Source: an uncultured Croceitalea sp.
GTDB lineage: Bacteria > Bacteroidota > Bacteroidia > Flavobacteriales > Flavobacteriaceae
NCBI GenBank assembly: GCA_947499565.1
Contig: CANMOV010000008.1
Span: forward strand, 1-64,000
DNA: 64,000 nucleotides
Direction of reading: 5' to 3'
The notes below the pieces were generated by a model. The model was given only the letters and a program-made list of their open reading frames with translations, was not told the DNA's origin and ran no database searches. Of this stretch, positions 1-64,000 are shown one piece after another. The stretch's first letter is position 1. Every line of letters begins with the position of its first letter. Both the position numbers and the translations under genes were made by a program.

Positions 1-308
1 CCCCTAAATCCTCAATATCACCTCACTTATCCTGCAAAGCGGGTGCAAATATAAAAACCTTTTTTTAACTCAGCAAAGCCTTTTTAAATAAAAATTAAAA
101 AAAGTTTTAATATACTGTAAATCAGATTTTTAAACTGAAAAATATTTTAAAAAATAAGACTTTTAATATAACACCTTTTTTCCATTCAAACAAATAACCC
201 TGAAAGCTAGGTTTTTATCGAAATAAATACCAAAATGAAATTGCACATTATATTGTAGCATCCACACAAGATATTATCTTTGCTGCTATTCTAATTTTAA
301 GGCATACG
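1..308. other. intergenic region upstream of thrS
   Basis: No convincing coding sequence is seen on either strand in this AT-rich leader. The left end carries a promoter pointing out of the window (listed separately). I looked for a T-box, since this is a tRNA synthetase leader, and saw neither its conserved core nor a terminator before thrS. A weakly coding reverse ORF in 248-532 is a shadow of thrS. Confidence 0.6.
46..77 (-). promoter_or_regulatory. predicted sigma-A promoter pointing left out of the window
   Basis: On the minus strand TTTG (77-74) is followed after 20 nt by TATATTTG (53-46). This matches the Bacteroidota -33/-7 consensus TTTG ... TAnnTTTG perfectly. Only about 45 nt lie between it and the window edge, so the transcript (a stable RNA or a divergent gene) starts at or beyond the edge. 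Inference from consensus only. Confidence 0.6.
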
Positions 309-2249
309 ATGATTAAGATTACACTACCTGATGGAGCGATTAAAGAAGTTGAGACTAATAGCTCTCCTTTTGATGTTGCTAAAAGTATTAGTGAAGGGTT
401 AGCCCGTAACGTAATTTCAGCAAAATTCAACGATACTACCGTTGAAGCAACCACCCCGCTAACCCAAGATGGCAGTCTAACCTTATATACATGGAATAAC
501 GATGAAGGTAAAAAAGCCTTTTGGCATTCCACATCCCATGTTGTTGCACAAGCATTAGAAGAACTGTATCCAGGAGTAAAACTTACTATTGGTCCTGCAA
601 TAGAAAATGGCTTTTATTACGATGTAGACTTAGGTGACCAAACTATTTCTGAAAAAGACTTTCCAGAAATAGAAAAGAAAGCTTTAGAAATAGCCAGAGG
701 AAAGCATGATTTTAAAATGCGAGAGGTTTCAAAAGACGAAGCTTTAAATTTTTATAAAGAACAAAACAATCCCTATAAAGTTGAATTGATTGAAAATCTT
801 ACCGATGGCGAAATAACATTTTGTGACCATAGCTCCTTTACAGATTTATGTCGAGGTGGCCACATTCCAAATACCGGAATAATTAAAGCCATTAAAATAG
901 TAAGCGTTGCAGGTGCTTATTGGCGAGGTGATGAAAAAAACAAACAGTTAACTAGAGTTTATGGTATTTCGTTTCCAAAACAAAAAGAACTTACCGAATA
1001 CCTAGAACTGCTTGAAGAAGCAAAGAAAAGAGACCATAGAAAATTAGGCAAAGAGTTAGAGCTTTTTACTTTTTCACAAAAAGTTGGACAAGGACTACCG
1101 CTATGGCTACCTAAAGGAGCTGCTCTGCGTGAACGCTTGGAAGATTTTCTGAAAAATGCACAAAAAAAAGCAGGATATGAAATGGTGGTGACGCCACATA
1201 TTGGACAAAAAGAATTATATGTTACTTCAGGTCACTACGCTAAATATGGAGAAGATAGTTTTCAACCTATTAACACCCCAAAAGAGGGAGAAGAGTTTTT
1301 ATTGAAACCTATGAATTGCCCTCATCATTGTGAGATATACAATTCGAGTCCTTATAGTTACAAGGATTTGCCAAAACGATTTGCAGAATTTGGCACAGTA
1401 TACCGTTATGAGCAAAGCGGCGAACTGCATGGTTTAACAAGAGTTAGAGGTTTTACGCAAGATGATGCCCATATTTTCTGTACTCAAGACCAACTGAATG
1501 ACGAATTTAAAAATGTTATTGATTTAACCTTATATGTTCTAGGTTCTCTAGGTTTTGAAAATTTTACCGCTCAAGTTTCTGTAAGGGATTTAGAAAAACC
1601 TGAAAAATATATTGGTGAAGCGTCAAATTGGGAAAAAGCTGAACAAGCTATAATTGATGCTGCAGAAGAAAAGGGGTTAAATTATGTTATAGAGACTGGC
1701 GAAGCAGCCTTTTATGGACCAAAGCTAGATTTTATGGTCAAAGATGCTCTGGGTCGAAATTGGCAGTTAGGCACTATTCAAGTAGATTACAATCTTCCTG
1801 AACGTTTTGATTTGAATTACAAAGGAAGTGATAATGAGTTGCACAGACCTGTTATGATTCACCGGGCACCCTTTGGTAGCATGGAACGTTTTGTGGCATT
1901 ATTATTGGAACATACAGGTGGAAACTTCCCTTTATGGTTAATTCCAAAACAAGCTATTATCCTACCGGTCAGCGAGAAACATGAAAAATATGCTGAAAAA
2001 GTTTTGAATTCGTTGGAAAATCACGAAATTCGCGCGCTCATTGATAATAGGAACGAAACTGTAGGGAAGAAAATAAGAGAAGCTGAGCTAAAGAAAATAC
2101 CCTTTATGCTCATCGTTGGAGAGAATGAAGAAGCGGCAGAAACTATATCAGTAAGAAAGCATGGTGGTGAAGACCTAGGTAGTATATCTATTAGTAAGTT
2201 TTCAGACTTGGTTTCAAAAGAAATAAATAGTACCTTAAAGTCGTTCTAA
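309..2249 (+). CDS. thrS: threonine--tRNA ligase
   Basis: Charges tRNA-Thr with threonine in the cytoplasm. The 646-residue length is normal for bacterial ThrRS. Domains in order: N-terminal TGS domain (about 1-62); editing domain with HSTSH near residue 73 and the CDH..CRGGH segment near 180-195; class II catalytic core with zinc-ligand region MNCPHH, motif 2 around [18 protein letters not shown] and motif 3 around [12 protein letters not shown]-terminal anticodon-binding domain (about 545-646). The ATG start fits the family N-terminus (MIKITLPDG). It heads the thrS-infC-rpmI-rplT translation cluster, with infC starting 30 nt after its stop. Confidence 0.98.
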
Positions 2250-2278
2250 AAAATAAGTTTAATTAAAAAAAATAAGTC

Positions 2279-2836
2279 ATAGCAATACGTAGAAGATTTA
2301 AACCTCAACCAAGAAGGGAAAACAAAAACCCTCACAATATCAATGAAAAAATCTTAGCCCCTGAGGTTAGATTGGTTGGAGATAATGTTGAAGTAGGAGT
2401 ATATCCTATTAGAAAAGCCTTAGATAAGGCTGAAGAGTTAGAATTAGATTTAGTTGAAATTTCACCTAAAGCTAAGCCTCCTGTTTGTAAAATTATTGAT
2501 TACAAAAAGTTTTTATACGAACAGAAAAAGCGCGAAAAGGTCATGAAGGCCAAAGCGACTAAGGTTATTGTAAAAGAAATTAGGTTTGGACCTAATACTG
2601 ATGATCATGATTATGAATTTAAGAAGCGACATGCCGAGAAATTCTTAAAAGAGGGTGCCAAATTAAAAGCATATGTATTTTTTAAAGGTCGTTCTATAGT
2701 TTATAAAGATCAAGGAGAAATACTTTTATTAAGACTAGCCCAAGAGTTAGAAGATTTTGGAAAAGTTGAACAAATGCCAAAGCTGGAAGGAAAAAGAATG
2801 ACAATGTTCTTAGCCCCTAAAGCAAGTAAAAAATAA
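2279..2836 (+). CDS. infC: translation initiation factor IF-3, rare ATA start
   Basis: Binds the 30S subunit and checks start-codon and initiator-tRNA pairing. Homology starts well upstream of the first TTG at 2372. Reading back in frame, codons from 2279 give (M)[12 protein letters not shown], the usual Bacteroidota IF-3 N-terminus, then [14 protein letters not shown]. The codon at the family start is ATA, and the in-frame stop TAA lies just upstream at 2273. IF-3 genes typically use AUU, AUA or AUC starts because IF-3 discriminates against them, giving autoregulation. From ATA the protein is 185 residues, with N-domain, lysine-rich linker (about residues 90-100) and C-domain. An automated start at 2372 would lose about 31 residues. 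Confidence 0.93.
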
Positions 2837-2842
2837 GCGGGA

Positions 2843-2874
2843 TGCTGAAATTCCTGATAGTAATCAGGACAGCA
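2843..2874 (+). promoter_or_regulatory. hairpin between infC and rpmI, possible L20 control site
   Basis: A two-part hairpin: TGCTG (2843-2847) pairs with CAGCA (2870-2874), and CCTGAT (2853-2858) pairs with ATCAGG (2863-2868) around the loop AGTA. It is not followed by a U-run, so it is not a terminator. In other bacteria r-protein L20 represses rpmI-rplT by binding a structured site in this part of the operon. That role here is inference. Confidence 0.35.
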
Positions 2875-2897
2875 ATTAATATATTTAAAAAGGAAAA

Positions 2898-3095
2898 ATG
2901 CCTAAAATGAAAACAAAATCCAGTGCTAAGAAGCGGTTTAAGCTTACAGGCTCTGGTAAGATCAAAAGAAAGCACGCTTTTAAGAGTCATATTTTGACTA
3001 AAAAATCTAAAAAGCGTAAGCTTAAGTTGACACACTCTGGGCTAGTGCACGAGTCAGATGTCAATAGTATTAAAGAACAATTACGTTTAAAGTAA
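2898..3095 (+). CDS. rpmI: 50S ribosomal protein L35
   Basis: 65 residues, very basic, with the family opening [20 protein letters not shown] and the [11 protein letters not shown] segment. It is a late-assembling large-subunit protein. It lies 61 nt after infC and 88 nt before rplT in the conserved infC-rpmI-rplT order. AAAAAGGAAAA just before the ATG is one of the few purine-rich ribosome-binding stretches here. Confidence 0.97.
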
Positions 3096-3183
3096 TTTTC
3101 AATTCGGTAAAAATTATTAACCCTGGGGTTAGGCTTATAAAAGTGTCATGAATTGACCGCCTACTACAAAAAAATTAAAAGAA

Positions 3184-3528
3184 ATGCCAAGATCAGTAAA
3201 TTCAGTTGCTTCAAGAGCTAGAAGAAAAAAAGTAATGAAGCAAGCAAAAGGCTACTTTGGAAGACGTAAAAACGTTTGGACAGTAGCTAAAAATGCGGTA
3301 GAAAAAGCAATGTTATATGCTTACCGTGACAGAAAAAACAAAAAAAGAACTTTCCGTGCGCTTTGGATTACACGTATTAATGCTGGAGCTAGAATGCATG
3401 GAATGTCTTACTCTCAGTTTATGGGAAAAGTTAAATCTAATGGAATAGAATTAAACCGTAAGGTTTTAGCCGATTTAGCAATGAATCACCCAGATGCTTT
3501 TAAAGCAATTGTAGAGAAAGTTAAATAA
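3184..3528 (+). CDS. rplT: 50S ribosomal protein L20
   Basis: 114 residues. The family start [16 protein letters not shown] is followed by a long basic N-terminal helix and a globular C-terminal domain with [19 protein letters not shown]. It is needed for early 50S assembly and in other bacteria represses its own operon. Last gene of the cluster, with a strong hairpin terminator 24 nt after the stop. Confidence 0.97.
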
Positions 3529-3551
3529 ATTCATATAAACTTACCCCGCTT

Positions 3552-3583
3552 AAAAAATCCCATTCTTTAGAATGGGATTTTTT
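3552..3583 (+). terminator. rho-independent terminator after rplT
   Basis: A perfect 14-bp stem, AAAAAATCCCATTC (3552-3565) with GAATGGGATTTTTT (3570-3583), around the loop TTTA. The stem ends in a U-run on the plus strand. It closes the infC-rpmI-rplT transcript. Confidence 0.92.
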
Positions 3584-3609
3584 GTATTTTATGTTTTTAA
3601 ATACAGGAT

Positions 3610-4275
3610 ATGAATCTTAAAAGAGCACTGCTCTGTTTCTTCTTAATAAGTTCAACAGTATCTTTTAGCCAAGAGACTACTATTTCATTTTTGGCATTGG
3701 GCGATAGTTATACCATAGGTACGAGTGAGCGTCCAGAAAATAATTGGCCAAATCAACTTACAAAAATATTAAATAAGAAAGGTTATAAAACCGAAGCAAA
3801 AATAGTAGCTAAAGCCGGATGGACTACAGAAAACATTTTATCAGAGATTAAAAAAGAAAATTTAAAACCAAACTATGATTTGGTTTCATTACTTATTGGT
3901 GTAAATAATCAATATAGAGGAATGGAGTTTGAGTCTTTTAAGAAAGACTTTATTTTGCTTTTAGACAAAAGCCTTTTATTAGCAAGGAATGATGGTACTA
4001 AGGCGATTGTACTATCTATACCTGATTGGAGTGTAACTCCATTTGCCAGGTTTAAAGACAAAGTAAGAATCGTTGAAGAATTAAAAGCATATAATTCTTT
4101 TATTAAGTTAGAAACTGAAAAACGCGGTATGACTTACGTTGAAATTACTAAATCATCTAGAAACGCAGCTGTAAGTCCTTCTTTATTAGCTTCAGATAGT
4201 TTGCACCCATCAAAAAAAATGTATAAAATTTGGGCAAAAAAAATTAGTAAAAAAGTATTGAAAGATTTCAACTAG
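3610..4275 (+). CDS. secreted SGNH/GDSL-family esterase
   Basis: 221 residues with a signal peptide (about 1-20, ending SFSQE). Block I of the SGNH hydrolase fold is ALGDSYTIG, with the nucleophile Ser in GDS; the block III Asn lies in LIGVNNQYRG, and the catalytic Asp/His lie in SDSLHPS near the C-terminus. The family hydrolyses carboxylic esters, for example lipids or acetylated sugars, probably in the periplasm here. The substrate cannot be told. It is a single gene ending 4 nt inside the convergent yjbQ-like gene. Confidence 0.85.
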   Translation: MNLKRALLCFFLISSTVSFSQETTISFLALGDSYTIGTSERPENNWPNQLTKILNKKGYKTEAKIVAKAGWTTENILSEIKKENLKPNYDLVSLLIGVNNQYRGMEFESFKKDFILLLDKSLLLARNDGTKAIVLSIPDWSVTPFARFKDKVRIVEELKAYNSFIKLETEKRGMTYVEITKSSRNAAVSPSLLASDSLHPSKKMYKIWAKKISKKVLKDFN

Positions 4276-4694
4276 CTTCCATAAGCAGTAATTACTAATT
4301 TTCTCCCAGAAGCATTATTGCGATGCTCACAGAGGTAAATACCCTGCCAGATTCCCATATTTAACCTTCCATTTGTGATAGGAATTTGTATTGAATTCCC
4401 CATTAGAGAAGCCTTAATGTGCGCTGGCATATCATCAGATCCTTCATAGGTATGAATATAATATGGTGCATCTTCTGGGACCATTATATTCATATGACTT
4501 TCAAAATCTAAACGAACTGTTGGGTCTGCATTCTCATTTATGGTTAAACTAGCGGATGTGTGCTTTATAAAAACTTGTAAAAATCCAGTGTTAATGTTCT
4601 TAATCTCTGGTAAAGCGGTTATAATTTCTTTTGTGAGTAAATGAAACCCTCTCGCATAGGGATTAAGTGTTATTTCAGATTGGTAAAACTTCAT
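4272..4694 (-). CDS. YjbQ/UPF0047 family protein
   Basis: 140 residues, the typical family length. Conserved features are VFIKHTSASLTINENAD, the HIKASLMG segment and the C-terminal GRLNMGIWQGIYLCEHR. The E. coli homologue YjbQ has weak thiamine-phosphate-synthase activity, but the true role of the family is unsettled. Predicted cytoplasmic. Converges on the SGNH gene with a 4-nt overlap. Confidence 0.88.
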   Translation of the reverse strand: MKFYQSEITLNPYARGFHLLTKEIITALPEIKNINTGFLQVFIKHTSASLTINENADPTVRLDFESHMNIMVPEDAPYYIHTYEGSDDMPAHIKASLMGNSIQIPITNGRLNMGIWQGIYLCEHRNNASGRKLVITAYGS

Positions 4695-4765
4695 GAGACT
4701 AAATTAATACAAACTTTACAGCATTCTTTAGCACAACAGCTACCTTTACAGCTTAATTTCTACAA

Positions 4766-5560
4766 ATGGATTTATCAAACATAAAAATGGTGGTTACCGA
4801 TATGGACGGTACCCTTTTAAACTCTAATCATGAGGTTAGTAACCGCTTTTTTGAACTATTTGAAAGTTTAAAAAAGAAGAATATCCATTTTGTAGCAGCG
4901 AGTGGGAGGCAATACCATAGCATGGTGGATAAACTAGACCGTATTAAAAATGATATGCTATTTATTGCCGAAAACGGAGCTATTATTAAGAACAGAGGGG
5001 AAACTTTATTGACAACACCTTTGCAAAAAGAAGATTTGAGTACCATACTTGATACAATTTCTCCTGTAAAAAATGCACATCCGGTACTATGTAGTGAAAG
5101 TAATGCTTATGTAAATGGAACATCTGATAGATTTATTAGCCTCCTAAAAGAATACTATACACAACTTAATATTGTAGAAAATCAATTACAAGTAACTGAT
5201 GAAGTTTTAAAAATTGCCATTTATCATTTTGAAAGTTCTGAACAGTTTATTTACCCTGCCGTACAACATTTGGAAGATATTTTAAAAGTAAAAGTTTCAG
5301 GAGCTAATTGGGTAGACATCTCTCATCCAAATGCGCATAAAGGCTTTGCTTTGGAACAAGTAATGACCAAATATGGAGTTTCTTCCAATGAAGTTTTGGT
5401 TTTTGGTGATTATAATAACGACATAGAAATGCTCCAATTGGCAGACTATAGCGTTGCTATGGCCAATGCGCATCCTAATGTAAAAAAAGTTGCCAATTTT
5501 GAGACGCTAAGTAATAATGAATTTGGAGTAGAGAAAGTTCTAGAACAGTTGATAGCTTAA
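4766..5560 (+). CDS. Cof-type HAD-superfamily phosphatase
   Basis: 264 residues. HAD motif I is VVTDMDGTLL (nucleophile Asp near residue 11), motif II is AASGR, and motif IV is FGDYNNDIEMLQ with NAHPNVK after it. The type IIB cap sits between motifs II and III, as in the Cof/YbiV group, which dephosphorylates sugar phosphates and small phosphorylated metabolites. Cytoplasmic. The substrate cannot be predicted. Its stop overlaps that of the next convergent gene by 4 nt. Confidence 0.9.
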   Translation: MDLSNIKMVVTDMDGTLLNSNHEVSNRFFELFESLKKKNIHFVAASGRQYHSMVDKLDRIKNDMLFIAENGAIIKNRGETLLTTPLQKEDLSTILDTISPVKNAHPVLCSESNAYVNGTSDRFISLLKEYYTQLNIVENQLQVTDEVLKIAIYHFESSEQFIYPAVQHLEDILKVKVSGANWVDISHPNAHKGFALEQVMTKYGVSSNEVLVFGDYNNDIEMLQLADYSVAMANAHPNVKKVANFETLSNNEFGVEKVLEQLIA

Positions 5561-6849
5561 GTCTTTTGTTTCTTTTTGCGGGCCGCAGGGAACAAGACAT
5601 TATTTAAAATTAAACGATAACCTGGAGAGGTTGGATGTAATTCCAATTCGGTTTTTGGGTCCCCTACTCTATGTTGATAATCCTCTGGATCGTGTCCTCC
5701 ATAAAACGTAAAAAATCCTTTGCCTTTTATTCCATGAATGTAACGTGCTTCATTATTTAATTTAGATTCTCCAAGCACCATAACAGTTGGCTTAACTTCA
5801 TCTCTTGCAAAAGAGGTAGTTTGCCCCATAAATCCTTTGACTAATGTTGTATGGTTTTGCGTAAGCATAGTAGGAACGGGATCCCATTTGGCGGAGAATT
5901 CCATCAATGTAAAGTAATCTGACTCTTTCGGTATTTGCCGTTTAGCAGTCATATCTATAGATGAAAATTCGTAACGTAATGGATTGCGCTCTAAAACAAA
6001 ATTTTGAAACGCAAATGTTCTACTGAAATCCAACTGTGATTGATAATTTGCTTGTGATGGGTCACCATCAAACATGGGCTCGCAAATATCTACCCTTTCA
6101 GCTGCTAAGGCAATATCAAAACTATCAGTTGCAGAACACATTGCAAACATAAAACCTCCACCTATCACATAGCGTCTTATCTTCTCAGCGACTGCCCCCT
6201 TTTGCTCAGAAACTTTGGAATATCCCAATTTTGCAGCTCGTTCTTCGGACAAACGTTTTCCCTCTATATACCATGGAGCAGCTCTGTATGCACCGTAAAA
6301 TTTACCATATTGACCGGTAAAATCCTCGTGATGTAAATGCAACCAATCATAAAGTGCTAGCTTATCATCTAATACTTCTTCATCGTAAATCGTCACATAT
6401 GGAATCTCTGCATAAGTTAATACCATGGTCACGGCATCATCCCAGGGCTGATTATCTTTTGGAGAATACACTGCAATTTTTGGTGCCTTCTCTAAAATTA
6501 CTGCATCTTGATTTTGAGATGGGCTGCTTATCGTTTCTAATATACTTTGTGCTTCACTATCGGCTAGTACTTCAAAAGAAACTCCACGAATCTGACATTC
6601 TTTACGAATAGCATCTCCATCCGGTAGTAAAAAAGAACCTCCTCTATAGTTTAGTAACCACTGTACTTTTTGCTGTTTACTTAATACCCAATAGGTGATT
6701 CCGTATGCCTTTAGGTGATTTTTTTGATGCTCAGCATCCATGGGAATTAAAATAACTGAAGCTGATACAGAAAAGGAAAAAAAGAAGAAAAGAAAAGTTA
6801 GATTCCTCAAATGTGTTCGAAATGACAAACTTCTAGAAAGGCACACCAT
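5557..6849 (-). CDS. secreted Bacteroidota protein often labelled asparagine synthetase B
   Basis: A signal peptide is followed by a mature part starting ASVILIPMDAEHQ. Homologues are often annotated asparagine synthetase B. I see neither the N-terminal Cys nucleophile of a class II glutaminase nor the SGGxDS pyrophosphatase loop of that enzyme, and it is exported, so that name looks wrong. Start choice: the ATG at 6849 overlaps dnaB by 17 nt. A TTG at 6810 gives a cleaner signal peptide (MRNLTFLFFFFSFSVSAS) and 417 residues, about the family length. Function unknown. Probably co-transcribed with dnaB. Confidence 0.75.
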   Translation of the reverse strand: MVCLSRSLSFRTHLRNLTFLFFFFSFSVSASVILIPMDAEHQKNHLKAYGITYWVLSKQQKVQWLLNYRGGSFLLPDGDAIRKECQIRGVSFEVLADSEAQSILETISSPSQNQDAVILEKAPKIAVYSPKDNQPWDDAVTMVLTYAEIPYVTIYDEEVLDDKLALYDWLHLHHEDFTGQYGKFYGAYRAAPWYIEGKRLSEERAAKLGYSKVSEQKGAVAEKIRRYVIGGGFMFAMCSATDSFDIALAAERVDICEPMFDGDPSQANYQSQLDFSRTFAFQNFVLERNPLRYEFSSIDMTAKRQIPKESDYFTLMEFSAKWDPVPTMLTQNHTTLVKGFMGQTTSFARDEVKPTVMVLGESKLNNEARYIHGIKGKGFFTFYGGHDPEDYQHRVGDPKTELELHPTSPGYRLILNNVLFPAARKKKQKT

Positions 6850-8380
6850 CATCTGACGGAGTATCATCATTATTAAAGGAACTTCCGAAAGCTTGGTCTG
6901 TGCTTGGTAGGTTCGGCGTTGCAAACGGATTTTCATCATTCTCATTCATCTTAGATTGAAACTCAAAAGGAGAATCAAAGTCATCTAAGTTATCAAACTT
7001 ACCTAGATTTCCGATAAACTTTAACCTAATATTCTCTAATCCACCGTTACGGTGTTTTGCAACAATTAGTTCCCCCTGTCCTTGTGTTGGGGTACGTTCT
7101 TCATCATCCCACTCATCAATCTTATAGTATTCTGGCCTGTAGATAAAGGATACAATATCTGCATCTTGCTCTATTGCTCCAGATTCCCTTAAATCTGATA
7201 ATAAAGGGCGTTTGCTTCCTCCCCGTGTTTCTACAGCTCTAGATAATTGCGACAAAGCGATTACCGGTACATTCAATTCTTTAGCTAAAGCTTTAAGGTT
7301 ACGAGATATTGTAGAAATCTCTTGTTCTCGGTTTCCGCCTTTTTGACTACCTCCTGCGGTCATCAACTGTAAATAATCAATAATGATGATTTGGATATCA
7401 TGCTGCGATTTTAGACGCCTAGCTTTTGCTCTAAGATCAAAAATGGACAAAGACGGTGTATCATCAATAAACAAAGGTGCTTTTTCTAATGCCTTAACTT
7501 TAACATTCAATTGCTCCCACTCATGTTTTTCTAGCTTACCTGTTCTTAATTTTTCAGATGACAAACCTGTTTCTGAAGAAATAAGTCTTGTAATTAATTG
7601 TACAGATGACATTTCACAGGAGAAAAACGCGACACCTTTATTAAAATCCACGGCAATATTTCTAGCCATAGACAAAGTAAGTGCAGTTTTACCCATACCT
7701 GGTCTTGCAGCAACAATTATTAAGTCACTTGGCTGCCAACCAGAAGTTAGTTTATCCAATTTATCAAAACCAGTGGCAATACCACTCATTCCTTCTTTAT
7801 TAGATATTTCCTCAATACGTTTTTTAGCTTGAATTACTAAGTTCTGAGCAGTTTCCGCAGAGCGCTTTAGATTACCTTGGGTAACTTCATATAATTTTGC
7901 CTCCGCATTATCCAACAAATCAAAAACATCTGTTGATTCATTATATGCATCCTCGATAACTTCATTCGAAATTTTAATTAAACTCCGCTGAATATATTTT
8001 TGGAGAATAATACGAGCATGGAACTCAATATGTGCTGAGGAAGCTACTTTTTGAGTAAGTTTAATCAGGTAAAAATCTCCTCCAACGGCTTCTAAATGAC
8101 CATCTTTCTTTAATTGAGAAGAAACGGTTAATAAATCCACCGGTTCGGAAGATTCGAACAGTTTAAAAATAGACTCGTAAATAAAGCGATGTGCATCCTT
8201 ATAGAAAACACTGGGGTGTAATATATCTATTACTTCATCTACTCCTTTTTTATCAATCATCATCGCACCCAACACAACCTCCTCTAAATCAACCGCTTGA
8301 GGTGGTATTTTACCTCGTTCCAAGTTGATAATAGTTGATTTGTCGATTTTACGACCTATTATTGGGTTTGGTTTGTCCAT
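6833..8380 (-). CDS. dnaB: replicative DNA helicase DnaB
   Basis: 515 residues. N-terminal DnaB domain (about 25-130) with PPQAVDLEEVVLGAMM, linker helix, and RecA-like helicase domain. Walker A is ARPGMGKTALTLS near residue 225; Walker B is IIIIDYLQLM near 330; conserved SRNLKALAKEL and SQLSRAVE follow. The C-terminal tail is acidic and Asn-rich. The hexameric helicase unwinds DNA at the fork and recruits primase. No intein or frameshift is seen. The downstream secreted-protein gene overlaps its 3' end. Confidence 0.98.
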   Translation of the reverse strand: MDKPNPIIGRKIDKSTIINLERGKIPPQAVDLEEVVLGAMMIDKKGVDEVIDILHPSVFYKDAHRFIYESIFKLFESSEPVDLLTVSSQLKKDGHLEAVGGDFYLIKLTQKVASSAHIEFHARIILQKYIQRSLIKISNEVIEDAYNESTDVFDLLDNAEAKLYEVTQGNLKRSAETAQNLVIQAKKRIEEISNKEGMSGIATGFDKLDKLTSGWQPSDLIIVAARPGMGKTALTLSMARNIAVDFNKGVAFFSCEMSSVQLITRLISSETGLSSEKLRTGKLEKHEWEQLNVKVKALEKAPLFIDDTPSLSIFDLRAKARRLKSQHDIQIIIIDYLQLMTAGGSQKGGNREQEISTISRNLKALAKELNVPVIALSQLSRAVETRGGSKRPLLSDLRESGAIEQDADIVSFIYRPEYYKIDEWDDEERTPTQGQGELIVAKHRNGGLENIRLKFIGNLGKFDNLDDFDSPFEFQSKMNENDENPFATPNLPSTDQAFGSSFNNDDTPSDDGVPF

Positions 8381-8548
8381 GAGTGCGAAAGTATGGAATT
8401 AACCTTTAGTTAACTTTGAATTTTAGACGTCTGATATTCACAGGTGTTCAACAAAAGTAGTGTTGATAACTAAAATAAACTGTTAATAACCATAAGAAAT
8501 CAGAAAAGTATGACAGTCTCTATTTTTAGAAAAACGAAAACAACAGGC

Positions 8549-9502
8549 TTAGCCATTAAACACACCCATATTGGCATATTTATCCATACGCGTTTTCACT
8601 AATTCTTTTGGTGATAACTTTTTGAGCTCTTCGAAGTGAGATGCAATTTTATTTTTGACAGTAGTAAATGTCTTTTCTCGATTGCTATGCGCTCCGCCAT
8701 TTGGCTCACGTACTATTTCGTCAATCAATTTTAACTTCTTCATATCACTAGCTGTTAACTTTAAAGCCTCAGCTGCTTGTTCTTTATATTCCCAACTTCT
8801 CCAAAGAATGGATGAACACGATTCTGGAGAAATAACAGAATACCATGTATTTTCTAACATTAATACCTTATCACCTACACCTATTCCTAGAGCACCACCA
8901 GAAGCTCCTTCTCCAATTATCACTACAATAATCGGAACTTTAAGCCTGGTCATTTCTAAAATATTTCTTGCTATTGCTTCTCCCTGGCCTCTTTCCTCGG
9001 CTTCAATCCCAGGATAAGCTCCTGGTGTATCAATAAAACAAACTACAGGAATATTAAACTTTTCTGCAGATTTCATCAAACGAAGTGCCTTACGATAGCC
9101 TTCAGGATTAGCCATACCAAAGTTTCGGTATTGACGCGTCTTAGTATTGTAACCTTTTTGCTGGCCAATAAACATATAGCTTTGGTCTCCAATCTTACCT
9201 AAACCACCAATCATGGCCTTATCGTCTTTTACATTTCTATCACCATGTAGTTCTAGAAAAGTATCTCCACAAATAGCATTAATATAATCTAAGGTATAAG
9301 GTCTATTAGGATGTCTTGACAATTGCACTCGTTGCCAAGCAGTCAAATTTTTATAAATATCTTTTTTAGTCTCTGCTAATTTCTTCTCAATTTGTTCGCA
9401 GGTTTCAGTAACGTCTACATTACTTTCTTCCCCTATTATCATGCATTTTTGAAGTTGTTCTTCAAGTTCTTTAATGGGAAGTTCAAATTCCAAGTACTCC
9501 AT
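8549..9502 (-). CDS. accA: acetyl-CoA carboxylase carboxyltransferase subunit alpha
   Basis: 317 residues, normal for AccA. It transfers the carboxyl group from carboxybiotin to acetyl-CoA to make malonyl-CoA, the first step of fatty-acid synthesis, with AccD. Visible motifs: [50 protein letters not shown] (two conserved blocks), [10 protein letters not shown] and [13 protein letters not shown]. accD is not nearby. It has its own promoter about 32 nt upstream of the start. Confidence 0.98.
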
Positions 9503-9533
9503 AAAAAAAATTAGTTGTTGTTGGTATAGTGGA

Positions 9534-9567
9534 CAAATATAAAGCTTTCAATAAAATTTGTGACAAA
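9534..9567 (-). promoter_or_regulatory. sigma-A-type promoter of accA
   Basis: On the minus strand TTTG (9567-9564), 22 nt, then TATATTTG (9541-9534), matching the Bacteroidota consensus. It ends 32 nt before the accA ATG. Confidence 0.65.
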
Positions 9568-9582
9568 TTCTCTTGTTAAGCA

Positions 9583-10665
9583 TTAGCGCTTTGCTTTTTG
9601 CAAAAGATAAAAGCCAACTACTCCAAAAATTAAATTTGGTAATACCACAGCTAAAAGTGGTGAAAAACCTGATTGTTCTGCTAAAGTACCAAAGACTTTA
9701 TCAAAAAATATATAGATGAAGGCAACTCCAATCCCAAAGGCTAAGTTAACACCCATACCTCCACGACGTTTTACGGAAGAAACTGCCACCGCTATTATAG
9801 TCAAAACAAAAGCTGCTACTGGTAAAGCCCATCTCTTGTATTTTACCAAGACGTATGAATTTATGTTTGAAGCTCCTTTTTTACGTTGTTCATCTATAAA
9901 ATCATTTAACTCAAAAAGATTTTTAGTATCTGCGACATAAGATACTGGAGTTAAATCATCTATTTGAAAACTAAAAACAGTATCTAAACGTCTTTTTGTT
10001 TCAACCAATTCTATGCCGTTTCTTATTTTTCGCTTTTTATAACTGGTTAAACGATATATACTATCTTTTTCAACCCATCTTATATTTGCCGCAGAGATTT
10101 TATAATCCAAAACTTCATCTTCATTAAAATGCTCATAGGTAAAATTGTAACCTATCGCTCTATCCGGGTCAAAACTACTTACGTAAATGTAATCCTGATC
10201 ATTTAGTTGATTAAAAATATTCGTGGTTTGCTGTACCTGTCTTCCTTTTTTAAAATATTTATATTCAAATTCATTATAACCTATACTTGCATTTGGAACA
10301 ATGAACATTCCCATAAAGAATATGAGAATTGCCACTAAACTCGCTCCTATCATATATGGTCTTAAAAAGCGCCAATAGGATACTCCAGAACTTAATACTG
10401 CTACTATTTCTGTGTTACTGGCTAATTTTGAAGTAAAAAATATAATAGAAAGGAAAAGAAAAATTGGTAGTAGTAGGTTACCAATAACCAACGTGAAATT
10501 TCCATAAAAAACAATAACTTCTGCAAGTGGTGCTTCATTATCAATGATTTTACCCACTTTTTCAGCAAGATTTGCCATTATCCCAATTGGAACAAACAGC
10601 AATAACATCCCTAAAAAGGTAATCAAATAGCGTTTTAATATGTACTTATCAAGAATGGTAAGCAT
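9583..10665 (-). CDS. LptF/LptG family lipopolysaccharide-export permease
   Basis: 360 residues of the YjgP/YjgQ family. The N-terminus MLTILDKYILKRYL is typical. There are about three membrane helices in the first 110 residues, a periplasmic domain (about 120-265) with beta-jellyroll-like content, and three C-terminal helices. With LptB and a partner permease it extracts LPS from the inner membrane and passes it to the LptA bridge. I do not assign F or G. Its start overlaps the tgt stop region, so the two are likely translationally coupled (tgt first). Confidence 0.9.
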   Translation of the reverse strand: MLTILDKYILKRYLITFLGMLLLFVPIGIMANLAEKVGKIIDNEAPLAEVIVFYGNFTLVIGNLLLPIFLFLSIIFFTSKLASNTEIVAVLSSGVSYWRFLRPYMIGASLVAILIFFMGMFIVPNASIGYNEFEYKYFKKGRQVQQTTNIFNQLNDQDYIYVSSFDPDRAIGYNFTYEHFNEDEVLDYKISAANIRWVEKDSIYRLTSYKKRKIRNGIELVETKRRLDTVFSFQIDDLTPVSYVADTKNLFELNDFIDEQRKKGASNINSYVLVKYKRWALPVAAFVLTIIAVAVSSVKRRGGMGVNLAFGIGVAFIYIFFDKVFGTLAEQSGFSPLLAVVLPNLIFGVVGFYLLQKAKR

Positions 10666-11795
10666 TATAATCTTTTATCCATTTGTTTAACCATCATTGT
10701 TTTCCATTCATAGAACTCTCCTGCAATAATTTTCTCTCTTGCAGTGCGCACCAACCACAGATAAAAACCTAGGTTATGAATAGTAGCAATCTGTTTTCCC
10801 AAATATTCATTGGCAGCAAAAAGATGTCTTAGATAGGCTTTAGAATATTCTGTATCAACAAAGGTAATACCCATATCGTCTATAGCGGAAAAATCATTTT
10901 CCCATTTCTTATTTTTTATGTTAATGGTGCCATGGGCAGTAAAGAGCATTCCGTTTCTTGCATTCCGTGTTGGCATTACACAGTCAAACATATCTACACC
11001 TAATGCTATGTTTTCCAAAATATTAAGAGGCGTACCAACACCCATAAGATACCTTGGTTTATCTTCAGGTAATATATCGCATACAATCTCTGACATTTCA
11101 TACATCTCATCAGCAGGTTCTCCAACTGATAGTCCACCAATAGCATTGCCTTCTGCCCCAACTGAAGCAATATATTCTGCAGATTGTTTGCGTAAATCTT
11201 TATATGTAGATCCTTGTACTATTGGAAAAAATGATTGTGAATGTCCATATTTAAAAGGCACTTTATCTAAATGTGCTATACATCTATCCAACCAGCGGTG
11301 TGTCATATGCATAGAACGTTTAGCATAATTATAATCACAAGGATAAGGCGTACATTCATCAAACGCCATAATAATATCTGCACCTATAGTTCGCTGCACT
11401 TCCATAACACTCTCTGGGGAAAAAAAATGCGTAGAACCATCTATATGGGATTTAAATTTAACGCCCTCTTCCTTGATTTTCCTATTACCAGAAAGAGAGT
11501 AGACTTGATAACCACCACTATCGGTAAGAATATTTCTATCCCATCCCATAAATTTATGCAAACCTCCAGCTTGCTCCAGAATTTCCATACCTGGCCTTAA
11601 ATACAAATGATAGGTATTTCCTAAAATAATGTCTGGGTTAATATCCTCTCGCAACTCCCTCTGATGTACTCCTTTTACAGAAGCTACTGTACCAACAGGC
11701 ATAAAAATTGGGGTTTCAATTTTACCTCTATCGGTCATCAACTCTCCAGCCCTAGCCTTACTATTAGAATCTTTATGTAATAAATTAAACTTCAA
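10665..11795 (-). CDS. tgt: queuine tRNA-ribosyltransferase, TTG start
   Basis: Exchanges guanine-34 of GUN-anticodon tRNAs for preQ1 in queuosine synthesis. Catalytic and binding features: DSGGYQ, the catalytic Asp segment MAFDECTPYP, SVGEP and FDCVMPTRNARNG. The longest ORF starts at an ATG at 11852, but family homology begins at LKFNLLHKD. A TTG at 11795 gives 376 residues, the typical length, so I use it; the extra 19 residues (MLSIYCITDA...) look non-homologous. The usual C-terminal zinc Cys cluster is not evident: after TVN-type residues the C-terminus has NIKNKKW and few Cys, so zinc ligands should be checked. Confidence 0.92.
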   Translation of the reverse strand: MKFNLLHKDSNSKARAGELMTDRGKIETPIFMPVGTVASVKGVHQRELREDINPDIILGNTYHLYLRPGMEILEQAGGLHKFMGWDRNILTDSGGYQVYSLSGNRKIKEEGVKFKSHIDGSTHFFSPESVMEVQRTIGADIIMAFDECTPYPCDYNYAKRSMHMTHRWLDRCIAHLDKVPFKYGHSQSFFPIVQGSTYKDLRKQSAEYIASVGAEGNAIGGLSVGEPADEMYEMSEIVCDILPEDKPRYLMGVGTPLNILENIALGVDMFDCVMPTRNARNGMLFTAHGTINIKNKKWENDFSAIDDMGITFVDTEYSKAYLRHLFAANEYLGKQIATIHNLGFYLWLVRTAREKIIAGEFYEWKTMMVKQMDKRL

Positions 11796-11907
11796 AAAAG
11801 CTGATTTTAATTGGCAAATATAGGCATCTGTTATGCAGTATATACTTAACAAAAAAATAAAGTTCTGTACTTGTTAAAACCTTTGTTAAAATAATCTGAG
11901 CTCGCCC

Positions 11908-11938
11908 TTGTATTACAACATGGATGCCCTTACTTTTG
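11908..11938 (+). promoter_or_regulatory. sigma-A-type promoter of the transketolase operon
   Basis: TTG (11908-11910), 20 nt, TACTTTTG (11931-11938): a perfect -7 element at the standard spacing. It ends 24 nt before the ATG of the transketolase N-terminal subunit. Confidence 0.75.
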
Positions 11939-11962
11939 AAAGCATATTATAAAAAATAAACC

Positions 11963-12808
11963 ATGGCAAATTTGGAAGAATTACAAAATCTTGTAGTTCA
12001 AGTAAGACGAGATATTTTACGCATGGTACATAAAGTGAACTCAGGACATCCTGGTGGTTCACTAGGCTGTACTGAATTCTTTGTAGCGCTCTACAATGAA
12101 ATTATGGAGTTAAAAGAGGGTTTTGATATGGATGGAAACAATGAGGACTTATTTTTTCTCTCCAACGGACATATCTCTCCAGTATTTTACAGCGTATTGG
12201 CAAGAAGAGGTTATTTTGAGGTAGACGAACTAAATACGTTTAGATTAATTAATTCACGTTTGCAAGGTCACCCAACTACTCATGAAGGTTTGCCAGGTGT
12301 GCGAATTGCTTCAGGCTCATTAGGACAAGGAATGTCTGTAGCTATTGGTGCAGCTTTAGCTAAAAAACTAAACGGCGACAATAAGCTTATCTATAGTCTG
12401 CATGGCGATGGAGAACTGCAAGAAGGGCAAAATTGGGAAGCAATCATGTATGCTGCTGGAAACAAAGTTGATAATTACATTGCAACTATTGATTTAAATG
12501 GACAACAGATAGATGGCTCTACGGATGATGTTTTACCATTAGGTGATGTAGCAGAAAAATTTAGAGTTTTTGGTTGGGATGTTTTGGAAATTGAAAACGG
12601 CAATGATTTAAAACAAGTTATTGAAGGTTTAAATAATGCTAAGAGTAGAACCGGGAAAGGAAAACCTGTTTGTGTTATAATGACCACTATGATGGGCAAC
12701 GGTGTAGACTTTATGATGCATACACATGCATGGCATGGAAAAGCACCTAGTGATGAGCAATTAGAAACAGCATTAGCCCAGAATCCAGAAACCTTAGGGG
12801 ACTATTAA
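11963..12808 (+). CDS. transketolase, N-terminal (TPP-binding) subunit
   Basis: 281 residues covering the thiamine-diphosphate-binding half of transketolase: KVNSGHPGGSLG near residue 24, GHPT, GSLGQGMSVAIGAAL, and the TPP motif GDGELQEGQNWEA. Transketolase moves two-carbon units in the non-oxidative pentose phosphate pathway. Many Bacteroidota and archaea encode it as two genes, and the C-terminal half follows 16 nt later, so this is a normal split form and not a frameshift. Confidence 0.96.
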   Translation: MANLEELQNLVVQVRRDILRMVHKVNSGHPGGSLGCTEFFVALYNEIMELKEGFDMDGNNEDLFFLSNGHISPVFYSVLARRGYFEVDELNTFRLINSRLQGHPTTHEGLPGVRIASGSLGQGMSVAIGAALAKKLNGDNKLIYSLHGDGELQEGQNWEAIMYAAGNKVDNYIATIDLNGQQIDGSTDDVLPLGDVAEKFRVFGWDVLEIENGNDLKQVIEGLNNAKSRTGKGKPVCVIMTTMMGNGVDFMMHTHAWHGKAPSDEQLETALAQNPETLGDY

Positions 12809-12824
12809 TTTTTTAAGCAACAAG

Positions 12825-13778
12825 ATGACAAAATATACAGACCAAGGAAAACAAGATACTAGAAGCGGATACGGAGCAGGTATGACCGAGTTAGGTAGAA
12901 CCAATCCAAATGTAGTGGCATTGTGTGCAGATTTAGTAGGCTCTTTAAAGATTCAAACTTTTATAGATGAAAATCCAGAACGATTCTTTCAAGTGGGGAT
13001 TGCTGAGGCTAATATGATGGGGATTGCAGCAGGTTTAACCATTGGAGGTAAAATTCCGTTCACTGGTACTTTTGCAAATTTTTCAACTGGTCGTGTTTAT
13101 GATCAGATTCGCCAATCCATTGCTTATTCTGATAAGAATGTGAAAATTTGCGCTTCACATGCAGGTATCACACTGGGAGAAGATGGTGCTACGCATCAAA
13201 TTTTAGAAGATATCGGTTTAATGAAAATGTTACCTGGTATGACTGTTATAAATCCTTGTGATTTTAACCAAACAAAAGCAGCAACTCTAGCTATTGCGGA
13301 ACATCACGGACCAGTTTATTTACGTTTTGGTAGACCAAAGGTGGCAAACTTTACTCCTGTTGACCAAAAATTTGAAATTGGTAAAGCGCTTATGCTTAGT
13401 GAGGGTATAGATGTAACCATTTTTGCAACTGGACATTTGGTTTGGGAATCTTTATTAGCAGCAGAAGCATTGGAAAATCAAGGTATCTCTGCAGAAGTAA
13501 TAAATATTCACACTATTAAACCATTAGACGAAGAAGCGATAATAAAATCTGCTAAAAAGACAGGCTGTGTTGTATCTGCAGAAGAGCATAACTTTTTAGG
13601 TGGCTTAGGGGAAAGTATTGCTAGAACTTTAGCGATTCACCACCCAACACCGCAAGAATTTGTGGCTACCCAAGATACTTTTGGGGAAAGTGGAACTCCA
13701 GAGCAGTTAATGGATAAATATGGTTTAAACAATAAAGCTATTGAAGCAGCCGTTTTAAGAGTGATGAAAAGAAAATAA
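12825..13778 (+). CDS. transketolase, C-terminal subunit
   Basis: 317 residues: the pyrimidine-binding domain (RSGYGAGMTELG, FFQVGIAEANMMGIAAGL, with the Glu that activates TPP) and the C-terminal transketolase domain (VVSAEEHNFLGGLGESIA). It pairs with the preceding subunit to form the active enzyme; the genes are 16 nt apart and share one promoter. Domain boundaries are normal on both sides. Confidence 0.96.
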   Translation: MTKYTDQGKQDTRSGYGAGMTELGRTNPNVVALCADLVGSLKIQTFIDENPERFFQVGIAEANMMGIAAGLTIGGKIPFTGTFANFSTGRVYDQIRQSIAYSDKNVKICASHAGITLGEDGATHQILEDIGLMKMLPGMTVINPCDFNQTKAATLAIAEHHGPVYLRFGRPKVANFTPVDQKFEIGKALMLSEGIDVTIFATGHLVWESLLAAEALENQGISAEVINIHTIKPLDEEAIIKSAKKTGCVVSAEEHNFLGGLGESIARTLAIHHPTPQEFVATQDTFGESGTPEQLMDKYGLNNKAIEAAVLRVMKRK

Positions 13779-13831
13779 TTTTTGGTATTGTCTTTGATAC
13801 TTCTTTTCGCATAATTAAAAAACGGAACAAA

Positions 13832-14416
13832 ATGAAAAAAACACTTATGATTATGGTAGTTGCTCTTTTTAGTGCAACTGCATTCGCACAGAGCGGTTCA
13901 GGATTTGGGGTTAAAGCTGGACTTAATTACAATGGAAATGGTGATTACTTTAGTGATGCCCAAAATACATTTGAAAATCCCGATAAGAATGCTGGATTCC
14001 ACATTGGCGTTTACGGTAAATTAGGAAATCGCATTTATGTAAGACCAGAATTAGTGTATACTAGCACAACATCTGGCTATGATGAAGGCGATTTAAAAAT
14101 TAAAAAACTAGATTTACCTGTTTTGGTAGGTGCAAAAGTAATAGGTCCCTTACATGTTTTTGCAGGACCATCATTCCAATATATTTTAAATAATAAGTTT
14201 GATGATATTACTATTGACAATATAGAAAATGATTTTTCAGTTGGTTTAAATATTGGTGCTGGGGTTAATCTAGGGAAATTTGGTATTGATTTGCGCTATG
14301 AACGTGGATTTAGTGAGAATGAAATCAATTTTATTAATTCTAACTTTACTAATGTAAATGATAGAGTTGATACAAGACCGGACCAACTTATACTAAGCTT
14401 CTCATTAAAAATATAA
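13832..14416 (+). CDS. PorT-like outer-membrane beta-barrel protein
   Basis: 194 residues with a signal peptide (about 1-19, ending AFAQS), then alternating beta-strand segments starting GFGVKAGLNYNG and ending in a terminal strand LILSFSLKI. This is the OMP_b-brl_2/PorT-like fold: an 8-stranded barrel of unknown cargo. Not enough to call it T9SS PorT itself. It follows the transketolase genes by 53 nt and ends at a bidirectional terminator. Confidence 0.8.
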   Translation: MKKTLMIMVVALFSATAFAQSGSGFGVKAGLNYNGNGDYFSDAQNTFENPDKNAGFHIGVYGKLGNRIYVRPELVYTSTTSGYDEGDLKIKKLDLPVLVGAKVIGPLHVFAGPSFQYILNNKFDDITIDNIENDFSVGLNIGAGVNLGKFGIDLRYERGFSENEINFINSNFTNVNDRVDTRPDQLILSFSLKI

Positions 14417-14436
14417 ATTTTACACCTTTATATAAT

Positions 14437-14470
14437 AAAAAAAGCCTCGATTAATATCGAGGCTTTTTTT
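14437..14470. terminator. bidirectional terminator
   Basis: A 15-bp stem, AAAAAAAGCCTCGAT (14437-14451) with ATCGAGGCTTTTTTT (14456-14470), around loop TAAT. It has A- and U-runs on both sides and lies between the convergent barrel and FKBP genes, so it can serve both. Confidence 0.93.
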
Positions 14471-14471
14471 A

Positions 14472-15446
14472 TTAACTGTTATCTTGATCGCGATAGTCTG
14501 GAATTCCATCCCCATCTGTATCTGGAAAAGTTATAGTCCCATCGCTATTAATAATAATTTCATCCCTTGTTAAAGTTCCATCATCATCATCATCTGCATC
14601 TAAAAAATCCACAGATAATGGAAAACCTGCAGCTCTCTCCTCATCTTCATCTGTATTATCGTCAAACAAAAAGTTATTACCATTTAAATCTTCTTGGATT
14701 GATGGAATTCCATCTCCATCATGATCTGTCACATTAATTGTAAATAAGTCTATTTCAAATATAAGTGGAGAATATTGCGGAATACCACCCGTTGCGCTAT
14801 TAAAACCGCCAAGACCTGATGGGAAAATCATCATTCCAACGCCATAACCTTCAACTGCAAATGTTCCATCAGGGTTTATAGTGGGAACCCCACCAGGTTT
14901 AAAGTTAACCATGCCCTCAGAAAAACCTCTAAAACCTTGAAGAGGTGCTTGGATTCTTGCTAAATCAAACCAAATGGGACTTGTTGTAGATCCATCAAAA
15001 GAAGTACCATTTAAAAGTTTACCTTCATATCTAACAAAAACAGAATCAGCAACTGAAGGATTATCCTTTTCTTGGATTCCTTGCCTTGCATTTAAATAAT
15101 AATATTGGTGTTGAATATCCTCTTCTCCATCACTAAGTGCAAATTCGAATGAAGAGACATTTATAATAGCAGAGTCTACTTGTTGAATCAAAGGAGTTTT
15201 ATCTGTATTATCACCCGCTATGGTATCAATACGGATTTTAAAATCAAAATCTGCAGGAGGTGTTTGGAATTCCTCATAATTATAAAAGTGTGTTTTAAGA
15301 AATGCTATGATTTCCTGCCTATTCTCTGGCTCTACCTCGCTTAACAGACGTGGCGGAACTTGCTGAAAATTGTTCTCGTCATCGTTCCCACAAGAAATAA
15401 GCAAAAGTGCAATACTCAATACACTTAAAATTCTTTTCATCTTCAT
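14472..15446 (-). CDS. FKBP-type peptidyl-prolyl isomerase lipoprotein with Asp-rich C-terminus
   Basis: From the ATG at 15446 (MKMKRILSVLSIALLLISCGN) the protein has 324 residues and a clear lipobox (LLISC). An upstream start at 15473 would push charged residues ahead of the signal. An FKBP domain lies near residues 120-235 (VFVRYEGKLLNGTSFDGS, GFSEGMVNFKPGG, GFNSATGGIPQYSPLIFEIDL). After it come three Asp-rich DxDGDG-like segments (DHDGDGIPS, DADDDDDGTL, DTDGDGIPDYRD), which likely bind calcium. A role in folding of exported proteins is inferred. Confidence 0.87.
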   Translation of the reverse strand: MKMKRILSVLSIALLLISCGNDDENNFQQVPPRLLSEVEPENRQEIIAFLKTHFYNYEEFQTPPADFDFKIRIDTIAGDNTDKTPLIQQVDSAIINVSSFEFALSDGEEDIQHQYYYLNARQGIQEKDNPSVADSVFVRYEGKLLNGTSFDGSTTSPIWFDLARIQAPLQGFRGFSEGMVNFKPGGVPTINPDGTFAVEGYGVGMMIFPSGLGGFNSATGGIPQYSPLIFEIDLFTINVTDHDGDGIPSIQEDLNGNNFLFDDNTDEDEERAAGFPLSVDFLDADDDDDGTLTRDEIIINSDGTITFPDTDGDGIPDYRDQDNS

Positions 15447-15520
15447 TTTTTTTATTAATGGCGCAAGATACAATTTTCAGCTATTTTTGCTCTCTACCTT
15501 AACAAAGATTAGCATTATCT

Positions 15521-15892
15521 ATGCGTATTGATAAGTATTTATGGAGCGTTCGGTATTTTAAGACTCGTAATATTGCTACTACTGCTTGTAAAAAAGGGCA
15601 TGTAAAAGTTAATAACCAAGTGGTAAAACCATCTAGGGAAGTATACCCTATGGATAAAATAACAGTTCGTAAAAACCAAATTGATTATCGTCTTGAAGTT
15701 TTAGACGTACCAGAAAGCAGAGTTGGCGCTAAACTTGTAGGAATGTATCGCAAAGACACAACACCTAAAGAAGCTTTTGAGCATAACGAATTATTAAAGT
15801 TTGCTAAAGACCATTATAGAAAGAAAGGCACCGGGCGACCAACTAAAAAAGACAGGCGTAACATCGATGATTATTTGGATGAGTCAGAATAA
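15521..15892 (+). CDS. S4-domain RNA-binding protein (HslR/Hsp15-like)
   Basis: 123 residues. The N-terminal S4 domain reads MRIDKYLWSVRYFKTRNIATTACKKGHVKVN. The C-terminal tail is basic, with GTGRPTKKDRRNIDDYL. E. coli Hsp15 binds stalled 50S-nascent-chain complexes. Similar short S4 proteins occur across Bacteroidota. Confidence 0.9.
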   Translation: MRIDKYLWSVRYFKTRNIATTACKKGHVKVNNQVVKPSREVYPMDKITVRKNQIDYRLEVLDVPESRVGAKLVGMYRKDTTPKEAFEHNELLKFAKDHYRKKGTGRPTKKDRRNIDDYLDESE

Positions 15893-15910
15893 AGGTATTC
15901 TTTATCTTTG
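15874..15910 (+). promoter_or_regulatory. promoter of the phosphoribosyltransferase gene
   Basis: TATCTTTG (15903-15910) is a perfect -7 element, with TTTG (15874-15877) 25 nt upstream, slightly long. Its position, 18 nt before the ATG at 15929, also argues that the in-frame TTG at 15908, which lies inside the -7 box, is not the start. Confidence 0.5.
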
Positions 15911-15928
15911 GAAAAGAAACTTGGTTTT

Positions 15929-16426
15929 ATGGTTAACAAAATTCTTACCCACGAACAAATACAACATAAAGTAAAACGTATCGCATATCAAATTTATGAA
16001 GCGAATGTTGAAGAAACTGAGTTAATCATAGCTGGTATAGACGGAGGTGGGTTGAGCCTAGCAAAAAAAATTAAAGCAGTACTTCAAAAAATAACTGAGG
16101 CTAAGATTATACTCTGTAAGGTGATGATGGATAAAAAAAATCCTTTGGATAGTGGCGTAACCACATCATTAGGTGAAGAGTCGTATCAAAATAAGTCTAT
16201 TGTGCTTGTAGATGATGTTTTAAACTCTGGCACAACATTAATTTATGGTGTACATCATTTTCTAAAAACACCTTTAAAACAATTAAAAACAGCGGTCCTA
16301 GTTAACCGAAATCATAAAAAATATCCTGTTAAAGCTGATTATAAAGGAATTTCACTATCTACATCCTTAAATGAGCACATTAAAGTAGCGTTCCAAGCAA
16401 AGAATGATTTGGTATATCTAGAGTAA
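15929..16426 (+). CDS. phosphoribosyltransferase (PyrR-like)
   Basis: 165 residues from the ATG at 15929. The PRPP-binding motif is IVLVDDVLNSGTTL, and the N-terminal half has LIIAGIDGGGLSLAKKI. The type I PRTase fold is clear. The closest relatives by pattern are PyrR/ComF-like proteins, either uracil phosphoribosyltransferase/attenuator or an orphan enzyme. The pyrimidine genes are not nearby, so the substrate is open. It overlaps the convergent aroK by 9 nt. Confidence 0.82.
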   Translation: MVNKILTHEQIQHKVKRIAYQIYEANVEETELIIAGIDGGGLSLAKKIKAVLQKITEAKIILCKVMMDKKNPLDSGVTTSLGEESYQNKSIVLVDDVLNSGTTLIYGVHHFLKTPLKQLKTAVLVNRNHKKYPVKADYKGISLSTSLNEHIKVAFQAKNDLVYLE

Positions 16427-16933
16427 TAAACTTTTAATCTCTTCCACGATTTCTTCTGCGGATTTTTTATCGCAGTTAATTGTGTTTTCCGTTTGAGAAT
16501 AAAACGTAATTCTTTCGAATAAATGCTTACCAATAAACTCTGGTAAACCCTCATCTGGAATGTTCGCAACTAGTGGTCTTGTATCTTTTTCTTTTAGTAT
16601 CCTTTCCACTAAGGAAGGAATAGGGAGTTTTAAGAAAAAAGAGCTAGCTGCCATTTCGTTAATAAGCTTCATATTATTTCCGTAGCAAGGTGTTCCCCCA
16701 CCTGTCGCAAGAACAAAATTTTTCTTATGCATTAGCAGGTTTTTTAAAACTTGGGTTTCGGTTTTTCTAAAAAACAGTTCACCTTTCTTTTTAAATATTT
16801 CTGGAACGGGCAATCCTACTTCGGTAGCAATGGCATTATCCAAATCTATAAAGTCTACTTTAAGAGAATTTGCAAGAATTTTACCTATTGTTGACTTTCC
16901 ACTGGCCATATAACCTACTAAAACAAGCTTCAT
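16418..16933 (-). CDS. aroK: shikimate kinase
   Basis: 171 residues. Phosphorylates shikimate with ATP in aromatic amino acid synthesis. Walker A is GYMASGKSTIG near residue 7; the shikimate-binding segments are FIDLDNAI, FRKTE and ATGGGTPCY; the lid contains KDTRPL. Normal length. An AAATTTG box (16966-16973, minus strand) may be its -7 element, but no good -33 partner is seen. Confidence 0.96.
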   Translation of the reverse strand: MKLVLVGYMASGKSTIGKILANSLKVDFIDLDNAIATEVGLPVPEIFKKKGELFFRKTETQVLKNLLMHKKNFVLATGGGTPCYGNNMKLINEMAASSFFLKLPIPSLVERILKEKDTRPLVANIPDEGLPEFIGKHLFERITFYSQTENTINCDKKSAEEIVEEIKSLLL

Positions 16934-16986
16934 TTCTACTATTTATCCTTTAATTAAAAAAAAAACAAATTTATTATTAATTCAGG

Positions 16987-17017
16987 TTGAATAATGTAAT
17001 TATTGATATTATATTTG
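16987..17017 (+). promoter_or_regulatory. promoter of tRNA-Lys
   Basis: TTG (16987-16989), 20 nt, TATATTTG (17010-17017): a perfect Bacteroidota promoter ending 40 nt before the mature tRNA 5' end. Confidence 0.8.
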
Positions 17018-17057
17018 CAGCCGCTTATGACGCTTGTAAAGCAACAAAAGCAATTAT

Positions 17058-17130
17058 GACCTGATAGCTCAGTTGGTAGAGCATCTCCCTTTTAAGGAGA
17101 GGGTCCTGGGTTCGAGCCCCAGTCAGGTCA
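17058..17130 (+). tRNA. tRNA-Lys (anticodon TTT)
   Basis: 73 nt including the discriminator A at 17130. The acceptor stem GACCTGA pairs with TCAGGTC. The D-arm has GATAGCTCAGTTGGTAGAGC, the anticodon loop CTTTTAA carries TTT, and the T-arm is CTGGGTTCGAGCCCCAG. CCA is not encoded. It is a likely integration site: a tyrosine recombinase gene starts 229 nt downstream. Confidence 0.97.
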
Positions 17131-17153
17131 CTTTTAAGAGTCCATAATCATTC

Positions 17154-17188
17154 AAAAAGTCTGTAAATCAAAGATTTACGGACTTTTT
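17154..17188 (+). terminator. terminator after tRNA-Lys
   Basis: A 16-bp stem with one G.T pair, AAAAAGTCTGTAAATC (17154-17169) with GATTTACGGACTTTTT (17173-17188), loop AAA, then a T-run. Confidence 0.88.
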
Positions 17189-17231
17189 TATTTTCCCTTG
17201 TTTCATTTGATATCAAATAATACCATTTTCC

Positions 17232-17283
17232 GCGGTGTATTATCCGGTGTACACTTTGCTGAATTCGAAAAGTGTACACCGCG
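17232..17283. repeat. nested inverted repeats upstream of the integrase
   Basis: CGGTGTACACTTT (17245-17257) is inverted perfectly at 17269-17281 around an 11-nt loop. A second copy of the arm, CGCGGTGTA (17232-17240), is inverted at 17275-17283 (TACACCGCG). Three copies of a GGTGTA core between the tRNA and the integrase gene suggest integrase or excisionase arm-type sites, or an operator controlling the integrase. Confidence 0.6.
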
Positions 17284-17359
17284 AGGCTGTTAAAATTTCT
17301 GATTATCAAGGTATTACAAAAGAAACTTAACATTTTAAAAATCAGTAAAAATCACAGTT

Positions 17360-18580
17360 ATGGAAACAAATTCTTTCGCAGTTTTATGCTATGTACGCAA
17401 AGCCAGAATAAATCAAAAAGGTGAAGTCCCGTTATTTTGCAGAATTACCGTAAACTCAAAACGGGCTGAATTCAGTGTTCAACGTAAAGTAAAAGTTGAT
17501 AAATGGTCTTCAATAAAAGGTAGGGTTAAAGGTTCTAACTCTACAAGCAAAGCTCTAAACCACTATATCGATGAACTGGAATCCAAAGCATATACTATCC
17601 ACTCTAAATTGGTAATTAAGGGGAAGCCTTTTACAGCTGAAACCATTAAGCATAAAATTCTTAATACAGAAACTGTCAATAAAACGTTACTAGAAGTTTA
17701 TGATGAACATAATATCCAAATTGAACAGTTATTAGGTATAGAATACTCCTATGGAGCATACAGGAGACATATTCGCACTAGAAATCATCTAGCAAACTTT
17801 ATGGAAAAGGAATATAAGTTGAAAGATTTATTTATTAGAGAAGTGGACTTAAAGTTTATCAATCGTTTTCATCACTTTTTAAAAACTCGAAAAATTGGTA
17901 ATCAAAATACCATTACCAAATATGTGGTAAACTTTAAAAAAATTATGAGGATAGCGGTAGCAAACAATTGGGTGAATAAAGACCCCTTTTATCACTGGAA
18001 AGCAAAATGGAAAAAGGTAGAACGAGATATTCTAACGGAACTGGAACTACGCTCATTAATTGAACAAGATTTTGATATACCCCGTTTGGAACAAATTAGA
18101 GATATTTTTGTTTTCTCATGCTTTACTGGTTTAGCCTATGTAGATGTCCAAAAATTATCCTCTGATCATATCGTTATTGGCATGGATGGGCAACGATGGA
18201 TTAAAATAAATCGTTCAAAAACTGATTCTCGAAGTGTTGTTCCCCTACTCCCAACTTCGGAAGAAATTTTAAACAAATACAAGGGTCATCATTTGACAAA
18301 AGAGAATGGATTGTTATTACCAGTAATCAGCAATCAAAAAACCAATGCTTTTTTGAAAGAAATTGCTAAAATCTGTAACATTCAAAAAAACTTAACCTTT
18401 CACTTGGCACGACATACCTTTGCCACCACGGTAACTTTGGCCAATGGTGTTCCCATAGAATCTGTTAGTAAAATGCTTGGACACCAATCATTAAAAACAA
18501 CACAAATCTATGCCAAGGTTATTGATAAAAAATTGGTGGAAGATATGGAAGTTGTTAAAGCCAAATTCAAATTGGTTTGA
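17360..18580 (+). CDS. tyrosine recombinase (IntDOT-like integrase)
   Basis: 406 residues. N-terminal arm-binding domain (about 1-90), core-binding SAM-like domain (about 105-215) and catalytic domain (220-400). Catalytic residues seen: K287, H348-x-x-R351 (HLAR), H375 and nucleophile Y384. At the place of the first catalytic Arg the motif reads FTGLAYVD, with A259. Bacteroides conjugative-transposon integrases of the IntDOT group also lack this Arg, and an Arg just before the Lys (here R285) is thought to help. The gene appears intact. It probably integrated the downstream element at tRNA-Lys. Confidence 0.93.
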   Translation: METNSFAVLCYVRKARINQKGEVPLFCRITVNSKRAEFSVQRKVKVDKWSSIKGRVKGSNSTSKALNHYIDELESKAYTIHSKLVIKGKPFTAETIKHKILNTETVNKTLLEVYDEHNIQIEQLLGIEYSYGAYRRHIRTRNHLANFMEKEYKLKDLFIREVDLKFINRFHHFLKTRKIGNQNTITKYVVNFKKIMRIAVANNWVNKDPFYHWKAKWKKVERDILTELELRSLIEQDFDIPRLEQIRDIFVFSCFTGLAYVDVQKLSSDHIVIGMDGQRWIKINRSKTDSRSVVPLLPTSEEILNKYKGHHLTKENGLLLPVISNQKTNAFLKEIAKICNIQKNLTFHLARHTFATTVTLANGVPIESVSKMLGHQSLKTTQIYAKVIDKKLVEDMEVVKAKFKLV

Positions 18581-18748
18581 TGATCTTGGTACAATATGAG
18601 CAAGCGAAACGAGGTTTCGCGCTGCAAGTCCCAAATCCTTACCCCAAAACTTTGCGCTTGGATCCTGTTCGATTTTTGCAGTGTTTCGATAAATAAGCGT
18701 AAAACAAAAATCGGATAGGGCGTACCTACTCAGTGCTGCTATCAATAG

Positions 18749-19321
18749 TCATTCGCTTGAAATGCTTTTACTTGCCTTTCTCTTATACCTTGCAAGTTCA
18801 CTTCTGGAAATCTCAAGTTTTAGGTAAGGCTTGCCAAGACTGCTCTTCACCAAACGTGCTTTGCCCAAGACATAATGAAAATCCTGAGACAGTCCTTTCA
18901 TTTCGTCCTGTAGACATTCATACCGAATTTTGGGCACTGTAATATCAATTTCTTTCTGAGACAATTTAGGTTTTTTTATAAACTTTTTTTCCCTTCTAGC
19001 CGGTTCTTGCTGTTTGAGGTTTTCTCCAAAAAGGGAAAGCAACATGACATTACTGGGCTTTGTCTGGGTGACTTCAATATCTCGAAGAATTGCAATATTG
19101 GCCTCGGTGCGTTTTCGGTTCTTTCGAATTTCCTCCAGGATACTATCTACAAAACGGTCATTGGGCTTAAAGCCGTGCCATTCAAAAAAATCGAGCATTT
19201 TCTCCAAAGCTTCGGATTGCGAACCTGCTATCTTTTTAGCGAATGGGCGGAACCGTTTTACCACGGATGCCCTTAGGTTCAAAGCCAAGTATTTGTACTC
19301 ATATTTCCCTTTTACAACCAT
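18749..19321 (-). CDS. BfmA/BtgA-like mobilization protein
   Basis: 190 residues, basic and predicted cytoplasmic. The N-terminal half (LNLRASVVKRFRPFAKKIAG..SEALEKMLDFF) resembles the ribbon-helix-helix-like DNA-binding region of Bacteroides BfmA/BtgA mobilization proteins. The C-terminal part is Lys-rich. Such proteins help a relaxase process oriT. No relaxase gene is found beside it, so the mobilization module looks incomplete. Family call by recalled similarity, not by search. Confidence 0.6.
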   Translation of the reverse strand: MVVKGKYEYKYLALNLRASVVKRFRPFAKKIAGSQSEALEKMLDFFEWHGFKPNDRFVDSILEEIRKNRKRTEANIAILRDIEVTQTKPSNVMLLSLFGENLKQQEPARREKKFIKKPKLSQKEIDITVPKIRYECLQDEMKGLSQDFHYVLGKARLVKSSLGKPYLKLEISRSELARYKRKASKSISSE

Positions 19322-19690
19322 TTTTCAACAAACTTTTTCTCTGTTTATGGGGCGTTTAGGATGTTTTTCAACAAACTTTGGATTTGAATCCAATTAAAAA
19401 ACCAAAAATAACTACCTTAAAATCAATTATTTGCGAAGCGAATCGCTAACGTAGCGTCGCTTTAGCGCGTTACCCTCTCGCTATTCCTTTTCGCCCCGCA
19501 GGGCGAATTCAGAATACCTTTCCTTTAAGGTAAAGGTCTTTGTGCTACTGGGATTGAATCCTCATATTTTAAGAATGTAAAGGAGGTACTTTTAAGGAAT
19601 GTTCATTCAAATCTTATAATAGTTAGACTATTCCAAAAAGAAAAGGGCAACTTTTACAAGTCGCCCCTTTTACATAATAACCTCCTTTCT
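19322..19690. other. non-coding island segment, possible oriT
   Basis: No gene is seen. In 19434-19515 is a local GC-rich patch with small inverted repeats, AGCGA/TCGCT near 19436-19450 and CGCCC..GGGCG near 19492-19505, in otherwise AT-rich DNA. Its position next to the 5' end of the mobilization gene fits an origin of transfer, but no nick site is recognised. Confidence 0.35.
19641..19671. terminator. hairpin terminator
   Basis: AAAAGGGC then ACTT (19641-19653) folds with AAGT then GCCC and TTTT (19658-19671), loop TTAC. U-runs occur on both strands. On the minus strand it would end the transcript of the broken gene, radC-like gene and ssb. Confidence 0.7.
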
Positions 19691-19909
19691 TTAGATGGTG
19701 AACATGAATTTATAATTGTAAAGATTCTTGATAGCTTCCTCTTCCAAAATTTCCTCATAGTCCAAATGATTTTCTTGGGCGTATGCTTTTATATCAGAAC
19801 CGTGTTTTCGTTATACTTCTTTCTTGGATTGCTCCATAAGCTTTTCTTGTGTATCTCCGTCCAGATTATTGAAATTTAGACGAAACGGTATATCTATATT
19901 GATGTCCAT
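19691..19909 (-). pseudogene. small mobile-element gene broken by an in-frame stop
   Basis: Reading from the ATG at 19909 gives MDINIDIPFRLNF...EQSKKEV, then TAA (19813-19811, codon 33), and the same frame continues RKHGSDIKAYAQENHLDY...YKFMFTI to a stop at 19691. Open composition on both sides of the stop and an uninterrupted frame point to a single nonsense change in a 72-residue acidic protein. It lies 11 nt downstream of the RadC-like gene. Function unknown. Confidence 0.7.
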
Positions 19910-19920
19910 ACTCTTCAATT

Positions 19921-20370
19921 TTACATCAACCCATAATCTGCAAAACTGTAGTAGTCGCCATTGGGTACGATTAGGATATGATCTAACAATCGAATATCGA
20001 GAAGCTCGGCAGCTTTCTTTATTTTATTTGTGATATCCTTATCCGCTTGACTTGCTTTTAGCGTTCCGCTTGGATGGTTATGAGTTAGAATAATAGCCAC
20101 TGACAAGGACTTTAAAACCACGGCAAACAAGAGGCGTATATCAATAATTGTAGAAGTGATTCCGCCCTTGGAAAGTTGATAGATTCCTTTTACTTTATTG
20201 CTGTTGTTTAACAATATTACTTTGAAGGATTCATGTACTTGAATAGTGTCTTTGTCCCAAAGTTCGTGGAGCATTTCGGCAGCATCTTTGGAGGATTTTA
20301 TCGTTCGCCAAAATGGGGAGGTAATACGTTCTTTATAGCTTATCCGTATTTCGTTAACTTTGTCTTTCAT
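19921..20370 (-). CDS. RadC-like JAB-domain protein
   Basis: 149 residues. JAMM metalloprotease-type motif ILTHNHPSGTLKASQAD: HxH, then Ser and Asp at the expected spacing, with the upstream Glu probably in HESFKVILL. It lacks the N-terminal helix-hairpin-helix region of chromosomal RadC, as usual for copies on Bacteroidota integrative elements, where they are thought to have anti-restriction or DNA-processing roles. It precedes the broken small gene and follows ssb on the same strand. Confidence 0.85.
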   Translation of the reverse strand: MKDKVNEIRISYKERITSPFWRTIKSSKDAAEMLHELWDKDTIQVHESFKVILLNNSNKVKGIYQLSKGGITSTIIDIRLLFAVVLKSLSVAIILTHNHPSGTLKASQADKDITNKIKKAAELLDIRLLDHILIVPNGDYYSFADYGLM

Positions 20371-20458
20371 TGCTTTTGATTTTAGTATTATCTCGGTAAT
20401 GAAAAAGAGGGCAGAACTTTTGCGAGAATGCCCTCTTTAATTTTAATGAATCACTAAA

Positions 20459-20812
20459 TTAGGCTGCCTTGTTTTCGTTCTTGTTACCTAAGAGTAATAC
20501 CTCGCTGACAATCACTTCCGTGATATAGCGTTTTTCGCCTTCCTTGGTCTTATAGCTTCGAGAGGTCAATTTTCCTCCGATTGCCATTTCCTTGCCCTTA
20601 CCTGCATATTTCTCAATAACCTCTGCGGTCTTGTTCCAAGCCACCATATTATGCCAGTCGGTAGATTGGATTTTTTCGCCTTTGGCGTTCTTGTAGTTTT
20701 CATTGGTGGCTAATGAAAAACGGATTACTTTTTTACCATTCTCTAAAATGGTCATTTCAGAATCGTTTCCCAGGTTTCCGATTAATTGGACTTTGTTTCT
20801 TAATGTACTCAT
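20459..20812 (-). CDS. ssb: single-stranded DNA-binding protein, mobile-element type
   Basis: 117 residues: one OB-fold with NKVQLIGNLGNDSEM, TNENYKN, DWHNMVAWNKTAEVIEKY and GKLTSRSYKTKEGEKRYITEV. It ends GNKNENKAA and lacks the acidic tip (DDDIPF-like) of housekeeping SSB, so it may not recruit the usual partners. A typical cargo gene of integrative and conjugative elements, here in a ssb-radC-small gene order on the minus strand. Confidence 0.93.
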   Translation of the reverse strand: MSTLRNKVQLIGNLGNDSEMTILENGKKVIRFSLATNENYKNAKGEKIQSTDWHNMVAWNKTAEVIEKYAGKGKEMAIGGKLTSRSYKTKEGEKRYITEVIVSEVLLLGNKNENKAA

Positions 20813-21457
20813 AATTGAAAAAATTTAGAATTAATTTATAACCCTGCCCGAACCCTTCGGACGGCTTTTAAAATCGATTTACTTATTATATCCAGAGCGT
20901 TTTCCCTTTTTTTGATTTTTAACTTTGGTTTCGCTTCCTTTTTATTGATTTTGTATGATTTCATCTTTTCCGTTTTAGATTTACTTCCCATAGTGCCGTC
21001 TGCTGTTACCCTTTTTTTGATGCTGTACGGATTACAATATCTGGACTTGGTAAAGACGTATAAAAAAGCCCTGCTAAAGGCAGGGCTGGCTTTATGCCGT
21101 CTCCAAGAACGGATGTTGTTGTTTTGCTTTTAAAAAAAAGAGATGGTAGCGGTACGGGATATGTAAGAAAACAGAAAGTGAAGAGTGCATGGTCAATGGA
21201 AGTGAACCAAAGAACGCAACAATACCTTACATACTTTATCCTTAATTATAACAATGACTGTGATATTATTAATGGACTTACAACAAAAAAGTACACAATT
21301 AGATAAGAATCATGCATCTATTTTTTGGTCAGACATTTCCGTTTTAAATTCTTCTATGGTTTTGTATCACAAAGTGAAATGTATTCTTCTATTATACCAT
21401 GTTTCTATGCATTGCAAGGATGTAATTCTTTAAATGTATAAAATTTAATTGTAAATT
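20813..21457. other. island segment without a convincing gene
   Basis: Two overlapping plus-strand ORFs, 20912-21133 (TTG start, one hydrophobic segment) and 21094-21306, have no recognisable motif or good start, and I do not call them. The notable feature is a strong terminator at 21062-21087 facing the minus strand, which suggests that a minus-strand gene once lay between it and 21457. Confidence 0.45.
21062..21087 (-). terminator. orphan minus-strand terminator
   Basis: An 8-bp GC-rich stem, AGCCCTGC (21067-21074) with GCAGGGCT (21080-21087), followed on the minus strand by a run of six T. No intact gene reads into it. Confidence 0.8.
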
Positions 21458-21841
21458 TTATTTAATTATAAGTTCAGATCTACTGTTGATATTATGTTCT
21501 TCATCAGAGCAGTCGATACCATTAGTGCATCTGTTCAAGAGTTGTTTTTCGCCATATCCTTTGGCACGAAGTCTATTTGGATCAATTACTTTATTGACCA
21601 AGTACTCCAAAGTAAATTTGGCACGTTTTTCCGATAGGCGAAGATTATAGTTGTCATTGCCCCTACTGTCTGTGTACAATCTAATAACAATTTTTGATTT
21701 TGGAAATTGGCGCAAATAGTCTCTAACTTTTTCCAGTTCAGAAATGGCATCTGGTCTTATTATTGCTTGGTCAAGATCAAAATAGATTGGTTTAGGGAAT
21801 TTCCGAAAATAGAAATTCTGTTTATCCTTGATTATTTTTTT
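21458..21841 (-). pseudogene. C-terminal OmpA domain fragment
   Basis: The open frame runs from just after a TAA (21844-21842) to 21458, 127 codons, with no ATG at its beginning. It encodes an OmpA-like peptidoglycan-binding domain: IYFDLDQAIIRPDAISELEK, then TDSRGNDNYNLRLSEKRA, and a C-terminus ending INSRSELIIK. Full-length Bacteroidota relatives are several hundred residues with N-terminal repeats, so this is the tail of a larger gene, cut at its 5' side. A TTG at 21715 could start an 85-residue peptide but has no signal sequence. Confidence 0.8.
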
Positions 21842-21870
21842 TTAACAGACTGAAATGCATTGTTAACAGA
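21842..21870. promoter_or_regulatory. candidate LytTR-regulator site (21-bp direct repeat)
   Basis: TTAACAGA occurs at 21842-21849 and 21863-21870. On the minus strand these read TCTGTTAAA and TCTGTTAAC, separated by 12 nt. The published LytTR consensus is two 9-bp repeats [TA][AC][CA]GTTN[AG][TG] 12-13 bp apart; each copy matches 7 of 9. The site lies about 60 nt upstream of an operon whose last gene is a LytTR regulator. Confidence 0.5.
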
Positions 21871-21930
21871 TTAAAGTTTTTTAACGTAAAATGGTTTGGC
21901 AACTTTACTTTAATTCAAAAAGAAGTTGCT

Positions 21931-24357
21931 ATGAAAATTCTCGCTATCAGACTAATATTATTCCTTTTTTGTAGTCATGCAATGTCACAGTCGGCTACAC
22001 TTAGCGGTTATTTGCAAGACGAAAAACAATTCCCAGTTCCATTTGCCAATGTAATTTTATACTCTGTAGCTGACGGTAGTTTGGTAAAAGCTGGAACTAC
22101 TACTGAAAATGGGTTTTATCAAATAAATAACATCCCAAAAGGTTCTTATTCTTTAGAATTTTCATCTCTTGGCTTCAACAATTTGAAATTAAGTAACATT
22201 GAATTAGCAACAGACCAAAAACTTGATTTAGGAGTAACCACGTTGATACAATCTTTGGAAGAATTGAATGAAGTTACTGTAACTGTTTCCAGACCGATAA
22301 TTTCTGCTAAAGCCGACAGGACTATACTTAATGTCGAAGGAACTGTAAATAGTGTCGGGTTTGATGTCATTTCGTTATTGAGAAAAGCCCCCACCGTAGT
22401 TATGGATAACAATAACAACATTAATATTCTCGGCCGAACAGGACTTTTGGTCTATATAGATGGCAAACGACTACCCTTGATCGGGGATGATTTGAGTAAT
22501 TATCTTCAGAATATTTCTTCCGAACAAGTTGATAGACTTGATATCATTACAAATCCTGATGTTAGTTACGACGCCGAAGGCAATGCTGGTATTATAGATA
22601 TTCGAATGAAAAAAGATAAAAACCTTGGGGTAAATGGCACTCTAAAAACTACTTATAGTCAAGGTAAATATGCACGTTATAATGTAAATGCAAGCGGAAA
22701 TTATCGCAATAAGAAGTTGAATATTTATTCATCAATCGGCATTTCTGACAATGCTCGTTTTAATGAAAGTAGGTTTGACAATTATCAAAATGGTCTTCGT
22801 TTACTCGAAACCAATAATTTTAAAACCAACTCGCAAGATTTTAATTTTCAATTGGGAACAGATTTTTTTTTAGTCAAACATCACACGCTTGGCATATTGA
22901 TTAATGGAAACAAGGGCTCAAGTGACCGAAATTTGCCTTCCAAAACTCAAATTTCAAATGAAAATACACCGAATCAAATAGATAGTCTTTTGTTGGTAAA
23001 TGGGGCATCACACGCAAAAAACTCACGTCAAACATATAATCTCAATTATTTGTATGAAAATGAAAACGGACAGCGACTGAATATAGATTTAGATTATGGA
23101 AAATATCGCAACGAATCCGAGCGGTTTCAACCTAACCAATATTTTAATGACCAAAATGAATTGTTATTGGAACAAATCAGTCAAATCGATGCCCCTACCC
23201 AAATTGATATTTATACGTCTAAAATTGATTTTGAACATAAACTTTGGGGTGGTAATCTAGGTGTAGGTATAAAAACTAGTAAAATTATTACTGATAACAC
23301 ATATTTGTTTTCTGATAAAATTGATGACATTTTTCAACAGAACAATAGCCGCTCTCGATTATTTAATTATACAGAAAACGTATTCGCCAATTATCTGAAT
23401 TATTCAAAATCAATTTCTGATAAATGGATTCTATCAGTAGGTTTGAGAGCGGAAAACACCGATATCAATGGTGATTTACAGGCTTTTGTTACTGAATTGG
23501 ACGAACCGCCTGTAAAACTGGACTATCTAAATTGGTTTCCAAGTTTGGGATTGACCTTACGGGCAAGCGAAAATAACAACTATTCTTTTAATTATGGTCG
23601 CCGCATTAATCGCCCTAATTATTTTTTGCTGAACCCGTTTACAGACCAGATTACACAATTATCTTTTGAAAAAGGAAATCCGTTTTTGCGTCCTGAAACC
23701 GTAGATAATTTTGAAGTTGGGTATTCTCATAAATCAAATTACAATTTCAAGGTTTTTTATAGCAAAACAAAGGATAAGATAACACGATTGGTCGGGCCAG
23801 AAGAAAACGACCCAAGAGCAACTTTTAGCACCTATGAAAACCTCGGTAGTCAGACGGTTTTTGGTTTTAATTCCAATATATCATTAACGCTAAATAGTTG
23901 GTTCAAAACATACTTTAATTTTAGTACTTCATACATTGACAATCAGGCGAATTTTGGAGACGACGCTATAATTGACCTACAAATTTTTTCATATAAAATT
24001 TATTCACAGAATTCCTTTAAATTAAGCAATGATTTTAATGCCGAAATTTTAGGGTACTATAATGGCCCCAATATTTTTGGTGGTAATTTTAAAATGAACC
24101 CTATTTGGAGTATGGATGTCGGTTTGCAACGAAAATTTTTAAATGAAAACTTGAACATACGTCTGGTCGTAACAGATATTTTTTACACAAGCAATTTTGA
24201 AGGAGTGGCCGAATTTAACGGCCTGACTTATTTCGGAAGTGGACGGAGGGATAGTAGAAGGGTAAGTATAAATTTATCCTATAACTTCGGAAACCAAAAT
24301 TTAAAATCGCGAGACCGAAACCAAGGATTGGCAAACGAGCAACAAAGAGTTGAATAA
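21931..24357 (+). CDS. TonB-dependent receptor-like outer-membrane protein
   Basis: 808 residues. Signal peptide (about 1-19), then a carboxypeptidase-regulatory-like beta domain (about 22-105: LSGYLQDEKQFPVPFANVILYS), a plug domain (about 115-215: VEGTVNSVGFDVISLLRKAPTVVMD, DGKRLPLIGDDLSNYLQNISSEQVDRLDIITNPDVSYDAEGNAGIIDIRMKK) and an OMP_b-brl_3 barrel to the C-terminus. No SusD partner follows. Its stop overlaps the kinase start by 1 nt, so receptor, kinase and regulator form one operon. The ligand is unknown. Confidence 0.92.
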   Translation: MKILAIRLILFLFCSHAMSQSATLSGYLQDEKQFPVPFANVILYSVADGSLVKAGTTTENGFYQINNIPKGSYSLEFSSLGFNNLKLSNIELATDQKLDLGVTTLIQSLEELNEVTVTVSRPIISAKADRTILNVEGTVNSVGFDVISLLRKAPTVVMDNNNNINILGRTGLLVYIDGKRLPLIGDDLSNYLQNISSEQVDRLDIITNPDVSYDAEGNAGIIDIRMKKDKNLGVNGTLKTTYSQGKYARYNVNASGNYRNKKLNIYSSIGISDNARFNESRFDNYQNGLRLLETNNFKTNSQDFNFQLGTDFFLVKHHTLGILINGNKGSSDRNLPSKTQISNENTPNQIDSLLLVNGASHAKNSRQTYNLNYLYENENGQRLNIDLDYGKYRNESERFQPNQYFNDQNELLLEQISQIDAPTQIDIYTSKIDFEHKLWGGNLGVGIKTSKIITDNTYLFSDKIDDIFQQNNSRSRLFNYTENVFANYLNYSKSISDKWILSVGLRAENTDINGDLQAFVTELDEPPVKLDYLNWFPSLGLTLRASENNNYSFNYGRRINRPNYFLLNPFTDQITQLSFEKGNPFLRPETVDNFEVGYSHKSNYNFKVFYSKTKDKITRLVGPEENDPRATFSTYENLGSQTVFGFNSNISLTLNSWFKTYFNFSTSYIDNQANFGDDAIIDLQIFSYKIYSQNSFKLSNDFNAEILGYYNGPNIFGGNFKMNPIWSMDVGLQRKFLNENLNIRLVVTDIFYTSNFEGVAEFNGLTYFGSGRRDSRRVSINLSYNFGNQNLKSRDRNQGLANEQQRVE

Positions 24358-25373
24358 TGAAACTTACGTTCCAAAACATAATAAAGTTAGAACCAGTATT
24401 GCATGTGCTTTTTTGGTGTTTAGTTTTATTATATCCTTATATTAAATTCTTCAGCAATGATGGTGGATATTCAATGGGTCTGATGCATGAATTATTAAAT
24501 TTAATTTTTAATATGATTCCTGTATACACGATGTACTTGTGGTTTTTTTCAATAAATAACAAAAGAAGAATAGCACCTTTCATAATATTATTTTTTGTAA
24601 GTCTTGCTTTTTTAGAATTCTACATCGATGGTTTTTTTCATACGGGGGATTCTCATAACTATTGGGCAGGAATTTTGACCAACTTTATAAGCTATTCTTC
24701 ATTGACTATTTTGTTTTTTGCAGTTTATTCCTTGAAAGAATTGTATCATAAACAACAAGAATTGGATATTGCAGCTGTAAAAAATCAAGAAGCAGAATTA
24801 CGTGTCTTGAAAAGTCAGATAAACCCGCACTTTTTATTCAATACGCTGAATACTATCTATGTAAGCGCCTTAGAAAGAGATTATAAAACACCTGATTTAA
24901 TTTTAAAACTTTCTGATAGTTTTAGGTATATTTTGACTGAAGGGCAAAAAAGTAAAGTGCCTTTAAAAAAAGAAATACGCCATATAAAGGATTATATCAA
25001 TCTTCAGGATGAACGTTTATCTAATAAAATTATAGTGGATTGGTCGGAAGATATAGATGATTATGAGGAAAAAATACCTCCTTTACTATTTATTTCATTG
25101 GTAGAAAATGCATTTAAATATAGCAGTATGTTAAAAGGCGAAAAGCATTTGATTCTTTTAAAAATAAAATCGAACAATGAAAAACTCACTTTTTATGCAG
25201 AAAATTCGTTTAAAGAGATTGCAGAAAATGAATTGGAGAACGATTGGAAAGAAAGTGGTATTGGACTTGAAAATACGAAAAGGAGGTTGCAATTATTGTT
25301 CCCGAATAAGCATAAAATGGAAATCAACAAAAGAGGTGAAACGTTTAAAGTTTTGCTAACGATACAATTATGA
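24357..25373 (+). CDS. LytS-type sensor histidine kinase
   Basis: 338 residues. Four membrane helices in the first 135 residues, then a short linker and the His_kinase motif LKSQINPHFLFNTLN, with the phospho-accepting His in NPHFLFN. The ATPase region has LVENAFKYS (N-box) and GIGLENTKRRLQLLFP (G-box). There is no extracellular sensor domain, so signals are likely read in the membrane or from the receptor. It overlaps its regulator gene by 4 nt (ATGA). Confidence 0.94.
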   Translation: MKLTFQNIIKLEPVLHVLFWCLVLLYPYIKFFSNDGGYSMGLMHELLNLIFNMIPVYTMYLWFFSINNKRRIAPFIILFFVSLAFLEFYIDGFFHTGDSHNYWAGILTNFISYSSLTILFFAVYSLKELYHKQQELDIAAVKNQEAELRVLKSQINPHFLFNTLNTIYVSALERDYKTPDLILKLSDSFRYILTEGQKSKVPLKKEIRHIKDYINLQDERLSNKIIVDWSEDIDDYEEKIPPLLFISLVENAFKYSSMLKGEKHLILLKIKSNNEKLTFYAENSFKEIAENELENDWKESGIGLENTKRRLQLLFPNKHKMEINKRGETFKVLLTIQL

Positions 25374-26044
25374 TTCAATGTTTAATTCTAGAAGATGAAA
25401 AATCTGCACAGAAAGTGCTTAAAAGCTATGTCGACAAAACGCCGTTTCTCGAATGTATTGGTATTTATGAAACGGGACTGAACATTCCGACATCAGAGAT
25501 GCAAAAAGTTGACGTTTTATTTTTGGATATTCAATTGCCTGAATTGAACGGGCTTTCATTTTTAAAGACATTAATGAACCCGCCAAAAGTTATTGTAACA
25601 TCGGCATATCCTGACTACGCCCTTGAAGCATTTGAAGAAGCTGTTGTTGATTATTTATTAAAGCCTTTTTCATATGAACGTTTTTTTAAGGCAGTTACAA
25701 GAGTAAGAAGCGATGCTAATTTTCAAAACAGAGAGATTGATAAAAATCTATTTCTGTATTCCAATAAGACCTTATACAAGATTAGTGCGGATGATGTCTT
25801 GTTTTTGAAAGCAGAGGTAGATTACATTAATATTGTTACCAAAGAAAAAAGCTATCTGGTTTTGGATAGTTTACGCAATTGGAATGAAAAATTGCAAAGT
25901 TTTAAATTTATTCAAGTACACCGTTCCTATGTCATAAACATTGATAAAATTACAAGAGTATATGGAAACCAGATTTATATAGACAAAAAGACAATCCCAA
26001 TTGGAATGACCTATAAAGATGATTTTTTAAGAATAATAAAATAA
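25370..26044 (+). CDS. LytTR-family response regulator
   Basis: 224 residues. Receiver domain (about 1-115) with phospho-acceptor Asp in VLFLDIQLPELNG, conserved Thr/Ser in IVTSAYPDYALEAF and Lys in LLKPFSYERF. The C-terminal LytTR DNA-binding domain has FIQVHRSYVINIDKI and a C-terminal IPIGMTYKDDFL. It is the cognate of the overlapping kinase and probably binds the 21-bp repeat upstream of the operon. Confidence 0.95.
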   Translation: MIQCLILEDEKSAQKVLKSYVDKTPFLECIGIYETGLNIPTSEMQKVDVLFLDIQLPELNGLSFLKTLMNPPKVIVTSAYPDYALEAFEEAVVDYLLKPFSYERFFKAVTRVRSDANFQNREIDKNLFLYSNKTLYKISADDVLFLKAEVDYINIVTKEKSYLVLDSLRNWNEKLQSFKFIQVHRSYVINIDKITRVYGNQIYIDKKTIPIGMTYKDDFLRIIK

Positions 26045-26622
26045 TTTCCTTTTAAGGCTATTAATCTTTCAGCACATTCCCTCTACATTTCACAAAAGCT
26101 TCATTTCGTGAAAAGAGCTTCACAACAAAGGTCTTGAACACAATCCCCAATTTTAGCTTTCCATTCCGTTAACCTTTCCCGCTGCTCTGGGAAGGAACAC
26201 TACATTCCCGGGCCAAAATTGTGAATCAAGTCCGCTTTTCATCGGAAAGCCATCACTCGAAAATCCTTAAAAACCAAATCGCTGTCTTACATATTCTAAG
26301 GGGTCTATAATGGATAAAGCCTCTATTGTTTTTCGGGTAATCGAAAAACGGGCATTGCATAACCAATTCTAAATTAAACCCAGCTACTCATTTCGCTTAA
26401 CTGTCGGCACGCTCAAATCGAAACTAACTTTAAAAGAATTGCTAATGCCCTTATGGAACTTGTCAAGACTAAACAAGTCTTAGTGGAAAATAAGGTTTCT
26501 ACTTCCTTGAAAACCCAAGGGTTTTCTATTCATTGATAAAATCATCCGTTTAGTCCAATTCTAGACATTCTTTTTATCCGTCGGTTGTTCCATTTTTCAA
26601 ATCTTTTAGAGAACAGCTAATG
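26045..26622. other. 578-bp non-coding region after the receptor operon
   Basis: No ORF is convincing. The stretch 26080-26290 is richer in GC than its surroundings. Several small hairpins occur: AAGACT/AGTCTT (26465-26480) and GAAAACCC/GGGTTTTC (26509-26526). It may hold decayed mobile-element DNA marking the right end of the island, but I found no repeat of the tRNA-Lys 3' end here. Confidence 0.4.
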
Positions 26623-27066
26623 CTATACAAAATCATTTTCTAGTTTTCCAGAAATTAGAGTTTGATATAGTTCATAAGCACTTCTTTCAACCCAGCATTT
26701 AGAAAGTCTATTATCCCTAACTGTCCATATAGCGATACCGCTAAATGAAATATACCTATTGTCAGGTTCGAGTCCAAACAGACCATTATTGTAACCTGAA
26801 CAATCCCATCGGGAAACTACTTTGTTTTGTTGTTCGTTATAAAAAACATCTAAACCTTCCGTTTTTGTATCGACTAGTTGCTTTTGAAATTCACCTACCC
26901 ATTTTTTGAATTCTGTTCTACCCTTTATAATTTTTCCCGCATTGCTAATCATATAATCTTCGGTCATTAATTCATCTATGGCATCGAGTTCATGTGGACT
27001 GTGCCAAACTCTTTCAAAGAAATCCAATACAAGTTTTTCGGGAATTTGTTTTGATGTACTATCCAT
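26623..27066 (-). CDS. NTF2/SnoaL-like protein, copy 1
   Basis: 147 residues with the cone-shaped NTF2/SnoaL fold pattern: N-terminal helix VLDFFERVWHSPHELDAIDELMTEDY, KGRTEFKKWVGEFQKQ, and beta-strand segments VVSRWDCSGYNNGLFG and ISFSGIAIWTVRDNRLSKCWVE. No catalytic residue can be assigned. It starts 8 nt inside the end of the GNAT gene, so they are translationally coupled. A close paralogue lies at 28145-28600. Confidence 0.85.
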   Translation of the reverse strand: MDSTSKQIPEKLVLDFFERVWHSPHELDAIDELMTEDYMISNAGKIIKGRTEFKKWVGEFQKQLVDTKTEGLDVFYNEQQNKVVSRWDCSGYNNGLFGLEPDNRYISFSGIAIWTVRDNRLSKCWVERSAYELYQTLISGKLENDFV

Positions 27067-27523
27067 GGTTTATATCTTTAGTAAAAGTCAAATCACATCT
27101 TGAAGAGACAGGTTTTTCGTTCACAGTTTCAAAACCAAAATTCTTATATAATGCAATTGCAGATGTCATTCTTACAGATGTTTCTAGAACCACTTTCTTC
27201 GCTTTTTTCCATATGGCAAAATCAATTAGTTGTGTTAATATTTGCTTACCATAACCTTTTCCTCTTTGCGATTTATGAACATACATTTTTCTAATCTTAT
27301 AAATACCTTCTCCTATTTCTTTTATTCCGCCAGTACCTAAAAGTCCATTCTCATTTTCTAGAACCAAAAAAGTACCGTTACTGTACAAGTACTCTTCTTC
27401 GATATCCACTAAATCAGATTCTGAAGTTTCAGTTAAATAATCAAAACCGAATTCAGCCAGACCATCTTTTACCAACCTGATGATGCTTTCCTTATCATTT
27501 CTATTGTAAGTTCTGGTTCTCAT
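27059..27523 (-). CDS. GNAT-family N-acetyltransferase
   Basis: 154 residues. The acetyl-CoA-binding motif A is MYVHKSQRGKGYGKQILTQLI (R/QxxGxG/A type); motif B is KVVLETSVRMTSAIALYKNFGF. N-terminal MRTRTYNRNDKESIIRLV is typical. The substrate is unknown. It overlaps the downstream SnoaL-like gene by 8 nt. Confidence 0.92.
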   Translation of the reverse strand: MRTRTYNRNDKESIIRLVKDGLAEFGFDYLTETSESDLVDIEEEYLYSNGTFLVLENENGLLGTGGIKEIGEGIYKIRKMYVHKSQRGKGYGKQILTQLIDFAIWKKAKKVVLETSVRMTSAIALYKNFGFETVNEKPVSSRCDLTFTKDINHG

Positions 27524-27551
27524 TTAGATTGTTTAAACCACTTTAGTTTGA

Positions 27552-28022
27552 CTAGTCCCATATTTTAGGACGCTCTATATCAAGAGTTCTTAAATAACTT
27601 AATAATTGTCCTGTGTGGACGGATTCATGATATGCTATTCGATTAAGGTAATCTCCGAGTAATTTACTTTGTCCAACTTCAGTTCTTTCAATACTTACGC
27701 TTTTCAAGTCAGATTCTTCCAATTCGCTTATCATCTTCAAAAAATCGGTTCTATATTTTTCAGAAAAAATCAGTTCGTTTTTTAAATCAGAATATTTTAA
27801 ATCTTTCCAAGGGGATTGATAATTTCCTAAATTCCCACGATTCTGGACTATTTTATGAAACAGATGTTCGCCTTCTAAAACGTGGCGTATCATTTCAATA
27901 ATTGTAAATGCATTTTCGTCAGGTTTCCAGTTCAAATATTCGCTAGGTACTCCACTCCAAAGCTTTATACTTCGTCTTCGGATTTCAGAAAAATTTAATA
28001 AAATGGTTTCGATGGAATTCAT
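27552..28022 (-). CDS. DinB-family protein (first of two)
   Basis: 156 residues with a four-helix DinB/YfiT-like fold. Putative metal ligands: His in EMIRHVLEGEHLFHK and the pair in AYHESVHTGQLLSYLR. Members include thiol transferases and hydrolases; many have no known function. It stands upstream of the GNAT and SnoaL genes on the same strand, 28 nt away. A second, distant DinB protein is at 53550-54008. Confidence 0.88.
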   Translation of the reverse strand: MNSIETILLNFSEIRRRSIKLWSGVPSEYLNWKPDENAFTIIEMIRHVLEGEHLFHKIVQNRGNLGNYQSPWKDLKYSDLKNELIFSEKYRTDFLKMISELEESDLKSVSIERTEVGQSKLLGDYLNRIAYHESVHTGQLLSYLRTLDIERPKIWD

Positions 28023-28144
28023 ATTATTTATTGTTATTCTCTGTTATACATGATTAGTGGCACAAAAAGAATTTATTACATAAGCATATTTTTTGGATAT
28101 AAACTTGCGGGCAATTACTCTTTCTCTTTTTTAATTCTATGATG

Positions 28145-28600
28145 TTAAACAAAATCATTTTCTTGCTTACCAGAAATTAGGGTTTGATATAATTCATGAG
28201 CACTTCTTTCAACCCAACATTCTGAAAGTCTTTTTTCTTTAATTGTCCATATAGCGATACCACTAAAAGAAATAAACCTATTGTCAGATTCGAGTCCAAA
28301 AAGCCCATTATTTCTTCCAGAACATACCCATCTAGAAACTACTTTATCTTTTTGCTGATTATAAAAAATATCTACGTTTTCCGTTTTTGCATCAAGTAGT
28401 TGCTTTTGAAACTCACCTACCCATTTTTTAAATTCTGTTCTACCCTTTATACTTTTTCCCGCAGTCGTAATAGTGTAGTCCTCGGTCATTAATTCGTCTA
28501 TGGCACCCAATTCATGCGGACTATGCCAAACTCTTTCGAAGAAATCTATTACTAGCTTTTCTGGAAGTGGTTTTATTGAATTGTTGGAGTTATTCTTCAT
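28145..28600 (-). CDS. NTF2/SnoaL-like protein, copy 2
   Basis: 151 residues, nearly identical over most of its length to the protein at 26623-27066 (same HSPHELxAIDELMTEDY, EFKKWVGEFQKQL and ERSAxELYQTLISGKxENDFV blocks). The N-terminus differs (MKNNSNNSIKP). It follows the aldo/keto reductase gene by 14 nt. The two copies flank the DinB and GNAT genes, so a segment was duplicated or one copy moved. Confidence 0.85.
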   Translation of the reverse strand: MKNNSNNSIKPLPEKLVIDFFERVWHSPHELGAIDELMTEDYTITTAGKSIKGRTEFKKWVGEFQKQLLDAKTENVDIFYNQQKDKVVSRWVCSGRNNGLFGLESDNRFISFSGIAIWTIKEKRLSECWVERSAHELYQTLISGKQENDFV

Positions 28601-28614
28601 ATCATTTTTATAGT

Positions 28615-29595
28615 CTAATTATTGATTAATAATTGTTCTTCTTGGCGGTCTGTTGCTAATGCAGGTGCTGGAGTGAAGCCAGAAATCAGTTTTTTCAATT
28701 CATCGGTCATTTTAATATCCATTGAAGCTATGGCAGGTTTTAATTGAGCTACATTACGAGCTCCAACAATTGGAGAGGTAACACTAGAATGTGAACTTAC
28801 CCAAGCAATTGCCAAACTCACAGGGTTATAATTATTTGCTTTTGAATAATCCACAAATCTTTTTGTGGCTTCATCATTGATTTTATCCTCATATCTTTTC
28901 TGATACATTTCACTGGAATAGAATCTGCTTTTATCATCTGTCTTTGTGAGATATTTGCCAGTAAGCATTCCACCTGCCAAAGGGCTATAAGGAACTATTC
29001 CCATATTTTCTGATTTTGCCATTGGTAAAATTTCAGATTCGCATTGTCGTTTCAATAAATTATACATGGGTTGAATACAAGTAATCGAATTATAATTGTA
29101 CCGTTCAGTAATGGCAACTGCTTTCATAATCTGCCAAGCCGCAAAATTACTAACACCAATGCATCTAATTTTTCCTTGATTAACAAAGTCATTAAGTGTA
29201 GAAAGACTTTCTTCAAGAGGAGTGTCTTTATCGAAACTATGCATATAATAGATATCAATATAGTCCGTGTTCAGCCGCTTTAGACTCTTTTCCAGTTCAC
29301 GTGTTAAATGTTTTTTACTTAACCCCCTATCATCCATACCATTTCCTGTGGGATAATATGCTTTGGTAGTAATTACAACTTCATCACGATGTCCATGGAT
29401 TAGGGCACCTAATATCTTTTCAGATTCTCCGTCAGCATAAACATTTGCACAATCAAAAAAGTTAATTCCCTTATCTCTTGATAGTTTGTACAACTCTTTA
29501 CACATTGCTTCATCAGCACCATCACCAAAAGTCATTGTACCTAGACATAATGAAGAAACTACTAATTCTGAATTACCTAACTTTTTATATTCCAT
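28615..29595 (-). CDS. aldo/keto reductase
   Basis: 326 residues, (beta/alpha)8 barrel NADPH oxidoreductase. Catalytic tetrad positions: Asp in FFDCANVYADG with Tyr after it, Lys in VVITTKAYY, His in IYYMHSFD. C-terminal cofactor region has ARNVAQLKPAIASMD. It resembles the general-stress AKR11/12 type acting on carbonyl compounds. Substrate unknown. The first gene (by direction) after the ATP-grasp gene, 4 nt apart. Confidence 0.95.
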   Translation of the reverse strand: MEYKKLGNSELVVSSLCLGTMTFGDGADEAMCKELYKLSRDKGINFFDCANVYADGESEKILGALIHGHRDEVVITTKAYYPTGNGMDDRGLSKKHLTRELEKSLKRLNTDYIDIYYMHSFDKDTPLEESLSTLNDFVNQGKIRCIGVSNFAAWQIMKAVAITERYNYNSITCIQPMYNLLKRQCESEILPMAKSENMGIVPYSPLAGGMLTGKYLTKTDDKSRFYSSEMYQKRYEDKINDEATKRFVDYSKANNYNPVSLAIAWVSSHSSVTSPIVGARNVAQLKPAIASMDIKMTDELKKLISGFTPAPALATDRQEEQLLINN

Positions 29596-29599
29596 CTCT

Positions 29600-30433
29600 T
29601 TATTTTTTGTTGTTTATGACTGTCTTGATTGAAGTTTTTAATGCGGCCATAAACTTTTGTTTTTTTGATTCTTGTAAAGCTTCAATCGATAAAAAGGGAT
29701 TCAAATCCTCAAGTTCGACTAATAGTAGTTTCCCACTTTCAAGTCGACACGCATCAACTCGCTGTATTCCATAATTAATATCATTCCAAAGAATGAATTT
29801 GTTGGCGAACACTAAATCATCTTTGGTAGGCGTGTACTCTTCTAAATCCCATCTTTTGTTTTTGTTTGGAGCATACAGGGCATATTGAAATTCATGGTCA
29901 ATAAAATAGAAGGATACTTCGTAAACAAAATCTATGAATGGCTGAATAACATAATCTTGAATACTTTCACTAATTAATTCTTTATATGATAAAGACTTCA
30001 TACCTATTGAATCAGCACCATTCTTGAGTTTAAGGAGATATTTCTTTGTTGATGGTAATAATCTTAAATCTTCAAAGGACTCTACAGTTGGTATTACAGG
30101 ATATTGTAAAGCTGTTAAATCCAGCAAATGTTGTTTTCCTAACATATCACCTTTACCAATCATTTCGTTATACGTCGTGATAGTATTTGAATTTGTTCGA
30201 GCTACAAAATTTTCAAAATATGTTTTATAATACATAACAGAACCTGTGTTTCTAAACATTACCAAATCGACTAACGCCTCATAGTTTTTAGAATCTATAG
30301 GGTGGCAAATAATAAGTTCGAAATCATTTTTTAATTGTGAAATGATGTATAAATCTTCCTTATAATATTCTCTTCCTTTTGCTGGATAATAAAAATCTGT
30401 TAAGTATAATATTGAAGGTTTTTGATTGCTCAT
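29600..30433 (-). CDS. ATP-grasp-like protein
   Basis: 277 residues, predicted cytoplasmic. The N-terminal domain (about 1-90) is Rossmann-like. The centre has an ATP-grasp-like layout: KKYLLKLKNGADSIGMKSL (nucleotide-binding strand and small loop), DYVIQPFIDFVYEVSFYFID, and near the C-terminus LLLVELEDLNPFLS, where Glu and Asn would be the metal ligands. Such enzymes ligate a carboxylate to an amine or thiol. No substrate is evident. It starts a run with the aldo/keto reductase, 4 nt apart. Confidence 0.72.
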   Translation of the reverse strand: MSNQKPSILYLTDFYYPAKGREYYKEDLYIISQLKNDFELIICHPIDSKNYEALVDLVMFRNTGSVMYYKTYFENFVARTNSNTITTYNEMIGKGDMLGKQHLLDLTALQYPVIPTVESFEDLRLLPSTKKYLLKLKNGADSIGMKSLSYKELISESIQDYVIQPFIDFVYEVSFYFIDHEFQYALYAPNKNKRWDLEEYTPTKDDLVFANKFILWNDINYGIQRVDACRLESGKLLLVELEDLNPFLSIEALQESKKQKFMAALKTSIKTVINNKK

Positions 30434-30467
30434 TTACATTAAAAGCTTGTTGTTTGCTCTACTAGGT

Positions 30468-31106
30468 TTATTTTGCTTTATCTAATTTTCGCTTATTGAA
30501 TCTATTTACTTTATCACGGTTGCCACAATCTTCCATAACACACCATTTTCTACTTGAATTCTTACTAGTGTCATAGAAAAGCCATTGACACGCAGAACAT
30601 TTTTTTATCCTTTTTGTCTTAAATTGAGTCAATGTTTCAATAGTAGAATTGTAGATTTTACAAATTAAGTGTTCATAGGCTGAAAGTTCTTGGCTGGGAG
30701 ATATTTGAATTTGATTGTCCTTAATTTGAAGTTCTTGCCAACTGGATTTCTGTTTTGCAATTTCGTTGATGAATGAAATATCCTTTTTACTAGGATTTTT
30801 CGATTCTGCAATTGCCGAAAAGATTTTGTAGATTACTTCCCTAAACTCCCTAAGAACACTCCAATTTGCTTCACTTTCCTCATCTTTTTGGAGCAGTTCT
30901 TTATGCAAAAAACCTATCTGAGATTTATTTAACGTTTCAGTTATTTCGCACCAAGAAATCAGATTTTCTATTGAATCTAACCACTCGTGGGGATTGGTTT
31001 TATTTCTAAAACTTATAGTGTTCGAGAAATCTAAACACAACGAACCTCCAATTAACTTATAGGTCCCATTATATGTACCTGGGTTCAACAATGAAATTTT
31101 AACCAT
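30468..31106 (-). CDS. CGNR zinc-finger protein
   Basis: 212 residues. N-terminal ABATE-like domain with LCLDFSNTISFRN. C-terminal CGNR zinc finger: KKCSACQWLFYDTSKNSSRKWCVMEDCGNRDKVNRFNKR as four Cys in two pairs, with the CGNR signature itself. The family is thought to bind DNA as stress-related regulators. It lies 34 nt upstream of the ATP-grasp gene on the same strand, so it may regulate that gene and the reductase. Confidence 0.88.
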   Translation of the reverse strand: MVKISLLNPGTYNGTYKLIGGSLCLDFSNTISFRNKTNPHEWLDSIENLISWCEITETLNKSQIGFLHKELLQKDEESEANWSVLREFREVIYKIFSAIAESKNPSKKDISFINEIAKQKSSWQELQIKDNQIQISPSQELSAYEHLICKIYNSTIETLTQFKTKRIKKCSACQWLFYDTSKNSSRKWCVMEDCGNRDKVNRFNKRKLDKAK

Positions 31107-31137
31107 TTAAATTGTTTTAGATAGTTAAATATACAAA

Positions 31138-31845
31138 TTATTTCTTAATTGCCTTGATACACATAAAGGCGGGAAACTCATTTAATTCTTTGTAATGCTT
31201 CGGGTCTAATTCCTCAAACTCCTTTACAGGCATAGGTTCAACTAACTTGTCAATATAAAATTCGTTTTCTGTAAATGGTAAGATGCAATTATTAAGAGAG
31301 CGTCTATAGCTGTTCATTTCAATAGGCTTTCCAAAACCTGACCAAATGCATTTTACGGGTTCGGTTTTAAAATATTCCGTTGAATTGTAATAATTATATT
31401 CAAAAAAAGGATGTTCTATTGAGACAATTAATCTTCCTTTTGATTTGAGCACACGATTGAATTCTCTTATGGTTAAATTCCAATCTTCTAAGTAATGCAT
31501 TGCAAGAGCACAAAGAACATAATCAAAGGATTCATCTTTTATCAATGTCAAAGGTTCGGCCAAATCGTGTACAAAAAATTCTCCTTGATTTCTATTTCTA
31601 GTTTTTGCAAGTTTTATCATTTCTGGACTTAAATCAAAACCTGATACTGTTGCTCCTTTTGAAAGTAAAATTTCCGCATATTTTCCAGGTCCACAAGCAG
31701 CATCTAGAATGGACTTCTCTTTAACATCATCAAACAAGGCTAATGTATTGGGTCTATCGTAGTAAGCGTTATGCGGTTTATGGTCTATCAGGCGGTTATA
31801 ATTTTTAGCCAATTCGTCATAGGCTTTCTTAATTTTTTCTTTCAT
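31138..31845 (-). CDS. class I SAM-dependent methyltransferase
   Basis: 235 residues. SAM-binding motif I is SILDAACGPGKYAEIL, motif II is VSGFDLSPEMIKLAKTR, and motif IV is DYVLCALAMHYLEDW. The Methyltransf_11/25 type usually acts on small molecules or quinones. It lies 4 nt after a six-helix membrane protein gene. That pair has an upstream TTGAT-N4-ATCAA box, so both may respond to the neighbouring Crp/Fnr protein. Confidence 0.92.
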   Translation of the reverse strand: MKEKIKKAYDELAKNYNRLIDHKPHNAYYDRPNTLALFDDVKEKSILDAACGPGKYAEILLSKGATVSGFDLSPEMIKLAKTRNRNQGEFFVHDLAEPLTLIKDESFDYVLCALAMHYLEDWNLTIREFNRVLKSKGRLIVSIEHPFFEYNYYNSTEYFKTEPVKCIWSGFGKPIEMNSYRRSLNNCILPFTENEFYIDKLVEPMPVKEFEELDPKHYKELNEFPAFMCIKAIKK

Positions 31846-31849
31846 AAGT

Positions 31850-32485
31850 CTAGTTATTGGATTTAACTAATAATATTCCTGAACAAAGAATCCAACCAGC
31901 AATACTAAAAATGAAAATTCTAAAACCCACTAGACTTGTGAATACAAAATTTGTTAAAGCTCCTAAAATGGCTACGATTAAAATTATAATACCAAAAAAA
32001 CCTATCCATTTAGGCAGCTTTTTCGATACAATTACACATGCAGAATAAAGAGCAATTCCCAAACAAAATGATACAATCAGCACATAAGCTAAAGCTTTAT
32101 TAATTGCAAAACCATAGTTAATGATTGGTCTTAATGTATCTATGCTTCCCGTAAGATTTTCTGAATATTGGTTTAAGAAATAGGGCAAAACCAAACCATT
32201 GAATAATGCCGCAAGCATTCCGGCGAAAAGTCCAAAAGACATAATTATAAATGCCAAAGTAGATAATCGCCAATGACCAGAAAGTCTTTGAGATAAACCA
32301 TAAAAACCAAATAATATAAATGGTAAGCAAAAAATGGCAAGTGCATGTGTTATTCGTAATGGATTGGCTATTTTAATAATATGTCCAAGATTACCTCCTG
32401 ATGGGTGCAGTAGCATGGTCGTGATTGCTAAAAAAGAAGCTATTGCTAAAGAAAATCCGGCACTTTGATAAAATTTTGTTTCCAA
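31850..32485 (-). CDS. six-helix membrane protein of unknown function
   Basis: 211 residues with about six predicted membrane helices (near 12-30, 46-64, 75-103, 127-154, 159-182 and 188-207) and no recognised domain. It begins 57 nt downstream of a perfect Fnr-type box and is followed 4 nt later by a methyltransferase gene, so it heads a two-gene operon. I do not recognise the family. Confidence 0.8.
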   Translation of the reverse strand: METKFYQSAGFSLAIASFLAITTMLLHPSGGNLGHIIKIANPLRITHALAIFCLPFILFGFYGLSQRLSGHWRLSTLAFIIMSFGLFAGMLAALFNGLVLPYFLNQYSENLTGSIDTLRPIINYGFAINKALAYVLIVSFCLGIALYSACVIVSKKLPKWIGFFGIIILIVAILGALTNFVFTSLVGFRIFIFSIAGWILCSGILLVKSNN

Positions 32486-32510
32486 TGTTTGAGCTATTTA
32501 TCTAGAGAGA

Positions 32511-32555
32511 CAAATATCATAGAAGATAGTTGATTGAATACTTGATTGAAATCAA
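32511..32555 (-). promoter_or_regulatory. Fnr-type box with -7 element upstream of membrane protein/methyltransferase operon
   Basis: TTGAT-TGAA-ATCAA (32542-32555) is a perfect TTGAT-N4-ATCAA palindrome. On the minus strand a near-consensus -7 box, GATATTTG (32518-32511), ends 37.5 nt from the palindrome centre. This places the box near -42 relative to the expected start, the class II activator position. The operon ATG is at 32485. Confidence 0.65.
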
Positions 32556-32564
32556 GAAATACAG

Positions 32565-33131
32565 TTAATTTTTAGATAACCTTTTCCGAACTCTGCTTAA
32601 TGTTTCAGGAGTTATTTTAAGGTAAGATGCGATGATTTTTTGCGGGAATTCTTGTAGAAGCTGTGGTTTGTTCTTCAGTATAAAATCATATTTGTCATCT
32701 GGCGTACTATTATTATCAAAGAAGTCAATACGAGATGTAGATTCCTCCAATATTCTACCCATTGTTAAGAATGATTGTGATTTTGAAATGAGTTTATGAA
32801 CAGAATCAATAGTTAGTTCATGTACAACACTCTTTTTATAGGCTTGTATTGCATATTCTGAAGGTTTTCGGGTAGAAAAACTCTTATGATTTATTACCCA
32901 ATCATTTGTAGTATATAAATCAATAACGACCTTATCTAGTTCTGGATTAATGCCGTATTCATAAAAACTTCCAGAAACAACAAACCATAGAGATGAACAG
33001 ACTTCTCCCACCTTTAATAGGTTATCTCCCTTTTTTAGCTCATAGGATTGAAGTTCATTCTTTAGAAGAAGCAACTCTTCATCATTGAATTTTCCAATCT
33101 TATTTATTATTTCCAAAAATGACTTCTCCAA
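32565..33131 (-). CDS. Crp/Fnr-family regulator (first of three)
   Basis: 188 residues. Cyclic-nucleotide-binding-like beta-barrel (about 25-115: GDNLLKVGEVCSSLWFVVSGSFYEYG), dimer helix (about 120-145) and a short HTH at the C-terminus. The recognition helix is KITPETLSRVRKRLSKN. It keeps E-x-x-S-R, the residues of E. coli Fnr that read TTGAT half-sites. No Cys cluster for an Fe-S centre is seen. A perfect Fnr-type palindrome lies on each side of the gene. Confidence 0.92.
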   Translation of the reverse strand: MEKSFLEIINKIGKFNDEELLLLKNELQSYELKKGDNLLKVGEVCSSLWFVVSGSFYEYGINPELDKVVIDLYTTNDWVINHKSFSTRKPSEYAIQAYKKSVVHELTIDSVHKLISKSQSFLTMGRILEESTSRIDFFDNNSTPDDKYDFILKNKPQLLQEFPQKIIASYLKITPETLSRVRKRLSKN

Positions 33132-33447
33132 ATAGATACTATTTTAATCCAGCTGCGCTAAATGTAAGTTATTAGAATTAGATGCTACTTTATATTATCA
33201 AGAAGACTTTTCAAAGAAGTTATTTATTGAATATCCATAGATGTACTCATTTCAATTCTATTTCTTGATTGTAATCAACTTTTCTTAACTCAATATTTTT
33301 TTTCTTTATTCCAACTACGAATCGATATGACTAGCAATAAAATTCCCCTAGATTTTCGAGTTAATTGTCTAGTGCCTGGGACTTTTAGAGTTTGTAGATA
33401 TTAATAGAAATGTAATAAATTCTGTTTTGTGTCACTAACCAATTATA
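33132..33447. other. intergenic region between Crp/Fnr gene and ankyrin gene
   Basis: No gene is seen on either strand. It holds a perfect Fnr-type palindrome (33265-33278) and, just before the ankyrin gene, the element TGTAATAAAT-N12-CACTAACCA (33411-33441), similar to one ahead of the hydrolase at 47928. Confidence 0.55.
33265..33278. promoter_or_regulatory. Fnr-type palindrome between divergent genes
   Basis: TTGAT-TGTA-ATCAA, perfect match to TTGAT-N4-ATCAA. It lies 134 nt upstream of the Crp/Fnr gene (32565-33131) and about 190 nt before the ankyrin gene start. No good -7 element is seen at the class II distance on either side. Autoregulation of the Crp/Fnr gene is the likelier role. 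Confidence 0.55.
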
Positions 33448-33468
33448 ATGAATAATAAATTTATAATT

Positions 33469-33969
33469 ATGAACAGAAAAACATTTATTAAAAACGCGGC
33501 AAGTGGTATTGTTTTAGCTAGTCTTGCCCCCAATCTTTCTTTTGCTCAAGAGCTTCAGGAACCAGAACCAATTGACATAAAATTGGTTAAAGAATTTGTA
33601 GTGGCAGGTCATAAAAATTTACCACTTGTCAAGGAAATGTTGAACGAACACCCAAACTTAATATACTCTAGTTATGACTGGGGAAGTTCTGATTATGAAG
33701 AAGCTATTGAAGGAGCTGCTCATTTAGGCAATAAAGAAATAGCCAATTATTTAATATCAAAAGGGGCAAGAGTCAACTTATTTACACTTACTATGCTTGG
33801 TAAAACAGATATCGTAAAATCTACTTTAGAAGCTTATCCGGAATTAATATTCGCTAAAGGGCCTCATGGTTTTACCTTATTACACCATGCTAACATGGGT
33901 GAGGCAAAAGAGTTGGCTTACTATCTTAAAGACAAAGGTTTAAAAAAGACTCATATTAAAATTAAATAA
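33469..33969 (+). CDS. exported ankyrin-repeat protein
   Basis: From the ATG at 33469 there are 166 residues. The N-terminus MNRKTFIKNAASGIVLASLAPNLSFAQ looks like a Tat-like or lipophilic export signal of the kind used by Bacteroidota; an ATG at 33448 adds seven residues. Ankyrin repeats follow (about 35-160): LPLVKEMLNEHPNL, IEGAAHLGNKEIANYLISKGARVN, GKTDIVKSTLEAYPEL, GFTLLHHANM. Its partner is unknown. A partial second copy of its 3' end lies at 34488. Confidence 0.8.
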   Translation: MNRKTFIKNAASGIVLASLAPNLSFAQELQEPEPIDIKLVKEFVVAGHKNLPLVKEMLNEHPNLIYSSYDWGSSDYEEAIEGAAHLGNKEIANYLISKGARVNLFTLTMLGKTDIVKSTLEAYPELIFAKGPHGFTLLHHANMGEAKELAYYLKDKGLKKTHIKIK

Positions 33970-34089
33970 ACAAAAGGGTGAAACTCTAAGCAAAAATTCT
34001 AAACCCACTGGTAAAAGACGAATATTAATCAAAATATAAATTTACTAATCTCATGCGCTCAATTAGCGCAACTAATTGCAATTTCACAA

Positions 34090-34485
34090 ATGAGTAATTT
34101 TGAAAAAAATAAAATAAGAATCATGAGTTTTGTTTCTGCTCTATTGATTTATGGAGTATTCATTGGTGTTAATTTTGATCCCAATGTTACCGAAGCACAA
34201 ACAAAGGTTCTTCGAAATCCCCCTTTTGAAATTTCTGTCAGAACATTTTTTATAACACTCAATGCAGTCTTATTTTTTCCGATATTTTTTGTAGCAAAAC
34301 ATTTTGTAAAAATAGCATCTTATGCCTTGGAACAAGGAAAAAGTATCAGAGCAATTTCTTTGATAATATTTCTTTTTTCAATTGGAAAAAATAATCCTTT
34401 GGATATTCGAAAGTCAAAAAATATAGTTTCATACAGTTTGATATATTTTATTGGTATTCTTTGTGCATGGATTATTATAGCGTAA
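34090..34485 (+). CDS. small membrane protein of unknown function
   Basis: 131 residues with three or four predicted helices (about 11-30, 52-75, 93-103 and 110-130). No known domain. It sits between the ankyrin gene and a partial copy of that gene's 3' end, so it looks inserted or captured by duplication. The ORF is AT-rich with plausible codon use. Confidence 0.55.
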   Translation: MSNFEKNKIRIMSFVSALLIYGVFIGVNFDPNVTEAQTKVLRNPPFEISVRTFFITLNAVLFFPIFFVAKHFVKIASYALEQGKSIRAISLIIFLFSIGKNNPLDIRKSKNIVSYSLIYFIGILCAWIIIA

Positions 34486-34487
34486 AT

Positions 34488-34557
34488 CATGGGTAATATA
34501 TTGGCTTGTTATCTTAAAGACAAAGGTTTAAAAAAAGGCTCATATTAAAATTAAATA
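34488..34557 (+). pseudogene. partial copy of the ankyrin gene 3' end
   Basis: The stretch matches 33894-33969 of the ankyrin gene: CATGGGT, then TTGGCTT.TATCTTAAAGAC, AAAGGTTTAAAAAA and CATATTAAAATTAAATAA. A 6-nt internal deletion and one extra A break the frame. Similarity continues about 20 nt past the stop codon. Confidence 0.85.
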
Positions 34558-34678
34558 AGCGCCAAGGGTAAATCTTCAAAAAATCTTTCCGAGTAAATGA
34601 TGTTGAGATCTTTAAAATTTTGAGCACAACAATTACAGAGATAAGCCAAAAGAATTCTTCCAAAAGTTTATTGATAAT

Positions 34679-34709
34679 GTGATTTTTTATAGGTTTTGAA
34701 CACTAATTA
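34679..34709 (+). promoter_or_regulatory. GTGATTTTTT-N12-CACTAATTA element
   Basis: GTGATTTTTT (34679-34688), exactly 12 nt, CACTAATTA (34701-34709), 32 nt before the hydrolase ATG. One of four elements of the same pattern and spacing in the window (also 41221, 52364, 61576). It may be a promoter for an alternative sigma factor. Confidence 0.5.
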
Positions 34710-34741
34710 ATAATTGAAAGGTGTTAAATGAGTAATAGAAA

Positions 34742-35638
34742 ATGAAAAGAATCTCGCTGTTATTTCTAATTATCGGAATTGTTTATGGGTGTAAATCTGT
34801 TAAGGAACCCATAGAACTTAAGAAAGTAAATGCTAGAGGTTGGTATACAACCAATGGCACTGTAGCCGAATTTGACCCGAAAAACAAACATGTGGAAATA
34901 TGGGTTCCAAAAAAAAACAAAAATGCTCCTATTGTCATATATGCTCATGGTGGAGCTGGTTTTCGGGAAGATGACCAGGCACGAATAGAAATGTTAAGGA
35001 AGAACGGGTTTGCAACGATATCTTTTGATTCTTATGCAATGAATGGATTGGATTGGAATTTTGTCACGCGTCGAGTAACAAACAGCGGCAAGCAGAATTT
35101 AATCTGGGGCGTTTACAAGGGTGCAATTACGTATGTGCTTGAAAGTGATAAATGGGATACTCAAAATATATTCCTTTACGGAGCATCTAATGGTGGTAGA
35201 ACAGTATTATATGCTGGAAGCCAGTTTACCCATAGTAAAATTAAGGGAATAATTTCAGAAGCTCCTGCGGCAACTGGTTATACCCTTGAGGATGTTTCAA
35301 TTCCGACTATTGTTTTGTATGGTGAAAAAGATAATTGGGCTGGAAAATCGGAAACAGACTATGTCTGGACAAGAACATATTCTAATTCACCAATATCGAT
35401 AAAAGACTGGATAGATGCTCAACAAACAAAGAACAATCCAATTAAACTCATTCTGTATAAAGATGCTGGACATTTATTATTTGAAGGGCCACTTAAAAAA
35501 GTTACTGTTAAAAGAGGGGATAAAATTGCATTTTCAGCCTATCAAGGGGCTAGTGAAGAGGCTCTTATAAAATACAAAGAAGACCTAGTATCATTTATTA
35601 AGCATAATCAAGAAATCAAAAAACCCATCGAAGAATAA
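34742..35638 (+). CDS. alpha/beta hydrolase lipoprotein (dienelactone-hydrolase type)
   Basis: 298 residues. Lipobox IVYGCKS (Cys about 17). Hydrolase core: oxyanion strand VIYAHGGAGF, nucleophile elbow YGASNGGR with catalytic Ser, Asp region YGEKDNWAG, and His in DAGHLLFEG. Likely on the periplasmic or outer-membrane face. It precedes another hydrolase gene by 19 nt, probably in one operon starting at the 34679 element. Confidence 0.88.
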   Translation: MKRISLLFLIIGIVYGCKSVKEPIELKKVNARGWYTTNGTVAEFDPKNKHVEIWVPKKNKNAPIVIYAHGGAGFREDDQARIEMLRKNGFATISFDSYAMNGLDWNFVTRRVTNSGKQNLIWGVYKGAITYVLESDKWDTQNIFLYGASNGGRTVLYAGSQFTHSKIKGIISEAPAATGYTLEDVSIPTIVLYGEKDNWAGKSETDYVWTRTYSNSPISIKDWIDAQQTKNNPIKLILYKDAGHLLFEGPLKKVTVKRGDKIAFSAYQGASEEALIKYKEDLVSFIKHNQEIKKPIEE

Positions 35639-35657
35639 TGAAGCAGCTTTTTAAATA

Positions 35658-36665
35658 ATGATTATCGGTAAACCTAAGAAAATTTTAGTATCAGCTTTTA
35701 TAGTTATAACAATTGCATTTGTCTATACCAAATTAGACAAAACACCTTCAATAGAAAGTGTTAGTCAAGATTTGCTTGATTGGAAGTCAGAAGAGCTATT
35801 ATTCAATTATAAAGGCAAAACATTGTCTTATCATGACTCGGGAGGTGAATTTACAAAAGTAGTAGTGCTACTGCATGGTTATCCTACTTCATCTTTTGAC
35901 TGGCATTTGATTTGGCCAGAGCTTAAAACTCACTATCGATTAATTGCTATGGATATGTTGGGCTTTGGGTTTTCTGATAAGCCTAATGGTATAGATTATA
36001 GTATTGCTATGCAAACAGACATTCTAGAGTCTTTGTTGAAAAAACTTAATATTGAAAGTATAAATCTTATTGCACACGATTATGGCGACAATGTAGCTCA
36101 AGAACTTCTAGCAAGAAATATTGAGAAAAAAGAAGAATATCCGTTAAGAATAGAATCGGTAACCTTACTAAATGGTGGGCTATTTCCAGAAACTCACAAT
36201 CCAACAATTATTCAGTCGCTATTCTCTAGCCCAATTGGTGCGTTGGCGGCATCCTTTACTAATCAAACATTATTTAACAAAAGTTTCAATAAAGTTTTTG
36301 GACCGAACTCTAAACCAACCGCACAAGATTTAATAAATCAATGGTACATAATATGCCATCAAAAAGGATATAAAATAGCAGACAAACTAACTCATGCATC
36401 TTATGACCGCAAAAATAATAGAGAACGATGGGTAGGTGCTATAATAAACCCTCAAGTTCCTGTTCTATACATGAGTGGGCAACTTGACCCAGTCACTGGT
36501 ATGCAAACAGTGGATAGGTACCTAGAACTTGTTCCTCATCCAAATGTTATCACACTTGATGAAGTTGGTCACTACCCCCAACTAGAAAATCCTACTGAAG
36601 TATTGAAACAAATAAAGACACACATTACCAAGGTAGATTCTTCTAGCAATATCAAGCATAACTAG
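35658..36665 (+). CDS. alpha/beta hydrolase, haloalkane dehalogenase/epoxide hydrolase type
   Basis: 335 residues with an N-terminal membrane anchor (about 8-25). Oxyanion region LLHGYPTSSFDWHLIW; nucleophile elbow IAHDYGDNVAQ, where the nucleophile is Asp (HDYG), as in dehalogenases and epoxide hydrolases rather than serine esterases; acid/His part GQLDPVTGM and DEVGHYPQLENP. It probably attacks an epoxide, ester or halide; which cannot be told. Follows the dienelactone-type hydrolase. Confidence 0.88.
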   Translation: MIIGKPKKILVSAFIVITIAFVYTKLDKTPSIESVSQDLLDWKSEELLFNYKGKTLSYHDSGGEFTKVVVLLHGYPTSSFDWHLIWPELKTHYRLIAMDMLGFGFSDKPNGIDYSIAMQTDILESLLKKLNIESINLIAHDYGDNVAQELLARNIEKKEEYPLRIESVTLLNGGLFPETHNPTIIQSLFSSPIGALAASFTNQTLFNKSFNKVFGPNSKPTAQDLINQWYIICHQKGYKIADKLTHASYDRKNNRERWVGAIINPQVPVLYMSGQLDPVTGMQTVDRYLELVPHPNVITLDEVGHYPQLENPTEVLKQIKTHITKVDSSSNIKHN

Positions 36666-36934
36666 ATATAATTGAACTGTAGTTTAAAAACAAACAACAA
36701 ATAGATTTATATAAAAAATATGTGATAGTTTGATTTATAAGAAATAAAGAGTAATAATTAATAAATATTCATATAGAAATTGCGAAAACCGTATAATTGA
36801 AACAGGTAAAGATGAAACTTGCAATAATTTAATATCAAAAACTCCAACTTGCTGAAATCAAAGGAATTGTATGAATGGAAGAGAATTTATATTAATCAAC
36901 TTTTAAAGAAGCTTTAGGTAATAATCTCTTTACT

Positions 36935-37627
36935 TTAAATTAAACCCTTTAAATTCATTTTATACGCCCTTCCTAGTGGAATTTTATGCTCAGAAATATG
37001 GGCAATATTTCCTTCAATTGAGTTTATCTTGTTAAAGGCAACAATAAAAGACTTATGTACCCGAATAAAATTATTTTTTGGTAGCGCAGTTTCAAAGAAA
37101 GATAATGATTCTGAAGCTGTAATTATTTGCGATTCACAATGTATTTTGACTAAACCCGCAATACTTTCAACAAACAAAATATCATCCAGTATAAATTGAT
37201 GTAGCTTTTTATTGCCTTTAACAAAAAGTGTTTTTGATACTACAGAATTTGTTTCAATCTTATCACTTTTTATGGAAGATGCCCGCAATTTGCCTATGGC
37301 CTTTAAAAATCTCTCAAGACTAAAGGGCTTTAATAAATAGTCAACTACATTCAATTCGTAGCCTTCTAATGCGTATTCTTGATAAGCTGTTGTAATAATT
37401 ACTTCTGGAGGATTTTGAAGTGTCTTTAAAAAATCCAATCCTTTAAGCCTAGGCATTTCAATATCTAAAAATATAAAATCGACTGATGATTTTTGAAGAT
37501 AATTGATAGCTTCCAATGCGGTGTAGCATTGTTTTTTTAACTTCAAGTATTCTAGCTCTGCAGAATAAGTCATAATGATATCGTGTGCTATCGGCTCATC
37601 ATCAATAATTAAGTAGGACAAATTCAT
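36935..37627 (-). CDS. LytTR-family response regulator (second system)
   Basis: 230 residues. Receiver domain with Asp in FIFLDIEMPRLKG, Thr in TTAYQEYALEGYELNVVDYLLKPFSLERF; LytTR domain from about 135 with LHQFILDDILFVESIAGLVKIHCES and FIRVHKSFIVAFNKINSIEGN, ending KIPLGRAYKM. Its start overlaps the stop of its kinase gene by 1 nt. Confidence 0.94.
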   Translation of the reverse strand: MNLSYLIIDDEPIAHDIIMTYSAELEYLKLKKQCYTALEAINYLQKSSVDFIFLDIEMPRLKGLDFLKTLQNPPEVIITTAYQEYALEGYELNVVDYLLKPFSLERFLKAIGKLRASSIKSDKIETNSVVSKTLFVKGNKKLHQFILDDILFVESIAGLVKIHCESQIITASESLSFFETALPKNNFIRVHKSFIVAFNKINSIEGNIAHISEHKIPLGRAYKMNLKGLI

Positions 37628-38385
37628 TATTTAAAAATTTTTAAAGTTGCTTTAAAGATATTATCCTTTGCCACTAGGTTAAGTTCATATTTATTAGGGT
37701 ACAATAGAGATAATCTCTTTTTTAAATTATCAAGACCAATTCCTTGTTCATTCTTTTCATCTGCATCAAAAGAGTTCTCTACCTGAAGACAGATTTCGGT
37801 ACTAGAATCTTGACAGGAAATTTTAACAAAAGCATCTTTACCCAGCTTTTCAGAACCATGTTTAAAAGCATTTTCCACTAGAATAATAAATAATAGTGGT
37901 GCAACCTTATATTTTGGATTTTTAATCCGTTTTACAAACGTAATTTTTGATGCTTTAACCAATCTTATCTCTTGTAAGGAAATAAAAGATTCCATATAAT
38001 TTACTTCCTCCTCCAAAGTAACAAGTTCTTCTTTTCCTTTATAAATAGTATAGCGCATCATTTCAGAAAGCCCCAATATAACTTCGGGTGCTTTCTTTGA
38101 ATTTTTAATGGTTAATCCATATAAGTTATTTAGTGTATTAAAAAAGAAATGAGGGTTGATTTGGCTTTTTAGCAAGGCCAAATCTGCTACGAGTTTTTCC
38201 TGCTGTAATGCTTTAAATTTCTGATGATATCTTATTCTTTCTAGGAAGAACAAAACGACAACAATAAATACACTTGTTAATGCCCATATTATAAAATGAA
38301 CTTCTTTTTCCAATATGATTAGTGGTATCAATAAACCTATTAAAACGAGGTAGTATAAACTGTATTTTTTAATGTGTAAAATCAT
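37627..38385 (-). CDS. LytS-type sensor histidine kinase (second system)
   Basis: 252 residues. Two membrane helices in residues 10-50, then LKSQINPHFFFNTLNNLYG (phospho-His), N-box LVENAFKHGSEKLGKD and G-box GIGLDNLKKRLSLLYP. It has no sensor domain, so it likely reads membrane state or a partner. Divergent from a serine hydrolase gene; the shared 215-bp intergenic region carries a possible LytTR-site. Confidence 0.94.
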   Translation of the reverse strand: MILHIKKYSLYYLVLIGLLIPLIILEKEVHFIIWALTSVFIVVVLFFLERIRYHQKFKALQQEKLVADLALLKSQINPHFFFNTLNNLYGLTIKNSKKAPEVILGLSEMMRYTIYKGKEELVTLEEEVNYMESFISLQEIRLVKASKITFVKRIKNPKYKVAPLLFIILVENAFKHGSEKLGKDAFVKISCQDSSTEICLQVENSFDADEKNEQGIGLDNLKKRLSLLYPNKYELNLVAKDNIFKATLKIFK

Positions 38386-38463
38386 AATTAAACAACAAAA
38401 CTATTGTGTTTCTATATATATTCTTAATAATACTAATAAACAGTACTATTTGGGTATTGAACG

Positions 38464-38493
38464 ACAGTTTTTGAATAGCATACACCAGTTATG
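38464..38493. promoter_or_regulatory. possible LytTR site between kinase and serine hydrolase
   Basis: ACAGTTTTT (38464-38472) and CCAGTTATG (38485-38493) lie 21 nt start-to-start. They match the LytTR 9-bp consensus at 8 and 7 positions, with 12 nt between them. Position between divergent genes would allow control of both. Weaker evidence than at the first system. Confidence 0.35.
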
Positions 38494-38599
38494 ACTTTAC
38501 TAGTGCTGTTTAGGTTACAATTTTGGTTGTTTAATTAGAATAGTTTTTTGTTACGTATTAGCTTTTCATTTTTGCTATGAATTACATGATAAAATAATT

Positions 38600-40102
38600 A
38601 TGAAACGATTTATTAAACCAATACTATTACTTCAGTGGATATTGCTATTTTCGGCTTGCTCTAGTGCTCAAGTTACAAACGATAAGACTCAAAAAGCGAA
38701 AAAATTCGAGCAATTATTCAAGTACTCATCTGAGAATAACATTTTTAACGGTTCTATTTTAATAATAGAAAATGATAAAGTGCTTTATAAAAAGTCATTT
38801 GGTGACAATGGCGAAAAAGCTCGCACTCCTATCACATCCAATTCTCAGTTTTTATTAGCCTCGTTGAGTAAACAATTTACTGCCATTGGAATCATGATTT
38901 TACAGGAACAAGGAAAGCTTAATTATGATGATAAAGTACTAATTCATTTGCCAAACTTTCCTTATGAGGAACTAACGATTAGACAACTGCTAAATCAAAC
39001 TTCAGGAATTCCAGAATATCAGCAGTTATTGAATAGAAAATTCTCGGATTTTAAAAAAGCATTTGACGAGAAAGGAGAAGTCATTGATAATACTTTCGTA
39101 TATGAATTATATAAAAAGTACAAACCAGAATTAGGTTTCATGCCTAATAAAAAGTTTGATTACAGTAATACAAATTATGTCTTTTTGGCTTTGGTAATCG
39201 AGGCAGTAAGCAATACTTCCTTTACAAAATTTATGGAACAATATGTTTTTAATCCTTTAGAGATGGAACATACGTTTGTTTATTCTAAAGAGAATGAAAT
39301 AAAATTTTCAAATCGAACTTACGGCTATAAGCAAACAACAAATGAAAAAAATAGAGAATCTAACGATAGATATCCTTTTATAAATATTGTTGGCGACGGT
39401 GGAATTTATAGCACCTTAAATGATTTAGAGAAATGGGTTAGTGCACTTCATGAAAATACATTGTTAAGTAAAGCCAACTTGGATAAAGCTTTTACCGTTC
39501 CAAAATTATCAAATGGTGAATCTGGACCTTACGGGTTTGGGTGGTTCGTTAGAAAGCTTCCCTTTAATGGAAATAAGGCATTAACACATTCGGGAGAATT
39601 TGTAGGGTTTTCCAATGCCTTTTTTAGCGACATGAAAGACAGAAGTTCAATAATAATGTTGAGTAATAATTCTTCTGAATATAGACCTCAATTGAATAGT
39701 GCTATGGTAAGGATATTGTATAATATGCCTTACGAGCTTCCCAAAATTAATATCGCAGAAGTTATTGGTAAAGTCCTTCTCGAAAAAGACATTGAATCAG
39801 CAATCAATAAATACAATAAACTAAAATCTGAAGATTCAGACTCCTATGATTTCAGTGAAAAACATCTAAATAGATTAGGGTATGATTTGCTAGAACTTAA
39901 ACAAGTAAGTGATGCTATCGAGATTTTTAAGCTGAATGTTTTAAACTACCCTGAATCCTCAAATGTCTATGACAGTTTAGGAGAAGCATATTTATTGGCT
40001 AATCAAAAGGAAAAAGCATTGAAGAATTATCAAAAAGCATTGTCTTTAAATTCTGAAAATGAAAATGCTGCCAAAACAATTAAAAAACTCAAAGAACGGT
40101 GA
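38600..40102 (+). CDS. serine hydrolase (class C beta-lactamase-like) with TPRs
   Basis: 500 residues. Lipobox LLFSACSS. SxxK motif is ASLSKQF (Ser88, Lys91), second motif YSNTNY, third motif HSGEFVGF. The C-terminal third has TPR-like helices (LGYDLLELKQVSDAIEIFKLN, YDSLGEAYLLANQKEKALKNYQKAL). Such proteins act on D-amino-acid peptides or esters outside the cytoplasm. True beta-lactam hydrolysis is not implied. It overlaps the next hydrolase gene (GTGA). Confidence 0.9.
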   Translation: MKRFIKPILLLQWILLFSACSSAQVTNDKTQKAKKFEQLFKYSSENNIFNGSILIIENDKVLYKKSFGDNGEKARTPITSNSQFLLASLSKQFTAIGIMILQEQGKLNYDDKVLIHLPNFPYEELTIRQLLNQTSGIPEYQQLLNRKFSDFKKAFDEKGEVIDNTFVYELYKKYKPELGFMPNKKFDYSNTNYVFLALVIEAVSNTSFTKFMEQYVFNPLEMEHTFVYSKENEIKFSNRTYGYKQTTNEKNRESNDRYPFINIVGDGGIYSTLNDLEKWVSALHENTLLSKANLDKAFTVPKLSNGESGPYGFGWFVRKLPFNGNKALTHSGEFVGFSNAFFSDMKDRSSIIMLSNNSSEYRPQLNSAMVRILYNMPYELPKINIAEVIGKVLLEKDIESAINKYNKLKSEDSDSYDFSEKHLNRLGYDLLELKQVSDAIEIFKLNVLNYPESSNVYDSLGEAYLLANQKEKALKNYQKALSLNSENENAAKTIKKLKER

Positions 40103-41145
40103 AATTTTTAAAGTATACATTAAAGGTACTAGCTGGTATAATAGCACTTGCCCTATCGTTATTTGTTATAATGGTTATAGTACCAGAGACGGAAACAGTT
40201 AAATCCATTCAGCCGAGAAAAAGTACAAAGTACTGGAAAATGAGTGAAGGCTTTAAGATTGCCTATACACACCTTAAAAGTCAAGATTTAATAAAAAAAT
40301 CACCAATTGTCTATTTGCATGGAGGCCCAGGTGGTTATATACATTCTAGTGTTATAAACGCCCTATCAGAATTTACAGAATCAGGTCACGATGTTTATTT
40401 ATATGACCAAAGAGGTTCTGGTTTGTCAGACCGGTTAGAAAAATTTTCAGACATCTCAATTAAAAAACACATTAAAGACTTAACTGAAATAGTTTCGGAA
40501 AAAATAAATCAAGAAAAAGTAATCCTAATCGGGCATTCATTCGGTGCGAACATCATTGCGCATTATTCGGTAAATCATTCGGATAGAGTACACAAAATGA
40601 TATTTTCTTCACCTGGAGAATTGCTGCCAATGCGAATGGTAAATAAAAAATATGTTGACTTGGATTCTGTTTATCCAAAACCAGATACATTAAAATTTAA
40701 AATGGTAGTTGGTTTTGTGCCCGAAGTAGATATTGCAGCAATAAAGCCTAAGTCCATTATAGCCGGAACTGCTATGCTAACAGATGTGAAACTAGTTTCT
40801 GACAAACAAATGGATAGGTTATTAAATACTTTATTTACCAAAGTAACCAAAGGTATGGTCTGTGACACGCTCAATATTAGGCCTGAAGAAGGCGGGGCTG
40901 GATTATACGCTTTTATTGCTTCCAACAATGACGATGTGCCAGATATTAGAGGAAAAATTAAAAAACTAAAAATCCCCGTTTTAGTAATCCAAGGGCAATG
41001 CGATTACGTACCCTATAGCTATGCCATTGAGTACGCTAAATTATATCCAAATGGTAACTACAGACTCATTGAAGATGCGGGACACATAATAGTCTGGGAA
41101 CAAGAAGAGAAATATATAAAAAGCATAAAGGAATTTTTAAAATAG
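40099..41145 (+). CDS. alpha/beta hydrolase, prolyl-iminopeptidase-like
   Basis: 348 residues. GTG start (40099) overlapping the previous stop. N-terminal membrane helix (about 8-28). Oxyanion motif YLHGGPGGY, nucleophile elbow IGHSFGANI, Asp region GQCDYVPY and His in EDAGHIIVWE. The HGGPGG motif is characteristic of proline iminopeptidases (S33). It is probably membrane-tethered and acts on peptides in the periplasm. Translationally coupled to the serine hydrolase, suggesting joint peptide processing. Confidence 0.88.
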   Translation: MKFLKYTLKVLAGIIALALSLFVIMVIVPETETVKSIQPRKSTKYWKMSEGFKIAYTHLKSQDLIKKSPIVYLHGGPGGYIHSSVINALSEFTESGHDVYLYDQRGSGLSDRLEKFSDISIKKHIKDLTEIVSEKINQEKVILIGHSFGANIIAHYSVNHSDRVHKMIFSSPGELLPMRMVNKKYVDLDSVYPKPDTLKFKMVVGFVPEVDIAAIKPKSIIAGTAMLTDVKLVSDKQMDRLLNTLFTKVTKGMVCDTLNIRPEEGGAGLYAFIASNNDDVPDIRGKIKKLKIPVLVIQGQCDYVPYSYAIEYAKLYPNGNYRLIEDAGHIIVWEQEEKYIKSIKEFLK

Positions 41146-41220
41146 ATTGAAGTTTAACTGAGACTTCTCCGACTGACTCTATACTCTTATGATTAAAAAC
41201 ATTAAAAAATAGATTATAAT

Positions 41221-41251
41221 GTGACTTTTTATAAGTCTCGAACACTAATCA
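41221..41251 (+). promoter_or_regulatory. GTGACTTTTT-N12-CACTAATCA element
   Basis: GTGACTTTTT (41221-41230), 12 nt, CACTAATCA (41243-41251). Same architecture as at 34679, 52364 and 61576, but here it ends only 4 nt before the ATG of the SBBP gene. That is too close for a normal -10 and is a point against the promoter reading for this copy. Confidence 0.45.
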
Positions 41252-41255
41252 ATAT

Positions 41256-42680
41256 ATGAAACAAACAATAGTATTAATTATAATTATGTTATATGCATTT
41301 AGCAAAGTGCAATGCCAAAAGTCACTACCTGTAATCACCTATTCGACTTATTATGGAAGTATGGGAACCGATGACGCCGACGCCGTAACAGTTGATTTAG
41401 ATGGAAATATATATCTAGGTTGTCATTCAAATTCTTCAAATCTACCAAGAGTAGAAAAAAATCCATACACTCTCAAAGGAGGAATGGATGCTTTTCTTAT
41501 TAAATTGAATGCTAAAGGTGATAAAGTAGCATATTTGGCACAATTTGGTGGCTCTAAATGGGACGCTATTCAAGGTCTTATTTCAGATGATAAAGGGAAT
41601 ATCTATGCAGTTGGAACCACCTATTCGCAAGATTTCCCTATTCACAAGAACGGATTTCAAACAAAATTTGGAGGAAAGAGTGATGCCTTTTTGCTTAAAA
41701 TAAATTCACTTGGTGAATTAGTCTGGTCAACCTTTTTAGGAGGTAGTCAAGACGAAGACGGAAGAGATGTTAAAATTGATAGACAAGGTAATGTTCATAT
41801 TATCGGAAGAACGGAATCTTCTGATTTTCCAATCTCGGATAACGCCTTTCAATCTCGATTAGCCGGTGGTAGAGATGTATTTATTACAACATTTAACTCA
41901 AAAGGAAAACTATTGATGTCAACTTGTTTAGGTGGGTCAGGAAACGATACGGGCTTTTCATTAGCTATTGATAGTATGGGGCGTTGTATAATTTCAGGAA
42001 CAACAGATTCATCTGATTTTCCAATAAAAAGCCCACTTCAAGAAAGTAACTCTGGAGCTAATGATATTTTTTTAGCAGTTTTTGATAAAACACTATCAAA
42101 TCTGGAATTTTCTAGTTATTTAGGCGGAAAAGAAAACGACCAACTTTATGGTATTGATATTGGACCTAAAGGTGATATATTCTTAATGGGAATGACAAGT
42201 TCCTTAGATTTTCCAACCACTAAAGATTCATTTCAAACAACATTTAACGGAGAAAGAGATGTCTTTGTAACTAGATTAAATTTACGAAAAAATAGAATCG
42301 TATACTCAACTTATTTAGGAGGAAAAAGCGCTGAAAGCCCTAGAAATTTTGTAGTTGACAAAAAGGGTATCGCATATATTATAGGTCAAACGAATTCATC
42401 CAATTTCCCAATTGTAAGTAATCAAAAGGTAAAGTTAAATGGTCGTTCCGATGCGTTCATTACGATGCTCAACTCAAAAGGCTCTTTCCTAATTTATTCA
42501 AATATTTTTGGAGGAGAAGGGACAGAAATGTTTGAAGGCATAGCCATTGGTGCTGATGGAGCATTAACATTATCCGGATTATCGAATTCAAAGGATTTCC
42601 CCGTAAAGAATTCAATTCAAGATACTTTTATGGGAGGACGATTTGATATTGTCGTTATGCGTCTTAATGGATTAAATTAA
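41256..42680 (+). CDS. SBBP beta-propeller repeat protein
   Basis: 474 residues with a signal peptide (about 1-20, ending KVQCQ). About eight SBBP-type repeats of roughly 50 residues follow, each with a YSTYLGG or LAQFGGS-type strand, xDFPI or xDFPT turns, an FQxxxxGxxDxFxxxLN unit and a Gly-Gly. The repeats form a beta-propeller; function is unknown, perhaps adhesive or binding at the surface. No T9SS C-terminal domain is seen. Confidence 0.88.
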   Translation: MKQTIVLIIIMLYAFSKVQCQKSLPVITYSTYYGSMGTDDADAVTVDLDGNIYLGCHSNSSNLPRVEKNPYTLKGGMDAFLIKLNAKGDKVAYLAQFGGSKWDAIQGLISDDKGNIYAVGTTYSQDFPIHKNGFQTKFGGKSDAFLLKINSLGELVWSTFLGGSQDEDGRDVKIDRQGNVHIIGRTESSDFPISDNAFQSRLAGGRDVFITTFNSKGKLLMSTCLGGSGNDTGFSLAIDSMGRCIISGTTDSSDFPIKSPLQESNSGANDIFLAVFDKTLSNLEFSSYLGGKENDQLYGIDIGPKGDIFLMGMTSSLDFPTTKDSFQTTFNGERDVFVTRLNLRKNRIVYSTYLGGKSAESPRNFVVDKKGIAYIIGQTNSSNFPIVSNQKVKLNGRSDAFITMLNSKGSFLIYSNIFGGEGTEMFEGIAIGADGALTLSGLSNSKDFPVKNSIQDTFMGGRFDIVVMRLNGLN

Positions 42681-42693
42681 ACAATAAATAAAG

Positions 42694-43269
42694 ATGAACC
42701 CTATTTCCTTGTTTCAAAAATGGTTTAAAGAAGAGTTAGACCAAAACAACTTAAAGTTACAAGCTGCTTGCTGTTTATCAACTCAGGGGTTAGATGACTA
42801 TCCTAATGCTCGATTTGTTTCGTTAAAAGAAGTTTCTAAAGATGGATTCATAGTTACTGGTTCTATGCAATCAAGAAAAGGAAAAGAAATAGAAAGTCTC
42901 TCGAAGGCAGCATTAACGTTCTGGTGGACATCTACTAAAAGACAAGTTAGAATACAGGGAGATGTCACGCAAATTTCTAAAGAACAAGCTGAGATATACT
43001 TTGATAAAAGGAATTTGGAATCTAAAATTGTTTCAGTAACATTTAATGCAGGCGAGACTACTGAAAGCATAGAAGAATTACATAAGCAATTTAGAATACA
43101 AGAAGAAAAATATCGCAAGTCGCCCATTAAAATGCCCGTAGATTGGGGAGGTATTTGCATTAATCCTGTACGAATAGAATTTATGGAATTCAAAAAAAGC
43201 AGGCTGCATGAAAGAACTTTATATCAATTGATTGACAACCAGTGGGAAATAAAAATACTACAACCATAA
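42694..43269 (+). CDS. pyridoxamine 5'-phosphate oxidase-like protein
   Basis: 191 residues, FMN-binding split barrel. Family features: NARFVSLKEVSKDGFIVTGSMQSRKGKEI (FMN/PLP region), ALTFWWTSTKRQVRIQGDV and the C-terminal RLHERTLYQLIDNQWEI that replaces the RLHDR of PdxH. The shorter, sequence-divergent N-terminus leaves open whether it is PdxH itself. It follows the SBBP gene by 13 nt; a phosphoesterase gene follows after 7 nt. Confidence 0.86.
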   Translation: MNPISLFQKWFKEELDQNNLKLQAACCLSTQGLDDYPNARFVSLKEVSKDGFIVTGSMQSRKGKEIESLSKAALTFWWTSTKRQVRIQGDVTQISKEQAEIYFDKRNLESKIVSVTFNAGETTESIEELHKQFRIQEEKYRKSPIKMPVDWGGICINPVRIEFMEFKKSRLHERTLYQLIDNQWEIKILQP

Positions 43270-43276
43270 GTATCTT

Positions 43277-44011
43277 ATGAACGAGAGCATAGCATATATT
43301 ACAGATATTCATTTAGATGAAGAATTTCCGGTTACGTTAGGAGCAGTTAATCCAATTGAACATGATGATAATATGCGAAACAATTGGAAGATTATACTCA
43401 ATGATATTGAGTCCAGGGGTATTCGTAAAATAATTTTTGGCGGAGATATTGGCAAGAGTTCTTCCAATGAATGGTTCTTTCAATCATTATTAAAGTTTGA
43501 TATTGATTTGGTCTTGGGCAATCATGACAGCTACGCTACGGTAATTAAGTATTTTGACAAAAGCGTTGATGCTGAGCAAAACGAATTATTCTATACAAAA
43601 AAAAATGATTACTACAAGTACATTTTTTTAGATTCAAGTGCTGGAGAGATAAGTCAAAATCAATTTACCTGGTTAAAGCGTGAACTTATTTCTGAAAAAG
43701 ATGTTGTAATATTTATTCATCATCCTATTTTACCAATATCTGCCGAAGTAGATAAACAGTTCGCATTGAAAGGACGGCACTTAATTGAGAATGAATTACT
43801 GGGCATCAAAAGTAAAGTCACAATTTTTTCGGGACATTATCATCTTGAAGATAAAAAAACAAAAGAGAATATCGTTCAATATATCACACCAGCGAGTTCT
43901 TATCAAGTAGAGAAAATTACAGATGAAATTAGAGTACATAAAGATTCCTTTGGGTATCGAATTATTGAGTTTGATAAAACTGAAATGAAATCCAATGTGA
44001 TTCTGTTTTAA
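43277..44011 (+). CDS. calcineurin-like metallophosphoesterase
   Basis: 244 residues. Metal-binding motifs in order: YITDIHLDEEF (DxH), FGGDIGKS (GGD), LVLGNHDSY (GNHD), IFIHHPILP (H) and FSGHYHLED (GHxH). This is the complete two-metal phosphoesterase set. Cytoplasmic: no signal. Likely a phosphodiesterase or nucleotide phosphatase. Substrate not deducible. Confidence 0.92.
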   Translation: MNESIAYITDIHLDEEFPVTLGAVNPIEHDDNMRNNWKIILNDIESRGIRKIIFGGDIGKSSSNEWFFQSLLKFDIDLVLGNHDSYATVIKYFDKSVDAEQNELFYTKKNDYYKYIFLDSSAGEISQNQFTWLKRELISEKDVVIFIHHPILPISAEVDKQFALKGRHLIENELLGIKSKVTIFSGHYHLEDKKTKENIVQYITPASSYQVEKITDEIRVHKDSFGYRIIEFDKTEMKSNVILF

Positions 44012-44054
44012 AAAATAATAAACATCATAAAAGATTATTAGAAGAGGCATCTAA

Positions 44055-45122
44055 ATGAGAATCAGATATTTAAAGAGTGTAGGATTTCTGTTAGTATGTA
44101 TAGCATTAATTTTAGAATCTTGCACTACTCTAGAACCCATTGATTTAAATAAATCAGACTCTTACTTTATTAATCGAGGTAAAGTAGTTTTCTGTGAGCG
44201 TGGTAATAGACAAGTATATGGCGTTAAAAAATGTGAGGCCAATCTAAACTATCTTGAAATTCTGTCCAGATATGTAGTTAAAGATGATAAAAACATATAC
44301 TATAAAGGAAGGAAAATGAATGGAGTCGATTATGACTCATTTTCCATGGATAGTGGAGTTCCTAAAGATAAAAAAAACGCATATGTCATGACCCAAACAA
44401 ATCTTAATGTTATCCCAAATGTTGATGCCAGTTCCTTTAATTATATCAAAGATTACTGTTCAAGTATTAAATGGGCAAAAGATAAAAACAACTATTATCG
44501 AAACTACAAAAAAGTGAATGTTGACTATGATTCTTTTGAATTACTAAATAAAAAATTCTCAAGAGATAAAGATTCCATTTACGGCTTTGTAAGTGATTCA
44601 ACTTTCTTTAACAAGATTAAAAGCGGAGTATTCAAAGGACTATTTGAAACTACAGATAAGATACAAATAGTGAATAAGGAATATATTATTGTAAGAGATA
44701 GTCTTTTTTATATTTCATTTCTTGATAGGAATTTACTCAAGAAAATACTCTTGAAATCAAAAAATAATATTAGGGTGCTTAACGAGCATGTAATTTGTAT
44801 CGATAATCTAGTCGTTTTTAAAGGAGAAGAGTTTAAGTATAAGGAGGTAGATTCGGAGACATTTGAATTTCTAGAATCAAACTACTTGATGAAATATAGC
44901 TACGATAAAAACAACGTTTACTTTGAAGGTAAGATAATAGCAAATGCAAATCCACAAGCATTCAGAGTTTTAGATAATAGTTTTTTCGCAGTAGGTGAAA
45001 AGTATGTTTTCTATAAAGAAGAAATTATAGAAGGTGATTCAAAAAGTTTTAAGAAACAAAATAACTTTTGGAGAGATAATCAGGGAAATAAGTATAACTA
45101 CAAAGGAATAAAGCAAAAATGA
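44055..45122 (+). CDS. DKNYY-repeat lipoprotein
   Basis: 355 residues. Lipobox LILESCTT. Repeats with a DKNxxYY or DKxxxYxF core: VKDDKNIYYKG, PKDKKNAYV, AKDKNNYYRN, SRDKDSIYGF, SYDKNNVYFEG, and others. This is the DKNYY family. The repeats are usually surface or periplasmic and of unknown role. Its stop overlaps the next gene (OmpA-like), so the two are coupled. Confidence 0.83.
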   Translation: MRIRYLKSVGFLLVCIALILESCTTLEPIDLNKSDSYFINRGKVVFCERGNRQVYGVKKCEANLNYLEILSRYVVKDDKNIYYKGRKMNGVDYDSFSMDSGVPKDKKNAYVMTQTNLNVIPNVDASSFNYIKDYCSSIKWAKDKNNYYRNYKKVNVDYDSFELLNKKFSRDKDSIYGFVSDSTFFNKIKSGVFKGLFETTDKIQIVNKEYIIVRDSLFYISFLDRNLLKKILLKSKNNIRVLNEHVICIDNLVVFKGEEFKYKEVDSETFEFLESNYLMKYSYDKNNVYFEGKIIANANPQAFRVLDNSFFAVGEKYVFYKEEIIEGDSKSFKKQNNFWRDNQGNKYNYKGIKQK

Positions 45123-45961
45123 AAAAATATTTTATGTCCTTAATATTGGTAATAGGATTTTTAAAGGCCTACGGTCAAACAGATGTGAAGAATAGTAAAG
45201 ACTACTATTTGTTAGACCGTATGCCCAACTACCATATCATTTCTTATAACGAAACAGCGTTTGACGCTCATAGTTTTTTTATAGAAAATAAAAAAACACC
45301 TATCGAGGGTAAAAAGTTTAGCATAAAATATCAGCATGGTAAATCAGACGACAAGAATTTTGAGTTCCCTACAAGACTTCAAATTTTAAGAAATTACTCA
45401 AATGCAATTAAAAAAGCAGGAGGTGAAATAGTTTCTGAAAGATATAATAGTGAATGGGGTCATTATACTTTTAAAACAACAAATGCGAAAGAAATCTGGG
45501 TGGAAGTTAAAACAAGCATTAGTGCTAAAACCTATACGGTAACAGTAATTGAAAGACAAACCATGAAACAAGAAATTGCTATTAATGCCGAATTGATTAA
45601 AAATAAAATTGAATTAGAAGGTAAAATCGCAATCTATGGCATCTATTTCGATGTAGGCAAATCAATTATCAAAAAAGAATCAGAGTCAGCATTACTTCAA
45701 ATTTCAGAATACTTGCGGAGGAACAAAGCTATTAATTGCTGGGTGGTTGGTCATACAGATTCTGACGGCTCATTTGAATTGAATAGTAAACTATCTTTAG
45801 AAAGAGCCAAAGCAATCAAAAAACATTTACAAGAAAAATATGGCATAGCCTCAAATAGGCTTTTTGCCGAAGGTGTTGGCCCGCTAGCACCAGTTGCATC
45901 AAACAATACAGAAGAAGGGAAAAAATTAAATCGAAGAGTAGAGTTAGTAAAAAAACAGTAA
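45119..45961 (+). CDS. OmpA-like peptidoglycan-associated protein
   Basis: 280 residues with a signal peptide (about 1-20, ending AYGQT). C-terminal OmpA domain (about 165-280): IYFDVGKSIIKKES, VVGHTDSDGSFELNSKLSLERAKAIKKHL, and NRRVELVKKQ. The N-terminal part is uncharacterised, with a beta-rich pattern. It links a lipoprotein-rich operon to peptidoglycan and probably partners the DKNYY protein upstream, as the genes overlap. Confidence 0.9.
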   Translation: MKKYFMSLILVIGFLKAYGQTDVKNSKDYYLLDRMPNYHIISYNETAFDAHSFFIENKKTPIEGKKFSIKYQHGKSDDKNFEFPTRLQILRNYSNAIKKAGGEIVSERYNSEWGHYTFKTTNAKEIWVEVKTSISAKTYTVTVIERQTMKQEIAINAELIKNKIELEGKIAIYGIYFDVGKSIIKKESESALLQISEYLRRNKAINCWVVGHTDSDGSFELNSKLSLERAKAIKKHLQEKYGIASNRLFAEGVGPLAPVASNNTEEGKKLNRRVELVKKQ

Positions 45962-46048
45962 TAGTTTAAACCAAAAACTTTAAAGAACTCAAAGCAGTTT
46001 GAAATTGAAAAAAGTTGCTATTGTTCTATTGTTGGCATTCATTTACAA

Positions 46049-46618
46049 ATGATAGAAGATATATTTGAAAAAATAACGGAAGAGTATTGTGAGATAAGTC
46101 CTGAAGCAATTTTTGATTGGTCTCAGAGAATAAAAATTATTGAACACAAAAAAAAGCACTTACTAATAAAAGAAGGTTCATACTCAACTAAGTTTTATTA
46201 CATCATAAAAGGAGCTGTTAAAGCCTATTACTTATTAGATGAAAAAGAAATAACTGATTGGTTTGCCTTTCAAAATGATTTTATTCCATCTACAACTAAC
46301 CATTTAATAGGTCAAAAAAGTAATCATTACATAGAACTTTTAGAGGATAGTATTTTAATTGAACTAACTAATACTGATTTAGAAGAAATTTGTAAAAATC
46401 ATCACGATTTTGAACACCTTTATCGCCTAACACTTTCTAAAGTTATTTATCAACTAAGAGAGCGGATTGCTTCACTTCAATTTAGAACTGTTAAGCAACG
46501 TTATGATAGTCTCATTGAATTACATCCTACAATAGAGTCTCGTGTACCTTTAGGTGATATTGCCTCTTATTTAGGTATTACACAGGAGTCATTAAGTAGA
46601 ATTAGAGCATCAAAATAA
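46049..46618 (+). CDS. Crp/Fnr-family regulator (second of three)
   Basis: 189 residues. Effector-binding beta-barrel (about 25-120: KKHLLIKEGSYSTKFYYIIKGAVKAYYLLDEKEITDWF), dimerisation helix and C-terminal HTH with recognition segment GITQESLSRIRASK, again E-x-x-S-R. A perfect TTGAT-N4-ATCAA box begins 5 nt after its stop, in front of the methyltransferase gene. No Fe-S Cys cluster is seen. Confidence 0.92.
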   Translation: MIEDIFEKITEEYCEISPEAIFDWSQRIKIIEHKKKHLLIKEGSYSTKFYYIIKGAVKAYYLLDEKEITDWFAFQNDFIPSTTNHLIGQKSNHYIELLEDSILIELTNTDLEEICKNHHDFEHLYRLTLSKVIYQLRERIASLQFRTVKQRYDSLIELHPTIESRVPLGDIASYLGITQESLSRIRASK

Positions 46619-46622
46619 GAAT

Positions 46623-46666
46623 TTGATTTATATCAAAAATTCCTATTGACAAAGCCAGTACTTTTG
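46623..46666 (+). promoter_or_regulatory. Fnr-type box with -7 element upstream of methyltransferase
   Basis: TTGAT-TTAT-ATCAA (46623-46636), a perfect palindrome, followed by TACTTTTG (46659-46666), a perfect -7 element. The palindrome centre is 36.5 nt from the end of the -7 box, matching the 37.5 nt seen at 32511-32555. It is 54 nt upstream of the methyltransferase ATG. Class II Crp/Fnr activation is the simplest reading. Confidence 0.7.
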
Positions 46667-46689
46667 TTTTGGTTGTAAAGCATTGAGTA

Positions 46690-47466
46690 ATGAAAAGAAT
46701 ACATTTATTTGAATTTGAAGATTTAAAATGGTTTCCTAATTGGATTAGAATTTGTATGACTCGCTTAATTATGGTGATGCATAAAAAATTCAATACCAGT
46801 GAGGATATGGCAAAATTACTTGCAAAGCTTATTAAACAAACAAATACATCCAAAATTATTGACTTATGCTCTGGGAGTGGAGGTCCTATGCTAGATGTAA
46901 TTTCTCATTTAAAAAATATTCATAAAATTAAAAATGTTGAATTAATTTTATCTGATTTATATCCAAATTTAGAAGCTGCAAAAAGAATAAACCAGACAGA
47001 TGATTCTATCAGTTATAGAACAATTCCTTTAGATGCGACAAACCTTGAAAATGACACCAAGGGAATACTGACTATGGTAGGTAGCTTTCATCATATGAAA
47101 CCCCAAGTGGCAAGAAATATTTTAGTTGAAGTTCAGAAAAATAATCAACCAATTTGTATTATGGAAATCAATAAGAAATTCCCTATTGTTTTATGGTGGT
47201 TTTTCATTCCATTAAGTATTATTTTATGTTTGTTTATTACCCCTCTTGTAAAACCGCTAACCGTAAAACAAATTATATTCACATATTTAGTCCCAATCAT
47301 TCCGATATGTTTTGCTTGGGATGCTGTGATAACAAGCGGAAGAATTTACCGTATGGAGGATTTAGATGTTTTACTAAAAGGATTGAAAACTGAACATTTC
47401 ACTTGGGAAAAAGGAATTATAAAAGGGAGTTCTGAAAAAATCTATTTAATGGGTCACCCAAATTGA
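46690..47466 (+). CDS. class I methyltransferase with C-terminal membrane segments
   Basis: 258 residues. Motif I is IIDLCSGSGGPMLDVI and motif II LILSDLYPNLEAAKR. A hydrophobic pair (about 167-215: IVLWWFFIPLSIILCLFITPLVK, IIFTYLVPIIPICFAW) suggests membrane attachment. The putative active region is SFHHMKPQVARNIL. It parallels the 31138/31850 methyltransferase-membrane protein pair, both behind Fnr-type boxes. The substrate is unknown. Confidence 0.8.
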   Translation: MKRIHLFEFEDLKWFPNWIRICMTRLIMVMHKKFNTSEDMAKLLAKLIKQTNTSKIIDLCSGSGGPMLDVISHLKNIHKIKNVELILSDLYPNLEAAKRINQTDDSISYRTIPLDATNLENDTKGILTMVGSFHHMKPQVARNILVEVQKNNQPICIMEINKKFPIVLWWFFIPLSIILCLFITPLVKPLTVKQIIFTYLVPIIPICFAWDAVITSGRIYRMEDLDVLLKGLKTEHFTWEKGIIKGSSEKIYLMGHPN

Positions 47467-47547
47467 ACAAAAAACGAAATGCCAATAATGTATATAAGAC
47501 ATTTCTAATATAGGCTTTCCGAGAGGTAAGTGTATGTTTGAGAAGTT

Positions 47548-47571
47548 GCCAAATTTTTAAATTTGGCTTTT
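47548..47571 (+). terminator. terminator after methyltransferase region
   Basis: A perfect 9-bp stem GCCAAATTT (47548-47556) with AAATTTGGC (47559-47567), followed by TTTT. It lies 81 nt after the methyltransferase stop. Confidence 0.75.
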
Positions 47572-47606
47572 AGAATAAAAAAATAAAAACAAAACACAAA
47601 AATTCG

Positions 47607-47646
47607 GCTTGCAAATAAACGGAAAGGTAAGCGTCTATTTACAAGC
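47607..47646. repeat. imperfect 15-bp inverted repeat
   Basis: Left arm GCTTGCAAATAAACG (47607-47621), right arm CGTCTATTTACAAGC (47632-47646), 13 of 15 positions pairing, 10-nt loop. It may be a mobile-element or cassette recombination hairpin, but I cannot place it in a family. Confidence 0.4.
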
Positions 47647-47927
47647 TAAGTTTCATATATGAGGCAGATTAGAATAGCATTATACTCTCAAAAAAACATT
47701 AAATCCCGATATATAAAAAAGAAAGCCCGCAATCCGTTTATAATCAGTTACTCGTCTAAATCATCTATTTAAGGTCCTACACTTAAAAGTTTATAACACT
47801 ATACTACATCGTAAGTTTTTTAATGAACTCGATTAGTTAACCAATGGTTGCCTAAAGCTTCGAATTTTTTTTCATTCAGAAGTGTTATAAATTAAAATTT
47901 CCGTCACTAATCAAATAAACAAGAACC

Positions 47928-49316
47928 ATGAAAAAAATAGCTATGTTATTTATGCTTTTTTGCAGCTTTGCGATGAGCAGTCAGGAAATTGTTGGTGATT
48001 GGAGTGGAACTCTCAAAACCCAGGGAATGGAATTAAGGTTAGTATTCCACATTTCAGAGGCAAATAACATTCATTCCGGCACATTGGATAGTCCTGACCA
48101 AAAAGCATTTGGCATACCCATAAGTTCAATAAATTTAAAGAACAGTAAGATTACCATCTCATTGGATAAATTAAGGGCAATTTATAATGGAACTTTAGGG
48201 GATAGTGGAATAATTATTGGTACTTTCAATCAGGGAGGTCAATCATTTAAATTAAACCTCTCTAAAGACAAACTTACTGAAAGAGTTTTAGAAAGACCTC
48301 AAGAACCTAAAAAACCTTTTCCTTACTATTCAGAAGATGTTACTTTTTTAAGTGAAGGTGGAAGTGTAAAGTTGTCAGGTACCTTAACGTTACCAAGTAA
48401 GAATGGGAAATTTCCTGTAGCCATTTTAATTAGTGGTAGTGGACCGCAGAATAGAGATGAAGAATATATGACGCACAAACCATTTTTGGTACTGTCAGAT
48501 TACCTAACAAGAAAAGGAATTGCAGTATTAAGGTATGATGATAGAGGTTTTGGAGAATCCACTGGCAACCACAATACTGCTACTTCTCTTGATTTCGCAT
48601 TTGATGTAAAATGCGCAATAAACTATTTAAGAACTAGAGATGAAATTAATAAAAACCAAATAGGTTTAATCGGACATAGTGAAGGAGGATTAATTGCGCC
48701 CATTGTTGCTTCGGAAATGGAAGAAGTTGATTTTATGGTATTGCTAGCTGGTCCGGGTGTTTCTGGAAGCGAAGTTGTTCTTCAACAGTTGAAAGCTACT
48801 GCCGAATTAAACAAAATGACATCTGAAGAATTAGAGGGGGAAACCGAGTTTCTAAAAGGAATTATTAAAATTCTTTCTCGAGAAAATAAGAATGTTTTTA
48901 AAAGACAACAGCTAAAGACATACTTTAAGTCACAACTTAGTGAGCTTGATGATATCAATGGAATGAATAAGGCAGAATACATCGATTCGAATATTGCACA
49001 ATTAATGAGACCTTGGTATTTATATTATATTAAGCACGAGCCTTCAAAATACCTAAAGCAGGTAAAATGCCCTGTATTTGCTATTAATGGTAGTAAGGAT
49101 AGTCAAGTTGTTCCTGAAAATTTAAATTTCATAGAAAGCGCATTGAAGGTTGGAGGTAACAAAGATGTTACTATAAAAGAATATGAAGAAATGAATCATC
49201 TATTTCAAAAATGTGAAACCGGTGCTATCAGTGAATACGCTTCAATAAGTATAACTATGGATTCTCAGGTTCTAGACGATATATCAAAATGGATTTTAAA
49301 AATGGTAAATGAGTAA
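47928..49316 (+). CDS. secreted alpha/beta hydrolase with N-terminal beta domain
   Basis: 462 residues. Signal peptide (about 1-18), an N-terminal beta-rich domain (about 19-125: GDWSGTLKTQGMELRLVFHI), then the hydrolase (about 130-460): LISGSGPQNRDEE, nucleophile elbow IGLIGHSEGGLIAP, Asp region AINGSKDSQVVPE and His in YEEMNHLFQK. Periplasmic. It overlaps an ECF sigma-factor gene by 8 nt, an unusual gene partner. A degenerate copy of its 3' end lies at 51785. Confidence 0.9.
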   Translation: MKKIAMLFMLFCSFAMSSQEIVGDWSGTLKTQGMELRLVFHISEANNIHSGTLDSPDQKAFGIPISSINLKNSKITISLDKLRAIYNGTLGDSGIIIGTFNQGGQSFKLNLSKDKLTERVLERPQEPKKPFPYYSEDVTFLSEGGSVKLSGTLTLPSKNGKFPVAILISGSGPQNRDEEYMTHKPFLVLSDYLTRKGIAVLRYDDRGFGESTGNHNTATSLDFAFDVKCAINYLRTRDEINKNQIGLIGHSEGGLIAPIVASEMEEVDFMVLLAGPGVSGSEVVLQQLKATAELNKMTSEELEGETEFLKGIIKILSRENKNVFKRQQLKTYFKSQLSELDDINGMNKAEYIDSNIAQLMRPWYLYYIKHEPSKYLKQVKCPVFAINGSKDSQVVPENLNFIESALKVGGNKDVTIKEYEEMNHLFQKCETGAISEYASISITMDSQVLDDISKWILKMVNE

Positions 49317-49800
49317 AGACTTTTACAAATCATATATATATCCCCATCTGGGAATCATCATAAAGATTTGTAGAGCCTATACAAATACCCAAGAAGATTT
49401 TGAAGACTATTTTCAAGAGGTTTGTTTACAGATATGGAGAAGTAAAGCAAATTTTAATGAACAGTCTGCTTGGTCAACTTGGGTCTACAGATTAACATTG
49501 AATGTTTGTTTAACATTTACCAGAAAAAAGAAAAGAAATGTGACCGTTATAGATAATATAGAACACAATGAAATCGATGACGACTACGAAAGTGCATTTA
49601 CCAGTGAGTCTTTTAGAATGTTGAATGAAGCAATTAAAAAACTTTCTAAACTAGACAGAGCAATTATTTTACTGTACCTAGAAGAAAAGTCATATAAGGA
49701 AATTGCAGAAATAATAGGTTTAAGTTCCGGTAATATTGGTACTCGGATAAATAGAATTAAGAATCGCTTAAAAAAAATATTAAATGGAAAAATCTATTGA
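49309..49800 (+). CDS. ECF sigma factor (cassette copy 1)
   Basis: 163 residues. Region 2 (about 12-75: AYTNTQEDFEDYFQEVCLQIWRSKANF then AWSTWVYRLTLNVCL) and region 4 (about 105-155: LSKLDRAIILLYLEEKSYKEIAEIIGLSSGNIGTRINRIKNRLKK). It lacks extra domains. It starts inside the end of the hydrolase gene and ends inside the start of a membrane protein (17 nt), so the three are strongly coupled. Confidence 0.94.
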   Translation: MSKDFYKSYIYPHLGIIIKICRAYTNTQEDFEDYFQEVCLQIWRSKANFNEQSAWSTWVYRLTLNVCLTFTRKKKRNVTVIDNIEHNEIDDDYESAFTSESFRMLNEAIKKLSKLDRAIILLYLEEKSYKEIAEIIGLSSGNIGTRINRIKNRLKKILNGKIY

Positions 49801-50425
49801 AAATATATGGAGGCAAGAGTTTAAGTTTAATAAAGAGCTTATTCCTGATTCGCATGATTTACAAAATCAGAAATCAAAAGATATTTTTGATAGAATGACT
49901 AGGTCAATGAAAAAGAATACTGCTATGTTGATGATTTTCGCATTGGGGTTTTTAGTATTTGTTTATTTTTCTGAAGCCCCATTGGTATTAGGGATTTTGA
50001 TTTTTTTATTCTTCAATTCTTTAGCACTATTCAATTTTAATCAAATAGAAAAGGCGGAAAAAATCAATAAAACCGCAACTAGTTATGAATACCTTATTAA
50101 GTTTAGAAACCAACTTAACAAATTAATTGGATTGAATATGAGGTTTAACAGGTTTGTATATCCAATCTGCATGTTAGTGGCTAGTATTATTTTATGGTTT
50201 TCTTATGGTAGAGAAGCTATTATGGAAAAACTATTCTTAAAGTTTCCTGATATGGTTCTAATAAATGGAATTCCAGTTTATTTCCTAATTGCCGTATTGA
50301 TATTATCTGTCTTACTTTCTGTTTTTTCTGCTAAAATTTATAAGTGGGAAGTGAATTTATTTTTCAAGAATTTGATTGATGAACTTGAAGAAATCATACA
50401 GCAAATGGAAGAACTTAAAAATTAA
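49784..50425 (+). CDS. membrane protein, likely anti-sigma partner
   Basis: 213 residues. A cytoplasmic N-terminal stretch (1-45) precedes four predicted helices (about 45-65, 68-85, 120-140 and 165-185); the C-terminal 30 residues are coiled-coil-like (LIDELEEIIQQMEELK). Topology and tight overlap with the ECF gene fit an anti-sigma factor, though no zinc-binding anti-sigma motif is seen. The second sigma copy lost this gene. Confidence 0.7.
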   Translation: MEKSIENIWRQEFKFNKELIPDSHDLQNQKSKDIFDRMTRSMKKNTAMLMIFALGFLVFVYFSEAPLVLGILIFLFFNSLALFNFNQIEKAEKINKTATSYEYLIKFRNQLNKLIGLNMRFNRFVYPICMLVASIILWFSYGREAIMEKLFLKFPDMVLINGIPVYFLIAVLILSVLLSVFSAKIYKWEVNLFFKNLIDELEEIIQQMEELKN

Positions 50426-50436
50426 AAGAGAAAATT

Positions 50437-50907
50437 ATGACTATAGAAGATGCATTAAAAAAAATAGATAATCTGATTTTAGAATCGAGCAGTGAATCTG
50501 ACAAGAAAACGTTCATAAAATTTTCAAAAGTTTTATCAGAATTTAAGATGAAACAATTATCAAAAAAAGAGAAAGAGCTACTTGAAAATAGTCTGGAAGA
50601 GACTATTCGAAATATTGATTCAAAAGGACTTAGAAATAATCCGAAACGAAGCTTCAGAAAATTTATGACTCTATCAATACGGGAACTAAACTTTGTTCCC
50701 AAAAAATACTATTCGGAATTATGTATTGGTGTTGGCGTTGCTATGGGAGTTAGCCTTGGAATATCTTTTGGTATACCATTTGGATTGCCCAACGGGATTG
50801 TTTATGGAATAATTTTTGGCTCATTAGTTGGATTGGTATTAGGGATATTTATAGGTAGATATATGGACAACAAAGCAGAAAGTCAGAATAGAATATTAAA
50901 TATTTAA
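50437..50907 (+). CDS. small membrane protein after the sigma cassette
   Basis: 156 residues. N-terminal helical, charged part (about 1-90), then a Gly-rich hydrophobic stretch (about 95-150: GVGVAMGVSLGISFGIPFG and more) forming two helices with glycine-zipper-like spacing. It starts 11 nt after the anti-sigma-like gene and is likely the last gene of this operon. No known family. Confidence 0.6.
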   Translation: MTIEDALKKIDNLILESSSESDKKTFIKFSKVLSEFKMKQLSKKEKELLENSLEETIRNIDSKGLRNNPKRSFRKFMTLSIRELNFVPKKYYSELCIGVGVAMGVSLGISFGIPFGLPNGIVYGIIFGSLVGLVLGIFIGRYMDNKAESQNRILNI

Positions 50908-51473
50908 GGATGTTTCTGCGAACGCACTCTGCTTAATGTCACTTGAGACATACCCAAATAAGAGGCTAAATGCCCTAATCCAATCCTATTTGAGAGGCTA
51001 GGGTTTTCTTGGCAAAAAATACTATAACGCTCTGCTGCTGGAGTTTCTTTTAACCTGAAGTACCTATATTCCAAATCAAATAGCGTCTTTTGATACATTT
51101 TTCTAGAAAAATTACATAGCTCTAAGTTTGTTTCAAGAAGAGTATTGAGTTTATCTGATGCCACTTTATAAACCACTGAATCCTCAAGAAACTGGATATA
51201 TCCATAGGATGGCATATTGTAGTATACACCGGCCATACTAAAGGCAATATTACCCTCTTTAAAAAACCAATTAGTAACTTCTTTACCATCTGGCATTAGG
51301 TAAAACCTAGCCAATCCATTTTCAATAAAGTAATAATTGTTATTTGTCTTTCCTTCTTTTACCAGAAAATCTTTTTTTAGATAATTTTCCTTAGTCATTA
51401 ATGAAGCAAGTTTTTTTAGGGTTGTATTTGAAAGTTGAAAATTATCTTTCAGTGAGTTTAAAATGTATTGCAT
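50904..51473 (-). CDS. Crp/Fnr-family regulator (third, lacks ExxSR Glu)
   Basis: 189 residues. Beta-barrel domain (KKDFLVKEGKTNNNYYFIENGLARFYLMPDGKEVTNWF) and C-terminal HTH GMSQVTLSRVRSQKHP. In contrast to the other two, the recognition segment reads V-T-L-S-R: the Glu that reads the T.A pair of TTGAT in Fnr is Val. Accordingly, I find no TTGAT-N4-ATCAA box near it. It converges on the membrane gene with a 4-nt overlap. Confidence 0.91.
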   Translation of the reverse strand: MQYILNSLKDNFQLSNTTLKKLASLMTKENYLKKDFLVKEGKTNNNYYFIENGLARFYLMPDGKEVTNWFFKEGNIAFSMAGVYYNMPSYGYIQFLEDSVVYKVASDKLNTLLETNLELCNFSRKMYQKTLFDLEYRYFRLKETPAAERYSIFCQENPSLSNRIGLGHLASYLGMSQVTLSRVRSQKHP

Positions 51474-51836
51474 AAGTAGTTAAAGGTTATTACCATGTAG
51501 TATATTCCTCAATAGTTGTTTCAAGTCCATAAAGTACAAAATGATTTGTATATCCTTTTACCCCGACTTTTTTAGCTTAGGACATACTTAAATTAGAGCT
51601 CTTCTTTCTGGTGAAAAAGAGTAAAGTAAGATGGATTATTTTACATAGGTAAAAAATATTAAACCCCCTTCTTTTTAATTTTCAGCACTAATTAAATGGA
51701 TAAATCTATAGGTAGTTTTTGAACCTTTTTACATAAACTCAGTCCTTAATGAAAAACATAGTTTATTCCTTCCCAAACATGGTAATGCATTTTCTAGTAT
51801 TAAAAGAGGCATCAAAATGGGTTTTAAAAGTTATGG
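51474..51836. other. intergenic region with a decayed hydrolase
   Basis: Most of the region has no ORF. Near 51675 a CACTAATTA-containing stretch resembles the front of the hydrolase at 47928 and may be the promoter remnant of its lost second copy. The 3' end of that copy is listed at 51785. Confidence 0.5.
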
Positions 51837-51844
51837 ATGAGTAA
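51785..51844 (+). pseudogene. 3' remnant of a second hydrolase copy
   Basis: Encodes MHFLVLKEASKWVLKVMDE then TAA, aligned residue by residue with the hydrolase end MDSQVLDDISKWILKMVNE (49257-49316). It overlaps the ECF gene exactly as in the intact cassette (GAGTAAAG at the junction). The rest of that hydrolase is gone. Confidence 0.85.
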
Positions 51845-52325
51845 AGATTTCTATCAAGCATATATTCTTTCTAATTCGGGAATCATCACAAAGATTTGCA
51901 GAATCTATACAAATACTCAAGAAGATTTTGAGGACTATTTTCAAGAGGTTTGTCTTCAGATATGGAGAAGCAAAGAAAATTTTAGAGGAGAGTGCGCATG
52001 GTCTACTTGGGTTTATAGATTAACACTAAATGTTTGTTTAGCATTCAATAGGAAAAATAAAAAAAATCTAATTTTTTTAGATAACAAGGTCTATTATGAG
52101 ATATACGAAGATTATAAGGGTGAATTTACCAATGAATCGCTCAGAATACTTAATGACGGAATTAAAAAACTATCTAAACAAAACAGAACAATTATTCTAT
52201 TATACCTCGAAGAAAAATCATATCAGGAAATTGCAGAAATAATAGGATTAAGTAAGAGCAATATTGGTACTAGAATAAATAGGGCTAAGAATCAATTGAA
52301 AAAAATATTAGATGGAAAAATCTAG
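51837..52325 (+). CDS. ECF sigma factor (orphan copy 2)
   Basis: 162 residues, close paralogue of the sigma factor at 49309 (same DFEDYFQEVCLQIWRS, AWSTWVYRLTLNVC and EEKSYxEIAEIIGLS blocks). The downstream gene is missing: after ATGGAAAAATCTA (52313-52325), shared with the anti-sigma start, the sequence diverges. So this sigma factor has lost its hydrolase and its anti-sigma-like partner. The four-member GTGAYTTTTT element begins 39 nt after its stop. Confidence 0.93.
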   Translation: MSKDFYQAYILSNSGIITKICRIYTNTQEDFEDYFQEVCLQIWRSKENFRGECAWSTWVYRLTLNVCLAFNRKNKKNLIFLDNKVYYEIYEDYKGEFTNESLRILNDGIKKLSKQNRTIILLYLEEKSYQEIAEIIGLSKSNIGTRINRAKNQLKKILDGKI

Positions 52326-52363
52326 GAAAAGTCCATGCACATAATAAGTTCGGCTCTAATAAT

Positions 52364-52394
52364 GTGATTTTTTAGAGAAATGGGATACTTATTA
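52364..52394 (+). promoter_or_regulatory. GTGATTTTTT-N12-TACTTATTA element
   Basis: GTGATTTTTT (52364-52373), 12 nt, TACTTATTA (52386-52394), 23 nt before the lipoprotein ATG. Same architecture as at 34679, 41221 and 61576. Confidence 0.55.
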
Positions 52395-52417
52395 GGTGAA
52401 AATTAAAATTTTAACCT

Positions 52418-52603
52418 ATGAAAAAAATAATTTTAGTTGTGTGTTTAGTTGGGCTATTTGTTGGTTGTACAATGAATCCAAGTAAAGAAGAGCGGATTCA
52501 AAAACTTGAAACTGAAATCAAATTAACTACTGAAAAAGTTAAAGAACTCGAAAATAAAGTTAAAAAGCTTGAAGAATTATATGAGCAACTAGAGCGGAAG
52601 TAA
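52418..52603 (+). CDS. small coiled-coil lipoprotein (copy A)
   Basis: 61 residues. Signal and lipobox LFVGCTM (Cys18); the rest is a charged coiled coil with heptad-like Leu (SKEERIQKLETEIKLTTEKVKELENKVKKLEELYEQLERK broken into two heptad blocks). The same short lipoprotein recurs at 61643 and, truncated, at 62404. Role unknown; Lpp-like or entericidin-like tethering is possible. It follows the orphan sigma gene and its element. Confidence 0.82.
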   Translation: MKKIILVVCLVGLFVGCTMNPSKEERIQKLETEIKLTTEKVKELENKVKKLEELYEQLERK

Positions 52604-52703
52604 ATGTTTTGAAAGATGCTAATTGTGCAAAAATAATTTTGAACCTTTCAAAAACTAATACGTCTAATATACATACAGTTTATTTAAGTTAAAAGATAAC
52701 CTA

Positions 52704-53144
52704 ATGTCAACTGAAGAGAAAATAACGCTTAGAGCAGGACTGGAACAATTCTATAAAGAGAATGAAGAGTATTTTGGTCATCACGATTTAGCTATGTCCG
52801 ATAAGGCCAAAGCTTTTTTAGAAGCCCATGATGCTGCACATGTTCTGTTTGATTGCGATATTTCGCTATTTGGTGAAGGTTCCGTAAAAATATGGACCAT
52901 ATTCGGCACTACATTAGGATTCTGGAAACATATTTCAGAATACAAAGAAGCTCAGGCTTTTGAATTGGCCAGAACTTTTAGTTTTTGGCATGTAGTAAAT
53001 AATACTTTTAAATTCTTATTTACTATCCCTAAACTCATTTATAGAGCGAAACGCATGAACAAGCCATGGCCTTGGCTAGGTTTCGAATCCTATTTAGATA
53101 CACCAATCAATGAAATTAGAAAAGAATACAATATTACCGTTTAG
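52704..53144 (+). CDS. COQ4-like protein
   Basis: 146 residues. The motif HD-x2-H-x11-E is present: H42-D43..H46 and E58, the metal-binding signature of COQ4 (HDLxH then Glu at the same spacing in yeast and human). The rest is helical, with AWxxTTLG-like WTIFGTTLGFWK and basic C-terminal. COQ4 acts in ubiquinone synthesis, but Bacteroidota make menaquinone, so this is a COQ4-superfamily member of other function. Family call by motif; no search was run. Confidence 0.7.
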   Translation: MSTEEKITLRAGLEQFYKENEEYFGHHDLAMSDKAKAFLEAHDAAHVLFDCDISLFGEGSVKIWTIFGTTLGFWKHISEYKEAQAFELARTFSFWHVVNNTFKFLFTIPKLIYRAKRMNKPWPWLGFESYLDTPINEIRKEYNITV

Positions 53145-53184
53145 AAAACTTTGATACTAACCGTTGTTATATGCAGCTAAAAAA

Positions 53185-53544
53185 ATGAACAATATGAATG
53201 AAGCTAATCAAGCATGGGAAATATACAGAGCTTCTTGGAGCAATGAAAATTCAGGAAAGCGAGCTGAAGAACTACAGAAAATCACAACGGATGATTTTAA
53301 GTATCGAGATCCTAACATTGAATTGAGTGGGTTTGAACAACTTTCGGATTATATGTCCGAATTTCAAAAAGAATTTACTGGATCATCTTTTGTTATTAGG
53401 GATTTTATTGTGCACCACAACCGAAGTTTATCAAATTGGAATATGGTTAATTGTGAAAATGAAGTGATTGCAAAGGGAACGGATTTCGCTACCTATGAAA
53501 ATGGGAAACTGAAACAGATTACAGGTTTTTTTAAGGAGGGGTAG
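53185..53544 (+). CDS. NTF2/SnoaL-like protein
   Basis: From the ATG at 53185, 119 residues. Pattern WEIYRASWSNENSGKRAEELQKITTDDFKYRDPNIELSG, FQKEFTGSSFVIRDFIVHHNRSLSNWNMVN, and strand end GTDFATYENGKLKQITGFF. Polyketide-cyclase-type NTF2 fold; different subgroup from the two copies at 26623 and 28145. An upstream TTG at 53164 would add residues without homology. DinB gene follows after 5 nt. Confidence 0.83.
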   Translation: MNNMNEANQAWEIYRASWSNENSGKRAEELQKITTDDFKYRDPNIELSGFEQLSDYMSEFQKEFTGSSFVIRDFIVHHNRSLSNWNMVNCENEVIAKGTDFATYENGKLKQITGFFKEG

Positions 53545-53549
53545 TATTT

Positions 53550-54008
53550 ATGGACATCAAAAAAGATTTAATTCATTCTTGGGACTTGAACAATAAGGTG
53601 ACTCTATATCTACTTGATAACATTGAGAGTGAATGGCTACCAACTAAAATTAATGGCAAAGGTCGGAGCATTGGAGAACAATTTCTGCATATAAATAACA
53701 TCCGTTCTTTTTGGATTGGGAAAGTTGACCAAAAGATTGATTTAAAATTGGACAAGAAATACGCAAATAACAAAAAACAACTCTTTGATGCCCTTCAAAA
53801 GTCATCGGGAAAAATGAATGATACCTTATCTAAAATATTTGAGCAGGAAAGTATCAAGGGATACAATCCGCACCCTGGTGCCTTTTTCGCTCAAATGATT
53901 GCACACGAATCACATCATAGAGGTCAGATACTAGCAACTGTGAAAAGGAATGATTTGAAAATAGATAAATCGGTAAACTTCGGTATGTGGAATTGGAACA
54001 ATAAATGA
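53550..54008 (+). CDS. DinB-family protein (second)
   Basis: 152 residues, four-helix DinB-like protein. Metal-ligand candidates: His in SIGEQFLHINNIR and the pair in MIAHESHHRGQILATVKR, which fits the H..HxxH pattern. Little similarity to the one at 27552. Starts 5 nt after the NTF2-like gene, so they are one operon. Confidence 0.87.
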   Translation: MDIKKDLIHSWDLNNKVTLYLLDNIESEWLPTKINGKGRSIGEQFLHINNIRSFWIGKVDQKIDLKLDKKYANNKKQLFDALQKSSGKMNDTLSKIFEQESIKGYNPHPGAFFAQMIAHESHHRGQILATVKRNDLKIDKSVNFGMWNWNNK

Positions 54009-54097
54009 GACAGCTAAAAAAAGCCAGTAGATAACATTTTATATAATCAATTTGGTGCTCAAAACTATTTTGTTCGTCTTTAAAAGCAACGTATTAA

Positions 54098-54892
54098 ATG
54101 AATACTAAATATAACAGCATAGGTATAGATTACAACCTTACTCGAAAAGCCGATGGTTATTTAACGGAACAGTTGCTTTATCATTTAAACCCGACTCAAA
54201 AGGGTAGCTATTTAGACATAGGTTGTGGAACAGGAAATTATACCATTGCACTTCATAAAAAAGGATTTCGTTTTATTGGTATCGACCCGTCAGAACTAAT
54301 GCTTGAGAAAGCAAGAAAGAAGTGTAATGAAATTGAATGGCTAGTCGGTTCAGCTGAAAAAACTGGATTACCTAATAATTCAGTTGATGGAATAATCGGA
54401 ATACTAACAATACATCATTGGAAAGACCTGAAAAAGGGATTTTCTGAACTCCACAGAGTTTTAAAGCCAAATGGCACAGTAGTGATTTTCACATCAACAC
54501 CCAAACAGATGAAAGGCTACTGGTTGAATCATTATTTTCCAAAAATGTTGTCTGATTCAATTAATCAAATGCCTTCTTTACATGCTGTCAAAACCGTAAT
54601 GAAAGAAAGCGGATTCAAAGTTAGTAAAATTGACACCTATGCCATACAACCTGATTTACAAGATAAATTCCTGTATTGCGGAAAACAAAACCCAGAATTG
54701 TATTTTGATAAACAGATAAGACAAGGGATTTCATCATTTTCTTCTTTGGCAAATAGAGACGAAGTTGAAAAAGGACTATCAGAATTAAAAACAGATATTG
54801 ATAGAGGAAAAATAGCTAGCGTTATGAAAAGCTATGAAAATAACTTTGGTGATTATCTTTTTTTAATTGGGAGAAAACAGCTTAATTATTAA
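54098..54892 (+). CDS. class I SAM-dependent methyltransferase
   Basis: 264 residues. Motif I is YLDIGCGTGNYTIAL, motif II IGIDPSELMLEKARKK, motif III region WLVGSAEKTGLPNNSVDGIIGILTIHHW (motif IV). It is a UbiE/Methyltransf_11 type acting on a small molecule. It follows the DinB gene by 90 nt and precedes an esterase gene by 7 nt. Confidence 0.93.
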   Translation: MNTKYNSIGIDYNLTRKADGYLTEQLLYHLNPTQKGSYLDIGCGTGNYTIALHKKGFRFIGIDPSELMLEKARKKCNEIEWLVGSAEKTGLPNNSVDGIIGILTIHHWKDLKKGFSELHRVLKPNGTVVIFTSTPKQMKGYWLNHYFPKMLSDSINQMPSLHAVKTVMKESGFKVSKIDTYAIQPDLQDKFLYCGKQNPELYFDKQIRQGISSFSSLANRDEVEKGLSELKTDIDRGKIASVMKSYENNFGDYLFLIGRKQLNY

Positions 54893-54899
54893 ATAAAAT

Positions 54900-55994
54900 A
54901 TGAAATATATAAAAATCATAATTGCCTTAACAATTACCACATCATTATACTCTCAAGCAGATATAGTTATAGGAAAAGAAATAAGTCTATTTTCAGAAGT
55001 GCTAAACGAAGAAAGAAAGTTGTTAATTTCTTTACCACAAAACTACGCTAGAGATAACTATACTTATCCAGTTATTTTAGTAATGGATGGTGAGTACTTA
55101 TTTGAAATCACTAATTCAATCGTCAAAATAAAAGTTTCTCGAAATGAAATGCCAGCAAGTATTATCGTGGGAATTCCAAATAATACGGCTAAACGTTATG
55201 ATATGGCTCTCAAATTATCTAAAAGTAATGGTCAAAATTTTTTTGGTAACAATGAGGGGAACACTCAAAAGTACTTATCATTTCTAAGAGAAGAGCTTTT
55301 CCCCTTTTTAAAGAAAAATTACCGAATTAATACTCATAGAACAATTATAGGTATGTCACCAACTTTTGGCCCAGTGCTGGAAGCTTTTTGGAATCAGCCT
55401 GATTTATTTAGGGGATATATCGTTCTAGCCGCTGAGTTATCATTAAAAACAATTTCAGGCAAGTCCGTCTCAGATAAAGTTCTGGAAGCAGTTCAAAATA
55501 AAGAACGTCAGTCAGCATCTCTATACATTGGAAAAGCAGGGAAAGACCTTGAAAGAAGACCAGTCAATGAGGCAGAAGCATTTATTACATTAAACCACAA
55601 ATTAGATTCCATAGCTAATCCAAAGATTAATTATAAGATTGAAATACTTGAAAATAAAAATCACTATGGAATGTCAATTGCAGGAATTGAACATGGATTA
55701 GGAACTATGTATCCCTTTGAGATTTGGGATATACCCTACAGAGACTTTTGGAATTCTGAAAATCCAGCGAATAAAATGAAATCTTTTTATGAGCAACTAT
55801 CTAATCGATATGGTTTCGAAATTAGGCCTCTTGAAGACTCTTTTTATTTTTCACAGACACTTTTAGGTACAATCAGAAGATTAGAAAGGCAAAAACAAAA
55901 AAGAGAATTAAAAGATGTTATTGAATTAGGTTTAAAATATTACCCTAATTCAATAGAACTTAAAAGGATAAAATCAACAATCAAAAATTTTTAA
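54900..55994 (+). CDS. exported esterase-D-like alpha/beta hydrolase
   Basis: 364 residues with signal peptide (about 1-19, ending SLYSQ). Esterase D/Fes-like core: PVILVMDGEYLFE, ASIIVGIPNNTAKRYDM, and near residue 150 TIIGMSPTFGPVLEAF. The nucleophile elbow reads G-M-S-P-T (Ser153), lacking the second Gly of GxSxG, so activity is uncertain. C-terminal part has ENKNHYGMSIAG with a possible catalytic His. N-terminal signal region is shared almost exactly with the next gene. Confidence 0.8.
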   Translation: MKYIKIIIALTITTSLYSQADIVIGKEISLFSEVLNEERKLLISLPQNYARDNYTYPVILVMDGEYLFEITNSIVKIKVSRNEMPASIIVGIPNNTAKRYDMALKLSKSNGQNFFGNNEGNTQKYLSFLREELFPFLKKNYRINTHRTIIGMSPTFGPVLEAFWNQPDLFRGYIVLAAELSLKTISGKSVSDKVLEAVQNKERQSASLYIGKAGKDLERRPVNEAEAFITLNHKLDSIANPKINYKIEILENKNHYGMSIAGIEHGLGTMYPFEIWDIPYRDFWNSENPANKMKSFYEQLSNRYGFEIRPLEDSFYFSQTLLGTIRRLERQKQKRELKDVIELGLKYYPNSIELKRIKSTIKNF

Positions 55995-56007
55995 TAACTA
56001 CATCGAT

Positions 56008-57264
56008 ATGAAATTTATAGTTGCTCTACTAATTACCACATCATTATACGCTCAAACAGATAGTTCTACAGAATATTATAGACACCTGAGATATAATCAT
56101 GTATCGCCTTGTGCAGATGTAGTTGGTATTCATCCTATAGACAGGATAACAGCTCAAAGCACATCTCATTATATTTTTAGAATAAACAAATCAGGAAAAC
56201 CAGTTGAGATTATCAATAATCATTATCATACAGAGAAAAAGCATCCATTGGCTTCAATAGGTGCTTATAAAACAAGAATTATTTACAGCGACAGTAAAGA
56301 AATTAGAACCTTCTATGACCCCAGTGGTAAACAAATAGCTAACGATAGAGGTGTTTACAAAGAGGTGTATTTTTTAGACTCTAAAAAGTTCAAATATAAA
56401 TTGCAGTTTTTTGATTTACATGACAACCCAATGGAATCTAATTGGAAGATTTCAAAATATATATGGAACAAAAAAGGCAAACTTATCATTGAAAAAAGAT
56501 ATAACCTGTTAAGTGAAGAGGTAAACGTATCTCCTTATTTCAAGTTTGGAATTACGGGCATTTTACTGGATAGAGAAGGTGTTCCAAAAGTACATTACAA
56601 TTTAGATGACAAGCTAAAAAAAACAAATAATGCTGAAGGTATAGCATCATATCAGGATGTATTTGATAGCCAAGGCAATCATATTAAATTTAGCTATCAT
56701 GACAAAAACGGAGATTTAGCAGAAACCCCAAGAGGGTTTGCCATTGCTGAGAAAATTTATGATGATATCGGGAACCAAATTGGGTTGAAAAGATATGATA
56801 TCAATAAAAATCTGATTTTAGATTTCCCTGTTTTTTCCAATAGCAAAAAACCAATAGAACCAAGTGCTACCCAAAAAGACTCACTAGAAATAAGGGATAG
56901 AGCTTTAGGATATTTGATAGCACTTCAACAATTAAAACCTGATTTAATGAATGAGGTAATGAATGATAGTTTAAATAAAGTAACTATTGGTTATGATAGA
57001 GGTGCTAAACAAGAATATGCTCGTAGAACTACAAGAAATCAAATGATTGAATTTGCAAACTCATGGAATAAGGCAAACAATAAGTTTCCTCCAAAGCCAA
57101 GCAACGATGCAAAGATTCTTGATATATACAATCGGATAGCAAATGTAAAACTGGTTTCCGACAATTGGGTTGAATATCTACATTTAATAAAACTCGACGG
57201 CAATTGGCAGATAATAAATCTTATTTGGCAACATAGAGATATTAGTAGATACCCGAAAGAATAA
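56008..57264 (+). CDS. exported repeat protein with C-terminal NTF2-like domain
   Basis: 418 residues with a signal peptide (about 1-16, ending LYAQ). The middle has repeats with DxxGN cores (DRGVYKEVYF, DSQGNHIKFSYHDKNGDLAETPRGFAIAEKIYDDIGNQIG), like the YD/RHS-type beta repeats. From about 295 the C-terminus fits a lumazine-binding/NTF2-like domain (ALGYLIALQQLKPDLM... LKLDGNWQIINLIWQH). No known function. Starts 13 nt after the esterase. Confidence 0.7.
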   Translation: MKFIVALLITTSLYAQTDSSTEYYRHLRYNHVSPCADVVGIHPIDRITAQSTSHYIFRINKSGKPVEIINNHYHTEKKHPLASIGAYKTRIIYSDSKEIRTFYDPSGKQIANDRGVYKEVYFLDSKKFKYKLQFFDLHDNPMESNWKISKYIWNKKGKLIIEKRYNLLSEEVNVSPYFKFGITGILLDREGVPKVHYNLDDKLKKTNNAEGIASYQDVFDSQGNHIKFSYHDKNGDLAETPRGFAIAEKIYDDIGNQIGLKRYDINKNLILDFPVFSNSKKPIEPSATQKDSLEIRDRALGYLIALQQLKPDLMNEVMNDSLNKVTIGYDRGAKQEYARRTTRNQMIEFANSWNKANNKFPPKPSNDAKILDIYNRIANVKLVSDNWVEYLHLIKLDGNWQIINLIWQHRDISRYPKE

Positions 57265-57279
57265 CTAAAAACACTATGA

Positions 57280-57957
57280 ATGAAGAACTCTTATTTTTTA
57301 TTACTTATCACACTTGTCGCCATATCATGTGTAAACAACACATCCAAAAAAAATCAAATTCATAATGATAATTACCTTGTTGCAGTTCTAGACACTATTT
57401 GGAGGACTGAACAAGAACCTCTGAATTCAAGAGACTCAATTGGAAGGATTCATGGATTTGAATCGCCTCAGTTTAAAGAACAGCAGTTAATATGTGATGC
57501 GAACCATGCTATTAACGAAAAGAAAATAATTGAGATTTTAGAATTGATTGGATGGCCAAATGGAGCTGCCATTAAAGAACAACAGAACTTAACCATTTGT
57601 AATGTTCTTCAACATTCAGGTATTGAAATAAGAAAAAAGTACCTGCCTTTGATGAAAGATGCAGTTAATAATGGTGAATTACAAGCAAGATTTCTTGCTC
57701 GAGCTGGGGATAGATTGGCAACAGACGAGGGTGGATTACAGGTCTACGGCGGGCAAATGAAATATTACTCGGAAACAAAAAGCTTTAATCTGTGGCCAGT
57801 TTTAGATCCTAAAAATATTGATAAAAGGCGAGCGAAAATTGGACTTGAACCAATAGCTGAATATTTAAAAAATAGATTTGATTTTGAATGGAATCTTGAA
57901 GAGCAGATAAAAAGAACCGCTGAGTTTGAAAAAGAGACTAATAAGACGCACAATTAA
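57280..57957 (+). CDS. DUF6624 lipoprotein
   Basis: 225 residues. Lipobox VAISCVN. DUF6624 hallmarks: DTIWRTEQEPLNSRD, then ILELIGWPNGAAI, VLQHSGIEIRKKYLPLMKDAVNNGE, and LARAGDRLATDEGGLQVYGGQM. The function of the domain is unknown; it is common in Bacteroidota accessory regions. An upstream ATG at 57275 is out of frame. A partial copy of the 3' end of this gene is at 63572-63663. Confidence 0.82.
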   Translation: MKNSYFLLLITLVAISCVNNTSKKNQIHNDNYLVAVLDTIWRTEQEPLNSRDSIGRIHGFESPQFKEQQLICDANHAINEKKIIEILELIGWPNGAAIKEQQNLTICNVLQHSGIEIRKKYLPLMKDAVNNGELQARFLARAGDRLATDEGGLQVYGGQMKYYSETKSFNLWPVLDPKNIDKRRAKIGLEPIAEYLKNRFDFEWNLEEQIKRTAEFEKETNKTHN

Positions 57958-58044
57958 TTAGTTTCCAATAAGAGAATTTATATTTCATTTGTTGTAAATA
58001 AGGTACTATAAACAGCTGTTTAACAAACATAAAAGACTAGAAAA

Positions 58045-59982
58045 ATGAATAAATTGACACTATTCTTCTTAGGGCTCGTACTTTTAACAAGTTGCAGTGA
58101 GTCCAATAAAAATGGAAATCAATTATTAGAAATACTGAGTAATAAATCTCAAGTAATTCTTAAAAAGGAAGGTTTAATATTTAGAGATTTAAATAAGAAC
58201 CAAAAATTGGACATCTATGAAGATGTCAATCAATCCATTGAAGCAAGGATTGAAGATTTGTTAAGCCAGATGAATCTAGAAGAAAAAGCAGGTATGATGT
58301 TCATCAATGGGGTGCCTGTCAGCACTGATGCTGCACCTGACGGCAAGGAAGGCCTTAAAGGATTTGTGGCGACCCTACCCTCGATAACGGAAAATATGAA
58401 CACCAGAAAAATGACCCATTTTAATATATGGGACATTCCATCTGACCTAAATATCTTCGCCAAATGGTACAATAATGTTCAGGAAGTTGCCGAAAAAACC
58501 AGATTGGGCATTCCTATAACCATTGCTTCTGACCCTCGACATCATTTTAATCAAAATACGATTGAGATGGCTTCAACAGGTTTTACCCAGTTTTGTGAAA
58601 TGCCCGGTTTTGCAGCCATCGGCGATGAAAAATTAGTTAGGGAGTTTGCGACTATTGTTCGCAGAGAATATATCGCCATTGGTATTAGGGAAGCATTGCA
58701 TCCCCAAGTTGACCTAGTAACAGAACCTCGATGGGCAAGGATTAATGGGAGTTTTAGTGAGGATGCTGTATTAACAGCGCGATTAGTGAAGCCATATATT
58801 GAGGGCTTACAAGGTGAAAAGCTAAGTAACGGTGTGGCTTGTATGACCAAACATTTCCCTGGTGGTGGCCCTCAGAAAGAAGGTTTAGATCCCGATTTTT
58901 CATTTCAAAAAGGACAAATCTATCCAGGCGACAACTTTGAGTATCACCTGATTCCGTTTGAAGCGGCTTTCGAAAGCAAAACTGCCGCAATTATGCCGTA
59001 TTATGGTGTACCAACAAATCAAACCGACGAAAATGTTGCTATGGCCTACAACAAAACAATTATTACGACACTATTAAGAGAAAAATACAACTATGATGGA
59101 GTGGTTTGTACAAATTGGGGATTAATTACTGACATACCTTTGGGGCAAGACGTAGTATGGGAAGCAAGAGCTTGGGGTGTAGAAAATTTAACCGAAGCGG
59201 AAAGGGTATTTAAGGTGATTGACGCGGGTTGTGATCAATTTGGCGGAGAAAGCCGAACAGAATTAGTATTACAATTGGTATCTGAGGGCAAATTGCTAGA
59301 AAAAAGAATTGACCAATCCGTAAAGCGCTTACTGAGACAAAAATTCGAGTTGGGTTTGTTTGACAACCCTTTTGTGGACGAAATGAAAGTGAACGAAGTC
59401 ATTGACTCAGAAACCTCAAAAGCGTTGGGAGAGAAAACACAACAACGTTCCATGACCCTACTCAAAAATGACAACGCGACGCTACCTTTGGAACAAAAAA
59501 AACATAAAGTCTTTATCAAAAACTTAGACAGCGTAACCGTCTCCAAATATGCTGAAGTAGTAATGTCTCCAGAATCTGCCGATTTTGCAATTATTAGAAT
59601 AAATACCCCATGGTATGCAGTTGAAACAAAAAACTTCATTGCAGCGTCCTTCCATCATGGCGATCTGGATTTTAAAGGAGAAGAAAAAGAGAAAATTTTA
59701 AAGTTGCTAAAAACGGTGCCGACTATAGTTGATATCTATTTAGACAGGCCGGCTGTCATTCCAGAGATTACAGAATCAGCAGCAGCAGTTATTGCAAATT
59801 TTGGAGCAAGTGATAGTTCCGTATGTGAAGTTCTTTTTGGAAATTCTGAACCCCAAGGGAAATTACCTTTTGAATTGCCTTCATCAATGGAAGCTGTGGA
59901 TAACCAAAAAACAGATGTACCCTACGATAGTAAAAACCCGCTATTTAAATTCGGATTCGGATTAAAATATCAAAAAAAATAA
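58045..59982 (+). CDS. GH3-family glycoside hydrolase lipoprotein with Asn at the nucleophile site
   Basis: 645 residues. Lipobox LLTSCSE. GH3 N-terminal barrel (about 55-400) with KHFPGGGPQ and the region YDGVVCTNWGL, where the catalytic Asp of the usual SDW or TDW motif is Asn357. GH3 C-terminal domain (about 430-640: LLKNDNATLPL, FGFGLKY). The acid/base Glu cannot be assigned reliably. If N357 is really at the nucleophile position, the enzyme may be inactive or use another mechanism. Exported; probably acts on beta-glucosides or related glycans. Confidence 0.88.
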   Translation: MNKLTLFFLGLVLLTSCSESNKNGNQLLEILSNKSQVILKKEGLIFRDLNKNQKLDIYEDVNQSIEARIEDLLSQMNLEEKAGMMFINGVPVSTDAAPDGKEGLKGFVATLPSITENMNTRKMTHFNIWDIPSDLNIFAKWYNNVQEVAEKTRLGIPITIASDPRHHFNQNTIEMASTGFTQFCEMPGFAAIGDEKLVREFATIVRREYIAIGIREALHPQVDLVTEPRWARINGSFSEDAVLTARLVKPYIEGLQGEKLSNGVACMTKHFPGGGPQKEGLDPDFSFQKGQIYPGDNFEYHLIPFEAAFESKTAAIMPYYGVPTNQTDENVAMAYNKTIITTLLREKYNYDGVVCTNWGLITDIPLGQDVVWEARAWGVENLTEAERVFKVIDAGCDQFGGESRTELVLQLVSEGKLLEKRIDQSVKRLLRQKFELGLFDNPFVDEMKVNEVIDSETSKALGEKTQQRSMTLLKNDNATLPLEQKKHKVFIKNLDSVTVSKYAEVVMSPESADFAIIRINTPWYAVETKNFIAASFHHGDLDFKGEEKEKILKLLKTVPTIVDIYLDRPAVIPEITESAAAVIANFGASDSSVCEVLFGNSEPQGKLPFELPSSMEAVDNQKTDVPYDSKNPLFKFGFGLKYQKK

Positions 59983-60196
59983 AACTGAAAAAGCGCCCTT
60001 TTACCCATCTATGATTTCGAAGTCTGAAGCTTCACCTTACATAATAAATTACTTTAAATGGTTAAGCTTAAAAAAATAATGATTAATAAAAGTTATGATT
60101 AAATACATCCCAATTTGCATTTAAAGGCATGATAAACAGGTCCCTTAATAAACACTGACATTCAAAATAATAATGATAAAAAAACTTCAAAACAAT

Positions 60197-60474
60197 AAGA
60201 TAGGAGTTTCAAAAAAAAATTCGATTTTCCAATTTTCGTACGCTGTTAAAGCTGAGTTATTAGACGCAACTGATTTTCCACCGCTTACGAGACAACTCGA
60301 TAGCTTTTTAAAAATCAAAAAATGTTCTTCGGATATTTTGTAAATGATGAATTAGTAAGAATTATTGAGCTTGAATATAGCAATATATGCACTTATATAA
60401 TTCCTAGAAATTAAACAATGGGATACAGACTTTGGAATTAGAAAAATATTATTTGAAAGACAAATAAATAACTA
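60197..60474 (+). pseudogene. decayed GNAT acetyltransferase gene
   Basis: Two frames join to a GNAT-like protein: first FQFSYAVKAELLDATDFPPLTRQLDSFL..., then after a frameshift near 60320 MFFGYFVNDELVRIIELEYSN. A later frame gives W-D-T-D-F-G-I-R-K-I-L-F-E-R-Q and a stop at about 60474, like the C-terminus of this family. Motif A (acetyl-CoA loop) is missing. The remainder of 59983-60504 has no gene. Confidence 0.7.
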
Positions 60475-60504
60475 GTGATAAACGTATTCCAAAATTTAAC
60501 TCTA

Positions 60505-61410
60505 ATGAATAAATTTCTACTCTTCTTAGCAATCATTTTTTTTGGTCTTTGCTCATGCTCCCAAAAAGAAAATCAAAGCGTAAAACTCGAATTAGATATT
60601 TCAAAAAATGAAAAAAGAAAATTCACTCTACCAGACTCAGAGATATTTCCTATAAAGTCGAATCATACCAATAAAGAATATGACATTTATGTGAAATTAC
60701 CTAAAGGACATGGTAAAACGGATAAAAAATATCCTATTTTGGTATTAACTGATGCTGGATATGCCTTCCCTTTAGTATCAAGTATTTATAGAAGACTTAA
60801 GTTTTCAAAAAACATAAACGAAATTATAATTGTCGGAATATCCTATGCAAAAGGCGAACATTTCGGTATTTCCAGAACCCGAGATTATACACCTACTTAT
60901 TCACCTAATGAATCTAATGGATACTCTAAAGAAGCTAGATTGAGTTCTGGACAAGCTGATAGTTTTATCATGTTTATGAAGAATGAACTTATTCCTTATT
61001 TGGATAGTAACTACAGCTTAGACATGAATAAAAAGGTTTTTGCAGGACATTCTTTAGGTGGTTTATTAGCTAACTATATTGTTTTAAGTTATCCAGAAAC
61101 ATTTGATTACTATATATCAGGTAGTCCTTCGTTTTGGTATCATAATAAATCCATTTTTAAAATTGAAGAAGAATTTCATCGAAATAATACCGATTTGAAA
61201 ACAAATCTATTTATGGGCATAGGCGCCCTTGAGGATATTGAAGGTGGACATCAAATGGTGTCAGATATGAAGGACTTTGAAAATAAATTGATTAATAGAA
61301 ATTACAAAAGTTTGAACCTTCAAAGTATGGTCTTCCCAAATGAGAATCACCAAACTGTTTATCCAACATTTATTACAAAAGGAATGTTATGGGCATTCAA
61401 AAAAGAGTAA
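60505..61410 (+). CDS. esterase-D-like alpha/beta hydrolase lipoprotein
   Basis: From the ATG at 60505, 301 residues with lipobox FGLCSCSQ. Esterase core: PILVLTDAGYAFPLVSSIYRRL, IIVGISYAKGE, nucleophile elbow FAGHSLGGLLANYIV and a His in NENHQTVYP. It resembles ferri-siderophore or feruloyl esterases. A GTG at 60475 extends the ORF by ten residues, but MNKFLLFLAIIFFGLCSC is the natural signal. Confidence 0.9.
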   Translation: MNKFLLFLAIIFFGLCSCSQKENQSVKLELDISKNEKRKFTLPDSEIFPIKSNHTNKEYDIYVKLPKGHGKTDKKYPILVLTDAGYAFPLVSSIYRRLKFSKNINEIIIVGISYAKGEHFGISRTRDYTPTYSPNESNGYSKEARLSSGQADSFIMFMKNELIPYLDSNYSLDMNKKVFAGHSLGGLLANYIVLSYPETFDYYISGSPSFWYHNKSIFKIEEEFHRNNTDLKTNLFMGIGALEDIEGGHQMVSDMKDFENKLINRNYKSLNLQSMVFPNENHQTVYPTFITKGMLWAFKKE

Positions 61411-61575
61411 TTGTAAATATCAATGTATTAAAAGCATAAATTAATTTATTAGTTACATTCATTTTAAAAAATAGTAGTTGCAGCATTATCCTCTTTCACT
61501 TCTCAACGAAACGGCCATTGAAAAGTATTTCAGGGAGAGGAATTATATACCGTAATAATTTTTTTTACTAACAGT

Positions 61576-61606
61576 GTGATTTTTTGAGTAAATCATATAC
61601 TTATTA
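61576..61606 (+). promoter_or_regulatory. GTGATTTTTT-N12-TACTTATTA element
   Basis: GTGATTTTTT (61576-61585), 12 nt, TACTTATTA (61598-61606), 37 nt before the lipoprotein ATG. Identical -35-like and -10-like parts to the copy at 52364. Confidence 0.55.
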
Positions 61607-61642
61607 GTTAAACACAAGAATTATTAATTAGAACATAATATT

Positions 61643-61864
61643 ATGAAAAAAACCCTCTTAATAGTTGTTTTTGTATTCTTATTGATTGGATGTAATATGA
61701 ATCCGAATAAAGAAGAGCGAATTCAAAAACTTGAAACTGAAATACAGGTCACATTAGAGAAAATCCAAGTGATGGAAGACAGGTTTGAAGATATTCAAGA
61801 GAAAAACACGGAACTTGAAATAAGGATTAATGAACTTAATCTACAACATAAAACTGAAAAATAA
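61643..61864 (+). CDS. small coiled-coil lipoprotein (copy B)
   Basis: 73 residues. Lipobox LLIGCNM. The segment MNPNKEERIQKLETEIQ nearly equals the MNPSKEERIQKLETEIK of copy A; the following coiled coil diverges and is longer. Preceded by the same element as copy A. Function unknown. Confidence 0.8.
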   Translation: MKKTLLIVVFVFLLIGCNMNPNKEERIQKLETEIQVTLEKIQVMEDRFEDIQEKNTELEIRINELNLQHKTEK

Positions 61865-61927
61865 GTAAGAAGATTATTTTGAAAAGCTTGTTCAGTATGA
61901 AAATATGTTGAAATAAAAGCACCAACT

Positions 61928-62392
61928 ATGAAATCAATTATTCTGAGTATACTTTGCCTTTTATTTTATCCTTCTACGGCTTTTACGCAGAAATTAACTA
62001 ATTCTAAGGCTGCGCAAACCATTAATAAATTGATTAAAGAGAATAATACCTCGAAAGGCTTTCATTCTTTGGATTTATTTGCTCTGAAAAAAATGGGGGA
62101 TAAGAATAAGGTTAAGGCTGATGATACCAATATTTATTGTGAGCAAGAAATAAGAAAAGGAAAGATGAAAGATAGAATTTTTCCACATAAGGACATAAAG
62201 AAAATAGTTGTTTTAAATGGGAAAAAGGCTAGCTATGGAGTGTCATATGTAGATGACTTTCAAGTACTCATACATTACAAACAAATGGGTAAGCTAGTTA
62301 TCGTAGGTATTGATGCTAAAAATCTTGATTTTTTCATAGAAGCGGTCAAAACTGTTGCTCCAAATATTAAAAAAGTGACATACGCAAAATAG
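61928..62392 (+). CDS. exported protein of unknown function
   Basis: 154 residues with a signal peptide (about 1-20, ending TAFTQK). Alternating charged helices and strands; it ends with a hydrophobic strand IVGIDAKNLDFFIEAVKTVAP. I see no known domain. It lies between the lipoprotein copy B and a truncated third copy. Confidence 0.55.
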   Translation: MKSIILSILCLLFYPSTAFTQKLTNSKAAQTINKLIKENNTSKGFHSLDLFALKKMGDKNKVKADDTNIYCEQEIRKGKMKDRIFPHKDIKKIVVLNGKKASYGVSYVDDFQVLIHYKQMGKLVIVGIDAKNLDFFIEAVKTVAPNIKKVTYAK

Positions 62393-62403
62393 ATAGGCAA
62401 GCT

Positions 62404-62487
62404 ATGTACATTCGCGAAAAAGTGAAAAAACTCGAGGATAAAGTTAAAACGTTAGAAGAGCTATATCGGGAACTGAAGCAGGAGTAA
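62404..62487 (+). pseudogene. 3' fragment of the coiled-coil lipoprotein (copy C)
   Basis: The 27-codon frame MYIREKVKKLEDKVKTLEELYRELKQE matches the end of copy A (EKVKELENKVKKLEELYEQLERK). No signal or lipobox precedes it. The flank after the stop also resembles the flank of copy A (AATTTTGAACC). Confidence 0.82.
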
Positions 62488-62613
62488 TAGTTTCAAAGTA
62501 GATAAATGTATAACAACAATTTTGAACCCTTTAACGTTGATTGCGCCCATTAAGTAATCAAGCACGATGTACTTCTTAAATTTTCTAAAATCGTAACAAA
62601 AAACTAAAGAATT

Positions 62614-63486
62614 ATGAAATATAAAATACTATTGTCTTCATATCTCCTGAGTTTTTTATTGTCTTGCCAAACCGATAAATCTGTAAAAAGAGATTTAGCA
62701 ACGGGTTTAATCTCCGAAGGCGAGGGCATTAGTTGTGACGAAGTTCACTTGTCTGATGGAAAAGCAAGTTTAAAAAGAAACACCTTTGTTTATGGTGAAA
62801 AGTTTCATTTAAATTTTGACAATATTTCTGGTTTTGAAAGAGTGGGTAATAATGTATTTCCTGGCATGGAGCTTCTTGTTACAGGACAAAAGGGTGATAC
62901 CATAATGCATAATCCAGACCTATATAGTAGCAGTTCAAACGGAATTAATATTTCACCTCTACTATTACAAGCAAAAATAACTGCTGCCAATCCAATACAC
63001 TCAAATAACACCTATACTTTAAATGTGAATATTTGGGATAAGAAAGGTGAAGGAACCTATAAATCTGAAATGGATTTCACTGTAACTCCAAACACTTATA
63101 TCGAATTTGAAAACAACAATATTTCTTACGATGAGATTTATATGTTTTCACAGAAAAGAAATAGTGTTATAACAGGAAATGAGGCAAAATTGAATGAGAA
63201 TATATATATGATATTTGAGGGGCTTGAAGGATTTAAAATAGAAGATGGAAAAGCCAATATTGGATTAAGTATAAAAGGCATTGATTCTGAAGGGCAAATT
63301 ATTTTAAACGAGACAGATTTAGTAGGTGATTCAAGAATAGAGGTTACTGAACTAAAGAATCGACTGTCTCCAAATTTTATTTTTTCCGGTTCAAACATAA
63401 AGAATCCCGTTTCTTGTGAAATTACTATTTGGGACAAAAAAAGCGATAACAGAATTAAAGTATTAACAGAGTTGAGGATAAAATAA
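62614..63486 (+). CDS. lipoprotein of unknown function
   Basis: 290 residues with lipobox LLSCQT (Cys18). Two tandem halves share a pattern ending INVWDKKGEGTYKS and ITIWDKKSDNRIK (NIWDKK at residue ~150 and ~278), so it is an internal duplication of a beta-sandwich-like domain. Extracytoplasmic. No known family. Confidence 0.6.
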   Translation: MKYKILLSSYLLSFLLSCQTDKSVKRDLATGLISEGEGISCDEVHLSDGKASLKRNTFVYGEKFHLNFDNISGFERVGNNVFPGMELLVTGQKGDTIMHNPDLYSSSSNGINISPLLLQAKITAANPIHSNNTYTLNVNIWDKKGEGTYKSEMDFTVTPNTYIEFENNNISYDEIYMFSQKRNSVITGNEAKLNENIYMIFEGLEGFKIEDGKANIGLSIKGIDSEGQIILNETDLVGDSRIEVTELKNRLSPNFIFSGSNIKNPVSCEITIWDKKSDNRIKVLTELRIK

Positions 63487-63571
63487 ATCTCCTTAGAAAT
63501 AAATAATAACTATTAGTTATAATTACATCATAGAAGCTGTACTTTAATCTTAAAAAATATAGCCATTGCAT

Positions 63572-63663
63572 TAGAACCATAATTTGATTTTGAATGGAAT
63601 CTTGAAGAACAGATAAAAAGAACAACAGAGTTTGAAAGAGAGCTCAGCAAGACACACAATTAA
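63572..63663 (+). pseudogene. partial copy of DUF6624 gene 3' end
   Basis: TTTGATTTTGAATGGAATCT, the following GAACAGATAAAAAGAAC and the end ACACACAATTAA align with the last 80 nt of the gene at 57280-57957 (differences scattered). The rest of the gene is absent. Confidence 0.85.
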
Positions 63664-63679
63664 GTATAAAATTAAAATA

Positions 63680-64000
63680 ATGGAAAAACATAAAATCATA
63701 TCAGCAGTTCACCTTTTCTTAATCGATAATACTGATAGAGTTCTATTGTCAAGAAGATTTAAAACGGGGTATGAAGATGGTAATTATAGTCTGATTGCGG
63801 GACATTTAGAAAGAAATGAAACAATAAAACAAGCAATGGTTAGAGAAGCAAAAGAAGAAGCCGGAATTGATATTGAATTGAGTGACCTTAAAGTAGTCCA
63901 CGTTATGCACAGAAAAGCAGAAAACGAAACTGAATTAAGCAGAATCGACTTCTTCTTAAAAACCACAAAATGGAATGGTAATATTGAAATAAAAGAAAAA
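63680..64000 (+). CDS. NUDIX hydrolase (3' truncated by the window)
   Basis: Begins ATG at 63680 and remains open to the window end (107 codons). Nudix box GHLERNETIKQAMVREAKEEAG fits G-x5-E-x7-R-E-x2-E-E-x-G. N-terminus MEKHKIISAVHLFLIDN. Hydrolyses a nucleoside diphosphate linked to X; substrate unknown. Confidence 0.9.
   Translation, partial: MEKHKIISAVHLFLIDNTDRVLLSRRFKTGYEDGNYSLIAGHLERNETIKQAMVREAKEEAGIDIELSDLKVVHVMHRKAENETELSRIDFFLKTTKWNGNIEIKEK

Follow-up and report, generated by a model that had tools for sequence, protein, structure and literature searches.

Ten clustered sites of a predicted ECF sigma factor promoter on one contig of an uncultured Croceitalea sp.

A two-part element precedes genes of exported proteins

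The window analyzed here comprises the first 64 kb of contig CANMOV010000008.1 (C8) of a 3.88-Mb genome. An earlier note on this DNA had reported four copies of the pattern GTGAYTTTTT-N12-YACTWATYA with an exact 12-nt gap, and all four were found at the positions given there. They are the sole exact matches to this pattern in the genome, and 100 shuffles of the window yielded none, ruling out a chance origin. The downstream genes, all on the forward strand like the elements, were also as described, and are the predicted targets. The copy at 34679..34709 (-35 GTGATTTTTT, -10 ACTAAT; matrix score 26.2) has its -10 box 34 nt from the ATG of a hydrolase lipoprotein gene (34742..35638; Pfam BD-FAE). 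The -10 of the copy at 41221..41251 (score 24.6) is 6 nt from the ATG of an exported SBBP beta-propeller protein gene (41256..42680; Pfam SBBP). The copies at 52364..52394 and 61576..61606 (score 24.5 each) are 25 and 38 nt, respectively, from genes for a 61-aa lipoprotein (52418..52603) and its 73-aa paralog (61643..61864; 52% identity). The spacing between GTGATT and ACTAAT is 17 nt. No Rfam RNA or tRNA was found at the element sites, and an identity of this kind was dropped.

The copy at 41221 ends only 4 nt before the ATG, and the earlier note had considered this a poor fit to a simple promoter. This copy is part of a 46-nt segment, 85% identical to 34674-34719. As the segment ends in the start codon of 41256, the objection falls if the mRNA is leaderless, and the sequence suggests that the 41221 copy may indeed give such an mRNA.

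Two ECF sigma factor genes are located in the same region of the window, on the forward strand. ECF_A (49309..49800) belongs to clade A by sequence, and ECF_B (51837..52325) is an orphan copy with 73% identity to ECF_A. Both contain Pfam sigma-70 regions 2 and 4 and score above the TIGR02937 cut-off of 42.9 bits (100.2 for ECF_A, 88.1 for ECF_B). The element at 52364 begins 39 nt past the end of the ECF_B reading frame, as noted earlier. The ECF_A operon also encodes a hydrolase (47928..49316, forward strand), and ECF_A is followed on the same strand by a membrane protein gene (49784..50425). The latter product is a putative anti-sigma factor, with hydrophobic segments and a homolog beside clade A ECFs; it matched no Pfam or NCBIfam family.

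The sites cluster on one contig

For the scan of contig C8, we used a matrix trained only on promoters of relatives, with this genome left out. Ten sites were detected (34679+, 41221+, 52364+, 61576+, 68070-, 68427-, 68495+, 73722-, 73790+ and 76773+), spanning C8 from 34679 to 76803, or about 42 kb. Their scores range from 18.6 to 32.2, versus 13.4 for the next best site on the contig and a maximum of 13.1 for the reversed-contig control. The list of four copies in the earlier note is thus real but incomplete. Likewise, the description of the element as invariant holds for the four window copies but not for all ten sites, which have GTGAYTTTT-N13-YACYNRT as their common fit. Several of the ten copies precede lipoprotein and membrane-protein genes. 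For three sites, the distance from the -10 to the first ATG of a reading frame of at least 30 aa is 61-78 nt, and for 68495+, no ATG reading frame of at least 30 aa was found within 260 nt.

Outside the C8 cluster, the motif scan of the genome was at control level, and two-mismatch matches to the element outside C8 numbered 8. Random occurrence throughout the genome, a possibility that the earlier note had raised, was therefore not seen, and a genome-wide regulon in this genome was rejected on the same grounds.

The element precedes orthologous sigma factor genes

A third sigma factor gene, ECF_C, is located just beyond the window (C8:67567-68052). Its product is an ECF factor according to TIGR02937 (78.5 bits, cut-off 42.9), and one of the out-of-window elements precedes the gene, with 18 nt from the -10 to the ATG. 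The operon also encodes a neighboring membrane protein and, behind ECF_C, an alpha/beta hydrolase, to which the hydrolase of the ECF_A operon is 42% identical. The membrane protein (199 aa, several hydrophobic segments) has a homolog in 73 of 74 loci of relatives and matched no Pfam or NCBIfam family; it is probably an anti-sigma factor.

Among the 30 best ECF_C loci of the family, own genome counted, the script placed the element before the ECF gene in 29. In the remaining locus (L043) it was recognized by eye, with one extra base in the spacer, so that the element precedes ECF_C here and in 29 relatives. Leave-one-out scores exceeded those of all 30 own shuffles at each of the 30 loci (the weakest, L043, with 5.3 versus 3.4). 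The four window elements, at 24.5-26.2, fall within the range of 17.1-32.2 for 29 of the 30 training-type sites and so belong to the clade C promoter class, defined as TGTGATTTTTT-N12-YACTWAT; the script score of 11.2 for L043 is due to a misplaced 11-nt spacer, as the element fits with 13. In loci L157-L203, the element was at most 150 nt away in 42 of 47 cases, in a series (L157-L236) partly redundant with other genomes (e.g., L159 and G269).

When 397 genomes of the family were searched for exact sites, 31 gave matches, with seven sites in this genome and exactly one in each of the 30 others. Twenty-nine of these 30 outside matches were examined (the match in G307 has no locus), and 21 of them are located 13-26 nt before an ECF_C ortholog. 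The other eight are not before an ECF gene, about as many as in a backward-pattern control (8 matches in 397 genomes). One of the eight is in G032, and another precedes a homolog of the small lipoprotein gene 52418 in G026 (score 26.8). A looser pattern gave extra matches in some relatives (four in G102, three in G200), with five of eight inspected loci inside reading frames. The DUF1330 gene adjoining ECF_C has kept its site in L195 (score 22.0); no element site was found for three homologs of the 34742 hydrolase.

Because the element stands before orthologous ECF_C genes in many genomes, it very probably serves this autoregulated ECF clade as its promoter. The motif scan of genome and relatives that the earlier note had proposed thus revealed both the cluster on C8 and the element before relatives' ECF_C, in agreement with its reading as -35 and -10 of an alternative sigma factor. 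A literature search, with key ECF papers beyond its reach, did not find the promoter of this ECF clade.

The recognition helix covaries with the -35 box

The earlier note had paired the elements with the two sigma genes in the window. Relatives of ECF_A and ECF_B, in the sister clade, use TGTAAT(A)AT-N11-CACTAAY. The four elements have G as third -35 base and N12, not A and N11, and are not clade A promoters by this measure. Only two places resemble the clade A class, both on the forward strand: 33412..33439 (GTAATAAATT-N11-CACTAAC; one mismatch to the consensus, the best on the contig), 8 nt before the reading frame at 33448, and, with T as third base, 47884..47911 (GTTATAAATT-N11-CACTAAT; two mismatches), 16 nt before the hydrolase-ECF_A operon. 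A promoter for ECF_B was looked for and not found. ECF_A and ECF_B as sole readers of the elements were rejected on the basis of their relatives' promoters, and the ECF_C clade matches best.

The part of the earlier pairing that stands concerns the recognition helix. Among 83 ECFs with T in this helix, the third -35 base is G in 69 and T in one (not found in 13), and among 57 with V it is A in 50 (not found in 7). The pairing of T with G and V with A requires only two changes on the tree, and a simple specificity rule, with the helix residue setting the third -35 base, would have about one independent contrast behind it. Both ECF_A (GLSSGNIGTR) and ECF_B (GLSKSNIGTR) have the T-type helix of the GTGA-reading clade, so that they may cross-recognize the ECF_C-type sites.

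It is nevertheless unlikely that ECF_A and ECF_B are the main readers, with ECF_C chiefly reading its own promoter. Their genes sit amid the sites, their T contrasts with the V that all 28 aligned clade A relatives have, and the ECF_A operon promoter lacks the clade A third base A. However, all ten sites show the N12 spacing and the -35 of the ECF_C clade, the ECF_A operon promoter belongs to the N11 class, and ECF_B is a promoterless duplicate, as far as our search went, with no partner gene. The 28 relatives are those in the tree out of 29 (30 best clade A loci, own genome counted); L121 was left out due to an internal stop in the match. When the helix columns were left out, a quick tree nested ECF_A and ECF_B in clade A. 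In a careful tree, their placement outside the 28 relatives was not rejected (AU test, p 0.449); T may thus be an old state, which weakens a V-to-T change in these two proteins.

We consider it quite improbable that the elements are transcription factor binding sites rather than sigma promoters. Two parts at a constant distance would suit such sites, as would the 61-78 nt that separate some of them from the ATG, but the motif stands before sigma genes, and sister ECF clades keep ACTAAT while varying the -35 together with the helix that reads it.

Probable local duplication of promoters and genes

Some copies share flanks (46 nt at 85%, 55 nt at 73%), and C8 has two divergent site pairs of equal geometry. 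These features, and the restriction to one contig, would also be expected of a mobile or recombination element with accidental promoter likeness. This explanation is hardly credible, as spacers differ between most copies and the matches elsewhere are single, mostly before ECF_C orthologs.

Gene duplicates are found nearby as well. A remnant of the hydrolase 3' end is fused to ECF_B (51785..51836, forward strand), apparently a decayed duplicate of the hydrolase-ECF_A cassette; it belongs to repeat family D1 (300 nt, 78% identical to 49257-49556). A remnant of a further small-lipoprotein gene copy is present at 62416..62493 on the forward strand (repeat family D5, 77%; weak match 62380-62481). 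Since promoter and gene duplicates lie close together, they suggest local copying. The local expansion is an unusual trait: matching relatives mostly have one copy, before the sigma gene, and this genome has about ten in 42 kb.

Interpretation and known systems

From the observed positions, conservation before ECF genes and clustering, we infer with good confidence that the element is a promoter read by ECF_C, which would drive its own operon and nine more promoters, multiplied locally. RNA polymerase with ECF_C would read the -35 GTGATTTTTT and the -10 ACTAAT. It would activate the operon of sigma factor, probable anti-sigma membrane protein and alpha/beta hydrolase, as well as nine promoters within about 34 kb, including the four in the window. 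An envelope signal would free ECF_C from its membrane partner, with joint induction of lipoproteins, hydrolases and membrane proteins. Short and segmental duplications would probably account for the local multiplication of the promoter in this genome, and the sister factors ECF_A and ECF_B may read these sites too.

Promoter propagation by mobile promoters is a known concept in prokaryotes. The same promoter ahead of unrelated genes and the short shared flanks are reminiscent of it; here, however, the sites are confined to 42 kb around the sigma gene, and copying would be the presumed route. ECF fold and sequence kinship are shared with the group IV factors sigma-E of E. coli (1or7, E 1.1e-14) and SigW of B. 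subtilis (5wuq, E 3.7e-11), which have autoregulated operons; a membrane protein encoded next to the sigma factor and a promoter ahead of its own operon are further likenesses. The helix that faces the -35 can be aligned with its counterpart in sigma-E and SigW (PMC6713349). Unlike in these systems, the boxes are GTGATTTTTT and ACTAAT, no known family matched the membrane partner, and the predicted regulon is crowded around the sigma gene. Among the Bacteroidota-specific NCBIfam families of ECF factors, GFO_1088/PG0214 (NF058625) gave the best match to ECF_A and ECF_B and also matches ECF_C, but all scores (77.4, 71.5 and 55.4 bits, respectively) are below the curated cut-off of 130.

More tentatively, and with considerable doubt, a single-target autoregulated ECF may have become a regional regulon hub, with short duplications setting the promoter before about nine neighboring units and three sigma factors converging on it. 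If true, regulon growth would track distance from the sigma gene and not gene function. Sigma factor, promoter and likely membrane partner form a jointly testable set in Bacteroidota, and the clustered sites (seven exact, ten by matrix) versus one in each of 30 genomes would make a clean case of sigma regulon growth.

Association of the Element With a Third ECF Sigma Gene

The two-part element GTGAYTTTTT-N12-YACTWATYA also precedes ECF_C, a third ECF sigma gene located past the end of the window (C8:67567-68052, minus strand). ECF_C starts 18 nt past the -10 of its own site, and the next genes in its operon encode a membrane protein of 199 aa and a hydrolase of 466 aa. ECF_C was used as query on 299 family genomes, and the best 30 loci, own included, were examined. 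A script found the element upstream of the ECF gene in 29 of the 30; at L043 it was found by eye, with a spacer one base longer, and at L052 and L063 the spacer is one base shorter. The distance from element to ATG was mostly 16-21 nt (67 nt in L066). Leave-one-out scores exceeded all 30 own shuffles at 30 of 30 loci, the weakest being L043 (5.3 versus 3.4).

In a second set of 80 loci, taking in Lutibacter, Winogradskyella, Aquimarina, Algoriphagus and Hufsiella, a score of at least 13 within 150 nt was reached at 42 of the 47 closest loci (L157-L203) and at 4 of the remaining 33. The exact pattern TGTGATTTTTT-N13-ACTNAT is present in 31 of 397 family genomes, with 37 matches versus 8 for the backward control; 21 of 29 examined matches outside the own genome lie 13-26 nt upstream of an ECF_C orthologue. 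G032 has a single exact site (L277, 1501-1530), which precedes a 32-aa ORF by 23 nt and lies ∼33 kb away from that genome's ECF_C.

Together, these comparisons are strong evidence that the element acts as an autoregulated ECF promoter, and they bear out the alternative sigma factor proposed in the earlier note. Autoregulated ECF operons are of a well-known kind. Literature searches, whose coverage did not extend to the main ECF classification and specificity literature, returned no paper giving this promoter, which may already have been described.

Copies of the Element on Contig C8

The four copies reported from the window (34679, 41221, 52364 and 61576) are present, with none found in 100 window shuffles, and are the only exact element matches in the whole genome. 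In a genome-wide motif scan, all 6 matches with 0-1 mismatch lie on C8 (82,590 bases, the window being bases 1-64000), as do 3 of 11 with 2 mismatches, whereas the total at up to 3 mismatches (70) equalled that of a backward-pattern control (71). Two 3-mismatch matches, G000:C3:217504-217534 and G000:C3:685229-685259, share GTGACTTTTTT and TGTCTWATTT and look like promoters for another ECF factor of this genome.

With a matrix trained on 29 relatives' promoters, own genome left out, ten C8 sites score 18.6-32.2; the next score is 13.4, and the maximum on reversed C8 is 13.1. Four are the window copies and six lie past its end (68070, 68427 and 73722 on the minus strand; 68495, 73790 and 76773 on the plus strand). 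An ATG ORF follows nine of the ten. In the window these ORFs encode a hydrolase lipoprotein, an SBBP protein and two small lipoproteins; beyond it they encode ECF_C, a DUF1330 protein, a 233-aa protein that has a hydrophobic segment at its N-terminus and is followed by a hydrolase, an HTH protein, whose gene precedes a 132-aa ORF, and a membrane protein of 134 aa. Ahead of 68495 lies only an ORF with a LytTR domain, which starts at a GTG ∼100 nt downstream. Gaps from -10 to ATG are 34, 6, 25 and 38 nt in the window and, in site order without 68495, 18, 24, 78, 78 and 61 nt beyond it. Just 3' of the first element, a five-codon ORF (ATG to TGA, 34728-34745) overlaps the ATG of hydrolase lipoprotein 34742; it could be a translational leader.

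The copy at 41221 had been judged too close to its ATG for a simple promoter. The promoter copy at 41216 runs into the first SBBP codons, which leaves a 6-nt gap from -10 to ATG. ECF promoters usually start transcription 6-8 nt past the -10; a start there would coincide with the ATG or lie close to it, and a leaderless mRNA is predicted. If the mRNA is leaderless, the objection no longer applies. A later start codon is unlikely, since the SBBP signal peptide requires the ATG at 41256.

Site Number and Local Duplication

The exact site occurs 7 times in this genome; every one of the 30 other matching genomes has a single copy. Eight genomes of the genus were compared, own counted: apart from the 7 sites here, G176, G300 and G304 have one apiece, in each case preceding an ECF_C orthologue, and four have none. 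Neighbourhoods of 10.8-19.9 kb from 27 relatives were scanned for sites scoring at least 15, and 26 contained exactly one, the autopromoter; L132, from the genome of L043, had none because its spacing fell outside the scan. A looser pattern gave some relatives extra matches (four in G102 and three in G200, versus eight here); of eight such loci examined, five are inside ORFs.

Two of the targets recur with their site in other genomes. The DUF1330 target is found in L195, the sole one of 74 loci to carry it. The small lipoprotein in G026 has its site too, on a different contig from that genome's ECF gene; a clear homologue of the lipoprotein occurs in one further genome, G036, where the stretch examined (one of two copies) had no site. 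Three homologues of hydrolase 34742 (one own, two elsewhere; 199 genomes searched) also lack a site, which fits promoter gain at the C8 copy.

Promoter copies of 46 nt (34674 and 41216, 85% identity) and 55 nt (52356 and 61568, 73% identity) were found, and the two divergent pairs (68456/68495 and 73751/73790) share a 38-nt distance and 63 of 100 bases. Other partial duplicates in the region comprise the ECF cassette, lipoprotein and other gene fragments. Multiplication of the promoter by local copying is a fair inference from these sequences. Duplication and decay have remodelled this part of the window, as shown by the partial duplicates at 57876-57960/63582-63666 and 33913-33969/34501-34558 (86%; 89-94% in pieces).

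ECF_A, ECF_B and Recognition of the -35

The in-window sigma genes ECF_A (49309) and ECF_B (51837), offered in the earlier note as candidates for the element, share 73% identity with one another and 39-41% with ECF_C. Relatives of ECF_A (clade A) occur in 34 of 299 genomes, own counted (E-value up to 1e-38). Their promoter is TGTAAT(A)AT-N11-CACTAAY, with a TGTAA-type match found by script in 26 of 28. On C8, promoters of this class lie at 33412, before ORF 33448 (one mismatch), and at 47884, before the hydrolase-ECF_A operon, with T as third base. ECF_B is part of a cassette copy that has decayed; the 300 nt that align, at 78% identity, start 52 nt upstream of the ECF gene, in the final codons of a lost hydrolase. 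As clade A has its own promoter and ECF_B is part of a decayed copy, the pairing needs correction, although by one helix residue ECF_A and ECF_B may also read the element.

This helix column was compared with the third -35 base across 140 ECFs. In the 83 ECFs where the column is T, the base is G in 69 cases and was not found in 13, ECF_A alone having T; in the 57 where it is V, the base is A in 50 and was not found in 7. A shuffled-upstream control gave a 1.6% match. The column aligns to sigma-E S172 and SigW T171 (residue numbers counted by hand), which contact base -34 in crystal structures as described in PMC6713349. Aligning GTGAY with GGAAC would put the varying base at -33, whereas the contact described there is to -34. 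A specificity rule pairing T with G and V with A is possible, resting on about one independent contrast, with two changes on the tree. In six loci (L220, L228, L230, L232, L233 and L236), TGTAAC and an ACTAAT-like -10 lie upstream of another family ECF; the -10 seems common to several Bacteroidota ECF clades, with the -35 differing.

Unlike the 28 clade A relatives, ECF_A and ECF_B have T, which may be either a change or the old state (AU test, p 0.449). If true, the helix rule predicts that ECF_A and ECF_B also read GTGA.
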